Source of the DNA: Cyanobacteria bacterium RI_101
Lineage (GTDB): Bacteria > Cyanobacteriota > Cyanobacteriia > Cyanobacteriales > Microcystaceae
Direction of reading: 5' to 3'
Assembly (NCBI GenBank): GCA_016471375.1
Contig: WGLZ01000057.1
Location: 1 to 64,000, forward strand
Length of the DNA stretch: 64,000 bases
The position numbers and the translations under genes were made by a program. Of the stretch, positions 1-64,000 are shown piece by piece; the stretch's first letter is position 1; the number at the start of each line of letters is the position of its first letter. The notes under the pieces are model-generated. The model worked only from the letters and a program-made list of their open reading frames with translations. It was not told where the DNA came from and did not search any database.

Positions 1-432
1 GCGTTCTCTTTCCTCAATTCTAAAGTTCTCCTCTCGAATTCGGCGCTCTCTTTCCTCAATTCGAGCATTCTCAGCTCGTGTAATCTCTCTTTCTCGGCTT
101 CGAGCTTCAGAAATTCGGCGTTGCTCCTCTCTAACTCGGCGCTGCTCCTCTCTAACTCGGCGTTGCTCCTCTGCAATTCTAAAGTTCTCTTCTCTAGCTC
201 GGCGTTGCTCCTCCTCAAAGATTCGACGTCGTTCCTCAAGACGGACAAACCCCCGTAGGATTTGATCAGCCACCAGCAAGCCGAACGTAATCCCCGACAC
301 CAGGAGGCCAAACCATTGGGGGATGGGGAGGTCGTAGTTTCGGAATTGGAGTTTGTCATAGGCCAGAACAACGCTTGTTAAAAAGAGAAAAAGAGTCGCC
401 AATAGGGCGATTAAGGTCTGTAGATCAAACAC
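1..432 (-). CDS. Partial membrane protein with two predicted N-terminal TM segments and a highly charged coiled coil (runs off left edge)
   Basis: Not in ORF track (no stop inside window). GTG at 432 reads MFDLQTLIALLATLFLFLTSVVLAYDKLQFRNYDLPIPQWFGLLVSGITFGLLVADQILRGFVRLEERRRIFEEEQRRAREENFRIAEEQRRVREEQRRVREEQRRISEARS..., open to base 1. Confidence 0.7.
   Translation of the reverse strand, partial: MFDLQTLIALLATLFLFLTSVVLAYDKLQFRNYDLPIPQWFGLLVSGITFGLLVADQILRGFVRLEERRRIFEEEQRRAREENFRIAEEQRRVREEQRRVREEQRRISEARSREREITRAENARIEERERRIREENFRIEERER
109..213. repeat. 21-bp tandem repeat (5 contiguous imperfect units) encoding heptads EEQRRVR
   Basis: Units at 109-129, 130-150, 151-171, 172-192, 193-213, consensus tctaactcggcgttgctcctc. 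Confidence 0.8.
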
Positions 433-588
433 GGCGCTCCTCGTCCAGCGCCTTCATTTTAACCCAACCTCTCACTGGTCTCAACCAGCGCCGAGGAAGT
501 CCAAAGTCCCAACCGGCGCCGGATTACGGTGATTCGGGGTTAAGCGCCGTCATTGCGTAAACAAAAAAGGCGAGCCACTGTTATGGGT

Positions 589-712
589 TCAAGATTGCGC
601 TAGCCAGTCCTCTAAATTCGCCAAGGACTGAAAATCCAACAGTGCCTCCCCTAGCGCTTCCAACTGCGGCGCTGTTAGTTCTCAGATTTTCCCAATAACT
701 TCGGCGCAACAG
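589..712 (-). pseudogene. Degenerate C-terminal fragment resembling DUF4351 / Rpn-type PD-(D/E)XK family protein
   Basis: Minus strand reads ELTAPQLEALGEALLDFQSLANLEDWLAQS*, preceded in another frame by LLRRSYWENL; resembles the DUF4351 tail (LxLEQLEALGEALLDFxSLxDLxxWL). Frameshifted. Confidence 0.5.
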
Positions 713-814
713 CATCTGAAATCAAGGTTACCGCTAGACAGCGCCGTTCTTATCTCGGGCCAGAGCGCCGCTAAAATGCGAAGGAACCCCACTTACTTTT
801 CCCCCGCTCCGATT

Positions 815-1372
815 ATGGCGCTCACTCCCTCCGTCATGCTCCCCCTGGGCACCCCCGCCCCGGACTTTTCCCTACCGGACGTCGCGACAGGTAAAAACGT
901 TTCTTTAGCTAACTTTCCCGACCAACCGGCGCTGTTGGTGATGTTTATCTGTCGCCATTGCCCCTTTGTTAAACATATTCAGGGGGAACTGGCCCGTTTA
1001 GGGCGAGATTATCCGCCGGAAAGCCTGGCTATTGCGGCCATCAGCGCCAACGACGCCGAAAATTACCCCGCCGACGCGCCCCCGAGTTTAAAGGAAATGG
1101 TAGAAGAGTTGGGTTTTAACTTTCCCCTCCTCTACGACGAGTCCCAGGAGACGGCCCGGGCCTATCAAGCCGCCTGCACCCCGGATTTTTTCCTCTTTGA
1201 CCGCCAGCGCCGTCTGGTCTATCGGGGACAGTTGGACGACAGTCGCCCCAGTAACGAGATCCCCGTCACCGGCGCCGATCTGCGGGAAGCCATCGACGCG
1301 GTTTTGGCTGGGCGACCGGTCAACCCGGAGCAGAAAGCCAGCGTCGGCTGTAATATCAAGTGGAAAAACTAG
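815..1372 (+). CDS. Thioredoxin-fold / AhpC-TSA (redoxin) family protein
   Basis: LGTPAPDFSLPDVATGKNVSLANF...LLVMFICRHCPFVKHIQ; start at M14 of the ORF-track entry (776) preferred. Confidence 0.85.
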   Translation: MALTPSVMLPLGTPAPDFSLPDVATGKNVSLANFPDQPALLVMFICRHCPFVKHIQGELARLGRDYPPESLAIAAISANDAENYPADAPPSLKEMVEELGFNFPLLYDESQETARAYQAACTPDFFLFDRQRRLVYRGQLDDSRPSNEIPVTGADLREAIDAVLAGRPVNPEQKASVGCNIKWKN

Positions 1373-1542
1373 ACCAAAAACAGCCCCCTAAATCCCAAGT
1401 GTAACTCCCCCTCTTGGGCGGTGCCCTGAGCTTGCCGAAGGGAAAGGGCTAGGTTCTGGAGAATGGTGCCGGTCGGGTTCCTGACTTCACTCCCCCTCTC
1501 GGGAGGGGGCTGGGGGGTGGGTTCTGGACTTGAAAGCTAAAC

Positions 1543-1600
1543 CTACCCCTAACCCCTCCGAGGGAGGGGAACCGGAAACTTTGGATTCAAAGTTGGATGC
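1543..1600. repeat. Dispersed intergenic repeat (second copy at 61220-61276)
   Basis: acccctaacccctccgagggaggggaaccggaaactttggattcaaagttggatgc, nearly identical to 61220-61276. Confidence 0.8.
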
Positions 1601-1654
1601 TGGTGTATTGGTTATTTTTAACCCAATTTTAAAGATTTTTAATTTCCCCCTTTA

Positions 1655-2347
1655 ATGTCCGACTCTTCCCCCTGGCTCGCGGCCCTGCGTCAGCGCCGGG
1701 TCGTCGCCGTCATCCGTTCCGATAATCCCGATTTGGCGCTCCGTTTAGCCCATCTAGCGGCGGAGGCGGGTTTGGGTTTAATTGAAATTACCTGGAACAG
1801 CGCCGAGCCGGGTCGCTTAATCGCCCAACTGCGAAGGGACTTGCCCCAGTGTTGGATCGGCGCCGGCACCCTGTTAACCCAGGCGGATTTGGAGGAAGCC
1901 CTAGGTTGGGGCAGTCAATTCTGTTTTTCTCCCCATACCCATCCCGACCTGATTCGGTTCGCCCAAACCCGCTCCATTCCCCTAGTTCCCGGCGCCTTAA
2001 CCCCCACGGAAATCCTCGGCGCGTGGCAAAACGGCGCCGAAGTCGTGAAGGTCTTTCCCATCCAAGCGGTCGGCGGCCCGGTCTATCTGCGAGCGCTTCA
2101 AGGCCCCCTCGGTTTTATTCCCCTAATTCCCACCGGCGGCGTCACTCTGGAAAATACCCAGGCGTTTCTCTCCGCCGGCGCGATCGCGGTGGGGCTATCC
2201 GGCGCTTTGTTTCCCCGGCCCTTGGTGGACGCTCAGGACTGGCGGCGCTTGGGCCAACATCTGCGCTCCTTTGTCGAAGACCTGGGGCTTGAATCCGTTT
2301 TCCCCCTTTCTGAGGGAGAGGGATTAGGACAAGGGTCAATGGTTTAA
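1655..2347 (+). CDS. eda: Bifunctional KDPG/KHG aldolase
   Basis: RVVAVIRSDNPDLALRLAHLAAEAGLGLIEITWNS...IGAGTLLTQADLEEAL...VKVFPIQAVGGPVYLRALQGPL...LIPTGGV. Confidence 0.88.
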   Translation: MSDSSPWLAALRQRRVVAVIRSDNPDLALRLAHLAAEAGLGLIEITWNSAEPGRLIAQLRRDLPQCWIGAGTLLTQADLEEALGWGSQFCFSPHTHPDLIRFAQTRSIPLVPGALTPTEILGAWQNGAEVVKVFPIQAVGGPVYLRALQGPLGFIPLIPTGGVTLENTQAFLSAGAIAVGLSGALFPRPLVDAQDWRRLGQHLRSFVEDLGLESVFPLSEGEGLGQGSMV

Positions 2348-2381
2348 AGCGTGCTCGTTACCAAAGTCAGAGACCGCTCTT

Positions 2382-4232
2382 CTAACCCCCCAACCCTAAA
2401 AGCGTAAAGCCTTGATAAAAGACAAAGCTAAACACCCAAGCGATCACCAACGGCGCCGCTACGGAAAAGAGAGTATAGGCAATAGATTTTGTTTCCCCCC
2501 AAATGGCGCCGAGGGTGGTGAGACAGGGAATATAAAGCAAACTAAAGAGACAGTAACTAAAGCCCTGGGCAAAGGTCACCGTGCGGCTAATTTCCGCCGC
2601 TGTGCCTTCGTCGCCGAGACCGTAAATTACCGTCAGCGCCGCGATTTGCACCTCCTTGGCCACAAAGCCAAAAATTAAAGACACCGTTAAAAAGGGATTA
2701 ATGCCGAGGGGGTTCATCAGGGGTTGAAACCAACCGCCAATCTGCCCGGCGTAGGTGTCCAGACCCTCGGCGCCCTCGGGAAAGTTAGTCAACAGCCAAA
2801 TCAGGCTAGCGCCGATGACCATAAAGATCGAGAGCCGGGTCACAAACTCCTTCATTTCTCCCCAAACCCGCATCAAAACCTGTTTTAAGCTGGGGAAACG
2901 GTAGGGGGGCAACTCCAGCACAAAGGGTTCCCGGGCTTGAAAGGTTGGGAAACGACTCAAAAGCGCCGCCGTCAGAAAGGCGGCCACAAAGCTCAACAGA
3001 TAGAGCGCGAACAGGGCTACGGCGCCCTGGGAACTGGGCATGACCGCCGCCAGGATAAAGACGAAAACCTGAAGGCGGGCGGAGCAGAGGGAAAAGGGAA
3101 TCACCAGCATCGCCAGGAGCCTGAGGCCCCGACTGCGCATCACTCGGGTGCCCATGATGGCGGGGACGTTACAGCCAAAGCCCAACATTTGTAAAACGAA
3201 AGCTCGACCGTCCAACCCTAGGCGCCCCATCAGGGAATCCATCAAATAGGCGGCCCGGGAGAGGTAGCCGCTCCCCTCCAACAATCCCATGACGATAAAA
3301 AAGAGCGCCACTAGGGGCACAAAGGAAAGCAACGCCGCGAAACCGGCCCAGATCCCGTCGATCAACAGACCCCGAACCAGTTCCGGCAAAGGGGAGACTA
3401 GAGGCTCAAGGATCTGCGCCTGGAGCCAGCCCGTCACCGCGTCCACCGGGTCGGCGCTGGGGAGTCCAATCGTCCAGACAACCCAAAAGGCGGCGAACAT
3501 AGAGGCGAAGAAAAGGGGAATACCCCAAAAAGAATGGAGCAGAATCCCGTCGAGGGCGTTGGTAAAGGTGCGGGCCGTAATGGAGGGCATCTGCACGGCG
3601 CCCCGGAGAATGGCGTCGATCCGCTCCTGATTAATGGCTTGGGTCGCCAGCGCCGCGCCGAGGTTTTCCACCCGCTGGGTTTGGCTATGCTCCAGGGTTA
3701 AACGCCGGATCGCTTCCGTCGCCCGAACACAGCCGGTTCCCTGTTTGGCGCTAATGGCGTAGAGGGGGATATCTAGGCGCTCGCTCAGCGCCGGCAGATC
3801 GAGGCGCACCCCGTAGCGGTGGGCTTCGTCAATCAGATTCAGAACCCCGACGGCCGGTAATCCAAGGCTCTGAACTTGCAGTAGCAGTCTTAACTGCCGG
3901 TCAATTTGAGCGGCGTTGAGGACGACGATAATTAAATTCACCCCGTAGCTTTCCAGAAAGCGCCGCACGACCGCCTCGTCTTCGGAGAAGCCGTTCAGGT
4001 CGTAGATTCCCGGTAGATCCACCACCTCGATCCCTTCGCTCTCCCATTTAACCGTCGCTTGAAACAGATCCACCGTCAGCCCCGGCCAGTTGGCGATGGC
4101 CGCGTTGGCGCCGGTGAGACGGTTAAAGAAGGTGGATTTGCCGGTGTTGGGTTGACCAATGAGGGCAATCCGTCGTTGCGCCTTACCCCTAGGGGCAGGG
4201 GGCGGACTGCCATGACAAGATGGGGCGACCAT
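2382..4232 (-). CDS. feoB: Ferrous iron transport protein B
   Basis: IALIGQPNTGKSTFFNRLTGANAAIANWPGLTVD G-domain plus multi-TM gate region GFGCNVPAIMGTRVMRS. Confidence 0.95.
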   Translation of the reverse strand: MVAPSCHGSPPPAPRGKAQRRIALIGQPNTGKSTFFNRLTGANAAIANWPGLTVDLFQATVKWESEGIEVVDLPGIYDLNGFSEDEAVVRRFLESYGVNLIIVVLNAAQIDRQLRLLLQVQSLGLPAVGVLNLIDEAHRYGVRLDLPALSERLDIPLYAISAKQGTGCVRATEAIRRLTLEHSQTQRVENLGAALATQAINQERIDAILRGAVQMPSITARTFTNALDGILLHSFWGIPLFFASMFAAFWVVWTIGLPSADPVDAVTGWLQAQILEPLVSPLPELVRGLLIDGIWAGFAALLSFVPLVALFFIVMGLLEGSGYLSRAAYLMDSLMGRLGLDGRAFVLQMLGFGCNVPAIMGTRVMRSRGLRLLAMLVIPFSLCSARLQVFVFILAAVMPSSQGAVALFALYLLSFVAAFLTAALLSRFPTFQAREPFVLELPPYRFPSLKQVLMRVWGEMKEFVTRLSIFMVIGASLIWLLTNFPEGAEGLDTYAGQIGGWFQPLMNPLGINPFLTVSLIFGFVAKEVQIAALTVIYGLGDEGTAAEISRTVTFAQGFSYCLFSLLYIPCLTTLGAIWGETKSIAYTLFSVAAPLVIAWVFSFVFYQGFTLLGLGG

Positions 4233-4266
4233 GGCCCGACCTCCGTTGATGGATAAAATTTTTGAG

Positions 4267-4512
4267 CTAATTAGAATCTTGGATCGTCACCAAAGCGGCC
4301 TCGCTCCGGCGCATAGCCACTTCCGTAGTGCTCCCCACTCGGATATGGAGGGGACCGCCAAAAACCGCTTTCCGTAAAATCTGAACCGGTTTGTCAGGAA
4401 AAATTCCCATCGCTTCTAAGCGGGTCGCTAGCCCCTGACCGTGGGAGCCAAGGAGAACTTCGTTAACAAGGGCGATTTGGCCCACGGGCAGGTCTAGGAG
4501 GGTCATTTTCAA
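4267..4512 (-). CDS. feoA: Ferrous iron transport protein A
   Basis: 81 aa SH3-like protein (TRLEAMGIFPDKPVQILRKAVFGGPLHIRVGSTTEVAMRRSEA) directly upstream of feoB. Confidence 0.9.
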   Translation of the reverse strand: MKMTLLDLPVGQIALVNEVLLGSHGQGLATRLEAMGIFPDKPVQILRKAVFGGPLHIRVGSTTEVAMRRSEAALVTIQDSN

Positions 4513-4527
4513 CCTCGACAGTGATAG

Positions 4528-4546
4528 TAATTATTCTCAATAATTA
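4528..4546 (-). promoter_or_regulatory. Candidate Fur operator upstream of feoAB
   Basis: Perfect inverted repeat TAATTATT-CTC-AATAATTA 15 nt upstream of the feoA ATG; resembles Fur-box consensus. Confidence 0.65.
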
Positions 4547-4728
4547 GCATAGCGCCAGACGCGGTAGACAGCGCAACTTTTTTTGAAATCGGTATTGTTA
4601 TTTAGCTATATAAGCATTAAAGGCGCCGACGGGCTATGGTCAGCGACTTTTTCCGGTTCCGCAAACAATCGGCGCCGAGGGTTGACAAAATCGGGCCGGT
4701 TTGCCATGATAGAAAACAGCAAATTTTT

Positions 4729-4800
4729 GCGGGCATAGCTCAGTGGTAGAGCGTCACCTTGCCAAGGTGAATGTCGCGCGTTCGAATCGCGTTGCCCGCT
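4729..4800 (+). tRNA. tRNA-Gly (anticodon GCC)
   Basis: GCGGGCA...TGCCCGC acceptor stem, D-arm AGCTCAGTGGTAGAGC, anticodon arm CCTTGCCAAGG, T-loop GTTCGAATC. Confidence 0.97.
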
Positions 4801-4806
4801 TAGAGA

Positions 4807-5952
4807 CTAGAAAGAAAATGCGCTTCCCAGCTTAGCAGTAAACTTACGCTGGATTTTTTCCACCGTCTCCCGGTAACTGGCGTCGCCGCTAAAGACCCGG
4901 AGCATTTGGGCGGCGCCAGAACTGGACTGCACCCCCAATTGGTAGCTCAAACGGGGAAAACGATAGAACAAAGCGGATAACCGCTGGGCCCAGCGCATTT
5001 CCCCGCCCCACTCTGTCGCCATGCTCCGGGTATAGTTCGCCAAGGCGTCCAGGTCGCCCCCCAAGGCCCGATCCACCGCCTTAGCCGCCTCCAGAGCGCT
5101 GTGAATCGAGGGACGGATGCCCTCGGCGGTAAAGGGATCGACCACCCCCGCCGCTTCCCCCGCCACCAGCGCCTGCTGGGTATGGAGGGTTTGGGAGCCG
5201 TTCCAGAGGAGAATCGGATGCCCGTAGAGCTTAGACTCAGTCGCGTCCACGCCGAAGTCTTTAGAGTAACGCTCCAGGGACGGGATGAGATCCCGAGACT
5301 GACGCTGGCGGGAGTTGAAAACGCCGCTCCCAAGGGAATAACCGTCCGCCTTGGGAAAATTCCAGACGTAGCCGTTGTTCACCAGCCCAAATTCAAAATA
5401 GGCCCGCTGGGGATGGGGCACGGTTAACCGGGGTTCGATTTCCACCGCCCCCGCCGTTAACACCTGACGGCGCCGGAACCCGAGCCATTGGGCGCCGAGA
5501 CCCTTGGCGCCGTCCGCGGCTATTAGATAGCGCCCTTGAAAGGGGCCTTGATCCGAGTTCACCACCCAGCGGTCTTGAGTAAAGTTCAGACCCAAAGCTT
5601 TTGTCCCCTCCTGGAGAGCGGCGCCCTGGCCTAGGGCTTGTCGGACGAGAAAATAGTCAAATTGATCCCGCCGCACCATCCAAATACATTCCCCCGGCGC
5701 CATCTGGGTCATTACCTCTTCCCCCTGCTTCCAGGTAAAGCAAAACTCGTTCACCCGAGCGGAAATCACCGGCTCAAAATCAAAATCAAACCACTGGGCG
5801 ATTTGGGGAGAAACGCCGCCGCCGCAGGGCTTGTAACGGGGTAGAGTCGCTTTTTCAAGGAGCAAGACCGAGCGTCCCGCCTTCGCCAAGTGATAGGCCG
5901 CCGAGGCGCCGGCCGGGCCCGCCCCGAGGATAACGCAGTCGTAAAGGGTCAT
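4807..5952 (-). CDS. Geranylgeranyl reductase family FAD-dependent oxidoreductase
   Basis: DCVILGAGPAGASAAYHLAKAGRSVLLLEKATLPRYKPCGGGVS; VAGEAAGVVDPFTAEGI. Confidence 0.9.
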   Translation of the reverse strand: MTLYDCVILGAGPAGASAAYHLAKAGRSVLLLEKATLPRYKPCGGGVSPQIAQWFDFDFEPVISARVNEFCFTWKQGEEVMTQMAPGECIWMVRRDQFDYFLVRQALGQGAALQEGTKALGLNFTQDRWVVNSDQGPFQGRYLIAADGAKGLGAQWLGFRRRQVLTAGAVEIEPRLTVPHPQRAYFEFGLVNNGYVWNFPKADGYSLGSGVFNSRQRQSRDLIPSLERYSKDFGVDATESKLYGHPILLWNGSQTLHTQQALVAGEAAGVVDPFTAEGIRPSIHSALEAAKAVDRALGGDLDALANYTRSMATEWGGEMRWAQRLSALFYRFPRLSYQLGVQSSSGAAQMLRVFSGDASYRETVEKIQRKFTAKLGSAFSF

Positions 5953-6029
5953 AGAGAATGAAGACCGAGAGGAATAAAGTTATGATCTATTATCTATAGC
6001 CGCCTCTCCTTTTCCCCCGCACTCCCACT

Positions 6030-6764
6030 ATGTTTGACCCGGCGACTCTCCTCTATACCCTCCAGCAATGGGGCGACGGTTTGGTGAATCAACAGTTGAC
6101 CCACCTCTCTCCCCTAAGTTTGGGCGTCATTTTCGGCGTCGGCGTCCTCACGAGCTTAACCCCCTGCACCTTGTCCCTCCTGCCTCTGACGGTGGCTTAC
6201 CTAGGCGGCCCCCAGGTGAATAACCGGAGACAACTGCTCGGGCAAACCTTCGGCTTTACCCTCGGTTTAGGCACCACCCTAGCGGGGTTGGGGGTGGTGG
6301 CCGCAGGTTTGGGGCGCCTCTACGGGCAGGTGGGTCTAGCTCTGCCCCTGCTGGTCAGCGCCCTGGCTATTGTTATGGGTTTAAATCTGTTGGGTCTGGT
6401 TCCCCTGCGTTTTCCTAGTTTAGGCGCCACAGACTGGATTTCTGCGGACTGGTCGCCGGGGCTTCGGGCCTACCTGATTGGCTTAACCTTCGGCCTAGTG
6501 GCCTCTCCCTGTAGCACTCCTGTTTTAGCCACCCTGCTGGGTTGGGTCGCCGCTAGCCAAAACTTGACCCTCGGCGCCGGTTTACTGCTAGCCTACGCCC
6601 TCGGCGCGGTTTTTCCCCTCGCCCTAGCGGGTCTCTTTACCGGGACGTTAAAACGGTTACTGGCTCTGCGGCAATGGTCTGGCTGGCTCAATCCCCTCAG
6701 CGGCGCTGTGTTGATTAGCTTTGGAGTCTTTTCTCTGCTCTCGCGGGTTACAGATATCAGATGA
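6030..6764 (+). CDS. ccdA: Cytochrome c biogenesis protein CcdA-type membrane thiol transporter
   Basis: GVGVLTSLTPCTLSLLPLTVAYLGG ... GLTFGLVASPCSTPVLATLLGWVA. Confidence 0.9.
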   Translation: MFDPATLLYTLQQWGDGLVNQQLTHLSPLSLGVIFGVGVLTSLTPCTLSLLPLTVAYLGGPQVNNRRQLLGQTFGFTLGLGTTLAGLGVVAAGLGRLYGQVGLALPLLVSALAIVMGLNLLGLVPLRFPSLGATDWISADWSPGLRAYLIGLTFGLVASPCSTPVLATLLGWVAASQNLTLGAGLLLAYALGAVFPLALAGLFTGTLKRLLALRQWSGWLNPLSGAVLISFGVFSLLSRVTDIR

Positions 6765-6786
6765 CAGATATCAGGTGTCAGTATCA
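6750..6786. repeat. CTGATATCTG-type short repeat cluster
   Basis: acagatatcagatgacagatatcaggtgtcagtatca overlapping the 3' end of ccdA. Confidence 0.75.
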
Positions 6787-6828
6787 AGGTTGATAGAGAG
6801 GATTTTTTCATCGGCGCCGGCGCCAAGG

Positions 6829-8067
6829 CTAGCTAAAAAAGGCGATAGCCGATTGCAAGCAGTCGAGGAAACGGTCAATTTCCTCCCGAGTGTTGTAAAA
6901 GGACAAACTGGCTCGGGCGCTCCCCGAAGCGCCGAATAAACGATGGAGGGGTTGGGTGCAGTGATGCCCGGAGCGAATGGCCACGCCGTCCTGATCCAAC
7001 AGCGCCGCTAAATCGCTGGCGTGGGCGCCGGGCACGTTAAAGGCCGCCAGCGCCGCCCGTTGGGGGGATTGGGGGCCGTAGATCCGAATCTGGGGCAGGG
7101 TTGTTAATTTGTCCCATAAATACTGGGTTAATTCCTGCTCGTAGCTGTGGATCCGCTCCATGCCAATGGCGCTTAGGTAATCCACCGCGGCGCCGAGGGC
7201 GATGGCTTCGGCGATGGCCGGGGTTCCCGCTTCAAATTTGTGGGGCAGTTCGCCGCAGGTAAAGTGGTCGAGAAACACTTCGCTAATCATTTCGCCGCCG
7301 CCAAAGAAAGGGGGCATTGAGTCTAAAACCTCTTCTTTGCCGTAGAGAAAGCCAATGCCGGTGGGGGCGCACATTTTATGACCGCTGGCCGCCAGCCAGT
7401 CGCAATCGATAGCTTGAACGTCGAGGGGATAATGGGGGGCGCTTTGGCAGGCGTCGATTAAGACCTTGGCGCCGGCCTGATGGGCTAACCGACAGATTTC
7501 TTGGACGGGGTTAACGCATCCGAGGGTGTTGGAGATATGAACGACGGTCACTAACTTAGTTTTCTCGCTCAGCAGGGTTTTAAATTGGGCGAGGTTAAAA
7601 CTCTCCGCCTCGTCCAGTTCCACGAATTTAATCGCGGCGCCGGTTTTAGCGGCGATCATTTGCCAGGGCACTAGGTTGCTGTGGTGCTCCATGACGGAGG
7701 TAATGATTTCATCCCCAGGCTTGAGCGTATTTAACCCCCAACTGTAGGCCGCAAGGTTAATGGCTTCCGTGGCGTTGCGGGTATAGATAATTTCTTGGCG
7801 GGAGCGGGCGTTGATAAATCTCGCAATCTTATCTCTGGCGCCTTCGTAGGCTTCCGTGGCTCGCACGCTTAAGCTATGGGCGCCGCGGTGGACGTTGGCG
7901 TTATCCTTTGTGTAGTAATTTTGGAGGGCGTTTAAAACCGCTAGGGGCTTTTGGGAGGTGGCGGCGCTGTCCAGATAGACCAGGGGATGACCGTTAATTT
8001 CCTGGTCGAGGATGGGGAAGTCTTGGCGGAGTTCGAGGGCGAGGGGTTTGGTGGGGAGGGGGAGCAT
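6829..8067 (-). CDS. sufS: Cysteine desulfurase SufS
   Basis: [20 protein letters not shown]...[18 protein letters not shown]...[17 protein letters not shown]...[13 protein letters not shown]; in sufBCDS cluster. Confidence 0.95.
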
Positions 8068-8157
8068 CTGAGGGAAGGGAGGAGTGGGAAGAAAGGGAGG
8101 GAAGGGGGGGAAGGGAGGAGTGGGAGGAGGTTTGCCCTGAGCGGGGGAGAAGGTTTA

Positions 8158-8177
8158 CCCTGAGCGTAGCCGAAGGG
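8158..8177. repeat. TGAGCNNNNNCGAAG palindromic repeat
   Basis: ccctgagcgtagccgaaggg between sufD and sufS. Confidence 0.8.
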
Positions 8178-8183
8178 GGGGAG

Positions 8184-9545
8184 TTAAAGGGTGCGACAGG
8201 CGACGCACTGTTTGAGGCGTTGGGCGAGGGAGGGGAGGGGAATTTGGTCTAAGATTTCGCCGGCGAAGGCGTCGAGGAGGAGGTGGCGGGCGTCGTTGTC
8301 GTTGAGGCCCCGGCTTTGGAGGTAGAAGATTTCGTCGGCTTCTAGCTGGCTAATGGTGGCGCCGTGGGCGCATTTAACGTTGTCGGCGGTGATCTGTAGC
8401 TCGGGTTTGGCGTTGATCCGCGCTTTGGGGGAGAGCATTAAGTTGCGGTTTAGTTGGCTGGCGTTCGCGAGTTGGGCGGCTTGGGGCACAAGAATTTTGC
8501 CGTTGAAAACGGCTTGGGCGTAGTCGTCCACAATGCACTTATGGAGTTGTTTAACCGCGCCCTGGGGATGGTTGAGATAAACGGCGCTGTGGGTGTCGGC
8601 GACTTGACGATTACCTAGGGCGGTCAGCGCCAGCAGTTCGGTTTCCGTGGCGGCGCCGTTTTGACGGATTTCGGGATTATGGCGGGATAAACCAGCGCCG
8701 AGGTTGACGTCAACCAATTGATAGCGGCTGTGTTGGGCTTGATGAATCAGGGTGCGGGCGATGTGGAAGGCGTCCCCGGAGTCCCGTTGGTTGCGGGTAT
8801 GAATTACCTGGGCGCCGTCCCGGAGGTAAAGTTCCGCAACGACATTATTCAAATAAGGACGTTTTTGGGGAACGTCGGAGCAGTTTTCAACGACGGCGCC
8901 GTAGGATTCCGCTAGGGTGATCTGGCTCTGGGCTTCGGCGACGACTAAAAGACGGGGTTGAATGAGCAGGGGCGCGGCGCCGGGAAGGGCGAGAAACAGG
9001 AGATGAATCGGGGTTTTAACCACCGTTTCCGGCTCAACCCAAACGAGAGCGACATCCTCTAAACCGGCGCTATTGAGGGCGCTGAAAAAGTCGTTTTCTC
9101 CCAGAGTTAAATAGGCGGGCAGTTTTTCCCGGCGCTGGGGGGACAGTCCGGCTAAGTTGCCAACGTAAACGCCCTGGGGTAGGGCCGATAAATCCGACAG
9201 TTCCGGCGCGTAATGACCATTGAGAAAGACTAAACGGCTACCCTGAGACTCCGGCAGGATAAATGGCTCCACACTCTCGGCGCCGAGGGGGCAGGGTTCC
9301 GCGGGTTGGTAGTTGAGGCTAAATAACCCCGATAAATCCGTAAAAAGCCAGTCTTCATCCCGACGAGACGGAATCGGAATTTCTGGCAGAAGTAATTGGG
9401 CCCGGCGCCGGAGTGGGGCCAGACTTTCCCCGCCAACAACGAGTTTTTGCGCCTCCAGTCGGGGCAGAAGGGTTTTCAAAAAAGCATTAGGAGTAGGTTT
9501 ACTTAAGTCCCGTTCCAGAAGCGCCGCGTTAGCCATTGTTAACAA
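8184..9545 (-). CDS. sufD: Fe-S cluster assembly protein SufD
   Basis: SufB/D fold; C-term CAHGATISQLEADEIFYLQSRGLNDNDARHLLLDAFAGEIL. Confidence 0.95.
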   Translation of the reverse strand: MLTMANAALLERDLSKPTPNAFLKTLLPRLEAQKLVVGGESLAPLRRRAQLLLPEIPIPSRRDEDWLFTDLSGLFSLNYQPAEPCPLGAESVEPFILPESQGSRLVFLNGHYAPELSDLSALPQGVYVGNLAGLSPQRREKLPAYLTLGENDFFSALNSAGLEDVALVWVEPETVVKTPIHLLFLALPGAAPLLIQPRLLVVAEAQSQITLAESYGAVVENCSDVPQKRPYLNNVVAELYLRDGAQVIHTRNQRDSGDAFHIARTLIHQAQHSRYQLVDVNLGAGLSRHNPEIRQNGAATETELLALTALGNRQVADTHSAVYLNHPQGAVKQLHKCIVDDYAQAVFNGKILVPQAAQLANASQLNRNLMLSPKARINAKPELQITADNVKCAHGATISQLEADEIFYLQSRGLNDNDARHLLLDAFAGEILDQIPLPSLAQRLKQCVACRTL

Positions 9546-9588
9546 GTTCCTTGGGTAGATTTATGCTACTTGATAAGAGAAGAATCGA

Positions 9589-9617
9589 GGGCTGAGCTTG
9601 CCGAAGGGCCGAAGCCC
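9589..9617. repeat. TGAGCNNNNNCGAAG palindromic repeat nested in a larger hairpin
   Basis: gggctgagcttgccgaagggccgaagccc between sufC and sufD. Confidence 0.75.
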
Positions 9618-9671
9618 GTATTTAAATTGGCCTGAATACCGCTAATTCCCCCAGAATGGGGGTCAAGGGAG

Positions 9672-10442
9672 CTAAACCGGCGCCAGCGCCGCTTCGTCGA
9701 GGAAATCGTAACCCTTTTCTTCTAGCTCCAGCGCCAATTCCTTACCGCCGCTGAGGACAATTCTGCCCTCCTGCATAACGTGGATCTGGTCGGGAATAAT
9801 GTAATTCAAAAGGCGCTGATAGTGGGTGATGACAATACCGGCATTATCAGGGCGTTTTAAAGTATTCACCCCTTCTGAGACAATCCGCAGAGCGTCGATA
9901 TCGAGACCGGAATCAATCTCGTCCAGAATCGATAAATTCGGCTCTAAAACCGCCATTTGCAAAATCTCGTTCCGTTTTTTCTCCCCGCCGGAAAAGCCTT
10001 CGTTTAAACTGCGATCGAGGAAAGCGGAGTTCATTTTAACAACCTCTAATTTCTCCTGGATTAAATCCTCAAAATCAAAGGCGTCTAATTCCTCCAGCCC
10101 CAAATATTTACACTTGGCGTTGTAGGCGATGCGGAGAAAATCTAAATTGCTCACCCCCGGAATTTCTAACGGATACTGAAAAGCCAAGAAAATCCCCATC
10201 AGCGCCCGCTCGTGGGGTTCTTTTTCCAACAAATCCTGTCCTTGGTAAATCACCTCGCCTCCGGTGACTTCATAGTCGGGATGGCCGGTAATCACTTTGG
10301 ATAAAGTGCTTTTGCCAGAGCCGTTGCGCCCCATAATGGCGTGGGTTTCCCCGGCGTTAACTTCTAGATTTAACCCCTTCAGAATCGGAGTTCCCTCCAC
10401 ACTGGCGCTTAAGTTACGGATCGATAAAATCGGTTGGGTCAT
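9672..10442 (-). CDS. sufC: Fe-S cluster assembly ATPase SufC
   Basis: ABC ATPase: [27 protein letters not shown]...[37 protein letters not shown]. Confidence 0.97.
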
Positions 10443-10494
10443 GGTTTAAAAACAGTGTTTAAAGATTAAGCGGGCTAAGAGGCTATTCGGAAAG

Positions 10495-10562
10495 CCCCCC
10501 TAACCCCCCAATTCTGGGGGGAACCGGATTCAAAGTCCCCCAAAGTTGGGGGATTTAGGGGG
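10495..10562. repeat. C-rich/G-rich intergenic hairpin repeat
   Basis: cccccctaaccccccaattctggggggaaccggattcaaagtcccccaaagttgggggatttaggggg between sufB and sufC. Confidence 0.75.
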
Positions 10563-10615
10563 CGGATCTACCGATCCTTTAAGGGAAAAACCCAGTCGGG
10601 CTAGACATCTCCCCG

Positions 10616-10647
10616 TGATAACTGATATCTGGTATCTGGTATCTGAA
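10616..10647. repeat. CTGATATCTG-type short repeat cluster
   Basis: tgataactgatatctggtatctggtatctgaa abutting the sufB stop codon. Confidence 0.75.
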
Positions 10648-12090
10648 CTAACCGACGGCGCCTTCTAGCTTCAGACTCAGGAGCTTATCCGCCTCGGCGG
10701 CAAATTCCAGGGGCAACTCATTGAGCACGTCCTTACAGAAACCGCTCACCAAGAGAGAAACGGCGTCTTCTTCGGAAATGCCCCGTTGGGCGAAGTAGAA
10801 GAGTTGGTCTTCCCCGATCTTAGAAGTAGAAGCTTCGTGTTCCACCTTAGCCCGGTTGTTGTCCGCCTGAATATAGGGGAAAGTGTTCGCTTCCGCCTGA
10901 TCCCCAATCAGCATCGAATCGCACTGGGAATAATTACGAGCGCCAACGGCTTTGGGGCCCATTTTCACCAAACCCCGGTAACTGTTTTGAGAGTAACCGG
11001 CGGAAATCCCCTTGGAGATGATGGTGCTCCGGGTGTTTTTGCCGATGTGGATCATCTTGGTGCCGGTGTCGGCCTGTTGTTTATTATTGGTCAGGGCGAT
11101 GGAATAAAATTCCCCGACAGAATTGTCCCCCGCCAAGACGCAACTGGGATACTTCCAGGTAATGGCGGAGCCGGTTTCCACCTGAGTCCAGGAAATTTTG
11201 GAGTTAACCCCCTTACACAAACCCCGCTTAGTGACGAAGTTGTAAATTCCTCCCTTGCCGTCGGCGTCCCCGGCGTACCAGTTTTGGACGGTGGAATATT
11301 TAATTTCGGCGTTATCCAGCGCCACCAATTCCACCACAGCGGCGTGCAACTGATTACTATCGTACATGGGCGCAGTACAGCCTTCAAGGTAACTCACTGA
11401 GGCGCCTTCCTCGGCGATGATTAACGTCCGTTCAAACTGCCCCGTCTCCCCGTTATTAATACGAAAGTAGGTGGACAAATCCATCGGACACTTCACCCCC
11501 TTGGGGATAAAGACAAAGGAGCCGTCGCTAAAGACCGCCGAGTTCAGCGCCGCGAAGTAGTTGTCGCCGATGGGCACCACGCTCCCCAAATATTTCTCCA
11601 CCAGTTCGGGATGCTCCTGAAGCGCTTCGGAGATAGAGCAGAAGATCACCCCGTGCTCCGCCAGTTTTTCCTTAAAGGTGGTGCCGATGGAAACGCTGTC
11701 AAAAATGGCGTCCACCGCCACATTGCTCAGGCGCTTTTGCTCCGAGAGGGGAATGCCCAGTTTTTCAAAGGTCTCCAACAGCGCCGGATCCACCTCGTCG
11801 AGACTGCCCAGTTTCTCTTTCTTCTGCTTCGGCGCCGAGTAATAGATAATATTCTGGTAATCGATGGCGGGATAGGAGACGTGGGGCCAAGTCGGCTCAG
11901 TGAGGGTCAGCCAGTGCTGGTAGGCCCGCAGTCGAAACCTGAGCATGAAGTCCGGCTCCTCCTTTTTAGCGGAAATCAGACGAACGACCTCTTCGCTGAG
12001 ACCTTTGGGAATGGTGTCGGCCTCGATGTCGGTGACAAAGCCGTATTTGTAGGGCTGATTGACAAGGGTTTTAACGTGGGCGGCGCTCAT
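10648..12090 (-). CDS. sufB: Fe-S cluster assembly protein SufB
   Basis: [43 protein letters not shown]...[21 protein letters not shown]. Confidence 0.97.
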
Positions 12091-12350
12091 GGCGGTTAGG
12101 TTCCAGTGCTCTCCAAGGGCTGGGCGACTAAAACAACATTTTTGTTGCTAAAGTCTTCTCCAGAATAGTTTAATAACGGCCGGGTTGTCAAAGTTAACGT
12201 TGGCGGACTGCGATTCCAACCAAACTATCTTGACTATATAGCTTTTGAGTGTTTTATGCGTCAGTCGGCGCCAGCGCCCTAGGTTGGACTAAGACGAACA
12301 GCGACGAGGATCTGAACCCATGACCCTAGCTCTCGACGGAGAGATCCAAG

Positions 12351-12371
12351 TACTGAGCCTATCGAAGTGGG
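12351..12371. repeat. TGAGCNNNNNCGAAG palindromic repeat (diverged)
   Basis: tactgagcctatcgaagtggg. Confidence 0.6.
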
Positions 12372-12543
12372 AATTTTGAATCAAGTTCCCCCCTTTCAAA
12401 CCTTTAGCCCTCATCCTCATCCCTCTCCCTCCTTCGGCGGGCTTAGGAAGCGGGGAGAGGGACTGTTACTCCTCTTTTCCTAGAGTCGGAAAAGGGGCAG
12501 GGGGGATGAGGGCAAACAGTTGTCAACCTAACCTAGATGGAGT

Positions 12544-15144
12544 TTAGGCAAAGACAAAGTCCGCGGCGGTGAGCGCCGAAACGTCAAAGCCGCTCAGAAT
12601 GGCGAAGACGTCGCCGTTGAACTTAATATCGTTACCGTCGAAACTGAGGTTGGCGAAGCCCGCCCCGGCGCCTTGGTTAAGGACGCCGATGACGTCAACC
12701 CCTTGGGTAAAGTCCGTCACCGTGTTGGGCGTTTCGGGAATTTCATCCGTCAGCAACCAGAACTGATCCGCCCCGGCGCCGCCGGCCAGAAGGTTATCGC
12801 CCCCGGTTCCGACAAAGAAACGGTCGGCGCCGTCGCCGCCCAGAACCCGGCCGCCTTGACCGAGGAAGAAGAGGTCGTCCCCTTCGCCGCCGGAAATCCG
12901 GTAGTTTTGGGCGTCGGTTGCGTCAAACTCATCGGCGCCGCTACCTCCGTTGACCCGGTCGTTATTGCCCACAAAGAGCAGATCGTCGCCGCTTCCGGCA
13001 AAAATCCGGTTGCCGCCAACCCCGGCGCCGCCGAAGGGAACATCCACTTCGTCGTTGCCGGCGCCGGTGAAGACGAGGTCGTTAACGCCGACAAAGTCCA
13101 GACCCGCCACTAATAAATCGGCGTCGGGAGTGCCGCTCACCAGTTCCCCGGCGGGAGGTTCGGGAACCACGGGTAAAATCGCGTCTTCCCGGACGGAGAG
13201 ATTTTGAATGCGGGTATCCAGTTCAATGGGGGTGTCCCCCTCGTTAAAGGGTTGGCTGGCGTTGGGGTAGAACGCGCCTAAATACTCCGCTAGGGCGTCC
13301 TGTTCTCCGGCTTGGGGGAGATTTGGCGCTTGGTTGGGGAAGGTTTCCGGCGCCGTTAGATCCGCCAGTTTGGTCACATTTTGGAAGTAAAAACTGGGAT
13401 AGCCGTCGCCGCCGCCCGCTAAAAAGTCGAGAATGACCATTTTATAGGTTTGGTCGGGGGCGACCTTTAATTCCCCGTTTTCGACGATCACCGCTTCCGA
13501 GCCGTCGTTTTGAACCATGACCAAGTTTTGAATCCGTTGGCCGGGGGTCGCCACCGCCGTGGCCAGGCCGTTAGCATTCCGCTCAAAAACAATGGCTGTT
13601 TTGCTGGGATCAAAGCTAAAGCGGAAGCCGCCGATTTGCCCAAATTGCCCCGGCGTGGCGCCGGGGGCCCAGGCCGCGACAAAATATTCCGCTAAATCCT
13701 TCAGCCCCTGGGCGCTGATGTCGGCGACAGACAGTTTATTGTCAAAGCGGAGGGAGTTGCCGATGTCCAACTGGGAGATATCCCCTTCCGCCTTGCCCAC
13801 CGCCGGATTGGCCGGAGGCGGCAGTTCGATAAATTCGTTGCTTCCGCCGTCGATGAAGGAGATCCCAATTTGATCCCGGATACCGCCGCCGTTTTTGACG
13901 GAAATATCAATATCAAAGCCATACTGCTCGGCGTACCAGAGGTTGGCATCCGCGGTTAAATTCCCGAGGTTGGTTTCTTCGGAACGGACGCTTCCCCGAC
14001 GCCCATTCAGATAAACCAAGGTGTTGCCGTAGATGGAGCCGTCGAGGGTGTTGATAAAAGCCCCGACGTTATCCACCACCGCCACTAATTCGGGATCCGC
14101 TAGCGCCTTGACTTGCTCAAAGGTGGCGACGCTCTCTTCGTAAAGACGATCCACCCCGCTGATATCCGTGGCGTAGGGGCCGCTCTCGGCGCCGATTTCG
14201 GTAATGAGACCGTTGGCGTCAAACTCCACCACCAGTTGTCCCAAGTAACGATAGTTGGGCGCGGTGTTGATCAGATAAATGGGATTGCCGTCGGCGTCGG
14301 TAAATTCCTGAGGATAGGGTCGCAACAACTCCGGCGGGGTTTGGGCCTCGTCCTGGCGCAGAGGGGTTCCTTCGCTGGCCATAACCCGGTGGGAGCCGCC
14401 CCCCATTAAAACGTCCACATTTTTTAATTTCGGCGCCAGCGCCTGCTCGATTTCAAACTGTTGTAGGTGGGTCATGAGGACAATTTTGTTAATCCCCTGA
14501 TTAACGAGGTCGTCCACCACCGGCTGAATATTAGCCGCTAAGTTCTGGGCGTTGGTTTCGATATCCCGAGTATTGGGATCGGTGAGCATCTGGATTTTGC
14601 CGATGCCCGCGATTTGGGGCAGGTAGGGCACTACGGCGCCGACGACCCCGATCTGTTCGCCGTTAATCTCAATGACCACGCTCCCCGCTAAGCTATTGGG
14701 CAAGGGCGCCTGACCGTTGGGTTTCACTAGGGACTGTAAATTGGCTTCCTGGGAATAATCCAAATTCGTGGCCAGGTAGGGGAACTGAGCGCCGAGATAA
14801 CCTTCCGGGCCAATGCCCACCCCGCTAATACTCGCCTTCGGCGCCAAGAGGTTAAAAAACGTTCCCGGCCCGGCGTCAAATTCGTGGTTCCCCACCGCCG
14901 CGGCGTCCCAGCCCAATTCGTTTTGGATCAAGATATCGGCGATACCGGCTTGCCCGTAAAGATCTGTGCTGGCGTTAAAGAAGGGGCCGGCGATAAATAG
15001 ATCCCCGGAGCTTAACTTCAGAGTGTTTTCATACTGACCTTCGAGGGCGTTCATCACCGCCGAGAGGCCAACGGCGTCTTGAAGCGCCGGAATGCCCGCT
15101 TCCTGGTCGGAGGCGTGGAGAATTTGCAGAGTATAGTCAGTCAT
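12544..15144 (-). CDS. Metallophosphatase/5'-nucleotidase with C-terminal RTX (hemolysin-type Ca-binding) repeats
   Basis: LQILHASDQEAG, AVGNHEFDAGPGTFF, LMTHLQQ, MGGGSHR phosphoesterase motifs; C-term GGSGADEF, GGEGDDLF, GGDGADRF, GGAGADQF. Confidence 0.9.
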   Translation of the reverse strand: MTDYTLQILHASDQEAGIPALQDAVGLSAVMNALEGQYENTLKLSSGDLFIAGPFFNASTDLYGQAGIADILIQNELGWDAAAVGNHEFDAGPGTFFNLLAPKASISGVGIGPEGYLGAQFPYLATNLDYSQEANLQSLVKPNGQAPLPNSLAGSVVIEINGEQIGVVGAVVPYLPQIAGIGKIQMLTDPNTRDIETNAQNLAANIQPVVDDLVNQGINKIVLMTHLQQFEIEQALAPKLKNVDVLMGGGSHRVMASEGTPLRQDEAQTPPELLRPYPQEFTDADGNPIYLINTAPNYRYLGQLVVEFDANGLITEIGAESGPYATDISGVDRLYEESVATFEQVKALADPELVAVVDNVGAFINTLDGSIYGNTLVYLNGRRGSVRSEETNLGNLTADANLWYAEQYGFDIDISVKNGGGIRDQIGISFIDGGSNEFIELPPPANPAVGKAEGDISQLDIGNSLRFDNKLSVADISAQGLKDLAEYFVAAWAPGATPGQFGQIGGFRFSFDPSKTAIVFERNANGLATAVATPGQRIQNLVMVQNDGSEAVIVENGELKVAPDQTYKMVILDFLAGGGDGYPSFYFQNVTKLADLTAPETFPNQAPNLPQAGEQDALAEYLGAFYPNASQPFNEGDTPIELDTRIQNLSVREDAILPVVPEPPAGELVSGTPDADLLVAGLDFVGVNDLVFTGAGNDEVDVPFGGAGVGGNRIFAGSGDDLLFVGNNDRVNGGSGADEFDATDAQNYRISGGEGDDLFFLGQGGRVLGGDGADRFFVGTGGDNLLAGGAGADQFWLLTDEIPETPNTVTDFTQGVDVIGVLNQGAGAGFANLSFDGNDIKFNGDVFAILSGFDVSALTAADFVFA

Positions 15145-15334
15145 GAGATTAGGCAGAATGAGGGCCGATTATCTCTCACCACTATTTAGGGTTAGGGTTA
15201 ATGTTTTATTAACATCTCTCCATGACGGTCTTAAGGTTTGCTTAACAGGTTATTAAGCTGTCTCTGATGTGTCAGTTGCGCTGTTTTCCTTATCTCCTTC
15301 GCTACTTCCCCTCGACTCACTTTGGATTTATCGC

Positions 15335-15586
15335 TCAGTTTCTTCTCCCTCTTTTAGCTCTCCCGTCGGAGGCGAAGGTCATGCTTAGAACTTTTCCAGT
15401 CTCGGTTTCAACCACCGGTCGGAACCATTCTCGGGCGTCAACGATAGGAACCCCAAACGGAGGCGCGACATAGCGGCGCCCGATTCGGAACTGGTCTCCC
15501 AGGTTGGCGTCGGCTGAGATTTGGTTGTTCAGCGCCGTCAGGCGTTCCTTGCTACGATTCCGCTCCCGTGGAGGGGCGGGGGAGGG
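15335..15586 (-). pseudogene. Decayed C-terminal fragment of a McrB-like 5-methylcytosine restriction AAA+ protein
   Basis: Minus-strand open frame without start: ...ERNRSKERLTALNNQISADANLGDQFRIGRRYVAPPFGVPIVDAREWFRPVVETETGKVLSMTF...*; matches the recalled McrB C-terminal motif LNxxISxDxNLGxQFRIGHSYVTP...DAxEWFxxVVETEIxPLL. Upstream in-frame TGA at 15587-15589. Confidence 0.65.
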
Positions 15587-15674
15587 TCAATCTATCCTTG
15601 ATGATCGCAAAGAGCTTGATTTACGAATCGCCCACGACCGCTATATTGACCGCAGAGGCCGATGAAATGCCCCC

Positions 15675-17756
15675 TTAAATTCCCTCGTCCACTAGATACG
15701 TGTAGCGCCGTAGGCTTTTTTCATAGTCCGTTAAGAGGCGCTGGCTTTCTTCGAGAGAAATTTGTCCCTGAACTAACGCCTGTTCCGTATAGCGCCGCAT
15801 CCGTTCTAAGAGGTCTTCGGCGTCGTACTGGACATAGCTTAAAACCTCCGTCATGGTGTCGCCTTTAACAATGGACTCAATCTGATAACCCTTAGGGGTC
15901 ATGGCGATATGAACCACGTTGATGTCTCCAAATAAATTATGGAGATTACCCATGATTTCCTGATAAGCGCCGACTAAAAACATACCGAGATAATAGGGAA
16001 CAGGGGACGAGGTTTCTTTTTTCTTGGCGACTTTTCCCCGCGGCGCCGGGCGAAAATCATGGACTTCCAAGTAGGGCTTCACGTCCCGCAGGTCGATAAA
16101 GCGGTCGATCTTGCCGTCGCTATCGCAGGTCAGATCCGCCAAAATAGCCCGGTGTTGGGGCTGTTCCTTGAGGCGATGGATGGGCATAATCGGGAAAAGT
16201 TGCTCCAAAGACCAGGATTCCGGCGCCGATTGAAAGACGGAAAGATTGACGTAATAAATAGCGGTCATCATCTTTTCCAACTCTTCAAAATCCTCCGGCG
16301 CGTACTCCTGTTGGCGGGCGATATCGAGAATTTTCTGGCAACAGTCCCAGTAAAGTCGCTCCACCTGGGCCCGCTCCGTCAGGGTCAGATAACCAAAGTT
16401 AAAAAGACTAATGGCTTCCTGTTTGAGTTGAATGGCGTCGTGGTACGCCTCTTGGTAAGTGTTACTCTTTAAGGATTGGCTAATTTCCCACAAATTTTGG
16501 ACAATGGCGTGGGCGTCCTTGGCGGGTTTTTCTTGGGCCGCCCCTAGAGCTTCGTTTGATCCCAGGACGTCGAAGACTAAAACCGACTGGTGGGCGGCGA
16601 TGGCCCGACCGCTTTCGCTAATGAGGGTGGGAACCTCCACCCCGCCCTGCTCGCAGGCCTCCTGGATGGCCGCCACAATATCGTTGGCGTAGTTCTGCAT
16701 GTTGTAATTTTTGGAAGCGGGGAAATTGGTATTGGAGCCGTCGTAGTCCACCGCTAGGCCGCCCCCCACATTCAGGTAGCGCATCTTGGCGCCCCAACGG
16801 GCCAACTGGACGTAGAGTTGGCTCGCTTCCCGCATCGCGTCCTTAATGATGGTGATATTGGAAATTTGCGTGCCCAGGTGGAAATGGAGCAAACGCAGAC
16901 AATCCAAGCGTTCCGCCGCTTCTAAACGCTGTAATAGAGTCACGATTTCCGGCGCCGTCAAGCCGAACTTAGTCCGCTCCCCCTGGATAGAGCGTTGATT
17001 TTCCCAGTCTTTAACGCTCAATTGGGCCCGCACCCCCAGCAGGGGTTTAATATTCAACTGTTGGCTAATGTGGAGCACCCATTCCAACTCCCGCAGTTGG
17101 TCGATGACAATAATGGCCCGGTGTCCCAGGCGCTTAGCCAAGAGCGCGGTTTCCAAATAATCCCGGTCTTTATAGCCATTGCAGATAATTAAACTTTTAC
17201 TGGCCTTATCGTTTTGCTCCAGTTGGGGCGGCAGGGTGGCTAAGGCGATCATCAACTCCGGCTTTGACCCCGCCTCTAACCCAAACTGGAAAGGTTTGCC
17301 CCGCTGGGCTAGGGTTTCCACAATATGGCGCTGTTGGTTGCACTTGATGGGATAGACGCCCTGGTAAACGCCGGGGTATTTATAGCGAGCCATGGCTCGG
17401 GCGAAGCAACTATTGAGGCGCTCCAAGCGATCCGCCAAAATATCGGAAAAGCGAATTAGCAAGGGCAGATCTAACTTGCGTTTCCGCAGGGCTTCCACCA
17501 GTTCGTAGAGGTCTAGGGAGCCGCCCCGGTCGCCCTGGGGAGAAACGGTGATATGGCCGGCGGCGTTGATAGCAAAGTAGGGCGCGCCCCAGCCCTGAAT
17601 ACGGTAGAGGTCTTCGCTCTCTTCGATGGACCAACCCGCGCCGGCTTTTTTCGATTTTTTACTCTCTTTTTTTTCTTCGGCGACGGTCTCCACTCCCATT
17701 GGTCTCCTCCCCATAATGGCGCTCGATAACGACTCGATAACTAGGCTAGCGCCCAT
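15675..17756 (-). CDS. speA: Biosynthetic arginine decarboxylase
   Basis: YPGVYQGVYPIKCNQQRHIVETLA (PLP lysine region), FGLEAGSKPELMIAL, LHFHLGTQISNI; 693 aa. Confidence 0.95.
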   Translation of the reverse strand: MGASLVIESLSSAIMGRRPMGVETVAEEKKESKKSKKAGAGWSIEESEDLYRIQGWGAPYFAINAAGHITVSPQGDRGGSLDLYELVEALRKRKLDLPLLIRFSDILADRLERLNSCFARAMARYKYPGVYQGVYPIKCNQQRHIVETLAQRGKPFQFGLEAGSKPELMIALATLPPQLEQNDKASKSLIICNGYKDRDYLETALLAKRLGHRAIIVIDQLRELEWVLHISQQLNIKPLLGVRAQLSVKDWENQRSIQGERTKFGLTAPEIVTLLQRLEAAERLDCLRLLHFHLGTQISNITIIKDAMREASQLYVQLARWGAKMRYLNVGGGLAVDYDGSNTNFPASKNYNMQNYANDIVAAIQEACEQGGVEVPTLISESGRAIAAHQSVLVFDVLGSNEALGAAQEKPAKDAHAIVQNLWEISQSLKSNTYQEAYHDAIQLKQEAISLFNFGYLTLTERAQVERLYWDCCQKILDIARQQEYAPEDFEELEKMMTAIYYVNLSVFQSAPESWSLEQLFPIMPIHRLKEQPQHRAILADLTCDSDGKIDRFIDLRDVKPYLEVHDFRPAPRGKVAKKKETSSPVPYYLGMFLVGAYQEIMGNLHNLFGDINVVHIAMTPKGYQIESIVKGDTMTEVLSYVQYDAEDLLERMRRYTEQALVQGQISLEESQRLLTDYEKSLRRYTYLVDEGI

Positions 17757-17827
17757 TGTAGCCGTTTTCTGACTCTCGCCCGAAAGACCCGCCTCACTGG
17801 GGAAACGGCGTCGGCTTAACTCTCCTC

Positions 17828-19366
17828 TTAACTTTCCTCAAACAGACCGCTGAGGCGATCCACCTCCGATTGAGTCGTGTACATGGGAGCGCCGGCCAAA
17901 ATGCCGGTGACGTTGCGGAACGGCTTCCCGATGTGCATCCCCCGGTTATCGATGGAAAATTCCCGAATATCCTTGTCGTGCATAGAGCCGCGCATTTTTA
18001 GAACCGTAATCCCCCGACGCATTTCCCCGTACATTTCCACGTAGCGCAGGAGAATGATGGAGTCGGTGATGGTGGAAATATGGGCCTCGGTGATGGAGGA
18101 GCCGCCCAGGAGGGTCGGGGTGGTGGAGGTAAAGAGACCGCCGATTTCCTGTTGTTTGATAAAGGAGGTCAGGCCAATGATAAATTCCCGAAACCCCTTG
18201 AGGGTGGAGACTCGCTCCAGCGCCGATAGACTGTCCACCGCCACTCGGTTGGGTTTGAATCGCTGGATCATGTCCTTCATCATAATCAGATGATTTTCTA
18301 AGTTCGTGGTTTCTGGGTAACGGCAGACCACTTTTAACTGCCCTTCCCGCTCCATTTGCTGGAAATTAACCCCCCAGCCTATGGCGTTACGGAAGAGTTG
18401 TTCTCGACTTTCCTCAAAGGCGAAGACCAAACAACGCTCGCCGTTGACCACTCCCCCCGCCATAAATTCCGTCACCATCAGAGTTTTGCCCGTCCCCGTG
18501 GCGCCGGAGACTAAAATCACCGAATCTCGGAAGAAACCGCCGCCGCACATGCGATCCAACTCCTGGGAGCCGGAGGTAATGCGCACGTTTGACGATTTTT
18601 GCTCCAGTTCGATGGCGGAGAGAGGAATAATCACCACGCCTTGGCCGGGAATAATGGTGAACGGGTACTCGCCTTTTTGATGATCTGTCCCCCGGTATTT
18701 CAGGATTTCAATAGTGCGTCGGCGCTTTTCGTCCGCCAAGACATTGCGGAGAATCACCACGTTATCCGCCACAAATTCCTCCACTCCATAGCGGCTAATC
18801 TCTCCGTACTCCGCCGTTCGCTCCGCGGTCATGATGGCGGTGACTTCCAGTTCCCGCAGGGCCGAAGCCAAACGGAAGAGGTCGCTCCTGACCTGGGCGC
18901 TGTCGGTGAGATGGCTAAAAATCGCGCCGAGGGAGTCTAGAGAAATGCGACTGGCTTTATATTTGCGAATGGCGTATTCAATCCGAGCGATCAGGGCGCC
19001 GAGGTCGTATTCTCCCGTCACCAAGGGGCGTTCTCCCGGTTGGGGAGACGCGTCCACGAAGGCCCATTTTTGCTCCTCTTCCCAGGCGGTGATGTCCCAA
19101 CCAAAGCCCCGCATATTTTTTCGGAGCGCCTTGGGGGGTTCCTCAAAGGTGACAAAGACCCCCGGCTCGCCCCGACGGATACCTTCCACTAAAAATTGAC
19201 AGGCAAAGACCGTTTTGGAACTCCCCGCCGTCCCCGCCACGAGGGTCGCCCGTCCCCAAGGTAAACCGCCCTGGGAGAGAAAATCAAAGCCTGGAATTCC
19301 TGTCTCTAGTTTTTCGATACAATCGGTAGTAGTATATAAATCGTCAAAGCTTGTATCTTGAGTCAT
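17828..19366 (-). CDS. kaiC: KaiC-family circadian clock ATPase, KaiC3-like
   Basis: Duplicated RecA-like domains with GTAGSSKT and GATGTGKT Walker A motifs; AHISTITDSIILL contains the Ser/Thr phosphosite pair; N-terminal sequence recalled as closer to KaiC3 than KaiC1. Confidence 0.9.
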   Translation of the reverse strand: MTQDTSFDDLYTTTDCIEKLETGIPGFDFLSQGGLPWGRATLVAGTAGSSKTVFACQFLVEGIRRGEPGVFVTFEEPPKALRKNMRGFGWDITAWEEEQKWAFVDASPQPGERPLVTGEYDLGALIARIEYAIRKYKASRISLDSLGAIFSHLTDSAQVRSDLFRLASALRELEVTAIMTAERTAEYGEISRYGVEEFVADNVVILRNVLADEKRRRTIEILKYRGTDHQKGEYPFTIIPGQGVVIIPLSAIELEQKSSNVRITSGSQELDRMCGGGFFRDSVILVSGATGTGKTLMVTEFMAGGVVNGERCLVFAFEESREQLFRNAIGWGVNFQQMEREGQLKVVCRYPETTNLENHLIMMKDMIQRFKPNRVAVDSLSALERVSTLKGFREFIIGLTSFIKQQEIGGLFTSTTPTLLGGSSITEAHISTITDSIILLRYVEMYGEMRRGITVLKMRGSMHDKDIREFSIDNRGMHIGKPFRNVTGILAGAPMYTTQSEVDRLSGLFEES

Positions 19367-19561
19367 GGCGGGGAGGGGAGTTCAGAAGTGACCCCTAGGG
19401 CGTGAAGGATAGGGCGGAATTAATCAGTCGTTGACCATTATCTCACCAAGTTGAGCCTTAACCTCTCCCCGCCCTAGACTGGAGAAGCGTTGGCTTAAAA
19501 CGCGTCCCCAGTCCCTTATCCTTTATCAAAACCGGACTTTCCGAGGAGACCCAAAAACTGA

Positions 19562-20269
19562 ATGTATCTTCTGATCCCCGCCGCCGGCGCCGGTAAACGC
19601 ATGGGCGGCTCCCAAAATAAGCTTTTGCTCTCTCTCTTGGGACGCCCTCTTTTGGCGTGGACCCTAGAGACGGCGCTGGGCGCCGAAAGCGTTGAGTGGA
19701 TCGGGATTATTGGTCAGCGCCATGATTTTGCCGCGTTTGAGGACATCTTAGCCGGTCTTTCCTTGGAGGGGAAACCCTGTCGGCTCATCGAAGGCGGCGC
19801 TAGTCGTCAAGCTTCGGTTTTTAACGGTTTGTCGGCGCTTCCCGAGGCGGCCGAAAAAGTTCTCATTCACGACGGCGCTCGGTGTTTGGCCACGGCGGAT
19901 TTATTTAACCGTTGCGCCAAGGAACTGGCCCAAACCGACGGTCTCATCGCCGCGGTTCCCGTCAAGGACACCATCAAAAAAGTGGACGGCCAAGGCTGGA
20001 TTACGGAAACCCCGGAACGGAGCGCCCTCTGGGCCGCCCAAACGCCCCAGGGGTTTAGGGTCGAGTTGCTGAAAGACTGCCATCGGCGGGGATTAGAACA
20101 GGGTTGGGAAGTCACGGACGACGCCGCCCTATTGGAGCGTTGCGGAGCGCCGACGCGGGTGATCCTCGGGGAGGAAACAAACCTCAAAATCACCACGCCG
20201 GTAGATTTGGCGCTGGCGGAGTTTATTCTCTCTCAGCGTCAAGCGATTAACGCCTTAACGGGCGAATAA
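19562..20269 (+). CDS. ispD: 2-C-methyl-D-erythritol 4-phosphate cytidylyltransferase
   Basis: LIPAAGAGKRMGGSQNKLLLSLLGRPLLAWTLE...HDGARCLA...AAVPVKDTIKKV...TDDAALLE. Confidence 0.95.
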   Translation: MYLLIPAAGAGKRMGGSQNKLLLSLLGRPLLAWTLETALGAESVEWIGIIGQRHDFAAFEDILAGLSLEGKPCRLIEGGASRQASVFNGLSALPEAAEKVLIHDGARCLATADLFNRCAKELAQTDGLIAAVPVKDTIKKVDGQGWITETPERSALWAAQTPQGFRVELLKDCHRRGLEQGWEVTDDAALLERCGAPTRVILGEETNLKITTPVDLALAEFILSQRQAINALTGE

Positions 20270-20677
20270 ATCAATGGCCGCGTCGAGGGCGGAGGGGTAA
20301 TGCTTGGCCAGTTCCGCGAACCAAATGCCTTCCCCAGAAAGCGGATCGAGTTCGTTGAGCCACTGTTGAGCTTTTTGCGCAATCTTGGCTGAATTGTCCG
20401 CTTTTTTCCGAGGGGCTAAACAGTCCAGTTCTGGCTCTAAAGACTGTTTTTTGGCTGGCGTTACCGACGCGTCTGGGGGCGGATTTTTCGGCCGCTCTCG
20501 CTCTAATTCCTTTAGGAGCCGATCGAGACTCGGATGTTGAGACGGCGAAGGGCGCGGGTTATTCGACCCGTCCTCTAGAGGGGGCCGCGCCCCTGGTTCC
20601 GGCGTTGCTTCCGAGACTTCCAGATATTTTTGGCGCATATCCGCCAAGATCGACTCAAGAGAATCGGCGTTTTTCAT
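20255..20677 (-). CDS. Conserved hypothetical (possibly Slr1339-type salt-stress family)
   Basis: 140 aa, disordered centre, C-term AQQWLNELDPLSGEGIWFAELAKHYPSALDAAIDLF; adjacent to a VWA gene. Confidence 0.6.
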   Translation of the reverse strand: MKNADSLESILADMRQKYLEVSEATPEPGARPPLEDGSNNPRPSPSQHPSLDRLLKELERERPKNPPPDASVTPAKKQSLEPELDCLAPRKKADNSAKIAQKAQQWLNELDPLSGEGIWFAELAKHYPSALDAAIDLFAR

Positions 20678-20688
20678 GGCGACTAGCC

Positions 20689-21291
20689 CTAGTCCTGAAT
20701 CGCGTTGAGCAACACTTCCGTCAGCGTTAAATCTTCCATTTCCTCGAAGGTCACCGTGTCCACAATATCGAATTTAGCGCCGACGCCCACCAATTGCTCG
20801 TCTAGGGTTTTTAGGAATTTAGTGGCGCCGGGATCGTCGCCGATTTGGATAAAAGACAACGCCAGTTCTTCATCCGCGTCTAACCGCTGACTCGCCTCAA
20901 TAATCGCTTCAAAGACCGAGCGGCGCTCGTTCGGCTCGCCGTCCGTAATAATGAGAATGGTTTCTCCGCCTTTCCCTTGATTCGCTTGTTTACGCCGGAA
21001 AAACTGATTGATGGCGTCTTGTAAGACCGCGGTCAGATTGGTGCCGCCCACCGGCTCATTTTCTTGAAAAATTTGTTCTACCTTAGAGGCGTTGACCTGG
21101 TCATAGCGTTTAAATTTGCTCGAAAAAGTGTAAACCGTTATTCCGTCAGGATCGAGTAAGTCGCATTTTCTGGCTAGGGCGAGGGTCGATTCTTGAACTA
21201 ATTCCCAACGGCTTTTTTGGCTTTTGGCGTCAACGGTGGACATACTGCCGCTTTTATCGATAATTAGCGTATAGTCTCTTTGCTCTAGCAT
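20689..21291 (-). CDS. VWA domain-containing protein
   Basis: YTLIIDKSGSMSTVDAKSQKSRW (MIDAS DxSxS), GGTNLTAVLQDAINQFF, LIITDGEPNE. Confidence 0.9.
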   Translation of the reverse strand: MLEQRDYTLIIDKSGSMSTVDAKSQKSRWELVQESTLALARKCDLLDPDGITVYTFSSKFKRYDQVNASKVEQIFQENEPVGGTNLTAVLQDAINQFFRRKQANQGKGGETILIITDGEPNERRSVFEAIIEASQRLDADEELALSFIQIGDDPGATKFLKTLDEQLVGVGAKFDIVDTVTFEEMEDLTLTEVLLNAIQD

Positions 21292-21415
21292 CTTCGATTT
21301 CTCCTGAGATGGACTTACTGTTTATTATAGCTTTAGTCCGGTCGGCGCCGAATTAATACCGAATTAATCAGGCGATGGAGCCGGCGCCGCCCTGGCGAAA
21401 CTCGAAGCCGCTCGT

Positions 21416-22327
21416 TTAACCGCGGGTATTTTTAAGTAAACTTTCCCGCAATTGGGGATAACGAAATTCATAGCCCTGATTCAGCGCCGCCTGGGGGAGA
21501 ACCTGTTGTCCCTCCAACACCAGTTGAGCGCCTTCCCCTAGGAGCAATTTCAGCGCGAAACTCGGCGCGGGCAACCAGGCGGGACGATTCAGGACGTCCC
21601 CTAAGGTTTGGCAAAATTCCGCCATTCTGACGGGATTCGGCGCTGTGGCGTTAACGGCGCCGGTAACCGTCTCTGTTTGCAAAATCCAGAGAATTAACCC
21701 CGCCACATCCTCAATATCAATCCAGGAAAACCATTGTTTTCCCGTTCCTAACGGGCCGCCGGCAAACAATTGGAAGGGGGGCAGGATTTTCGCCAAGGCG
21801 CCGCCGCCGCAGCCGAGGACGATACCAAGACGGAGCAACGCCACCCGGGTCCCGAAAGTTTCCGCAACCAGCGCCTCTTTTTCCCAAACTTGACAAACTT
21901 GGGCCAGAAAATCTTCCCCCGGCGCCGACGTTTCGTCGAAACGGGCCGTTTCGCTCGCGCCGTAGTAGCCAACGGCGGAGGCGCTGATGAAAACCCTCGG
22001 TTTCGGATTCGCCTGGGTCATGGCTTCCACTAACCGGCGAGTGGTATCCCGACGACTGGCCAAAATCCGTTCCTTATACTCCGCCGTCCAGCGCGCGCTA
22101 ATAGGTTCCCCCGCTAGATTAACGGCGCCTTGACAGGTTCCTAGGGCTTGGGGCCAGACGTCGGAGTCGGAGACGATCTCAACCTGAGGAAACCGGGCCG
22201 CGGGAAAACAGCGCCGGGCCTTGTCGGGATTGCGGACGAAGAGAACCGGGATCTGATCCGCGGCGATTAAACGGGGAACAAGGGTCTGGCCAATAAAGCC
22301 GGTGGCTCCGACGAGGGCAATTTTCAT
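21416..22327 (-). CDS. TIGR01777-type NAD-dependent epimerase/SDR protein
   Basis: MKIALVGATGFIGQTLVPRL...VNLAGEPISARWTAEYKERILASRRDTTRRLVEA...ISASAVGYYG. Confidence 0.9.
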   Translation of the reverse strand: MKIALVGATGFIGQTLVPRLIAADQIPVLFVRNPDKARRCFPAARFPQVEIVSDSDVWPQALGTCQGAVNLAGEPISARWTAEYKERILASRRDTTRRLVEAMTQANPKPRVFISASAVGYYGASETARFDETSAPGEDFLAQVCQVWEKEALVAETFGTRVALLRLGIVLGCGGGALAKILPPFQLFAGGPLGTGKQWFSWIDIEDVAGLILWILQTETVTGAVNATAPNPVRMAEFCQTLGDVLNRPAWLPAPSFALKLLLGEGAQLVLEGQQVLPQAALNQGYEFRYPQLRESLLKNTRG

Positions 22328-22402
22328 CGCGTTGGGAATCTAAGATGTCTGCAACTCCACTATAGGCGCTCCGGGGAGAACTCCGTAAAGGGGCTTCGAT
22401 GG

Positions 22403-22945
22403 CTACCGGCGGGCCTTTTGGCGAAAGTCCCAGGGCTTTTCGGCGCCGTCTTGCCAGACCCCGAGCCGTTTTGTCCGGGCCTTTTGCTCCAACTCTGCTA
22501 AAGTCGGGGCGATGTCCCGGCATTGGGAGGCGTATTTTTCGTAAAAAAAGGCGTTGCCGCTGGCCACCATTTCCCCGTTCGCCAAGAGCGGGCGCCCATT
22601 GCGGGGATTTGCCAAGTAAACGCTGGCCACCGAGCGACCATAGCGATCCTGCGTATAGATCTTTAAGGAAAGTTGAGTTGGATTCAGCGCCAAGAAACCG
22701 CGCAGGTGATCCCGACTGCGCTTGCCCCCTGGTTGCTTCAGTTCCGGCGCGTCGATGCAGGCGACCCGAATTTTAAGTTCTTCCCCGCTGGTTTTATGAA
22801 TCACTCGGAAAGTGTCGCCGTCGTAAACCGAGCCTTCCTTGAGGCGCCAGTCTCCCGTTGGGGCGCCCTGGGTTAGGGACGGAGCGCCGGAGAAGAGGGA
22901 AATCAGGAGCGTCAAACTCAGGGGCAGAAGGCGTCGGTAGATCAA
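22403..22945 (-). CDS. Secreted thermonuclease (SNase-like) family protein
   Basis: VYDGDTFRVIHKTSGEELKIRVACIDAPELKQPGGKRSRDHLRGFL...YGRSVASVYL; N-terminal signal. Confidence 0.9.
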   Translation of the reverse strand: MIYRRLLPLSLTLLISLFSGAPSLTQGAPTGDWRLKEGSVYDGDTFRVIHKTSGEELKIRVACIDAPELKQPGGKRSRDHLRGFLALNPTQLSLKIYTQDRYGRSVASVYLANPRNGRPLLANGEMVASGNAFFYEKYASQCRDIAPTLAELEQKARTKRLGVWQDGAEKPWDFRQKARR

Positions 22946-23110
22946 GGCTAGAAACTGGGGATTGGGGGCAACTGAACTCTAGGAGACAATGGATCGGCGC
23001 TGGCAGGATCACCCCTGTTTACTCACAATATCGCCACAGAGTTAATCAATTATTATAGAGCGGTATTCTTGCAAGTGAGGGACGATCTGATCGCTCAAAC
23101 TCTTGATTCG

Positions 23111-23134
23111 AGCACTGAGCGTAGTCGAAGTGCG
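23111..23134. repeat. TGAGCNNNNNCGAAG palindromic repeat
   Basis: agcactgagcgtagtcgaagtgcg; arms gcact/agtgc. Confidence 0.8.
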
Positions 23135-23178
23135 TCTCTCACCAATCTGCAAACCGCTATAACCTCCCCAACTCGACC

Positions 23179-23793
23179 TTAAAAACGCTGACCCACTTCC
23201 AAATACCGGGTTTTCCCCTGACGGCTGAGGATCGCTTTTTGAGCGTCCACTCCGGTTAAAACCCAACCGCTAGCACCGAGACTTTCCCCCACCTGAAGCC
23301 GTAGGGTCATGTCCGCCGTGTTAAAGAGAGCGTGGGACTGGTCGCCCGCTTCCAAGACACCGATTAATTCATAGGTTTGTTTCGTTGTGACCAGGGGCGG
23401 AATCGAGGGACGCGGCGCCGGGGTTAAAACGGGAGGCGGCGCTGTTCTGGGGGGAGGCGGTAGCGGCGCCAGCGCCTGGGGTTGGGGACTGGGATAGACG
23501 GGGTAATAGTATTTTTCAACGACCGGCGGCGGATTAACCGGGGGCGGGGCGGGGGCTTGACTCACAGGTAGAGTGGGCAGGGGCGTCGGGGTCGGCGCCG
23601 AAGGGCTGGGGGCGGTCTGGATTGTTTGCAAGGAGCGCTGGAGGTAGGCGATAAACTGGGCGTCCTGGGGAGAAATTTGGGGTTCCCGACTTTGAAGCCT
23701 CGGCGCCGGCGCCGGTTTCAATAACCAGAGACCAACGGCGCCGCAATAGAGGAGACCGGCGGCGAAAAAAATCTTATCGAAGGGGAGAGACAT
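23179..23793 (-). CDS. Membrane-anchored proline-rich protein, PilP/GspC-like C-terminal domain
   Basis: N-term TM, Pro-rich linker, C-term TYELIGVLEAGDQSHALFNTADMTLRLQVGESLGASGWVLTGVDAQKAILSRQGKTRYLEVGQRF. Confidence 0.55.
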   Translation of the reverse strand: MSLPFDKIFFAAGLLYCGAVGLWLLKPAPAPRLQSREPQISPQDAQFIAYLQRSLQTIQTAPSPSAPTPTPLPTLPVSQAPAPPPVNPPPVVEKYYYPVYPSPQPQALAPLPPPPRTAPPPVLTPAPRPSIPPLVTTKQTYELIGVLEAGDQSHALFNTADMTLRLQVGESLGASGWVLTGVDAQKAILSRQGKTRYLEVGQRF

Positions 23794-23940
23794 AGCGGCG
23801 CGTTGACCCCAGGGCGGATCGAGAACGGGGGCGGTTAGCGCTTTATCTTAACCGTTAGCCGCAGAGAGAGAAACCAGATCCTCGCTTTTCCCTGGAGGCC
23901 TAGATTAGAATAAGTCAAAAAACTTAACGCGCGCCCCGCC

Positions 23941-25518
23941 ATGACCCAGCGTATTCTCTACGTTCGCCTTCCCTGCAATCCCATTTTTCCCATCGGGGTG
24001 GTTTACCTGGCGGATCACGTTCATAAATACTTTCCCGAGATTGACCAGCGGATTTTTGATCTCGGCGCCGTGCCGCCCTTGGATTTCCAGTCGGCGCTGA
24101 AGGAAGCCGTCGCCGAATTTCAACCCACCCTACTGGTGTTTTCCTGGCGGGACATTCAGATCTACGCGCCGGTGGGGGGACGGGGCGGCAATCCTTTGCA
24201 AAACGCCTTTGAGTTTTACTACGCGCCCAATCCCCTCATTCGTCTGCGGGGCGCCCTGGGGGGTCTGAAGGTGGCCGGCGCCTACTATGGGGAACTCTGG
24301 CGGAATTTAGGGCTGATTCGCTTGGGTCTGCGGGAAGCCCGGCGCTATCGCCCCGAAGCCCAGGTGATTGTCGGCGGCGGCGCCGTGAGCGTCTTTTACG
24401 AGCAATTGAAAACCCAACTGCCCCAGGGCGCCATCGTTTCCGTGGGGGAAGGGGAACTTCTGTTGGAAAAAGTCCTGCGGGGGGAAAGTTTGGCGGGAGA
24501 GCGCTGTTATGTCGTCGGGGAAACGGAACCCCGGCCCCGCTTAATTCACGAAGAGCCGGCGCCGTTGGTGAAGTTGGCCTGCGATTATGACTATATCGAG
24601 ACGATTTTTCCCAGTTTAAATTACTACCTCCAGGACAAAGACTTTTATATCGGCGTCCAAACCAAGCGGGGTTGTCCTCATAACTGTTGCTACTGCGTTT
24701 ACACCGTGGTGGAGGGCAAACAGGTGCGGGTTAATCCGGCCAAGGAAGTGGTGGCGGAGATGCGCCAGCTCTACGACCGGGGGGTGAGGAATTTCTGGTT
24801 CACCGACGCCCAATTTATCCCGGCCAAGCGCTTTATTAACGACGCGGTGGAACTGTTGCAAACCATTGTCGATTCCGGCATGACGGATATTCATTGGGCG
24901 GCCTATATCCGGGCCGATAACCTCACCCCGGAGTTATGCGACCTGATGGTTAAAACGGGGATGAATTATTTTGAAATCGGCATTACCAGCGGCTCTCAAG
25001 AACTGGTTCGCAAAATGCGCATGGGCTACAATCTACGGACGGTTTTAGAAAATTGCCGAGATCTCAAGGCTGCGGGCTTTAACGACCTAGTTTCTGTCAA
25101 CTATTCCTTCAATGTCATCGACGAAACCTTTGAGACCATCCGCCAAACCATCGCCTACCATCGAGAACTAGAAGCCATCTTCGGCGCCGATAAGGTGGAG
25201 CCGGCCATCTTTTTCATTGGTCTCCAACCCCACACCCATTTGGAGGAGTACGCCTTTGAGCGGAAGATTCTTAAACCCGGCTACAATCCCATGAGCCTGA
25301 TGCCCTGGACGGCGAAAAAACTGCTCTGGAACCCGGAACCCTTGGGATCCTTTTTCGGGGAAGTTTGCCTGCAAGCATGGAACCAAAACCCGGAGAATTT
25401 TGGGCGAGAGGTAATGGCGATTCTGGAAAACCGTCTCGGCCGGGCCAACTTAGAAACGGCGCTGTCGGCGCCCCTCGTTTCCGCCCCGGCAGAGGTCAAA
25501 ATCCTAGCCCAGGTCTAG
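23941..25518 (+). CDS. B12-binding-domain radical SAM protein (cyanobacterial family, possibly the PSII high-light-acclimation annotation)
   Basis: CPHNCCYCVY radical SAM cluster motif (CxxxCxxC) after B12-binding-like N-terminus. Confidence 0.85.
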   Translation: MTQRILYVRLPCNPIFPIGVVYLADHVHKYFPEIDQRIFDLGAVPPLDFQSALKEAVAEFQPTLLVFSWRDIQIYAPVGGRGGNPLQNAFEFYYAPNPLIRLRGALGGLKVAGAYYGELWRNLGLIRLGLREARRYRPEAQVIVGGGAVSVFYEQLKTQLPQGAIVSVGEGELLLEKVLRGESLAGERCYVVGETEPRPRLIHEEPAPLVKLACDYDYIETIFPSLNYYLQDKDFYIGVQTKRGCPHNCCYCVYTVVEGKQVRVNPAKEVVAEMRQLYDRGVRNFWFTDAQFIPAKRFINDAVELLQTIVDSGMTDIHWAAYIRADNLTPELCDLMVKTGMNYFEIGITSGSQELVRKMRMGYNLRTVLENCRDLKAAGFNDLVSVNYSFNVIDETFETIRQTIAYHRELEAIFGADKVEPAIFFIGLQPHTHLEEYAFERKILKPGYNPMSLMPWTAKKLLWNPEPLGSFFGEVCLQAWNQNPENFGREVMAILENRLGRANLETALSAPLVSAPAEVKILAQV

Positions 25519-27111
25519 CAGTTGGGCCAGGGATTCTAGATTAGGTTTGAGGCGGTCTAACTCGTCCTGAAGGGGTTGGAGAGATTGTTGGTAAAAGTTC
25601 ACCTGGGACTGAAGAGAGAGAACCTCCTGACGGAGGGCTTCCAGTTGTTTCTCCTCGGTTTCCAGGGCGCCTTTCTTGACGCCTTGCTCCCGCTCCAATT
25701 GACCCGCCATTCCCTCAATGCGCTGTAAATTGTCTTGCAGTAGGCGCACTTCCGATTCTAAGTTAGCCCGTTGTTCGCAGAGATCCGCCTTGCGGTGTTC
25801 CAACTGATGAATCACCGGGTCAAGGTTAATGTTGGGCAAATTGTCCGGGGATTCCACAATGCCCTGACGGCGCCGGAGAATGCGGAGGTGTTGCACCAAA
25901 ATATCCTGCCGTTCCTTGAGGTTGCGGCGCTGGCCCACCAGGGTCTCGTCCAGCATCCGTTTCCGTTCCTGCTCTTCGCCCAGTTCTTCTTCTAAATGGG
26001 AGCGCTCCCCTTCGTTGGCTTGGCTGAGTTGTTGTTCCAGTTGCTCCACCTCCTGACATTGGAGGGTCAGTTCCTCTTCCTGGTCGTTGACAAAACGCAC
26101 CAATTTTTCCAGATCGTTTTGCAGATGGGTGACTCGCTCCTCCAGCTCGTTCAGGGGCAACTGCTCCAGTTGGGCGACGTCCACCTTAGAGTCTTGCTCC
26201 GTTTCCATGGCGCCGGTGGCCAGACGGTAGAGGTTGGATTGCAGTTCGTCCACCAGACGAATTTCGGCGCTGAGGTAACTTAACAGTTGCTGTTTACTGG
26301 TTAAATTGCCCCGCTCAATCAGCAGTTGTTGCTTCGCTTTCTCCAACTCCGCCAGCGCCGTGGTCAACTCCTGCCGCCGCAACTCAAAGAGTTCCTGACG
26401 CTGTTGGAGCGCCGTCCGCTGAGCGCCTAACTGACGCAGGGACTCCTCTAGGGTCTGCCAGTGACCGTTGAATAGTTCCTGTTGCCGATTAACGCTCTGC
26501 CCCGAACCTTGCAGAGATTGCCGGAGCGCCGGCCAGGCCTCCTCGGAAGTGGCCAGGCGCTGCGTCAGCAATTGCAGTTTTTCGACGGTCTGGGGATCCG
26601 CGCCCAAAAAAGCGCCGAAACGCTGTTGCAGGGACTGTAAGCTGGAGCGCTCCTGCTCTAGGCGTTGCCAAGCTTGATCCACCTCGTATTTTTGGCGCTC
26701 CACCTGGGCCAACTGTAATTCCTTTTCCTCCGCGTCCGCCTCCCGGGCCTCGATTTCCATCTCTCGGCGGGAGAGTTCTTGACTTTGATAGGTCAGGGAC
26801 TGCTTCCACTTTTCGATTTCTTCCTGCTGGTCTTTGAGCTTTTCCGAAAGCCGGGAGAGCTTTTGCAACTGCCGCACCACTTCCGGCGCCGCGATTTCCG
26901 GTTTGCCCTGAATTTGTCGATTACTCGCCAGTTGCACGACCCATAGCGTTCCCTCGCTGGCGGAGTCCATCTCTTCCGTGACGATAATTTCTTCGCTAGG
27001 CAGGGCGCTCCAGGTTTGATCGCTGTGTTGACAAGCCAGGAGTTTCAGATCAGTTTTATTGCCGCCTAAAAAGGTTCGGGCTTGCTTTTTAACTTCTGCT
27101 AAGTACAGCAC
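25504..27111 (-). CDS. hmpF: Pilus motility taxis protein HmpF-like coiled-coil protein
   Basis: N-term MLYLAEVKKQARTFLGGNKTDLKLLACQHSDQTWSALPSEEII and EIEKWKQSLTYQSQELSRREMEIEAREADAEE match recalled HmpF family. Confidence 0.8.
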   Translation of the reverse strand: MLYLAEVKKQARTFLGGNKTDLKLLACQHSDQTWSALPSEEIIVTEEMDSASEGTLWVVQLASNRQIQGKPEIAAPEVVRQLQKLSRLSEKLKDQQEEIEKWKQSLTYQSQELSRREMEIEAREADAEEKELQLAQVERQKYEVDQAWQRLEQERSSLQSLQQRFGAFLGADPQTVEKLQLLTQRLATSEEAWPALRQSLQGSGQSVNRQQELFNGHWQTLEESLRQLGAQRTALQQRQELFELRRQELTTALAELEKAKQQLLIERGNLTSKQQLLSYLSAEIRLVDELQSNLYRLATGAMETEQDSKVDVAQLEQLPLNELEERVTHLQNDLEKLVRFVNDQEEELTLQCQEVEQLEQQLSQANEGERSHLEEELGEEQERKRMLDETLVGQRRNLKERQDILVQHLRILRRRQGIVESPDNLPNINLDPVIHQLEHRKADLCEQRANLESEVRLLQDNLQRIEGMAGQLEREQGVKKGALETEEKQLEALRQEVLSLQSQVNFYQQSLQPLQDELDRLKPNLESLAQLLDLG

Positions 27112-27450
27112 GGGGGGATCCTGATGAAGGTCTCGGGGATGGGAGAGCTGGGCGGTGGTCTTATTTTAACCCGATTGTTTGGGGCAGAGGTCATTCCCTG
27201 GGCGCCGGGCGTCGACTCCTGACATCTTCAAGTTCCCGCGAGCCTAAGGGACTCCGCCTAAAGCGACGGGCAAGAAGGAAAAGGGAGAGTCCTGACGGGG
27301 TTATCGGCGCCGTCTACCATGCAGTTATCCGCGTTATCTTAGCGGGTTTTATGACGCCGGAACGTAAAAGGCTTATCGAAATTGGCCTAGCTTACGGCGT
27401 CACTCCGGGATCAGCCCCGCTATCCCCCCGCGTTGGGCGGCCTGTGGACT

Positions 27451-27484
27451 AAAATCTCTGATAGCCGATATCTGGTATCTGACC
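27451..27484. repeat. CTGATATCTG-type short repeat
   Basis: aaatctctgatagccgatatctggtatctgaccc directly 5' of the peroxiredoxin start. Confidence 0.65.
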
Positions 27485-27486
27485 CT

Positions 27487-28062
27487 ATGACTTTTCCCGT
27501 TTGGTTTAAATCCCTACTCCTAGCGAGCCTGAGCCTCGCGCTGTGGGTCGGCGCCGCCTTCTGGGTTCCCCAACCGGTTTACGCCCTCGGCGGCCCTCAA
27601 CTGCCCCTCAACAGTCCGGCGCCGGATTTTACCCTCCCCAGCAATAGCGGCGAAGGGGAGATTTCCCTTTCGGATTATCGGGGCCAATGGGTGGTTCTCT
27701 ATTTCTATCCCCAGGACTTTACCCCCGGTTGCACCCTCGAAGCCCGGCGCTTTCAGAAGGATTTACCCCTCTACCGGGAAAAAAATACGGCGATTCTCGG
27801 CGTCAGCGTCGATAGCGTCGATTCCCACCGGGAGTTTTGCGAGGAAGAAGGGCTACGGTTCCCTCTGCTAGCGGACACCAGCGGCGCCGTCAGTAAGGCC
27901 TATAGCTCTTGGCTCAGCGGCATGTCTCTCCGCCATACTTATTTAATCGATCCAGAGGGGATTTTGCGGGAGCGTTTTTTGGCGGTGCAACCCGCTATTC
28001 ATAGCCAAGAGGTTCTAGAGCGCCTGACGAGTTTACAAGCTTCAATCTCCTCGGCCACATGA
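27487..28062 (+). CDS. Exported peroxiredoxin (BCP/PrxQ type)
   Basis: LNSPAPDFTLPSNSGEGEISLSDYRGQWVVLYFYPQDFTPGCTLEARRFQ; start at M19 of ORF track preferred. Confidence 0.92.
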   Translation: MTFPVWFKSLLLASLSLALWVGAAFWVPQPVYALGGPQLPLNSPAPDFTLPSNSGEGEISLSDYRGQWVVLYFYPQDFTPGCTLEARRFQKDLPLYREKNTAILGVSVDSVDSHREFCEEEGLRFPLLADTSGAVSKAYSSWLSGMSLRHTYLIDPEGILRERFLAVQPAIHSQEVLERLTSLQASISSAT

Positions 28063-28132
28063 CCCTCCATAGCAAAGCCCATTTTTCCAGGGCTGGGTTA
28101 AAGTGGCAAAAAGCGCCTAGGATCTTTTCGCC

Positions 28133-28381
28133 ATGTGTATTTGCGTCAACTGCCATTATGTGGATCGCTGTCTCACCTACCATGCCGTCGAACATCAACA
28201 CCAACAGCCCCACCTGACGGAGATCCCGGATTTCGATCCCCGGGAACCCAGCATTAACGTCAATATTCGCCCCCAGGGGGATTACATCGAAATGGAATGG
28301 GACGTGGTGGGTTGTCTCAGTTTTCAGGAAGAGCGCGGTAAGTGGGCCCGTTTGCGACCCGGCGAAGCGATTCCAACCTAG
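28133..28381 (+). CDS. ycf34: Ycf34 family protein
   Basis: MCICVNCHYVDRCLTYHAVEHQHQQPHLTEIPDFDPREPSINVNI...EMEWDVVGCLSF; cysteine-rich N-term. Confidence 0.9.
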   Translation: MCICVNCHYVDRCLTYHAVEHQHQQPHLTEIPDFDPREPSINVNIRPQGDYIEMEWDVVGCLSFQEERGKWARLRPGEAIPT

Positions 28382-28421
28382 GCGGTCTGGAGGAGCGGAA
28401 AATTGAACTTTCGCCATTGAC

Positions 28422-29399
28422 TTAAAGATTGGCGTACTGACTGAGGGACTGGCGGGGATTCTCCCGGCGCTGGCCCCGGATTTTTTCGTAACACTCCCGC
28501 TCTAAATCCGTCGGATTTTTCGGCGCTTCGATTACCAGTCGAGCCAACAAATCCCCCTTACTTTCTTTTCCCTGGGGCCAGCCCTTGCCCCGCAAACGCA
28601 GAGACTGACCGGAGCGGACGCCGGGGGGCACCTTGAGGGAAACGGCGCCGTCGGGAGTCGGCAGGTCAATCGTGGCGCCGAGGACGGCTTCATCCGGCGT
28701 AATCGGCACTTCGCAGACGAGGTTTTCTCCCTCAAACTGGAAAAAGGGATGGGGTTCCAGATTGACGGATAGGTATAGATCGCCCCTTTGTCCGTAGGGG
28801 TTGGCGTGACCCTTGCCTTTGACCCTGACCCGACTGCCCTGTTTCGCGCCGGCGGGAATACGGACATCGATGACCTCGTTGCCTAAATTCAGGCGCTTTT
28901 GGGTTCCCCGCAGAGCCTCGGCAAAAGTTAACTTCAAGGTCGCTTCTCGGTCGCCGCCGGTCGCCTGGGCGCCGAAATCCCCAAAGCCTCCGGGGGAGGT
29001 TGTCCGGCGATAGCTAGTGGAATAGCCCTGACCGGCGCCGGGGGTGTTAAAGCGCCCCAGCAGTTCGTTGACAAATTCTTCAAAATTACCGTACTGGCTA
29101 AAATCAAAACCGGCGCCGTCCGCGCCGACATTGACATTGCCCGAATAGGGGCCGCCCTGACCGGCTTGTTGCCAATATTGGCCAAAGCGGTCGTATTTCT
29201 GGCGCTTCTCCGGGTCGGAGAGGACTTCGTAGGCTTCGCTCACTTGCTTAAACTTTTCCTCGGCGCCTTTATCGCCGGGGTTGCGGTCGGGGTGATATTT
29301 CAGCGCCAACTTGCGAAAGGTCTTCTTAATCTCCTCTTCCGAAGCGGTTTTACCGATCCCCAAAATGGCGTAGTAATCCTTAAAGTCCGCGGCGGCCAT
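28422..29399 (-). CDS. DnaJ-type (CbpA-like) co-chaperone
   Basis: J domain [37 protein letters not shown] and C-terminal substrate-binding domain, no zinc finger. Confidence 0.93.
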
Positions 29400-29528
29400 A
29401 GGGCAAATCTCCTAGTCAACAACAGCTAACGGCGCTCCCCAAACGGGGTTCCCTAAAGTTATCTTCCCCGATTTGCTTCCCCTTAGACAACGAGGGATAA
29501 CCGAAAGCGCCGGAGCGAAAAAAGCGAA

Positions 29529-29555
29529 AAGGGCAGGCTCGGACGGCCTACCCTT
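29529..29555 (-). terminator. Candidate intrinsic terminator downstream of ndhD
   Basis: Hairpin aagggcaggc/gcctaccctt; on the minus strand followed by ttttcgctttttt. Confidence 0.6.
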
Positions 29556-29599
29556 GAAAGTATGGGAGTAAGAGTGGGGACCGCTCCATCCCCCGAGCG

Positions 29600-31276
29600 T
29601 TAGCGCAGGGTCGCCAACTCCGCCTGGGGCAGAATTAACGGCGCCGTTGGGGATTGACCGAAGGCGTAGATAGAAGAGGTTTTGGTCGAAGCGATTTCGG
29701 CGTAGGAGTCCCGCAGATGGCTATTCAGCGCCACGGTGGTGGCGTCGTAGGTCTGGGTCGCCAGTTTGGGATAGAGGCCCACGGCGATGACGGGTAGCAG
29801 GAAACAGGCGGCGATGAAGACTTCCCGGGGACGGGCGTCGGTATATCGGGCCTGACTGGGGAGAACGCAACTGGTGCCGAAGCAAACCGCTTCCTGAGCT
29901 TCTCCCTGGGTGTCGCTAGTTAACTCGCAGGAGAGGAGGGTGTCGGCGCCGTAGAACAACTGCCGGAGCATGGAGAGGAGGTAAATGGGGGTGAGCACCA
30001 GACCCACCGCGGAGAGGAAGACCGTCACGGTGCGGAAGGCGGAACTGTAGATATCGCTGACGCTGACGCCGACAAAGACCGCCAACTCGCTGGCGAAACC
30101 GCTCATCCCCGGTAGGGCTAAGGAGGCCATGGCGGCCATGGTGAAGAGGGCGAAGACCGTGGGCATCACCTTGCCAATGTTGCCCATTTCCGCCAAGTTG
30201 AGGGTATGGGTGCGGTCGTAGGTGACCCCCGCGAGGAAGAACAGCGCCGCGGCGATTAAGCCGTGGGAGAGCATCTGCAACATGGCGCCGCTAATGCCCA
30301 AATCCGTGAAGGAGGCGACGCCGATCAAGACGAAACCCATGTGGGAAACGGAGGAATAGGCCAGCCGGCGCTTCATGTTGGTCTGGGCGAAGGAGGTGAA
30401 ACCGCCGTAGACGATATTGACGACGCCGAGGATAACCAGAATGGGGGCGAAGTAAACGTGGGCGTCTTCCAAAAGACCAAGGTTAAAGCGGATTAATCCG
30501 TAACCCCCCATTTTCAGCAGAACGCCAGCCAAAATCATGGAAACCGGCGCCGACGCTTCGCCGTGGGCGTCCGGGAGCCAAGTGTGGAGGGGGAAAACCG
30601 CGAGTTTGACGCCGAAGGCCAGAAGTAGCCCGCCGTAGAGGAAGAGTTCCAAACCGAGGGGGAAATCTTTCAGACCCAGTTGGGCGATGTCAAAGGTGAT
30701 TTGGTCGCCGTAGAAGGCCATGCCCAAAGCGGCGACGAGAATAAAGATCGAAGCGGCGGCGGTGTAGAGCAAAAACTTCATGGCCGCGTACTGGCGCCGT
30801 TGACCGCCCCAGATGGAGACCAATAAATAGACGGGAACCAATTCCAGTTCCCACATGATAAATAAGAGCATCATGTCCTGGGCCACAAAGACGCCGATTT
30901 GGGCGGCGTAGAGCACCAGCATGAGGAAATAAAATAAACGGGGCTTATGGTTGACTTGCCAAGCCGCAAAGATAGAAAGCGTGGTCACTAACCCCGCCAG
31001 TAACACTAGGGGCATGGAAACGCCGTCCACGGAGACGCTCCAGCTTAAGCCAAATTGAGGAATCCAATCATACTGCTCCGTCAGTTGAAAGGCGCTGTTC
31101 TGGGGATCGTAGTTTTTCCAGAAGACGTAGCCCATTAAGAGAAAATCCGCCAGCGCCACCCCTAGGGCGTACCAGCGGACTTGTTTGCCGTCTTTATCGG
31201 GAATGAAGGGAATCGCCAGGGCGGCGATGAGGGGAAAGAAGATCAGGCTCGAAAGCCAGGGGATGGAGGTGAGCAT
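29600..31276 (-). CDS. ndhD: NAD(P)H-quinone oxidoreductase chain 4
   Basis: [59 protein letters not shown]. Confidence 0.95.
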
Positions 31277-31502
31277 TAGGTCAATGAGAAATTATACCTA
31301 GTCGTGTTGGGACTCATTATATGAAGTTTTGTAAATCTTGTAAACTTTTGTTACAGGGTCGGTCATGGAATTTTTTCTATGGCCGGCGCTCCTCAATGCC
31401 AGGCGCGAGCAAAATTCAGGGTTGGGGGCCCTAGAGTCGTCCCCATCGGCCCCGGCGCCGTAGGTCGCCGTACAATGGATAGTTGAACCCTTCATAATGA
31501 CG

Positions 31503-31535
31503 CCCCCGGATAACTTGAGTTAATGGGGGTTTTTT
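31503..31535 (+). terminator. Intrinsic-terminator-like hairpin upstream of the DegT-family gene
   Basis: ccccc ggataacttgagttaat ggggg tttttt, inner stem aact/agtt. Confidence 0.65.
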
Positions 31536-31563
31536 CTTCCCGTTCTCAGGAGTCCCATCCCCC

Positions 31564-32694
31564 ATGTCCGCCATTAAGCCCTTTTATTTTGACCTTACCG
31601 ATCCCGAAATTGAGACCTTTCTCGACCAAGCCCGGGAGATTCTGAAATCCGGCTCCCTGATCCTCGGCGCCCATACCCGCGCCTTTGAGGCGGCCTTCGC
31701 TCGTTATGTGGGGACACAATACGCGGTCTCGGTTAATAGCGGCTCCTCTGGGTTGGAGATCCTCCTCCGCTTAAAACACGCGGAGAATACCACAGTCCTA
31801 ACGCCGACCAATACCAACTTTGCCACCGTCGCCTCGATTCTGCGGGTTAACGCCGAGGTTCAATACCTGGATATGGACAAAACCACCTTCGCTCCCTCTT
31901 TAGCGATGGTTAAAGACGCGGTAGAGGGCAAAGCCTACCCAAAACCCTTGTCCGGCCTGCTCTGGGTGCATATCGGCGGGGTCATTAGCCCGGAATTTCC
32001 TCAGGTGGTAGACTACTGCCGTCAACGGGGACTCTTTGTCCTCGAAGACACGGCCCACGCCCACGGCAGTCAACTGGGGGGCGTTCAGGCGGGAAATTTG
32101 GGGGACGGCGCTTCTTTTTCTTTTTTTCCCACCAAGGTGATGACCACTTTTGAGGGGGGGATGATTACCCTCAACGACCCGGAGGAGGATGTAATCGCCC
32201 GCTCTTTGCGAAATCAGGGAAAACGGGGCATGAACTTCGGCGGTCTCCACACGGACTTTGGCAACAGTACTCGGATGACGGAAATTCACGCCCTGCTGGG
32301 GGAAATCCAACTGCAAAAACTGCCCCAGATGTTGGCCCGGCGCCAAAGGGCCTATGAGCTGATTACAGCGCCGTTAAAGAGCGCGGGCATTGAGTTTGTC
32401 TCCACGGAACACATGGATCAAGCCAGCCAGTATAAGTTGATCGTCCTACTGCCGGAGGGCAAGACCCCGGAGGGGGTTAAAGCGGCGCTGGCTGAGGCGG
32501 AAATTATCCTCGGAGGAACCGTTTATGAAATTCCCTGTCACCAACAGCCGGTCTTCGCGGGCGTCTGCGAGGGGCAATCCTTCCCCGGAGCGGAAACCTG
32601 GTGTCCCCGTCACATTTGCCCGCCCTTAACCTCCGGTATGACGGAGGAAGAGGCTCAACGGGTCGGCGCGGCGCTGGTTAAAGTCTTGAGTTAG
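31564..32694 (+). CDS. DegT/DnrJ/EryC1/StrS aminotransferase family protein
   Basis: AVSVNSGSSGLEILLRL, LEDTAHAHGSQ, FSFFPTKVMTTFEGGMI (PLP Lys). Confidence 0.92.
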   Translation: MSAIKPFYFDLTDPEIETFLDQAREILKSGSLILGAHTRAFEAAFARYVGTQYAVSVNSGSSGLEILLRLKHAENTTVLTPTNTNFATVASILRVNAEVQYLDMDKTTFAPSLAMVKDAVEGKAYPKPLSGLLWVHIGGVISPEFPQVVDYCRQRGLFVLEDTAHAHGSQLGGVQAGNLGDGASFSFFPTKVMTTFEGGMITLNDPEEDVIARSLRNQGKRGMNFGGLHTDFGNSTRMTEIHALLGEIQLQKLPQMLARRQRAYELITAPLKSAGIEFVSTEHMDQASQYKLIVLLPEGKTPEGVKAALAEAEIILGGTVYEIPCHQQPVFAGVCEGQSFPGAETWCPRHICPPLTSGMTEEEAQRVGAALVKVLS

Positions 32695-32778
32695 CCCAAG
32701 GCTGTCCTTCTTGGGGAGCGCCGTAAAAACAAAGACCTAGACGGCCGGTTAACTGGACGGGGCGCTGAAAACGTCTTC

Positions 32779-33585
32779 TTAACTCAGCTTCCGGCAGAGG
32801 TCGAGCCACTGATCCAGGGAAAGATCCTCCGCCCTGGCGGTGGGGGGAAGTTGGTTCTGGGCGAGAATTTCCCCTAACTTGTCGGGGGGACAGAGGTCTT
32901 TGAGATTATTGCGGAGCATCTTGCGGCGCTGGGCGAAGCCTAACTGGACTAACTCCCCTAGGCGTTGGGCGTTCCCGTCCGGCGCCGGTCGGGGTTGCAA
33001 ACAGACAATGGCGGAATCTACCTTCGGCGCCGGTTTAAAGGCGCTGCGGGGCACGTCCGCGATCCACTGGCAATGGGCGAGATACTGAATCCGCACGGAG
33101 AGAGCGCCGTAGGCCTTGGTTTGGGGTTGGGCCACGAGGCGCTCCGCCACTTCTTTCTGAATGAGTAAAACAATGCGCTCAAAGGCCGGGGTTCGGGGTT
33201 GGGCGATGGTTCCGAGGAGTTTTTCTAAAATCGGCGCCGTGATGTTATAAGGAATATTGGCGACAACTTTATTGAGGGGCCAACACTGAAGTTGCCCGGT
33301 GAGTAACGTTTCTAACTCTAGGGTGAGAAAATCCCCTTCTAACAAGAGAAAATTTTCCCGTTCCCCAAAGCGCCGCCGTAATTTGTGACAGAGATCTCGG
33401 TCTAATTCCACCGAGACGACGCTACCAGCCCGAGGGATCAATTCCTGGGTTAAAACCCCTAGACCGGGGCCGATTTCTAGAATCTTATCCTCTGGCGTAA
33501 TCTCCGCGGCGCCGAGAATTTGCGACAAAGCGAGGGGACTTTGGAGCCAATGTTGCCCAAAACGTTTGCGGGGGCGGACGCTCAT
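32779..33585 (-). CDS. rsmA: 16S rRNA dimethyladenosine transferase
   Basis: RKRFGQHWLQSPLALSQIL...ILEIGPGLGVLTQEL...VVANIPYNITAPILEKLL. Confidence 0.96.
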   Translation of the reverse strand: MSVRPRKRFGQHWLQSPLALSQILGAAEITPEDKILEIGPGLGVLTQELIPRAGSVVSVELDRDLCHKLRRRFGERENFLLLEGDFLTLELETLLTGQLQCWPLNKVVANIPYNITAPILEKLLGTIAQPRTPAFERIVLLIQKEVAERLVAQPQTKAYGALSVRIQYLAHCQWIADVPRSAFKPAPKVDSAIVCLQPRPAPDGNAQRLGELVQLGFAQRRKMLRNNLKDLCPPDKLGEILAQNQLPPTARAEDLSLDQWLDLCRKLS

Positions 33586-34164
33586 TTATTCCGCTTCTTC
33601 AAAGAGCAATTCTTCTAAAATTTGTTGCATTTGCTCGTCCTCCGGCGGCACCAACTCCACCTTGCCCTTGGCGTTGACCTTAGCCAGAAACAACAACGGC
33701 GCTAGGGGCGTGTAGATGGAATAGCGCTGTTCCTCGTGGTAAAAACTGGCTAAAAATTGCAGTTCCTCCGGCTCTAAGTCCTCTTCCCCTTCGTCTAATT
33801 CCAGGGTCAAAATATCGTCGTCTTCGATGGGGGGCAATTCGCCGCTTACCGTCAGGGTGTAGGCCGTATATTTTAGCGTTAAATCCAACTCCGCTAAAAC
33901 CGCTTTGGCGTCGGCGAATATGAGTTCAAGCTCCTGATCGTCTTCCAATAAAATCGCCTCGGCGTCTTCTTCCTCCTCTTCCTCTTCGTCCCAGGCAATG
34001 ACCACCACCGGCACGTCCACCGGCATTAATAAAAGATAACTTTCATCGTCGAGATCGATGGCGTTTTCAATATAGCAGTCTAGCGTTCTGCCTTCGTCGT
34101 CCTGAAGGGTGACGCTATCCGCTTCATCCGGCTCGTTTTCGGGGCTAAAAAGATAGGAAGACAT
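33586..34164 (-). CDS. DUF3727 family acidic protein
   Basis: VTLQDDEGRTLDCYIENAIDLDDESYLLLMPVDVPVVVIAWDEEEEEEEDAE; stop directly abuts rsmA start (TAAATG). Confidence 0.8.
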   Translation of the reverse strand: MSSYLFSPENEPDEADSVTLQDDEGRTLDCYIENAIDLDDESYLLLMPVDVPVVVIAWDEEEEEEEDAEAILLEDDQELELIFADAKAVLAELDLTLKYTAYTLTVSGELPPIEDDDILTLELDEGEEDLEPEELQFLASFYHEEQRYSIYTPLAPLLFLAKVNAKGKVELVPPEDEQMQQILEELLFEEAE

Positions 34165-34203
34165 AAAGAGACACTAAACTTTGAGTTCTCACCATACCAT
34201 AAT

Positions 34204-35049
34204 TCACGCCCCCCGCCTGGCGTCCTGTCCCAGCGCCGGGGGGAAGTCTTGGGCTTGGGCAAAATGGTGAAAGGCTTGGACGTCCGTCAAATTGTACTGA
34301 AGGGGAGTGAGGGTGATGTAGCCTTCTTTGTTGGCTTGCACATCCGTGGGACAGTCGGCGGGTAAATGGAGGTGATCCGGTTGGTCGATTTCCTGCACCA
34401 ATTCCCCCGCCAACCAGTAATAGCGTTTGCCCCTAGGATCGAAGCGCTCTTCAAAGTTTTCCACATAGCGCCGCAATCCCTGACGGGTCAGACACACCCC
34501 GGCGATGTCTCCTTGGGACAAGGGCGGAATATTGACGTTGAGTAAAGTGGCCTCCGGCAGGGGCGAGCGCCGCAGATAGTTGAGCAGGGTAACGGCGAAA
34601 TTGGCCGCGGGTTGGAAATTCTCGGCGCTGAAACTGGTCAAACTGAGGGCGATACTGGGAATCCCCTCAATCAGTCCTTCCATGGCCGCGGAAACGGTAC
34701 CGGAATATAAAACGTCAGTTCCCAGATTAGCGCCGTGGTTAATGCCGGAAAGGACAAAATCGGGATACTGGGGCAGGAGGGAATGGAGGGCGAATTTAAC
34801 GCAGTCGGCGGGGGTGCCGGAGCAGGACCAAGCGACGATGGCGGGGTCGAAAACCCCTTCCACTTGACCGGCCCGGATCGGTTGGTGGAGGGTTAAGCCG
34901 TGGCCCGTGGCGGAGCGCTCCCGGTCGGGGCAGACCACGGTGACGTTATGGCCCGCTTGAGCCAGGGTATCCGCCAGGGTTCTGACCCCCTGGGCGAAGA
35001 CGCCGTCATCGTTACTAATTAGCAGACGCAGGGGAGCGGTGGCGGTCAT
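34204..35049 (-). CDS. surE: 5'/3'-nucleotidase SurE
   Basis: [22 protein letters not shown]...[19 protein letters not shown]...[25 protein letters not shown]. Confidence 0.95.
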
Positions 35050-35145
35050 AGGGATCCAGTTAGGGAGAGGGGATCAGCCTGTAGGCCATCCTTCGCTATT
35101 ATGATTCCATCAATGTTTCCTTTTTCCTAGCGCCGACGGGGGGTT

Positions 35146-35799
35146 ATGGGCATCGCTTTAGGATTGAGCGCCTTACTGATTCTTCTCGCCTACGGCTTGG
35201 GGTCTATTCCCACGGGCTACTGGGCCGGACGCTGGCTCCAGGGTATCGACATTCGCGAGGTCGGCTCCGGCTCCACCGGCGCGACTAATGTTCTGCGAAC
35301 TCTAGGCAAAAAAGCGGCGCTGGCGGTGTTAACCATCGATGTTCTCAAAGGCATGGCCGCGGTGGCGTTAGTCCGTCTTTGGTTTCAGACCTGGCCTTTG
35401 GCGCCCATTCCCCCCGCTTGGCAAAATTGGCTATTGGTCGCGACCGCGCTCGGCGCCGTCCTAGGCCACAGCAAGTCTTTTTTATTGAACTTTAGCGGCG
35501 GCAAATCCGTGGCGACCAGCTTAGGCGTTCTTTTTGTGCTGAACCCTTGGCTGGCCCTCGGCGCGTTGGCAACTTTTCTCCTCAGCCTAGCGCTGACCCG
35601 CATAGTCTCCGTCAGTTCCATCCTCGGCGCCGTGGCGGTGAACGGCGTCGCCTGGGGGTTAGCGCTCCCTTTACCCTTCCTCCTCTTCAGCGCCCTGGCG
35701 GGCCTTTACGTCATCCTGCGCCACCGGAGCAATATCCAAAGGCTTCTGGCCGGAACCGAACCCCGTCTGGGGCAAAAATTAACCGTCCCTAATCCCTAA
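35146..35799 (+). CDS. plsY: Glycerol-3-phosphate acyltransferase PlsY
   Basis: AYGLGSIPTGYWAGRWLQGIDIREVGSGSTGATNVLRTLGKKAA...VLGHSKSFLLNFSGGKSVATSLG. Confidence 0.95.
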   Translation: MGIALGLSALLILLAYGLGSIPTGYWAGRWLQGIDIREVGSGSTGATNVLRTLGKKAALAVLTIDVLKGMAAVALVRLWFQTWPLAPIPPAWQNWLLVATALGAVLGHSKSFLLNFSGGKSVATSLGVLFVLNPWLALGALATFLLSLALTRIVSVSSILGAVAVNGVAWGLALPLPFLLFSALAGLYVILRHRSNIQRLLAGTEPRLGQKLTVPNP

Positions 35800-35803
35800 C
35801 CCC

Positions 35804-36196
35804 ATGACCGATTACTTAACCCTCCTGAAAAGCTACAGTTGCCTAGAGCCGAAACTCCCCGCCGACGAAGGGGAAAAACAAGACCTACGGCAAGCGATCC
35901 TCTGGCTCTGCGGAGAAGGGGACGGGGAAAATTTGGGCGTCTGCGCTTCGGATTTTCCTCAGGGAGAGACGGCCTTAAACCAATACTTAGCGGCGCTGGG
36001 TTACGCCTTTAAACCGGATTTTTCCGCCTTCGCCCCCCCGGACGGCGCCGTTTATCTGAAAGTCAACGCCCAAAAACAAAGCGCCTATTTAGATCGCTAC
36101 GAAGGCGCCTATCGGGGCGTTTTAATCGCCGTCCAATCGGAAGACCAAAACCTCGACGGCGCCTACGGCTATTTTCCCCTCGATCTCTTCGCCTAA
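35804..36196 (+). CDS. DUF1824 family protein
   Basis: 130 aa; YLKVNAQKQSAYLDRYEGAYRGVLIAVQSEDQNLDGAYGYFPLDLF. Confidence 0.75.
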   Translation: MTDYLTLLKSYSCLEPKLPADEGEKQDLRQAILWLCGEGDGENLGVCASDFPQGETALNQYLAALGYAFKPDFSAFAPPDGAVYLKVNAQKQSAYLDRYEGAYRGVLIAVQSEDQNLDGAYGYFPLDLFA

Positions 36197-36709
36197 ATGG
36201 ACGTCCTGGGGCGCTATCGCCTCCTAGCGGGAAGCCATCGAGATAAACCCCATCTACTGCGGTTTTTACAAGCCACCTATCAGGAGCTTTTTCCCCAGCG
36301 CCGCTCCTGGGGTCATCTGCGGGAGACTGTGGAAAGTTACTACGGCTCCGCTTCTCCCCTCTGGTGGTTGGAGAACCGGCAGTTACCCCCCGGAACCGCG
36401 ACGCAAAATCCCCTGGGAGGTCTCTGGATGGGGAACGCCGTCGATCAACTGAGCGGGCGGCGCTATTACCATGTCTTTATGCTCTACGTTTTGCCCGAAT
36501 ATCGGCGCCGGGGTTTAGGCTCTCAATTATTGACTCTAGCGCAGAAAATCGCTCAAGATCGGGGAGATCCCCAATTGGGATTACAGGTTTTCCCCCACAA
36601 TCAAGCGGCGCTGGCGCTTTATCAAAAGTTCGGTTTTCAATCCCAGGCGCTAGTGATGGTCAAGCCCCTCGATTCGGCGACTGGCGACTCGCCAGATGGG
36701 CGGCGATAG
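36197..36709 (+). CDS. GNAT family N-acetyltransferase
   Basis: HVFMLYVLPEYRRRGLGSQLLTLAQKIA...LGLQVFPHNQAALALYQKFGFQ; TAAATG junction with previous gene. Confidence 0.9.
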   Translation: MDVLGRYRLLAGSHRDKPHLLRFLQATYQELFPQRRSWGHLRETVESYYGSASPLWWLENRQLPPGTATQNPLGGLWMGNAVDQLSGRRYYHVFMLYVLPEYRRRGLGSQLLTLAQKIAQDRGDPQLGLQVFPHNQAALALYQKFGFQSQALVMVKPLDSATGDSPDGRR

Positions 36710-36737
36710 AGGCGGAATTTATCCCCCCAAAAATAAG

Positions 36738-36758
36738 TAGCGGCGAAAAGCGCCGCTA
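36738..36758. terminator. Candidate bidirectional hairpin between the GNAT gene and clpC
   Basis: Perfect 8-bp inverted repeat tagcggcg-aaaag-cgccgcta; no clear T tract. Confidence 0.45.
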
Positions 36759-36785
36759 CCGTTAAGAGATTGGAGAGACTTGAGC

Positions 36786-39248
36786 CTAAGGGGCCGGCAC
36801 GAGTTCCCGGGGTTGGTCGGCGGGAGCCACCACCACCTTGCCTTCCTCGTTAATATCCACCAGCGCCGCGGCGCCGTCTTTGAGACGACCGGAGAGGATT
36901 TCCTCCGCCAGCACGTCTTCCAGCAGGCGCATAATGGCCCGGCGGAGGGGGCGGGCGCCGTAGGCGGGGTTGTAACCCTCTTCCACTAAGCGCTCTTTGA
37001 ACTTGTCGGTGACGGAGAGGGCGATGTTTTTCTCCACCAGACGGGCGAAGACGTCCCGGAGCAGGATCTCGGCGATTTCCTTGACTTCCTCTTTGTTGAG
37101 TTGCCGGAAGACGATGATTTCGTCCAGACGGTTGAGGAATTCGGGACGGAAGTAGTTTTTCAACTCTTCGTTCACCAGGGAGCGGATGCGATTGTATTGG
37201 GATTCCGCCTGGTCGCTTTCAAAGTCGAAGCCCAGACCGCCGCCGCCTTTTTCAATGACCTTGGAGCCGATGTTGGAGGTCATGATCAAGAGGGTGTTTT
37301 TGAAGTCCACCGTGCGTCCTTTGGCGTCGGTGAGGCGCCCGTCTTCGAGGATTTGCAGAAGCATGTTGAAGATGTCGGGGTGGGCCTTTTCGATCTCGTC
37401 AAAGAGCACCACGGTGTAGGGCCGGCGCCGGACGGCTTCCGTCAGTTGCCCGCCTTCGTTGTAGCCCACGTAGCCGGGAGGGGAGCCGATCAGTTTGGAG
37501 ACGGTGTGACGCTCCATAAATTCCGACATATCCAAACGGATCATGGCGTCTTCCGAGCCGAAGAAGTAGGCCGCCAGCGCCTTGGTCAGTTCCGTTTTGC
37601 CGACGCCGGTGGGGCCGGAGAAGATGAAACTGGCGATGGGACGGTTGGGATTTTTCAGACCGACCCGGGCCCGACGGATGGCCCGAGACACCGCTTTGAC
37701 CGCGTCTTCTTGACCGATCAGGCGCTGGTGGAGGGTGTCCTCCATGTGCAGGAGTTTTTCCGACTCGGTTTCCGTCAGTTTGTTCACCGGCACGCCAGTC
37801 CAGGAGGCGACGATGTGGGCGATTTCCTCGGAGGTCACCTGGGGATCTTCGCTCCCGTCCTCGGCTTTTTTGCCGGAGGCGATGTCCCGGATCTGTTGCT
37901 TGATCTCCATTTCCCGGTCCCGCAGTTCCCCGGCTTTATCAAAGTCCTGGGCCCGGACGGCGTCGTCCTTCTGCTTGAGGATTTGCCGTAGTTCCTTATC
38001 CAGTTCCTTTGCCGCGGGGGGCAGTTGGGAATTGATCAAGCGCACTCGGGAGCCGGCTTCGTCAATGAGGTCAATGGCTTTGTCCGGCAGATAGCGGTCG
38101 GAGATATAGCGGTCGGACAGTTTGGCCGCTGCCTCCAGCGCCTCGTCGAGGATTTTCAGCTTGTGGTGTTGCTCGTAGCGCTCCCGCAGACCGAAGAGGA
38201 TTTCGATGGTCTCCTCCACGGAGGGTTCCCCCACCATGACGGGTTGGAACCGGCGCTCTAGCGCCGCGTCCCGCTCGATGTGTTTGCGGTACTCGTCCAG
38301 GGTGGTGGCGCCGATACATTGCAGTTCGCCCCGGGCCAGGGCGGGTTTTAAAATATTGGCCGCGTCGATGGCGCCTTCCGCGGCGCCGGCGCCGATGAGG
38401 GTGTGGACTTCGTCAATCACCAAGATCACATTCCCGGCTTGACGGATTTCGTCCATGATTTTTTTCAGGCGCTCTTCAAATTCCCCCCGGTATTTGGTGC
38501 CCGCCACCAGTAGGCCAATATCCAGGGTCATCACCCGTTTTTCTTCGAGGATGTCGGGAATATCTTTGTTGGCGATACGCTGAGCCAGACCTTCGGCGAT
38601 GGCGGTTTTCCCCACCCCCGGCTCCCCGATCAACACCGGGTTATTTTTGGTGCGGCGCCCGAGGATTTGAATGACCCGCTCGATTTCCTTTTGGCGCCCC
38701 ACCACGGGATCTAGTTTGCCGTCGGTGGCCAGTTGGGTCAAATTGGAGCCGAATTCGTCCAGGGTCGGGGTTTTGGTGCGACCGCCGCCCCCCACGCCCG
38801 CGGCCACTTCCGCTGTTTCCCCCAGCATCCGAATCACCTGGGTGCGGACTTTGGAGAGATCCACCCCGAGGTTTTCTAGCACTCGGGCGGCGACGCCTTC
38901 CCCTTCTCGGATCAAACCTAGGAGCAGGTGCTCGGTGCCGATGTAGTTGTGTCCCAATTGCCGGGCTTCTTCAAGGGAAAGCTCCAGCACCCGTTTGGCC
39001 CTAGGGGTAAAGGGAATTTCCACCGCCACAAAGCCGGAGCCGCGGCCGATGATTTTTTCCACTTCAATACGGGCATCCTTAAGATTGACCCCCATGGACT
39101 TGAGAACCTTGGCGGCGACGCCGGTGCCTTCGCCAATTAGGCCCAGCAGAATTTGCTCCGTGCCGACAAAGTTGTGTCCCAGGCGACGAGCCTCTTCCTG
39201 GGCCAGCATGATGACCTTAATGGCCTTTTCGGTAAAGCGTTCAAACAT
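36786..39248 (-). CDS. clpC: ATP-dependent Clp protease ATP-binding subunit ClpC
   Basis: [60 protein letters not shown]; two AAA+ Walker A motifs GEPGVGKT and GPTGVGKT. Confidence 0.98.
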
Positions 39249-39415
39249 AGCCTAATCCATGACCTCAGCGTACCCTGTGTGTTGCTGATTCTAACATAGC
39301 GTTTTGGCTTTACTGTTGCCACCGGCGCCGCCGCTCCGGTAGGATTACGGTTTACTGGCAAAGTGTGCCGGTCGGGTCGCCAGCGCCGTTTTTAAGATAG
39401 GAAATTTTTATTCCC

Positions 39416-39817
39416 ATGTCCCTCAAACCCCTCTTTTCTCGCCTCTTGGCCTTGCTCCTAGTGGTTGTCGTCGGTCTTGCCGGGTGCGACAGTTCTACCG
39501 GACTCACCGGCAATTACAGCCAGGACACCCTAGCGGTGATTGAAACCCTAACGACGGCCTTAGAATTGCCCAACGACGCGCCCGAGCGGACGGAAGTTCA
39601 GGCGGAGGCCCGGGCCCAGATTAACGACTACATTTCTCGCTACCGGAAGGAGACCAAATCCGGGGGTCTGCGCTCCTTCACCACCATGCAGACGGCGCTC
39701 AACTCCCTAGCGGGCTATTACACCGCCTACGGCGCTCGTCCGATTCCCGATAAGCTCAAAAAACGCCTGAAAATCGAATTCGCCCAGGCCAAACAGGCCA
39801 TTGAGCGGGGCGTTTAG
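39416..39817 (+). CDS. psb27: Photosystem II assembly lipoprotein Psb27
   Basis: LVGLAGCDSSTGLTGNYSQDTLAVIETLTTALELPNDAPERTEVQAEARAQINDYISRYR. Confidence 0.95.
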   Translation: MSLKPLFSRLLALLLVVVVGLAGCDSSTGLTGNYSQDTLAVIETLTTALELPNDAPERTEVQAEARAQINDYISRYRKETKSGGLRSFTTMQTALNSLAGYYTAYGARPIPDKLKKRLKIEFAQAKQAIERGV

Positions 39818-39829
39818 GTTAACTCCTGA

Positions 39830-40936
39830 GTGAGCTTTAGCTTCCAGCGCCAAGCCCAGTGTTCCCAGACCCACGCTAGGGCCGGGATTTTCCAAACTCC
39901 CCACGGCCCCGTGGAAACGCCCCGGTTTATGCCGGTGGGAACCCTGGCCACCGTGAAGGGGCTAACCCCCGAGCAGATCCGGGCCAGCGGAGCCCAGATG
40001 ATTTTGGCCAACACCTACCATCTCCACCTGCAACCGGGGGAAGAGATTGTCCGGGAATTAGGCGGCCTCCATCGGTTTATGGGCTGGTCGGGGCCGATTT
40101 TGACGGACTCCGGCGGTTTCCAAGTGTTTAGTCTGGCCCAACTGCGAACTTTGCGGGAAGAGGGGGTTCTCTTTCGCTCCCCCAGGGACGGGCGCTTGAT
40201 TGATCTAACCCCGGAGCGCTCTATCCAGATTCAAAACGCCCTCGGCGCCGATGTGATTATGGCCTTTGATGAATGTCCCCCGGGCCAAGCCGGTCGGGAC
40301 GCGGTAACTGCGGCGACCCAACGCACCCACCGTTGGCTCAAACGATGCCTAGACGCGCATCAAAACCCCAACCAGGCGCTCTTTGGCATTGTCCAGGGGG
40401 GAACCTTTTTAGACCTGCGCTCCCAAGCCGTAGAGGACTTAACCGCTCTCAACCTACCGGGCTACGCCATTGGCGGCGTCAGCGTCGGCGAAGCGCCGGA
40501 ACTAATTCATGCTGTCGTTCGCCACACGGCGCCGCTTTTGCCCCAAGACAAGCCCCGTTATCTGATGGGCGTCGGCACCTACCGGGAAATGGCGCTGGCC
40601 ATCGCCGCCGGTATTGATCTCTTTGACTGTGTCATTCCCACCCGCCTGGGTCGCCACGGCGCCGCTCTGGTTCGGGGAGAGCGTTGGAATTTGAAAAACG
40701 CCGCCTTTCGCCGGGACGACAGACCCTTAGATTCCGACTGTCCCTGCTACGCCTGCCAGACCTTTAGCCGGGGCTACCTAAATCATCTGATCCGCTCCGG
40801 GGAGATGTTGGGTTATATTTTGCTGTCTCTGCACAACATCACGGAATTGGTGGGGTTTACCACCCGGATTCGGGAGGCGATTCTAGCAAACCGTTTTACC
40901 GAGGAATTCGGCGCTTGGCTGGGAGCGGCGGACTGA
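39830..40936 (+). CDS. tgt: tRNA-guanine transglycosylase
   Basis: GTG start; [35 protein letters not shown]...[12 protein letters not shown]...[19 protein letters not shown]. Confidence 0.96.
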
Positions 40937-41060
40937 ATTACCTTGACGCGAAGGGATGTGGGCGCTCGCTTTGCGCTATTTCTTCAAGGTTCGCGGCGAT
41001 TGCCCAGAGATTGCCGAAATATAGCCGCCGCTCCGGCCCCGGCGGTTGGGCCGCCAACGT

Positions 41061-41822
41061 TTAGGCGTTAATCCGGCTGAGAAAGGCTTTTAGGCGCTCG
41101 CTCTTGGGCTGGCTAAAGAGTTGATCCGGGGGCCCCGCTTCCTCCACTACCCCGGCGTTAAAAAAGAGCACTTTATTGGACACTTCCTTGGCAAACTGCA
41201 TCTCGTGGGTGACCACGGCCATAGTCATCCCCTCCTCCGCCAATTGTTTCATCACGTTCAAAACCTCCCCCACCAATTCCGGGTCGAGGGCGCTAGTGGG
41301 TTCGTCAAAGAGCAGGACTTCCGGTTTCATACAGAGACCCCGAGCGATGGCCACCCGTTGTTTTTGACCGCCGGAGAGTTGTTCGGGATAAGCGCCGTGT
41401 TTCTCCCCTAAACCCACTTTTTCTAAATAGGTCAAAGCTCGCTCCTTGGATTCCGTCAAAGAAAGCTTCAGCACTTTGCGGGGCGCCAGCATCAAGTTTT
41501 CCAAAACGGTTAAGTGGGGAAAGAGATTAAAGTGTTGAAAGACCATCCCCACCCGCATCCGCAGTTGCCGCAGTTCCCCTTGGCTCACCTTCGGCTCAGA
41601 GAGATCCACCCCCGCCACGCTTAACTTGCCGCCGCTGATGGTTTCTAAACGATTTAAGCACCGCAAAAAGGTGCTTTTGCCGCAACCGGAGGGCCCGATG
41701 ATGGAAATGACGTCCCCCGGATACATGGAGCCGTTCACGCCCTTGAGGACTTGCAGTGAGCCGTAGTTTTTTTGCAGGTTTTCGCAGACCACGATGGGGA
41801 GCGGAATGTCGGCGGCGCTCAT
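41061..41822 (-). CDS. Polar amino acid ABC transporter ATP-binding protein (GlnQ-like)
   Basis: [20 protein letters not shown]...[42 protein letters not shown]. Confidence 0.94.
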
Positions 41823-41961
41823 GGTTAGGAGGGGGTTGGGTTAAGAAAAGGTCATATTAGGGTTAACCATAGCTAAACCCAAGGGTCTGCTTGGTATCGG
41901 CGCTTACATTTATTTTGGGGACGGCCGGGAATACTGGGGGGTCAAATCTTACCGGTCGGCC

Positions 41962-43524
41962 ATGAACCTATTGGCAAAATCCTCTCCCCTACGCTACTTA
42001 CTGCTGTTGGCCTTGAGTCTGCTCTTGACCCTGACGTCGCCTCTCCTGCCGGCGGTCTCCCAAACCGACGGCGGCGGTAGCCCCTTTGTTGTGGCCACGG
42101 AGCCGACTTTCCCCCCCTTTGAAATGACGGACGAGGCCACGGGAACCTTAACGGGTTTTGATATTGATTTAATCCAAGCGGTGGGAACAGCGGCGGGATT
42201 AGAGGTGCAAATCGAAAGTCTGCCCTTTGACGGCATTATCCCGGCGCTACAGTCCGGCACCATTCAAGCCGCCATTAGCGGCATTACCATCACCGCCGAG
42301 CGGGCCCAATCCGTCGCCTTCTCCAGCCCCTATTTTAAGGCGGGTCTCGCCATCGCCGTGCGGGAAGGGAACGAAACCATTCAATCCCTGGAGGATTTAA
42401 AGGGCAAAAAAATCGCCGTCCAAATCGGCACCACCGGCGCCATGGAAGCGGCTAAAATTCCCGGCGCCGAGGTGGTCAGTTTTGATTCGGCGGCGCTGGC
42501 CCTACAGGAGTTGGTCAATCGGAAAGTGGACGCGGTGATTAACGACGGCCCCGTCACCCTGTTCGCCATTAAGGAAGCGGGGTTAAGGGGGGTAAAAGTC
42601 GCCGGAGAATCGGTGACGGAGGAATTTTACGGTATCGCCTTGCCCTTGGCCCGACCGGGGGAAACCAATCAAAATCAGGCGCTGGTTAACTACGGTTTAT
42701 TTCAGATCATCGCCGACGGTAAATATAAGGCGCTCTACGAAAAATGGTTCGGCGCCGAGCCGCCCTTTTTACCCCTTGTGGCGCCGGCCATGGTGGGAAC
42801 CCAGGCGGCGCTGGAACAAGCCCAGCGGGGCCCCAGGGAACCCTTTTTTATCACCCTCTTTCGCAATCTGATCCGCGGCGCCGGGGTGACGGTGTTGTTA
42901 ACGGTTTTCGCCGTCTTTTTTGGCTTAATCGGCGGCACTCTAGCGGCGCTGGCGCTGATTTCTCCGGCGAAAATTCTGCAATGGTTGTTTCGCATTTATG
43001 TGGAGTTTTTCCGGGGCACGCCGATGCTCGTGCAACTGTTCATTATCTACTTCGGTCTGCCGGGGCTGTTTAAGGAACTGGGGATGGAGTGGACGCTAGA
43101 CCGCTTCCCCGCCGCGGTCATCGCCTTGAGTTTGAACGTGGCGGCCTATTTGGCGGAGATTATCCGGGGCGGTATCCAGTCCGTCGATCCGGGGCAGTGG
43201 GAGGCCTGTCAATCCCTGGGGATGACGCCCTGGCAAACCCTGCGAGAGGTGATTTTTCCCCAAGCGTTCCGCCGGGTTTTACCGCCCCTAGGCAACGAGT
43301 TTATCACCCTGATTAAGGACACCAGTTTAACGGCGGTCATCGGTTTCAGCGAACTCTTTCGGGAGGGGCAGTTGGTGGTGGCGACGACCTATAAAGCCTT
43401 TGAGGTCTATATCGCCGTCGCCTTGGTTTATCTGGTGTTAACGACGCTCTCTTCCATCGCCTTTAAGGCGCTGGAACATTATATGGATCCGGTGGGGAGG
43501 GCGAAGAAATTAGCGACCAGTTAA
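41962..43524 (+). CDS. Amino acid ABC transporter: fused periplasmic substrate-binding and permease domains
   Basis: Signal + SBP domain (FVVATEPTFPPFEMTDEATGTLTGFDIDLIQAVG) then HisM/GlnP permease with EAA loop WEACQSLGMTPWQTLREVIFPQAFRRVLPPLGN. Confidence 0.94.
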   Translation: MNLLAKSSPLRYLLLLALSLLLTLTSPLLPAVSQTDGGGSPFVVATEPTFPPFEMTDEATGTLTGFDIDLIQAVGTAAGLEVQIESLPFDGIIPALQSGTIQAAISGITITAERAQSVAFSSPYFKAGLAIAVREGNETIQSLEDLKGKKIAVQIGTTGAMEAAKIPGAEVVSFDSAALALQELVNRKVDAVINDGPVTLFAIKEAGLRGVKVAGESVTEEFYGIALPLARPGETNQNQALVNYGLFQIIADGKYKALYEKWFGAEPPFLPLVAPAMVGTQAALEQAQRGPREPFFITLFRNLIRGAGVTVLLTVFAVFFGLIGGTLAALALISPAKILQWLFRIYVEFFRGTPMLVQLFIIYFGLPGLFKELGMEWTLDRFPAAVIALSLNVAAYLAEIIRGGIQSVDPGQWEACQSLGMTPWQTLREVIFPQAFRRVLPPLGNEFITLIKDTSLTAVIGFSELFREGQLVVATTYKAFEVYIAVALVYLVLTTLSSIAFKALEHYMDPVGRAKKLATS

Positions 43525-43570
43525 TAACAGATATCAGTTATCAGATATCAGTTAACAGTTAACAGTCATA
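43525..43570. repeat. CTGATATCTG-type short repeat cluster
   Basis: taacagatatcagttatcagatatcagttaacagttaacagtcata immediately after the permease stop codon. Confidence 0.8.
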
Positions 43571-43607
43571 ACCAGTCTAAGTCACTTATGAAAAGACTCC
43601 GGTTAGC

Positions 43608-43640
43608 GCCCCCCTTTTCAAGGGGGGTTGGGGGGGATCA
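43608..43640. repeat. C-rich/G-rich intergenic hairpin repeat
   Basis: gccccccttttcaaggggggttgggggggatca. Confidence 0.7.
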
Positions 43641-43740
43641 CCATTGGATTGCGTTCACCAGCCATTTAATCCTGCTATATCAACAATTTGGGTTGAAGTT
43701 GATTGTTTAACTCCCCTCTCTTCTAAAGCGCCGAAATCGA

Positions 43741-43762
43741 GGGCTGAGCGTAGCCGAAGCCC
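43741..43762. repeat. TGAGCNNNNNCGAAG palindromic repeat
   Basis: gggctgagcgtagccgaagccc. Confidence 0.8.
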
Positions 43763-43795
43763 GACTAACCAGACTATTTTTGAGGAGCACAAACG

Positions 43796-45451
43796 ATGTT
43801 TTCTTTTCCCCGCGCCGTTTTTTCCCTTGCTGTGTTCAGTTTGGCTTGGCTCCCCAGCGCCGTTTTTGGAGAAGCGCCGAAGCCTCGCTATAAAACCTTT
43901 CAAGACGGAACTTTCCAGCCGAGGGTGGCGGATCTGCAAGCGCCGGGAGTTTCCCAGGTGTCCTCGGTCTCGGAGTTGCGGGATGTGCAACCCAATGAGT
44001 GGGCCTACGAGGCGCTGAAATCCCTGGTAGAGCGCTACGGCTGTATTGTGGGTTATCCCGACCAGACGTTCCGGGGCAATCGGGCGCTCAGCCGTTGGGA
44101 GTTTGCCGCTGGCTTAAACGCCTGTTTGAATACCCTAGAGCGCCTGATTCAGGAAAATGTGACGGTGTTACAGGCGGATTTGGAGAAGCTGAAAACCCTG
44201 GCCCAACAATTTGAGCAGGAATTAAGCCAACTCGGCGCTCGTCTGGATAATCTGGAGAGCCGCGTCGCCTATTTAGAGGATCATCAGTTTTCAACCACCA
44301 CGAAACTGAACGGCGACGTGATTATGGTTTATTCCGGGGTTTGGGGCGCCGAGCAGGCGGACGGCCCTCCGGATCAGTCTATTCAAAACGGTCAGCCCAC
44401 GGTTAGTTACCGTTCCCGGATGAATTGGGACACCAGCTTTACCGGTCAGGATCAACTGCGGGTCAGGATTCAAACCGCCAACTTTTTCCTCGCTCGGGGC
44501 GGCAGTAACCTGACGGATTTTAATTTTACCGTGGCCAGCGAACCCCTCACGCCTCAGGTGAATAAACTCCAGTACCGTTTCCCGGTCACCGAGCAATTAA
44601 CGGCCTGGATTAACGGCGCCAAAATTACTCTCGACGACGTGGCCGATCCCCTGGCGCCCTTTGCCAGTTCCTTCACCGAAGGGGCGCTCTCCTTCTTCGG
44701 CGCTATTTCCCCCATTTACCTCGCTAGCGATAATACCGGCCCCGGCGGCGGCTTGGCTTACCAGTTCACCCCGGAGTTGAGTCTCGGCGCCTTTTATTCC
44801 GCGGGCAACGGTTTTAAAACCGAATCCGGCAACGGTTTATTCAACGGTCAGTTTGTGACCGGCGCTCAGTTGACCTATCTCCCCAGCGCCGACACAGGAG
44901 TGGGGATCGCTTACACCCGCCAATATATTCCCCAAAATCAATTTAGCCGCTTCGCCGTCCTCGGCTTTACGGGCCTGGCCAACGCCGATAACCCCTTTAG
45001 CTTCGCCAATCGGGAGAACTTCGGCGACGGCAACGCCACCTCCTCCGATAACGTGGCCCTGATCTGGACCTGGCGCCTAGCGCCGGGGTTGAGTTTAGAG
45101 GGTTGGGGCATGTACACCAGCGCCTGGGCCGAAGGGGGAGAACGGGCCGGGGACAGCGCCGATATTTGGAACTGGAAGGTGAGTCTGGCCTTTCCCGACC
45201 TTTTTAAGGAGGGGAACTTGGGCATGATTTCCGTGGGTCAGCCCCCCTACGCCGCCCGCATCAGCAACAATAACGATCTGCCGGATATCACCCCGGCGAC
45301 AACGGATACGCCTTGGTTTGTGGAGAGTTTCTACGTCTTCCAAATTAACCCCAGTATTTCCCTCACGCCGGGGCTGTGGGTGGGCATTAACCCCGCCAAC
45401 GACCGGGCCCCCCTCTGGGTCTGGGCGCTCCGCACCAGTTACAAGTTTTAG
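43796..45451 (+). CDS. Iron uptake-type porin (SLH domain + OprB-like barrel)
   Basis: DVQPNEWAYEALKSLVERYGCIVGYPDQTFRGNRALSRWEFAAGLNACLNTLERL; C-terminal aromatic RTSYKF. Confidence 0.92.
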   Translation: MFSFPRAVFSLAVFSLAWLPSAVFGEAPKPRYKTFQDGTFQPRVADLQAPGVSQVSSVSELRDVQPNEWAYEALKSLVERYGCIVGYPDQTFRGNRALSRWEFAAGLNACLNTLERLIQENVTVLQADLEKLKTLAQQFEQELSQLGARLDNLESRVAYLEDHQFSTTTKLNGDVIMVYSGVWGAEQADGPPDQSIQNGQPTVSYRSRMNWDTSFTGQDQLRVRIQTANFFLARGGSNLTDFNFTVASEPLTPQVNKLQYRFPVTEQLTAWINGAKITLDDVADPLAPFASSFTEGALSFFGAISPIYLASDNTGPGGGLAYQFTPELSLGAFYSAGNGFKTESGNGLFNGQFVTGAQLTYLPSADTGVGIAYTRQYIPQNQFSRFAVLGFTGLANADNPFSFANRENFGDGNATSSDNVALIWTWRLAPGLSLEGWGMYTSAWAEGGERAGDSADIWNWKVSLAFPDLFKEGNLGMISVGQPPYAARISNNNDLPDITPATTDTPWFVESFYVFQINPSISLTPGLWVGINPANDRAPLWVWALRTSYKF

Positions 45452-45620
45452 AGGCGGTTGAGGGCGTTCCTCAGGCTCTGCGGGCGTTGCGCGCCGAGAA
45501 CTCCTCGGCGCTCCCCTCTGGGAACCGCCGCCCTCGCCGCCCCTTGGGCTATAATCCCCCCAGAATCCTAACCGCTTGATCTGATTCAATCGGTTTTCAG
45601 TAAGGCAAGAGAATTGACCT

Positions 45621-46400
45621 ATGGCCCAGCGTTTTGTACGGGTGCAAGCCGTCTCCGGGGAAATCCTCTACGGCGCTCTTGAGGCGAACCGGCAGGTGGA
45701 GGTCTGGGAACGAGCGCCCTGGTTGGGGGGTAAAGCCTCCTCCCGACGACTGGCGGAAACGGAGTATCACCTGCTTCCGCCCTGCTTACCCTCCAAGATT
45801 ATCGCCGTAGGTCGCAACTACTCCGCCCACGCCGCCGAGTTGGGCAACGAAGTCCCCCCGGAGCCTCTCCTTTTTCTCAAGCCGCCTTCGGCGCTGGCCG
45901 CGCCCCAGCAGATTATCCCTTACCCCGCTCAATCTCGACGGGTGGACTATGAAGGGGAATTGGCCCTGATTATCGGCGCCGAGACGAAGAACTGTAGCGA
46001 AGAGCAGGCGACGAGTCGAATTTGGGGCTACACCATCGCCAACGATATTACCGCTCGGGATCTCCAGCGCCAAGATAGCCAATGGACTCGGGCGAAGGGT
46101 TTTGACGGGTTTTGCCCCTTAGGCCCCTGGGCGGCGCGGCAAATTTCCCTAGACGCCCGTTTGGAAACCTGGATCAACGACGAGCCGGCGCCGCGGCAGT
46201 CGGCCCAACTAAACGAGATGATTTTTAAACCGGCGGTGTTGGTGTCCTATATTTCCCACATTATGACCCTCTGGCCGGGAGACGCGATCCTCACCGGCAC
46301 CCCCGCCGGTATTGGCGAATTGCGGCCCGGCGACCGGGTTCGGGTCAAAATCGAGGGCATTGGCGAATTGGAAAATAGTCTTGGAGAGTTAAAGCGATGA
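45621..46400 (+). CDS. Fumarylacetoacetate hydrolase family protein
   Basis: IIAVGRNYSAHAAELGNEVPPEPLLFLKPPSAL...DYEGELALIIGAE...GYTIANDITARDLQ...ILTGTPAGIGELRPGD. Confidence 0.93.
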   Translation: MAQRFVRVQAVSGEILYGALEANRQVEVWERAPWLGGKASSRRLAETEYHLLPPCLPSKIIAVGRNYSAHAAELGNEVPPEPLLFLKPPSALAAPQQIIPYPAQSRRVDYEGELALIIGAETKNCSEEQATSRIWGYTIANDITARDLQRQDSQWTRAKGFDGFCPLGPWAARQISLDARLETWINDEPAPRQSAQLNEMIFKPAVLVSYISHIMTLWPGDAILTGTPAGIGELRPGDRVRVKIEGIGELENSLGELKR

Positions 46401-47605
46401 ATACGTTGCAATTGGATCTGCGTCAAACTATCATTTTGGCAATTTTAGTCCTTTATTTAGGGAAATTTCTCACCAAACGGATTTCTTTTTTACAAACCTT
46501 TAACATTCCCGACGCCGTTTCTGGGGGCGTCATCGCCTCTCTTTTTTTTGGCGCTTATTATCTTCTTTTTGGTTCCCAAATTCTCTTTGATTTAGGCGTC
46601 AGGGACGCTTTTTTAATTATCTTTTTCACCACCCTAGGGCTGTCCTCTCGACTAGACGTTCTCTTAAAAGGCGGCAAACCCCTACTGATTCTCCTCGGAA
46701 CGGCGGTTGTCTTTTTAATCGCCCAAAATCTAACGGGAATCCTAGCGGCGGCGGCGCTGGGCTTAAAACTCCCCTTTGGTCTGCTGGCCGGGTCGATTTC
46801 CCTCAGTGGCGGCCACGGCACCACTATCGCTTGGTCTCCCATTTTTCAAGCGGATTACGGGATTGAGAACGCTTCGGAAATTGGTCTGGCTAGCGCCACT
46901 TTTGGTCTCGTCTTTGGCGGCGTTATCGGCGGCCCCTTAGCTAAGTTTTTAATCCTCAAATACCAACTCCAGCCTGACGAGGGAGATCAGGATCTCTCCA
47001 TTAGTATTCGAGCCGATCAAGACGACGTGCAAATTGATTATTTGACCCTGCTAAACGCTATTTTAGTCATCGCCGTAGCTATTGGTTTAGGGTTTGAAAT
47101 TCATCGAATTTTAGTCGATTTTGGCCTGCGGTTACCGCCCTTTGTCACCTGTTTACTGGCCGGCATCGCTTTAACCAACACCCTACCTCTACTGTTTCGG
47201 GGCCTGAAGTGGCCGGGGGGAACCGCCTCGTTGGCGCTGATCGCCGACGTCTGTCTGGGTCTCTTTTTAGCGATTTCCCTGATGAGTTTACAGTTGTGGA
47301 CCTTGGCGGATATGGGCTGGGCCATCGCGTTGATTCTGGCGCTTCAACTCTTGTTGTCCATTATTTACACCCTGGTTTTTGTGTTTCCTTTGATGGGGAA
47401 AAACTACACGGCGGCGGTGGTTTCCGCGGGTTATTCCGGGCTGACCCTCGGCGCCACGCCAACGGCTATCGCCAATATGACGGCGGTGACGGAACAATTC
47501 GGCGCCGCTCCCCAGGCTTTTATCATCGTTCCCCTCGTCGGCGCTTTTTTTATCGATTTGGCTAACGCTTTAGTCATTCAACGGTTTTTAACGGCGCTGG
47601 GCTGA
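46397..47605 (+). CDS. gltS: Sodium/glutamate symporter
   Basis: FNIPDAVSGGVIASLFFGAYY, SLSGGHGTTIAWSPIF, GATPTAIANMTAVTEQFGAAPQAFIIVPLVGAFFIDLANALVI; ATGA overlap with upstream gene. Confidence 0.93.
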   Translation: MNTLQLDLRQTIILAILVLYLGKFLTKRISFLQTFNIPDAVSGGVIASLFFGAYYLLFGSQILFDLGVRDAFLIIFFTTLGLSSRLDVLLKGGKPLLILLGTAVVFLIAQNLTGILAAAALGLKLPFGLLAGSISLSGGHGTTIAWSPIFQADYGIENASEIGLASATFGLVFGGVIGGPLAKFLILKYQLQPDEGDQDLSISIRADQDDVQIDYLTLLNAILVIAVAIGLGFEIHRILVDFGLRLPPFVTCLLAGIALTNTLPLLFRGLKWPGGTASLALIADVCLGLFLAISLMSLQLWTLADMGWAIALILALQLLLSIIYTLVFVFPLMGKNYTAAVVSAGYSGLTLGATPTAIANMTAVTEQFGAAPQAFIIVPLVGAFFIDLANALVIQRFLTALG

Positions 47606-48017
47606 TTGTCTCAGTCGATTGTCTAAATCGAGATGAGCCGAATCCCTCCCGTTGAGTTTGGCGCTTATGGCCCATTTCAAGTCCGAAGCGCGCCAGGGCG
47701 TGACTGAGGGGAGAATACCTCATAGGGGGTACAGTAATCAAGAGATTTACGGGGACGATGGTTGAGTAAATTTGTTGCGTGTGATACTTCAGACTGTTTG
47801 ACTAGTTTGAAGTTTGTACCTTCAAGAAAGAGCCGTATTGAGCTTGGTTATCGAGACTGTCGAAGTAGGGGCTAGGGGGGATAAACCCAGAGCGCCGGTC
47901 GAGAAATCCCCCTTAAAAAGGGGGCCCAAGAACCAATGGGAAAATGAGCGCCCTTCGACGCCGCTATCCACAAAGACCGCCTAAATCAACACGCCGTCGG
48001 CGATATTGCCAGCGCCG

Positions 48018-50795
48018 TTAAAGCCAATTACCCACTAGCACGAAGGGCGCCCAATAGTAGGGATGATTGAACTGTTCCGATTTGAGCAGCGCCGCCTGAG
48101 ATTGACGGAGCGCCTCGGCTTTACTGACCTGGGATTGGCGTAAAGCCCGGTAAAAATCCGTCATCAGGTCGGCGGTGGATTCGTCAAAAACCCGCCAGAG
48201 GGTGGCCACGGTGCTCCGAGCGCCGGAACGGAGGGCGACGCCCGCTAGGCCGAGGGGCGCTTGGTTGTCGCCGGTGGCGGTTTGGCAGGCGCTCAGGGTC
48301 AGCAATTCCAATGGCGCCTGGGTTAAATCCCCCCGCTCCCGCAGGAGTTGATCCAGTTCCTTAACGTTAATTTTTTTATCCCAGGCGAGGAGAAAGGTGT
48401 CCTCGGATTTAGAGGAAAAGAGGCCGTGGGTAGCCAAGTGGACGACGGGAAAAGGGGTTTGGCGCAGTTCCGCCTGCAAGCGCCCGGCGGTAAAGTCCTC
48501 ATTAAAAAGCACCTGGGTCGCGGAGGACTGGGAAATTTCCGCCACCTCCGTTTTTACCTCCGGGATGGGGTCAAAGTCCGGGTGATTTTGGGTGTTCTCC
48601 AGTCCGCCAATCAGAATCGAGAGGCTTTCGGCGCTGAGCGCCCGGGGGCTGAGGAGTTGCAGTCCGGGGGTAAAGGCGATGGCGTATTTTTCTACTAAAA
48701 AACGCCGGCCATCGTGGAGCGCCGCTAGGGGAACGCCCCGGAGAGAGCCGTCCATGACAAAGACGAGGGTTTGGATCTGACGGCGCTGGAGCGCCGGGGC
48801 AAAGGGAGCGATGAGCCATTGGTACAATTGCTGGCTATAGCGGAGATTGAGGCGCTGGCGGTAAGCCGGGTCGAAAATATTGATCAGCATTTCGTCCACC
48901 ACCGCCTGAAGCGCCTGCTGGGCGGATTGTCCCTGACGGGGATCGCCCAGGGGAACGCTGTGGTAAGTCAGGGGTTGCTCCGGTAGGGAGAGGATCACCG
49001 CCAAGCGATCCGGCAGGGTGGTGGCGTAAATCACCGCCGCTTTGGGGTCGATGGTCTCAATGGATTGGGGGTTGGCCTCTAGACAGGCTTCCTGGAAAAA
49101 GTTGTTCAATTCCGCCAACTGGAGGGATTCGAGAATATCTCGGGAGCGCCGAAGATTCTCCTGACTCGGATTCGCCTCTAGAAGCAACAGGGCCACCAAT
49201 TCCCGATAGACCGGCTCCACCCGTTCCCGGAAACCGAACTGAAGATCCGGCGGGGTCGCGGCCAACTCCTGCCGCAGGGATTCCAGACTGGCGTAGGCGG
49301 CGTCATAGGCGGCCAGGGCCCGGTCGGTTTGCCCCTGCGCTCGGGCGAAACGTCCCAACTGCCACTGCCAGAGGTAGCTCAATTCCGGGTTTTGGTAGGC
49401 GGTAATGGGGGCAACGGCTCGCTCCGTCGCGGCCAGCGCCGCTTCCCCTTGACCCTGCCGGGCCAGCCAGGCGCCTTCGTAGCCCCAGACATTGGACAAC
49501 AGCGCCGGATCGCCGAGGGCAGACGCCTCCCGCTTGGCTTGATCCAGCAGACGCCGACTCCGTTCCGGGGTTAAAAACGGCGCAAAGGCGGCTTGGTATT
49601 GACGGCGCTCTTCGGCGCTGGGGAGGGGACAGGATTGGAGGAGGGGAGATTGAGAGATGAGGGGCCGGGGATTAAAGCCCTGCTCCAGACAGAGTAAAGT
49701 TTGGGTCAACTTGAGACGACTGGTGGTCGCGCCGCGACCGGGGGGCAGTTGCTCGACGTCCTGTTCCAGCGCCGTCAGGAGGGGCGGAAGGCTGGGCCAT
49801 TGCCGCAGTTGGGCCAGCAGTTGCCCGCGATTAAACCGAGCCTGGTGTTGACCCGATAGCCCTGGCGCCAAGGTTTCCGCCTCTTGGTAACAGGTTAGGG
49901 CCTGTCGGTAGAGGCTAAAGGTTCCTAGCCCTGAAGATAACGGCGCTGAACAGGCCCGATCCGGGGCCGGCAAACGGGGAGTTTGGCGCTCCGCCGGGGT
50001 CAGTTGGCGGTTGGCCAGCGCCTTGAGAACGTTGCCTTGATTGAGGCGAATTTCCGCTTTTTGGGCAGGGTTTTCGCTTAAACGATCCGCCGCCAGGAGA
50101 ACTTGCCAGGCGGACTCCAGCCGTCCCATCTGCCGTTGGGTCGCGCCTAACGCGAGGAGAAGCGGCGCTTGTTCCGGCGCCTTTAAACTTTCCAGTTGAG
50201 CGGCGCTGATTTGGCAATCCTTGGGGGGGAGTTCTAGGCCGGTTAAGAGCGCGTTACAGGCTCGGGGGTACATTCCCAGCGCTTGGTAGGCTTCCGCCTG
50301 TTGCCGTTGGAGATCAAGACGGGTTTCTAAATCCGGTTTTCCCAAGGTTTCGGCGCTTTGCCAAGTCGCCAGCGCCGCCTGGGGAGCGCCCTGTCGCAGT
50401 TGTAATTGTCCTTGGATTATTAAGGCTTGAGCGAGTAAGCGCTCCCGTTCCGGAGAAGGGGTTTGGGCCGTTAAGACCCGACGACTTTCCTCAATGGCTT
50501 GGCTTGCGGCTTGCCAATCCCCCAGTTGTTGGTAAGTTAACGCTAAATTACTGAGGGCCATGCCTTGGTTTAAAACATCCTTCTCCCCCGCAAACCGCTC
50601 CGCTAACCCCCGCCAGAGGGGGAGCGCCCCTTGAAAATCCCCGGCTTGATAGAGCGCCTGGGCTTGACTCAAGGGCGGCTGAGCTTGGAGGGGGCTGACG
50701 GCGCTCCAGCCCAGGGTCAGGCAAAAACCGAGGAGCAGACCCCAAAACCAAGGGAATTTCCGGGAAAAGGTAGAGAGCGGGAGAGGAACTTTCAT
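48018..50795 (-). CDS. Exported TPR + CHAT (caspase-like) domain protein
   Basis: N-term signal/TM; TPR-like helices; C-term VVHLATHGLFSS (His) and LLTLSACQTATG (Cys). Confidence 0.92.
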   Translation of the reverse strand: MKVPLPLSTFSRKFPWFWGLLLGFCLTLGWSAVSPLQAQPPLSQAQALYQAGDFQGALPLWRGLAERFAGEKDVLNQGMALSNLALTYQQLGDWQAASQAIEESRRVLTAQTPSPERERLLAQALIIQGQLQLRQGAPQAALATWQSAETLGKPDLETRLDLQRQQAEAYQALGMYPRACNALLTGLELPPKDCQISAAQLESLKAPEQAPLLLALGATQRQMGRLESAWQVLLAADRLSENPAQKAEIRLNQGNVLKALANRQLTPAERQTPRLPAPDRACSAPLSSGLGTFSLYRQALTCYQEAETLAPGLSGQHQARFNRGQLLAQLRQWPSLPPLLTALEQDVEQLPPGRGATTSRLKLTQTLLCLEQGFNPRPLISQSPLLQSCPLPSAEERRQYQAAFAPFLTPERSRRLLDQAKREASALGDPALLSNVWGYEGAWLARQGQGEAALAATERAVAPITAYQNPELSYLWQWQLGRFARAQGQTDRALAAYDAAYASLESLRQELAATPPDLQFGFRERVEPVYRELVALLLLEANPSQENLRRSRDILESLQLAELNNFFQEACLEANPQSIETIDPKAAVIYATTLPDRLAVILSLPEQPLTYHSVPLGDPRQGQSAQQALQAVVDEMLINIFDPAYRQRLNLRYSQQLYQWLIAPFAPALQRRQIQTLVFVMDGSLRGVPLAALHDGRRFLVEKYAIAFTPGLQLLSPRALSAESLSILIGGLENTQNHPDFDPIPEVKTEVAEISQSSATQVLFNEDFTAGRLQAELRQTPFPVVHLATHGLFSSKSEDTFLLAWDKKINVKELDQLLRERGDLTQAPLELLTLSACQTATGDNQAPLGLAGVALRSGARSTVATLWRVFDESTADLMTDFYRALRQSQVSKAEALRQSQAALLKSEQFNHPYYWAPFVLVGNWL

Positions 50796-50964
50796 GGCGG
50801 CTAGGGAAAGTAAGGCGGAAAAGCGGGTTCGGCCGGGTTGAGCGGAGTCTTTGGCGTTAAAGATATAATTGACAGCGGGCGTCGCGAGCGCCGTCTTTAG
50901 TCCCCCAGTTTAACTGACTTATATTTAACTTACTATTTAAACATTGACGGAGAAGCTCAACGCT

Positions 50965-51573
50965 ATGGGATCTGCAAACTCGGCCAACTTCTCGCGGGAA
51001 CTGAAAACCCAAGCCCTGATTCTCGGGAGCTTCGCGGGGATTTTTTGGCTTCTGGAAATTCTCGACGTCTTTGTTTTTCACCACAGTCTCGACCGCTTCG
51101 GCATTCAGCCCCACAGTCTAGTCGGTCTGCGGGGCATTCTCTTCGCGCCCTTCCTCCACGGCGGTTTCCTCCACTTGATGGCCAATACCGTTCCTTTTTT
51201 AGTCCTGGGCTGGTTCGTGATGCTCCAGGAAACCAGCGATTTTTGGATTGTGACGGCGCTGACCATGCTGGTGGGGGGCTTGGGCACCTGGCTCTTTGGC
51301 GGCGCCGGCTCGGTTCATGTGGGCGCCAGTATTTTAATCTTTGGCTATTTAGGCTTTTTGCTCTTCCGGGGCTTTTTCCAGCGCAATCTCCCTTCCATCG
51401 CCCTGTCCATGGCGGCGCTCTTTCTCTATGGCGGGGCGCTCTGGGGGGTTCTGCCCCTGCAAGCGGGGGTGTCCTGGCAGGGGCATCTCTTTGGTTTTCT
51501 GGGCGGCGTCTGGGCGGCCCAGTTGATCGCCAAGGAAAAACGCTTTTACAGCGACTCCTCAAAGCGCCGATAG
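50965..51573 (+). CDS. Rhomboid-family intramembrane protease
   Basis: LHGGFLHLMANTVPFLVLG, VGASILIFGYLGFLLFRGFF, GVSWQGHLFGFLGG; ATG at 50965 preferred over TTG at 50944. Confidence 0.85.
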   Translation: MGSANSANFSRELKTQALILGSFAGIFWLLEILDVFVFHHSLDRFGIQPHSLVGLRGILFAPFLHGGFLHLMANTVPFLVLGWFVMLQETSDFWIVTALTMLVGGLGTWLFGGAGSVHVGASILIFGYLGFLLFRGFFQRNLPSIALSMAALFLYGGALWGVLPLQAGVSWQGHLFGFLGGVWAAQLIAKEKRFYSDSSKRR

Positions 51574-52652
51574 GAAAAGGCTTCCAGTAAGGGATCGGAT
51601 TGGCCCGCCGTCAACCAGTCCGCCAATAACCGGGCCGTGACCGGCGCTAGTAAAACGCCGTTGCGGTAATGGCCCGTCGCTAGGGTTAAATTCTCCCAGG
51701 GGCCGGGGCCTAGGAGAGGGCCTTCGTCCAGGGTTCCAGGACGGAAACCCCACCAGATTTCTTGCAATGGCCAGCAAGCGAGACCGGGATATAACCGCGT
51801 GGCCCGCTCCAAAAGGGTCTGAACCCCCTGGGGCGTATTATAAGCGCTCCAGTTCCCGACTTCCACGGTGGCGCCGATAATTAAACGCCCGTCCCTTCTA
51901 GGCGCCAGATAAGTGCCGGGGCCAAAGAGAACCCGCTCTAGGGGAAAGGCGCCGTTTGCCTGGGGCGGCATCTGTAGGGACAGCATTTCTCCCTTCACCG
52001 GAAACACCGGCAGGGGCAAGAGTTCCGACGCCCAGGCGCCGCTGGCTAAGACATAGTTTTGGGCCAAAAACATTCCGGCGTCGGTTTCCACCCCCTCCAA
52101 AATTTCCCCCCGAAGAGACAGCGCCGTTACCGCGACCCCCGCCTGTACGTTCACCCCTAGGCGCTCCGCCGCCCTGTGGAGAACCGTCATCAAGCGCCGA
52201 TTATCCACCTGCCCGTCCTCCGGGCGCCACCAGGCTCCGACCACCTCTGGCCCCAGACCGGGTTGGAAGGCGCGGAGGGCCTCCCCCTCTAGCCAATTCT
52301 CCTGATTTAACCTAACGTCTGGCGTCTCAAACACCGGCGCGAGAATGCCGCAGGGCCAATAACCGGCGCTGAGATTTGTTAAACGCTCCAGCTTGCCGAT
52401 CCACTCTGGGTAAAGCGCCCGGGAGCGGAGACCCAGGGATAAAAGCGGCCCCTCCGGCAATTGCTCCGCCTCCGGCGCCAACATCCCCGCCGCCGCCAGC
52501 GCCGCGGCTTCCTGGGGCTTGCGACTGAGGACTGTGACGTCTTGACCCCGGAGTCGCAGTTCCGCGGCCAGAGCTAGCCCGATAACCCCGCCGCCAATGA
52601 TGACCGTATCGCCGATATTCCGCTTCATGGCCGTTAACCGAACCCCCGCCAA
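51546..52652 (-). CDS. thiO: Glycine oxidase ThiO (FAD-dependent)
   Basis: [28 protein letters not shown]...[14 protein letters not shown]...[12 protein letters not shown]...[23 protein letters not shown]. Confidence 0.9.
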
Positions 52653-52733
52653 AAAGATCTTTTCCCGGCCGGGGCCTGTCGATCCCTTCTCAGGCTAAAC
52701 TACAAAGATGATTATGAGATTTATGTTGATATT

Positions 52734-53219
52734 ATGAGTGTAATTAGTCAAGTTATTCTCAAGTCCGACGATGAACTTCGTTACCCCAGTAGCGGAGAAC
52801 TCAAGGGCATCCGGGAGTTCCTGAAGTCTGGTCAACAGCGCATCTCCATCGCCGAAACGCTGGCGGAGAATGAAAAGAAAATTGTTGATCAAGCCCAGAA
52901 GCAACTCTTTAAAAAGCGCCCCGACTACCGAGCGCCGGGGGGCAACGCCTACGGTCAGAAGCAATATAGCCAATGCCTGCGGGACTACGGCTGGTATTTG
53001 CGTCTGGTGACCTACGGCGTCCTGGCGGGCGATAAAGAACCCATTGAAAAAATCGGTTTAGTGGGAGTCAAAGAAATGTACAACTCCCTCAACGTCCCCG
53101 TCCCCGGCATGGTGGAAGCCATTCAATGCCTGAAAGAGGCGGCGCTGGGCGCCCTCGGCGCCGAGGAAGCCAAGGAGGCGGCGCCCTATTTCGACTACAT
53201 TATCCAATCCCTCTCCTAA
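52734..53219 (+). CDS. apcD: Allophycocyanin-B alpha subunit ApcD
   Basis: [109 protein letters not shown]. Confidence 0.93.
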
Positions 53220-53267
53220 CCCCTGCCGTGTACACAGGTCTCTGTTAAAGACCTGTTTTGGCGTTTG

Positions 53268-53341
53268 ATCCCCCTAAATCCCCCTTTGCAAGGGGGACTT
53301 TAAAGCCGGTTCCCCCCTTTCCAAGGGGGGCTAGGGGGGAT
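53268..53341. repeat. C-rich/G-rich intergenic hairpin repeat (double hairpin)
   Basis: atccccctaaatccccctttgcaagggggactttaaagccggttccccccttt...aaggggggctagggggga. Confidence 0.8.
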
Positions 53342-53435
53342 ACCGACACTTGTATATATACGTCGTAGCTCCTAACCGGAGGGAAACGGTAGGATGGGAG
53401 CAAGCCGTCAGCTTATTCCGCGGAGCGTCTGAGTT

Positions 53436-53939
53436 ATGCTGTGGTTCCGGTTTCTCCCCCTGCTTTCTTTATTTTTCCTCGTCCTCTCCTACGCCATTTT
53501 TGGCTGGAATGTGGCTTCCGCCAGCACCCTCTGGAGCGAGACTGTTCTGGCTCAGTTTCAAAATTGGGAATTTGGACTCAAGGAAGAAGGAATTATGGCG
53601 CTGATTCACGCCTTGGCCCTGATCGCCATTGTCCTGACATCCTTGGCCTTAACGGCGCCGGTTTCCCTGATGACCTTTTTTGTGGGCAGTTGGGTCAAGT
53701 CTTTCGGCCAGTCCATCCTTTCCATGGTGATCTGGTCGCTTTTATTTGTCCTAATTCTGCGCTGGTTTAACTATTTCGCCGAATTTCTAGTTTTGCTCTG
53801 CTCCGCCATTTTGGGGCGAATTCAACTGCGGGAAGCGGGTTTCGGCAAATTGCCCGCTTTGCTGACGTTAACGGCGCTCTGTTTAGCTAGCTTTGGCGTC
53901 GGCGCCTATAGTTATTACCGTTGGAACGCCGTAATTTAG
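53436..53939 (+). CDS. Conserved cyanobacterial membrane protein of unknown function
   Basis: 167 aa with about four hydrophobic segments. Confidence 0.7.
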   Translation: MLWFRFLPLLSLFFLVLSYAIFGWNVASASTLWSETVLAQFQNWEFGLKEEGIMALIHALALIAIVLTSLALTAPVSLMTFFVGSWVKSFGQSILSMVIWSLLFVLILRWFNYFAEFLVLLCSAILGRIQLREAGFGKLPALLTLTALCLASFGVGAYSYYRWNAVI

Positions 53940-53962
53940 TCTCTCTATCTTATTTTTTACCC

Positions 53963-54358
53963 ATGTCCCCCTCCGGCAGTCCCAAAAACCTTTTTCAGAA
54001 AATTTTCGTCATCGCCTCCGGCGTCGCTTTTCTGGGCATGATGCTTTTCCCCATGCTCTCTATTTTCCAGACCCCCAGTCCCGCCCCCGGTCAAGCCGGA
54101 GAATCGGCGCCGACGGATAAGGCGAAAATAGCGGAAATCGCCAAGGGTTACGAAAAAGTGCTGGAGCGGGAACCCGATAACCCCACGGCGCTCCAGGGGC
54201 TAGTGGAAGCCCGTTTGCAACTACAAGACCTCCCCGGCTCCATCGCCCCTTTGGAAAAGTTGGTCAAGCTTTACCCGGAAGAGACCCGTCTCAAGCAACT
54301 GCTAGACGCCATTAAAAAACAGGTCAATCAAGGACAGACGCCGTCGCCCAAGCCCTAG
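53963..54358 (+). CDS. TPR-like membrane-anchored protein
   Basis: MSPSGSPKNLFQKIFVIASGVAFLGMMLFPML... IAKGYEKVLEREPDNPTALQGLVEARLQLQDLPGSIAPLEKLVKLYPEE. Confidence 0.8.
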   Translation: MSPSGSPKNLFQKIFVIASGVAFLGMMLFPMLSIFQTPSPAPGQAGESAPTDKAKIAEIAKGYEKVLEREPDNPTALQGLVEARLQLQDLPGSIAPLEKLVKLYPEETRLKQLLDAIKKQVNQGQTPSPKP

Positions 54359-54566
54359 ATCGGCGCCGAGGCAAGCGTTAATCGCGCTTCGTTAGACTCA
54401 TGGCAGACGACTGGAAAGCGGGAGCCTATTTGAGACCAATGGGAGGGCAACGTTTTGTTGCGGGGTCTTTCGCCTCCTGTTCGCGCTTTGAGAGTAGACC
54501 TTCGCTATTCATTAGAGTGGCTATAGTGGTTTGCAAACGGGTGAAAATGACGTTTGTTAGCCCTCA

Positions 54567-54589
54567 TCCCCTTCGACTGCGCTCAGGGT
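54567..54589. repeat. TGAGCNNNNNCGAAG palindromic repeat (reverse orientation)
   Basis: tccccttcgactgcgctcagggt. Confidence 0.75.
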
Positions 54590-54672
54590 ATCACCCAGCT
54601 CCTTCTCCCAATTCTGGCAGAAGGGGAGCCAAAACCCTGTTTATATCTAGGTTTTAAGTCCCTCTCCCCGGT

Positions 54673-54691
54673 TCCTGAGCTTGTCGAAGGA
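54673..54691. repeat. TGAGCNNNNNCGAAG palindromic repeat nested in CCCTCTCC...GGAGAGGG hairpin
   Basis: tcctgagcttgtcgaagga inside ccctctccccgg...agggagaggg. Confidence 0.75.
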
Positions 54692-54911
54692 GGGAGAGGG
54701 ATTTAGGGTAAGGGTCAGACCGGCCAAGAATGTCCCTCAGTCAAGAGAATGCCGCTATATAGTGGCTGACGGCCGAATCTGGGGGGAATCGCCGTTGGTG
54801 GTTATAATCTCCTAGAGGGTCTAGGGACTGGCCGAGAAGTCCTTCGATCAGCGACCGCTTTTTCATTAAACTATTTGAACCCGCCCCTATCCCACGCGCC
54901 TTTATTGCTCA

Positions 54912-55664
54912 ATGCCTCGCATCCTGATTATCGACGACGATCCAGCCATCTCCGAACTGGTGTCCATTAACCTGGAGATGGCGGGCTACGACATCAGTCA
55001 GGCGGAGGACGGGATTCAGGGCCAAGCCTTGGCGCTCCAAGTTCAGCCGGATCTGATCATGCTGGATTTGATGCTTCCCAAGGTGGACGGCTTTACCGTT
55101 TGCCAGCGCCTACGGCGAGAAGCCCGCACCGCCGATATTCCCATCTTGATGCTGACGGCGCTGGGACAAATTCAGGACAAAATCGAAGGCTTTAACGCCG
55201 GCGCCGACGATTACCTGACTAAACCCTTTGACGTGGAAGAGATGCTCGCGAGGGTGCGGGCCCTTCTGCGGCGCTCCGACCGCATTCCCCAGGCGGCGAA
55301 ACATTCGGAGATTCTTAGTTTTGCTTGCCTGACCCTGATCCCGGAGCGTTTTGAGGCCATCTGGTTCGACCAGCGCATCAAGCTCACCCACTTGGAATTT
55401 GAACTGCTTCACTGCCTGCTCCAGCGCCACGGGCAAACCGTCTCCCCCAGCGAGATCCTCAAGGAAGTCTGGGGTTACGAGCCGGACGACGACATCGAAA
55501 CCATTCGCGTCCATATTCGCCATCTACGCACCAAACTAGAGCCGGAGCCTCGGCGCCCCCGCTATATCAAAACGGTTTACGGCGCCGGTTACTGTCTCGA
55601 TTTAGGTAGCGTCGGCGGTAATCCAAACTCAGAGCAGGGCCTCGATCTTCCCGGGGTTGAGTAG
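54912..55664 (+). CDS. rpaA: OmpR-family response regulator RpaA
   Basis: [70 protein letters not shown]...[34 protein letters not shown]. Confidence 0.88.
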
Positions 55665-56948
55665 GTTAAAGGGATCGGCCCGGCGCTTGAGGTCTAAAAG
55701 CGCCGGATTGAGGGGCCCGGTTCCGCCGCCCTCTAGGGTGTAGGCGTGGGGATTGGCGACAACGGCTCCCGCTTCTTGATGGAGTCGGATAATTTCCGCC
55801 AGGCGCTCGGCGCTCTGGTACCGCACTAGGGGCAAACCGGCGGGGGCGGGGTTGCCCGCGACCCGGAGCCATTCGAGGTGAATCATCACCTCCTCCCCAA
55901 ATTGTTCTTGGAGGCGCAAAACTCGTTCCAGGTCGCCATAGAAAACCTGTAGGTAAGTTAAGGTCGGATCGACGGCCCGAGCCAGCAGAGTGGTGTGGTT
56001 CCAGCAAAACTCCGTCAAGCCCCGACAGTCGGCGCCGCTTTGGGGTTGGTAATCCGTCAGGGTTCCCCCGTGTCGTTTAATTAAGTCCGCCAGCGCCGGT
56101 CGATCCCAGTCGGAGGTAATCGTAAAAACAATGGAACCGCCTTGGGGAAGGTATGGCTGTAGCGCCGAGAAATAGCGGGGAATGGGATCGGCGTGAACGG
56201 CGATTTGTTTTTTGACGATACCGCTACTGAAACTGAGCGCCCGGGAGAATTCCGCCGCCGGTTTCAAGCCCGGAAAGGCGATAATACTTTCCGCCCAGGG
56301 AAATAGCGGCGCTAGAGGCAGTTCAACTTGGGTGACGACGCCGTTGGTTCCGTAGGCGTGGAGGACGGCTTGGGTTTCTTCCCCCCGGAGGGTCAAGATT
56401 TGGGGCGGGTCTTCCAGGGTGACGAGGCGAAGGGATCGCACATTACCCGCGTCGCTGATGAAACCGTAGTTAATGGAACCCGCGCCCACGCTCCCGCCGC
56501 TGATAAAGCCCCCTAGGGTGGCGGTTCGGCAGGTGGAGGGCGCCATCCGTAATTCCCAGCCCAGGGTTTGCGCCTGGCGCTCTAGCGTCGCCATTTTCAC
56601 CCCCGCTTCCGCTAGGGCTAACCCCGGCTCCAGGCGTAACATCCGATTCAGACCGCTCAGATCTAAAATAATCCCGCCCCGGAGGGGAATGCACTGCCCG
56701 TAGTTGCCCGTGCCGGCGCCCCGCAGGGTTAAAGGAATTCCCTCCCGGACGCAGAGTTGGGCGACGGTTAAAACGTCTGTTTCCGATCTAGCGCGAACCG
56801 CCAAATCCCCTCGATAGTCCCCCAGTTGTTCCTGAAGGACGGGGCTGAAGTGAAAATAATCCTGGGATAATTTCGCGACCTGTTGGGGGTCCCGAATAAC
56901 CTGAAGGGAGGAGTCCTGAAGGGTTTGGGCGATACTCTGCCAATCCAT
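55629..56948 (-). CDS. FAD-binding oxidoreductase (glycolate oxidase/GlcD-like)
   Basis: [56 protein letters not shown]-term [16 protein letters not shown]. Confidence 0.92.
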
Positions 56949-57057
56949 GAAACAAGGGTCAAAATCGGGTTAACCTTCCTACTCTAGCCAATTCCCTAAT
57001 CTTCTAAGCGCCTGGTATGATGGAGGACTGCTTACCAAAATCCCCAGGAGGATCGTT

Positions 57058-57294
57058 ATGTCTCGTCGCTGTATGCTCACGGGCAAAAAAGCCAACAACG
57101 GTTACGCCGTCTCCCACTCCCACCGCCGCACCAAAAAGTTGCAACAGGTCAATTTGCAATGGAAACGGGTCTGGTGGCCCGAAGGCAATCGCTGGGTGCG
57201 TCTGCGTCTCTCCGCCAGCGCCATTAAAACCCTAGAAAGCAAAGGGATTTCCGCCATGGCCAAAGAAGCGGGTCTTAATCTCAACCAGTACTAA
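57058..57294 (+). CDS. rpmB: 50S ribosomal protein L28
   Basis: [40 protein letters not shown]...[27 protein letters not shown]. Confidence 0.97.
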
Positions 57295-57800
57295 GCAGGT
57301 TTTCAACGGCGGGAGGGCCGCCTGGGGTCGCCTTCTCGTCGTCGAGGGATGTTTCGGCTTCGGTCGCGCCAGTATGTGAGAACGAAATAGTTTTGGCCAA
57401 GAAATCATTGTCGGCAAAAATCGCCCCGCTCCCGGAGGGGCGGCCCAGCGCCGCGTTGGCGCGCTCTCAAAATCAAGGATCTAAGGCGAGAAGGCGATAT
57501 TTGAGCGGGGATTGTTCTCTAGGATCGGCGCTTTATGAAGAAATCTTGACATTTCCGGGAAGATCGGCGCTTTAACAGGTCACAAGTCCCCCTAGAGTCG
57601 GCGCTGGACGCTTGTTTTTTGGCCCGCTTCCCTTACAATTAGTCCCAAAATCCAGTAAAGTATCTCGCGCTGTGGGGGAACAAATTGAAGGCGGTGGACG
57701 ACCAATTTAGGAAGTTACGCCTCGCGGATCTCCGGTTCGCTTCTTCCCCTAGGCCCGTTAATTTTCACGTTAACCTTTTATAAGGAAACCGACCCCCACC

Positions 57801-58358
57801 ATGATTCTCAATAAATTAAAAGACTTTGTCGGCATTAGCGAGCAGGACGACTATGAGGACGAGTACGAAGACGCCGATTGGCAACAGTCTCAGTCCGCCG
57901 CTCCCCAACGAACCGAGGAGACGACGGATTCCCGACGGCCCGCCCGCGAGCCTTTAAATTTATCCTCTAACGAAACCCCCCTAGGGACAGGAGCGAGAAA
58001 TAACGTGATTGGCATGCCCGGTATCAATAACAATATCGCCGAGGTGGTGGTGGTGGAGCCTCATTCCTTTGAAGAGATGCCCCAGGTGATCCAGACCCTC
58101 CGGGATCGCAAGTCGGTGGTGCTCAACCTCAACGAGATGCCCCCGGAAGAAGCCCAGCGGGCGGTGGATTTTGTGGCGGGGGGAACCTACGCCATCGACG
58201 GTCATCAAGAGCGCATCGGCGAAAGCATTTTCCTCTTCACCCCTAACTGCGTCAAGGTCAGCACCCTCTCCGGCGTTCCCCAGGATTTGCCGGAACCGGC
58301 GCCGAGCCGAAGCTTTCCCTCTCCCTGGGGGTTAGAAAATAGTCGCTTGGCCCAATAA
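57801..58358 (+). CDS. sepF: Cell division protein SepF
   Basis: [24 protein letters not shown]...[66 protein letters not shown]. Confidence 0.95.
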
Positions 58359-58458
58359 GTGCCGTTGGAGGGATTGAAGAGAGCGGCGTTTTTTCCTAAA
58401 CTAGCTGGAAAACCCCTAACCGCCACTCTAGCGACTTGCCCTTTCCCGAATTTTTCTC

Positions 58459-59268
58459 GTGTCTATTCATCTTGGTATCATTGGCGGGGGAGTGATGGCG
58501 GAAGCGATCCTCTCCCGTCTCGTTTCTCAGCAAATTTACGGCCCGGAGCAAGTTCTTGTCAGCGATCCCCAGTTAAATCGCCGGGAATTTCTCAAGCAAA
58601 CTTACCAGGTGCGGGTCTCGGAAGATAACCAAGCGGCGGCGAACGCTTCGGAGGCCGTTATTTTGGCGGTTAAGCCCCAAATTTTAGACCGGGTGATCGC
58701 GGGACTCGCGGGGGGGCAGGATAAACCCCTCATTATTTCGGTTTTGGCGGGCACTCCCATTAGTCGCTTGGAGTTTGGCTTTCCCGATCATCCCATCATT
58801 CGAGCCATGCCCAACACCCCCGCCACGGTGGGCGCCGGGATGACGGCGCTAGCGCCGAATAAATTGGTGGAGGCCTACCACCTCAGTTTAGCCAAATCCA
58901 TTTTCGCCGCCGTCGGACAGGTGGTAGAGGTGCCGGAATCTTTAATGGACGGGGTTACGGGCCTTTCCGGGTCTGGACCGGCCTATGTGGCGCTGTTGGT
59001 GGAGGCCTTGGCGGACGGCGGCGTGGCTTCGGGCCTACCCCGTTCCATCGCGGCTAAATTAGCGCTGCAAACGGTGTTGGGCACGGCCCAATATCTTCAG
59101 GAAACCGGCATTCATCCGGCGGAGTTAAAAGACCGAGTCACCAGTCCGGGGGGAACCACCATCGCCGGGGTGACGGTGTTGGAAAAAATGGGGTTTCGAG
59201 CGGCGCTCATCGAAGCGGTGCGGGCGGCGTTTCGGCGCTCCCAGGAGTTGGGCAAACATAAGTCTTAG
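58459..59268 (+). CDS. proC: Pyrroline-5-carboxylate reductase
   Basis: LGIIGGGVMAEAILSRL...AVKPQILDRV...RAMPNTPATVGAGMTAL...GLSGSGPAYVALLVEALADGGVASGLPR...SPGGTTIAGV. Confidence 0.96.
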   Translation: MSIHLGIIGGGVMAEAILSRLVSQQIYGPEQVLVSDPQLNRREFLKQTYQVRVSEDNQAAANASEAVILAVKPQILDRVIAGLAGGQDKPLIISVLAGTPISRLEFGFPDHPIIRAMPNTPATVGAGMTALAPNKLVEAYHLSLAKSIFAAVGQVVEVPESLMDGVTGLSGSGPAYVALLVEALADGGVASGLPRSIAAKLALQTVLGTAQYLQETGIHPAELKDRVTSPGGTTIAGVTVLEKMGFRAALIEAVRAAFRRSQELGKHKS

Positions 59269-59316
59269 CCAGTCAAGGGCATTTTGGCCGGTTTAGGGGA
59301 GTCCAACGCCCATACC

Positions 59317-60717
59317 TTAGCCGGGCGGGCCCGGGAAGCGAATTTTTGCCGCCAACTCGCTTCGGAGACGAGCGAGCACGGAAGCCTCGTCCAGGGAGCG
59401 TAAAATCGCCTTGGCCGACTGTTTTGGCCCCTCCGGCCCCCAAACGGCGCCCTGGGCCAAATAGGTTTTGGCGATCTGCCCAATGGCGTAGCTCGAAACC
59501 CCCGCGACGCTCCCCTGGGTCAGGGCCGCGGCGGTATAGGGCGCGAGGGTTAGCCCCCCGGTGACGGGAACGGTTAAGCCCAATAACCCCTTGGCGGAAC
59601 TGAGACCTAAACTGGCTAAAAATTCGCTGGCGCCGACGCCCCCCATACTCAGGCCAATTTGCCGCAGAAGGGCGACGGCGGCGGGCTGGGTTAGGGGCAG
59701 TTCGTAGAGACGAGCGAGGGAGAGGATCAGGGCGACGTCAATGACGGCGCCGGAGAAGAGATCCAGCGCCGAGACGGGATTGAGCGCCACCGCCGCGGCT
59801 TTGACCAGCATCGCTTTTTGGATAACCTCGTCGGCCAGGCGCTCCCGCAGGGCCAGCTTGCGGGCCACCACGGCGGCGTTAATCTGGTCGGCGCCGAGGA
59901 GGGCGTTGAGCGCCACTAGGGATTTGCCTTCCCGTTCCAAAAGCTCAAAAATACGCAGACGCAGGGGCGCGATTTGGGGATCTCCCCGGTAAACCCGGCG
60001 CTGGAGTTTCCCGTCGGCGCTTTGTCGAACCTCAGTGATTAAAGGACTGGCGGCGATTAAGACAATTTCCTCGGGAGATAACAGGTCTTTAACCCGCTCG
60101 TCCCGAATTTTTTCGTAAATGGCCTGACGATCCGCCGGGGGATATTGGTCGATTTTATTAATGGCCAGCACCATCGGTTTCCCCGCTTGGCGCAGTTGGG
60201 AAAGCGCGTCGTATTCCAGTTGGCAGAGATCCCCCGCCGCGATGAAGAGAATTAAATCCGCGGCTTCGGCGGCGCTTTGGGCTAAGCGGGCCCGCTCCTC
60301 CCCTCCCACTTCGTCTAGCCCCGGCGTGTCTAATAACTGGACTTCCCCCCGCCCCCAACCGGCCAAGATCTGAGTCGGCGCCGCCCAGGTCGTCGCGCCT
60401 ACCGTTTGGGTAACTCCATGGGTCGGCCCCGTCTCAAAAGCGGTCGTCCCCGCCAGGGCGTTGAGCGCCGAGGATTTTCCCCGCCCCACCAGCCCAAAGG
60501 CGGCGATGTGGAGACGGCTTTGTTCCAATTTTTCCAACAGTTGGGAAAGGCGTTCCAGATCCTGTTCCAACCCGAGGCGCTCCCTCGGACTCAAGGCGCT
60601 GGACTGTAACACCCGCCGCAGACTGCGCTGAGCCTGTTGATAATTCAGTTCTTGTTGGATGGTGTTAAAAGCGTCTAAAGCCTGATCTAGGGCGTCCGGC
60701 GCCGGTGAGTCCTGCAT
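59317..60717 (-). CDS. Dynamin/Era-like GTPase with DUF697-type membrane domain
   Basis: FGLVGRGKSSALNALAG...LLDTPGLDEVGGEERARLAQ...LAINKIDQYPPAD; hydrophobic C-terminal half. Confidence 0.88.
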   Translation of the reverse strand: MQDSPAPDALDQALDAFNTIQQELNYQQAQRSLRRVLQSSALSPRERLGLEQDLERLSQLLEKLEQSRLHIAAFGLVGRGKSSALNALAGTTAFETGPTHGVTQTVGATTWAAPTQILAGWGRGEVQLLDTPGLDEVGGEERARLAQSAAEAADLILFIAAGDLCQLEYDALSQLRQAGKPMVLAINKIDQYPPADRQAIYEKIRDERVKDLLSPEEIVLIAASPLITEVRQSADGKLQRRVYRGDPQIAPLRLRIFELLEREGKSLVALNALLGADQINAAVVARKLALRERLADEVIQKAMLVKAAAVALNPVSALDLFSGAVIDVALILSLARLYELPLTQPAAVALLRQIGLSMGGVGASEFLASLGLSSAKGLLGLTVPVTGGLTLAPYTAAALTQGSVAGVSSYAIGQIAKTYLAQGAVWGPEGPKQSAKAILRSLDEASVLARLRSELAAKIRFPGPPG

Positions 60718-60738
60718 GGAAACGGTTAGTTTAAGGAA

Positions 60739-61044
60739 TTAAGCTTCGCGGCAGTGGGTCGCCAGTAGGCGCTCCAGTTGTTGCGCCGATCCCCTAGGGG
60801 ACAGACGGGGCAGAATCTTTTCCCCCTGGGGGGAGCGCCAACAGAGAACCGGAATCTCATATTCCCAGGCGGCCAGCCAATCGGCGCGAGTGGTGATATC
60901 CCGCGTTTCTAGATCAATAGTAAAGTTACTCACCTGGGCTAGTTTCTCCGCTAGGGCTTCGCAGAGGTGACAACCGGGCTTGCTGTAGAGAATTAAAGGG
61001 AGGGGAAGGGGAGAATCGGCGCTCATAATCGCAAATTGTAACAA
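60739..61044 (-). CDS. Glutaredoxin-like family protein
   Basis: LILYSKPGCHLCEALAEKLAQVSNFTIDLETRDITTRADWLAAWEYEIPVLCW. Confidence 0.88.
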   Translation of the reverse strand: MLQFAIMSADSPLPLPLILYSKPGCHLCEALAEKLAQVSNFTIDLETRDITTRADWLAAWEYEIPVLCWRSPQGEKILPRLSPRGSAQQLERLLATHCREA

Positions 61045-61219
61045 TTTGTAAGGGACTCGGTTTCCGGGGCGGGAAATCTTTCTAGACTAGAAAAAGATGG
61101 CTCTCTCCCTTTAGCGGTTATCTAACGATAGGGCTAACCGGCTTTCTGAATCTCCTTCTATCGGGAGACTTTAAGGCCGTTTTCCTTGATAAGCCCCATC
61201 CGCGAGATCTAGCGCTAAC

Positions 61220-61276
61220 CCACCCCTAACCCCTCCGATGGAGGGGAACCGGAAACTTCGGATTTCAAGTTAGATG
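61220..61276. repeat. Dispersed intergenic repeat (second copy of 1543-1600)
   Basis: acccctaacccctccgatggaggggaaccggaaacttcggatttcaagttagatgc. Confidence 0.8.
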
Positions 61277-61284
61277 CGGTTTAG

Positions 61285-61323
61285 CCGATAACTGATATCT
61301 GATCACTGATATCTGAAATCTGT
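61285..61323. repeat. CTGATATCTG-type short repeat cluster
   Basis: ccgataactgatatctgatcactgatatctgaaatctgt. Confidence 0.75.
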
Positions 61324-61356
61324 CCACTACTCCTCGCCTTTGGCGCTTTTAATGCC

Positions 61357-61677
61357 ATGACTAAACTCTTTTCCCTTTGCCTGACGGCCCTTGGTCTAGT
61401 CGCCTTTGCTCTACCCCTCGGCGCCGAGCCGTCCTCCAGTTTTGAAGACAGCGCCTTAAACAGTTTACCCCTCTCGGAAGGCTCCGCCCAGGATCTTCAG
61501 GGCACCTTGGCTCGGGACGCCTCCCTGTGGCTAGGGGGCGTGGGCGGCGGCGACGACGACCTGACGGAGGACGAGGCTAACGTTTACCAGATTCATCAAT
61601 CGGAACAGGAAGACGGCGCTTTGCAGAACTTCCTCACCGACGGCGTCCATCCCGGCGCGGCCCTAGGACGGTTTTAG
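61357..61677 (+). CDS. Small exported acidic protein of unknown function
   Basis: Signal peptide MTKLFSLCLTALGLVAFALPLGAEP then acidic mature part with LGGVGGGDDDLTEDEANVYQIH. Confidence 0.65.
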   Translation: MTKLFSLCLTALGLVAFALPLGAEPSSSFEDSALNSLPLSEGSAQDLQGTLARDASLWLGGVGGGDDDLTEDEANVYQIHQSEQEDGALQNFLTDGVHPGAALGRF

Positions 61678-61680
61678 TCC

Positions 61681-62472
61681 ATGGCCCCCGCCGGCGCCGG
61701 CCCTATTGTTCTGAACGAAGTCGATCTCCTCTGGACGTTAGGTTTACTGGCCTTGACTGTTAGCCTTGCGACCTGGCAACGCCTCGGTTTAAGCGGACAA
61801 ATGCTCTGGGCCGGTTTCCGGTCTATTGTCCAACTCCTGGTGGTGGGCGCTAGCTTGACCCTGGTCTTCGCCTTGGATAATCCCTGGGCGGTGGCGCTGG
61901 TGTTGGGGATCATGTCCGCCATCGCCGCGGCGGTGGCGCGAAACCGGATGCAGATTCCCGGAGAAAACGGGCTATGGATTTGGCTCTCCATTACCTTTAG
62001 CGCCGCGCTGACCCTCGTTTATAGTTTGGCCCTCATTATTCAACCGCCGGTTTGGTACTCGCCTCAGTATTTAATTCCCTTGGCGGGGATGGTTCTGGGC
62101 AACGCCATGAACAGCGCCACTTTGGCGGGGGAACGTCTCGCGAGTTTGATTCGCCAGAGCACTCAGGAAATCGAGACCTACCTATCCCTCGGCGCGTCCC
62201 CCAGTCAAGCCATTTTCGCCTACCGACAGGCGGCGCTGAAGGCCAGCTTAACGCCCATCTTGAACCAAATGCTGGTGGTCGGTTTGGTCAGTCTGCCGGG
62301 AATGTTCACCGGGCAGGTGTTAGCGGGAAGCGATCCCCTTAACGCCGCCTCCTACCAAATTTTGATTCTCTTCATGATCCTCCTAACGGATCTCGTCTCG
62401 GCGCTGTTGGTCTGCGAGGGAGCGCGGCGCCGCTTTTTCAACGGCGCTTGGCAACTGCTGGCGGATCGGTAA
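61681..62472 (+). CDS. ABC transporter permease, FetB/YbbM (UPF0014) family
   Basis: QRLGLSGQMLWAGFRSIVQLLVVGASLTLVF; GMVLGNAMNSATLAGERLASLIRQSTQEIETYLSLGASPSQA; LVSLPGMFTGQVLAGSDPLNAASYQI. Confidence 0.92.
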   Translation: MAPAGAGPIVLNEVDLLWTLGLLALTVSLATWQRLGLSGQMLWAGFRSIVQLLVVGASLTLVFALDNPWAVALVLGIMSAIAAAVARNRMQIPGENGLWIWLSITFSAALTLVYSLALIIQPPVWYSPQYLIPLAGMVLGNAMNSATLAGERLASLIRQSTQEIETYLSLGASPSQAIFAYRQAALKASLTPILNQMLVVGLVSLPGMFTGQVLAGSDPLNAASYQILILFMILLTDLVSALLVCEGARRRFFNGAWQLLADR

Positions 62473-62479
62473 TATGACG

Positions 62480-62788
62480 TTAATCGACCCGAGCGAGGGC
62501 GTCTCCAATATCCTGGATCAAAAAGACAAAATAGTAGCCCGTATATCTCCGGCTTTTTCGATCGCCCTCGGGAACCAGTTGTTTTTCTAACGTCTCGTAG
62601 TCCTCCGGCACAGCGCAGAACCCCCTAGCTCCCGGCGCTTGTTCGTAGGCCTTGAATCGGGTTCCCTGCGGCAATCGGCATTCAAAACTCCCCGTAACCG
62701 GCGCCGCCCAAGTCGTTAGTCCGTGGGTGGCAACATCTCGGGTGAGAATGAAGCGCTCGCCTTCTTTAACTGGGGGGATGCTGTTCAT
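62480..62788 (-). CDS. Hypothetical protein downstream of a DNA methyltransferase
   Basis: 102 aa MNSIPPVKEGERFILTRDVATHGLTTWAAPVTGSFECRLPQGTRF...; 18-bp gap from the methyltransferase, same strand. Confidence 0.65.
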   Translation of the reverse strand: MNSIPPVKEGERFILTRDVATHGLTTWAAPVTGSFECRLPQGTRFKAYEQAPGARGFCAVPEDYETLEKQLVPEGDRKSRRYTGYYFVFLIQDIGDALARVD

Positions 62789-62806
62789 GGCGCCGTTACC
62801 GGTCGT

Positions 62807-64000
62807 CTAACCGGCGCTTTTGTCCTTTTCGCAGATAATAACATACTCAAAAAGCATGGTATTCACCTTTGCGCCTTTTTGATTACTGGGGGAATTTTGG
62901 GAGGGCATCACTTTACTGCTCAGCGCCCGTTCATAGGTGATCTGGTGTTTAAAGCCATACTGCTCAAACTGCTCGGCGATAAATTGATCGGTGGGTAACT
63001 GCGCGCCCTTGACTGTTCGATTACCCACGAGGTAAATAATGTTTCCGCCTGGGTTAATCTGGGGCGCGATTTGGGCAATCGAGTCTTGTAAATCAAAATA
63101 AAAAGCGGAGACGTCCAGCGCCCTTTTTTCATCAATTTGGGCGATTTGACTAATCGTTTGCTCTAAAACGCCCTGATTGTATAACCGTTTGACCCGTTTG
63201 CCGCCCATTAAGGCGTTATCTAGTTTTCTGGCTTCGTTAACGCCCAACCACTCATTAGCCAAGGTGGAAAACTGACCGTAGGCCACGGTGGTGCGACTAT
63301 CGCCGTAGGGGGGACTGGTGAGGACAATATCAAAGGTTTGTTGGGGATTAACTTCCGCTGAAAACGGCGCTTGTCGGAGTTCTAAATGGGTCTCTTCCTG
63401 AATTTTGGGGAAATAATAGTCGGCGTAAATCTGAATAGAATCGGTTAATTTCTTAAAAAAGGCGCTGAAGACATCAGGATTAAAGCTTAATATTTCCGCC
63501 GGTTTGATGCGATATAATTTGAACTCATTATTGCGGGTATAAGAACATTCCCGGATGGTTTCAGCGTAGGGAACTAGGAAAAAGTTTTTAATTTTTTGGT
63601 CTTCCATTTGATCAATAAAATATCTTAAAACATTGAGATTCTGCGCTACCGCGGGGGAAAACCAGTAATCGATGTTGGTAATATTTGGCAGTTCTAAACG
63701 ATTTAAATTTTTTTCCTTTTTGACAAACTCAAACACCGCTTCCCGCAGTTTTTGCCGAGCTTCATCCAGCGCCGCCGGGGCGATTTTTGTAAATTTAGCC
63801 TGGGTGATTAAAATCGCCAGGGGATTGAGATCAAAGCCAAACATTTGCGTAATTCCCACATCTAGGGCCGCGGCGAAGGAAGAGCCAGAGCCGCAATAGG
63901 GATCAAGCAAAATTCCACTGCTAATTCCTAGGCGCTTGAGGAGGGCGACGCCGATTTGGGGCAACATCGTCGCCGGATATTTATGGAGATTGGGGTACAG
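62807..64000 (-). CDS. DNA methyltransferase (amino-MTase type, N4-cytosine or N6-adenine), 5' end beyond right edge
   Basis: Motif I ILLDPYCGSGSSFAAALDVG and motif IV VLTSPPYGDSRTTVAYGQFS. Frame continues upstream of the track's ATG (LYPNLHKYPAT|MLPQIG...) with no stop to base 64000. Confidence 0.88.
   Translation of the reverse strand: MYPNLHKYPATMLPQIGVALLKRLGISSGILLDPYCGSGSSFAAALDVGITQMFGFDLNPLAILITQAKFTKIAPAALDEARQKLREAVFEFVKKEKNLNRLELPNITNIDYWFSPAVAQNLNVLRYFIDQMEDQKIKNFFLVPYAETIRECSYTRNNEFKLYRIKPAEILSFNPDVFSAFFKKLTDSIQIYADYYFPKIQEETHLELRQAPFSAEVNPQQTFDIVLTSPPYGDSRTTVAYGQFSTLANEWLGVNEARKLDNALMGGKRVKRLYNQGVLEQTISQIAQIDEKRALDVSAFYFDLQDSIAQIAPQINPGGNIIYLVGNRTVKGAQLPTDQFIAEQFEQYGFKHQITYERALSSKVMPSQNSPSNQKGAKVNTMLFEYVIICEKDKSAG

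What the first reader, a model, noticed from the sequence alone, without database searches (positions are those of the whole stretch)
1..64000. GGCGCC (RGCGCY-type) appears to be an alternate highly iterated palindrome replacing HIP1
Seen: GGCGCC, usually in context CGGCGCCG, and its one-off forms AGCGCC/GGCGCT recur throughout genes in different frames and in intergenic DNA (for example near 486, 4622, 4673, 6816, 12267, 21342, 31456, 39324, 54361). A hand count in 12541-15144 gives about 13 GGCGCC in 2.6 kb, roughly one per 200 bp, versus roughly one per 1.9 kb expected for random DNA at about 57% GC (my estimate). The usual cyanobacterial HIP1 GCGATCGC was noticed only once (about 2180). 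Established: published comparative work on cyanobacterial HIPs (Elhai) describes genomes where HIP1 is replaced by another GC-rich palindrome accompanied by a cognate DNA methyltransferase. Inference: this genome is such a case, with a GGCGCC or RGCGCY core.
Basis: partly seen in the sequence, partly recalled or inferred. Interest (0 to 1): 0.75.

Follow-up and report, generated by a model that had tools for sequence, protein, structure and literature searches.

The report
CGGCGCC palindrome replaces cyanobacterial HIP1
This cyanobacterium has lost the short DNA palindrome (HIP1) that fills its relatives' genomes and carries about 4,800 copies of a different one, CGGCGCCG, together with DNA methyltransferases its relatives lack; this makes it a natural experiment on how such genome-filling sequences arise.

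Summary
The window has 193 GGCGCC (47 expected) and 95 CGGCGCCG (4 expected). The genome (3.75 Mb) has 4,834 CGGCGCCG, about 1,290 per Mb, and only 74 HIP1. None of 290 other cyanobacteria compares. Three congeners carry 3,110-3,424 HIP1. A fourth (G065) has lost HIP1 without gaining CGGCGCCG. Enrichment survives a null that keeps proteins and codon usage, holds in all three frames and in intergenic DNA, has no wider conserved flank, Poisson-like spacing and no strand bias. Synonymous near-miss sequences are drained away (GGTGCC as Gly-Ala: 3 seen, 80 expected), as they are around HIP1 in a congener. It is an alternate HIP, as proposed. Two corrections apply. First, the iterated unit is CGGCGCY: GGCGCC, GGCGCT and AGCGCC are enriched, but AGCGCT is not and CAGCGCTG is nearly absent. 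Second, the matching methyltransferase is not settled. The genome lacks the HIP1-type CGATCG methyltransferase and has two m5C enzymes its congeners lack. One is an orphan whose family targets GRCGYC, the type Elhai linked to GGCGCC in Calothrix PCC 7103; the other has unknown specificity. GRCGYC does not explain the AGCGCC/GGCGCT forms. No methylation data exist here.

The parts
1..64000 (.). Dispersed iterated sequence: 95 CGGCGCCG, 193 GGCGCC, 101 CGGCGCT on + and 90 on - (as AGCGCCG)
432..780 (.). Dense intergenic cluster of CGGCGCY/RGCGCCG and related sites in under 350 bp, for example CGGCGCT at 432, CAGCGCCG near 486, CGGCGCCG at 514
   Evidence: sequence; intergenic enrichment 48 CGGCGCY against 3.5 expected
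12541..15144 (.).
4671..4676 (+). Representative intergenic GGCGCC (within CGGCGCCG) upstream of tRNA-Gly
6813..6824 (+). Tandem GGCGCCGGCGCC, two adjacent copies in an intergenic gap
2180..2187 (+). The only HIP1 (GCGATCGC) in the window
   Evidence: genome total 74

Best explanation
CGGCGCCG/CGGCGCY is an alternate highly iterated palindrome (HIP). The lineage lost the CGATCG m5C methyltransferase that goes with HIP1, and HIP1 decayed. It then gained one or two orphan m5C methyltransferases, and a biased process coupled to their methylation mark converted near-miss sequences into CGGCGCY wherever the protein allowed, up to about one complete palindrome per 780 bp. Shown: the enrichment, its species-specificity, the missing CGATCG-type enzyme, the species-specific m5C enzymes and the drained synonymous near-misses. 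Inferred: that the sites are methylated, which enzyme does it, and that methyl-directed mismatch repair (Elhai's G-meC model) rather than selection does the converting.
For: Density: 4,834 CGGCGCCG against 27-32 in three congeners; in 443 kb, 554 against 24.6 expected. HIP1: 74 here, 3,110-3,424 in three congeners, and 134 in G065. The DmtC-like ~430-aa m5C enzyme is found in G218, G252 and G318 and not in G000 or G065. C57:32877-33899 (341 aa) has full-length homologs in 28 of 290 others, and those examined usually lie next to RE_HindVP nucleases. In G008 and G120, which carry both, GRCGYC is avoided (1/198 and 4/132). In G000 no such nuclease gene is beside it and GRCGYC is not avoided (1818/660). 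C70:9412-10683 is a second m5C enzyme, found in only 3 of 290 others. All frames and intergenic DNA are enriched. Synonymous near-misses are drained: GGTGCC 3/79.5 and GGGGCC 24/140 in the Gly-Ala frame; around HIP1 in G318, GCGATTGC 1/27.5 and GCTATCGC 0/15. None of the orthologous sites is kept in G065 or G318 (0/47, 0/53), so sites turn over.
Against: No methylation data exist. The enzyme predicted to recognise GRCGYC does not explain why CGGCGCT/AGCGCCG is as enriched as CGGCGCCG (19x against 19x where the amino acid fixes the base), nor why GGCGTC and GACGTC are only about 1.5x. The second enzyme's specificity is unknown; site avoidance in its three relatives gave no answer. The methyltransferase census covered only PF00145 and PF01555 plus one window enzyme. 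G065 lost HIP1 and the DmtC-like enzyme without gaining CGGCGCCG, so that loss alone does not suffice.
Confidence: 0.6

Rival explanations
1. Selection on the sequence itself: CGGCGCY binds a protein (chromosome organisation, repair or replication) and copies are kept because they are useful; the methyltransferases are bystanders.
For: Both complete and half-degenerate sites are enriched while the doubly weak site CAGCGCTG is nearly absent, as expected for a dimeric reader needing one strong half. Synonymous sites fill first, nonsynonymous ones less.
Against: No positional preference: Poisson-like spacing (CV 1.06), no strand polarity (617 against 637), coding and intergenic alike, and none of the orthologous sites kept in congeners.
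Confidence: 0.2
2. DNA uptake sequence: the motif is a self-specific signal for natural transformation, enriched by biased uptake.
For: From general knowledge, uptake sequences also reach about one per kb. CGGCGCY is not strictly palindromic.
Against: Known uptake sequences are longer; here there is no information beyond about one base either side of the 8-mer. Congeners carry HIP1 instead.
Confidence: 0.07
3. By-product of GC-rich codon usage and amino-acid composition (Gly-Ala, Ala-Pro, Ala-Leu).
For: The genome is GC-richer than its congeners (GC3 0.63 against 0.50-0.52).
Against: Codon- and protein-preserving shuffles leave 8.7x for CGGCGCCG in coding DNA, in every frame; intergenic 9 against 0.3; the same-composition control GCCGCGGC is 1.8x.
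Confidence: 0.02
4. Decay picture: only GGCGCC is made; AGCGCC/GGCGCT are products of methyl-C deamination.
For: Most deviations at the second base are G to A, and AGCGCT is not enriched.
Against: CGGCGCT is enriched as strongly as CGGCGCC where the base is fixed by Leu rather than Pro (9.7x and 6.5x; 8-mers 19.1x and 18.8x); decay would need mass Pro-to-Leu replacement.
Confidence: 0.06

Closest known systems
Alternate HIP GGCGCC of Calothrix PCC 7103 and D253 (Elhai 2015, PMC4390886)
   Same: Same hexamer core, HIP1 nearly absent, and presence of a GRCGYC-type m5C methyltransferase (paper for Calothrix; inferred here).
   Different: Calothrix's top 8-mer is CAGGCGCC at 159 per Mb; here CGGCGCCG at about 1,290 per Mb, and AGGCGCCT is not enriched (8/12). 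The paper reports the other GRCGYC members as depleted in Calothrix; here GGCGTC and GACGTC are mildly enriched and AGCGCC/GGCGCT strongly so. A different cyanobacterial family.
Alternate HIP RCCGGY of Oscillatoria PCC 10802 (Elhai 2015)
   Same: Three of the four members of a degenerate palindrome are enriched and the A...T member is not.
   Different: Different core (CCGG against GCGC), and there the DmtD methyltransferase specificity fits the motif; here no enzyme is shown to fit.
HIP1 (GCGATCGC) with DmtC/DmtA methyltransferases
   Same: Density near one per kb, coding and intergenic, GC-rich palindrome, drained synonymous near-misses (G318).
   Different: Sequence differs, and HIP1 and the DmtC-like enzyme are missing in this genome.

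Membership tests
Highly iterated palindromes (HIPs, Elhai 2015) | A GC-rich palindrome is the most overrepresented 8-mer palindrome | tested here: met
   CGGCGCCG 1,251 per Mb in a 443-kb sample, O/E 22.5, next palindrome 187 per Mb
Highly iterated palindromes (HIPs, Elhai 2015) | Density about 500-2500 per Mb | tested here: met
   4,834 in 3.75 Mb
Highly iterated palindromes (HIPs, Elhai 2015) | Present in coding DNA regardless of frame and in intergenic DNA, beyond codon effects | tested here: met
Highly iterated palindromes (HIPs, Elhai 2015) | Methyltransferase able to methylate the sequence is encoded | tested here: inconclusive
   Orphan m5C enzyme of a family linked to GRCGYC (covers GGCGCC only), plus one of unknown specificity
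Highly iterated palindromes (HIPs, Elhai 2015) | Unit is strictly palindromic | tested here: inconclusive
   Modal form is palindromic, but CGGCGCT is enriched equally; unit best written CGGCGCY
HIP1 itself | GCGATCGC overrepresented | tested here: not met
   74 copies, 0.65 of expectation in the sample
HIP1 itself | DmtC-type CGATCG m5C methyltransferase present | tested here: not met
   Only three PF00145 proteins, none of that type
Chi/KOPS-like polar motifs | Strand orientation bias | tested here: not met
   617 against 637, chi-square 22.4 on 21 df
DNA uptake sequences | Enhances uptake of DNA | not testable with these tools
   needs transformation assays
GRCGYC methyltransferases (HindV type), for C57:32877-33899 | Orthologs paired with RE_HindVP in genomes that avoid GRCGYC | tested here: met
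GRCGYC methyltransferases (HindV type), for C57:32877-33899 | Methylates GRCGYC | not testable with these tools
   needs expression and methylation sequencing

The most novel reading that the evidence does not exclude
The drive unit is a non-palindromic heptamer, CGGCGCY, propagated by a methyltransferase of unknown specificity (perhaps the C70 enzyme) plus a repair bias, so a HIP-type drive does not require a palindrome and the palindrome is only two overlapping units.
Probability: 0.3. Interest if true: 0.75.

Novelty: new variant of a known kind. Interest (0 to 1): 0.57.

Why it matters
What HIP sequences do, and how they come and go, has been open for decades. Here one genus contains HIP1-rich genomes, one that lost HIP1 (G065) and one that replaced it (this genome), each with a different set of m5C methyltransferases. 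That turns the methylation-coupled origin of HIPs into something testable with two candidate genes. The exact unit (CGGCGCY, with AGCGCT excluded) and the drained synonymous precursors are quantitative constraints that any mechanism must meet.

Tried and rejected
Composition or codon usage: rejected by codon-preserving shuffles. Dispersed repeats carrying the motif: no flank information beyond about one base. Chi/KOPS-like polarity: rejected. Deamination decay as the source of AGCGCC/GGCGCT: disfavoured by the frame test. New sites built on old HIP1 sites: HIP1 positions of G318 usually read GCCATCGC or unrelated in G000. HaeII (RGCGCY) systems: REases found in 10 cyanobacteria but not in G000, next to methyltransferases only 25-28% identical to the C57 enzyme. 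C55 m5C enzyme: a SinI-type system (PF09570 nuclease alongside); a similar m5C enzyme is in G065, and GGWCC is avoided in both. Window-end methyltransferase (62807-64060): I first took it for the conserved GGCC enzyme Sll0729; one search showed it is absent from all four congeners, and its plasmid homologs sit by MvaI/BcnI nucleases. Specificity of the C70 enzyme by site avoidance: no clear answer.
Full report
OBSERVATION. The window has 193 GGCGCC against 47 +/- 7 in shuffles and 95 CGGCGCCG against 4.2 expected. The window is contig C6 of a 3.75-Mb, 102-contig assembly (99.98% complete) with 4,834 CGGCGCCG, 418 of the same letters read backwards, and 74 HIP1. Among 290 other cyanobacteria the highest CGGCGCCG count is 1,051, in a genome whose control count is 965.

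CODON AND FRAME CONTROLS. Shuffling synonymous codons among genes keeps proteins and codon usage. Against this null CGGCGCCG is 86 against 11.1 in the window and 465 against 53.4 over 347 kb of genes, in all three frames (6x, 19x, 7x). Intergenic DNA gives 9 against 0.3. Flanks of the 8-mer carry no more than 0.06 bits per position, spacing is Poisson-like (CV 1.06) and there is no strand polarity.

THE UNIT. Relative to congener G065, sites were sorted by half-site: CGGCGCCG 143-fold, CGGCGCTG 67-fold, CGGCGCY with other ends about 24-fold, GGCGCC without CG flanks about 5-fold, AGCGCT forms about 1-2-fold, CAGCGCTG 0.1-fold. Against the codon null CGGCGCC is 5.0x, CGGCGCT 8.5x, CGGCGCA 0.22x, and CAGCGCTG 1 against 6.4. 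Where the variable base is the second base of a codon (Leu or Pro), CGGCGCTG and CGGCGCCG are both 19x. So CGGCGCT is a primary product and not decay of CGGCGCC. The best description is CGGCGCY, that is, three of the four members of RGCGCY in a preferred CG context.

HOW SITES ARISE. In Gly-Ala codon pairs (frame 0 of GGCGCC) the synonymous neighbours are depleted: GGTGCC 3 against 79.5, GGGGCC 24 against 140, GGAGCC 34 against 76. Neighbours that would need an amino-acid change are mostly not depleted. The same drain surrounds HIP1 in congener G318 (GCGATTGC 1 against 27.5; GCTATCGC 0 against 15). In codon alignments at about 74% amino-acid identity, none of 47 and 53 CGGCGCCG sites is present in G065 or G318, and HIP1 sites of G318 are not where CGGCGCCG sits in G000. 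The two systems therefore fill the genome independently.

RELATIVES. Three congeners have 3,110-3,424 HIP1. G065 has 134 and this genome 74. The HIP1-rich three encode an m5C methyltransferase of about 430 aa; the G218 copy is 44-47% identical to the corresponding proteins of eight other family members. It is absent from G000 and G065. I take it to be the CGATCG enzyme (DmtC/M.Ssp6803I) from Elhai 2015 and PMC6560206 and from 15-fold CGATCG enrichment in G318; that is inference.

METHYLTRANSFERASES. G000 has three PF00145 enzymes. C55 is a SinI-type system, with a similar m5C enzyme in G065 and GGWCC avoided in both genomes. C57:32877-33899 (341 aa) has full-length homologs in 28 of 290 genomes, and those examined usually lie beside RE_HindVP (PF09519) nucleases; HindV recognising GRCGYC is from general knowledge. 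In G008 (69% identical enzyme plus nuclease) GRCGYC is 1 against 198 while AGCGCC is not avoided (73/50); in G120 GRCGYC is 4 against 132. In G000 the neighbourhood has no such nuclease and GRCGYC is 2.8-fold enriched, so the enzyme looks like an orphan. A genome-wide nuclease search was not made. Orphan status alone does not suffice: in G259, a genome that keeps HIP1 (1,393), the C57-type enzyme is joined to a truncated nuclease and CGGCGCCG is at background (28 against 26). C70:9412-10683 (424 aa) is found in three others, two of them with an intact-looking unclassified nuclease alongside and the third with a shorter one. Its specificity is unknown. The window-end enzyme (62807-64060) is absent from congeners and of MvaI/BcnI type by association, so it is not a good candidate.

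MECHANISM. Elhai's model (PMC4390886) proposes that mismatch repair directed by G-methyl-C favours mutations that create a methylated GC, and that losing HIP1 opens the way to another motif when a suitable methyltransferase is present. The two-part pattern here (DmtC-like enzyme lost, orphan GRCGYC-type enzyme gained) fits, and independently repeats the Calothrix PCC 7103 association. But a GRCGYC enzyme predicts GGCGTC/GACGCC as intermediates, which are only about 1.5x, and not AGCGCC/GGCGCT, which dominate. Either the C70 enzyme is the main writer, or both act, or the converting step reads the sequence differently. I put the alternate-HIP identification near 0.9 and the methylation-coupled mechanism near 0.6.

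LIMITS. No methylation data. Methyltransferase census incomplete (PF00145 and PF01555 only, plus one window enzyme). Fine analysis rests on 443 kb of the genome. Only five genomes of the genus were available.

Noticed in passing
window 62807-64000 (-), continuing to G000:C6:64060: Orphan-looking DNA methyltransferase (TSPPYGDS motif) absent from all four congeners; plasmid homologs (33-40% identity) sit next to MvaI/BcnI-family nucleases, suggesting CCNGG-type specificity.
   Followed up: partly
window about 10474-10568: Intergenic element of about 90 bp between sufC and sufB with dozens of similar copies across the genome, some at contig ends, and weaker ones in congeners.
   Followed up: no
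G065 sample (L110-L129): This congener lost HIP1 and shows GGCC at 4,610 per 400 kb (1.84x first-order expectation; G318 0.91x, G000 0.65x), possibly a tetranucleotide alternate HIP.
   Followed up: partly
G000 sample, 443 kb: GAGCTC, CTCGAG, TCCGGA and CAGCTG are nearly absent (0.03-0.07 of expectation), suggesting past or present restriction at these sites.
   Followed up: no
G244 (same class, 5.3 Mb): CGGCGCCG 106 against control 6; may be another genome with a GGCGCC-type motif, but sequence could not be fetched.
   Followed up: no
G000 against G065 and G318 orthologs: Codons touching CGGCGCCG (and HIP1 in G318) are less conserved in amino acid than background (0.60-0.69 against 0.75), so sites fall in, or drive, protein change.
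   Followed up: partly
L291 1120-3255 (G000:C53 near 88645): Type III-like modification methyltransferase of 711 aa; no congener shows a comparable match (its distribution was not searched further).
   Followed up: no
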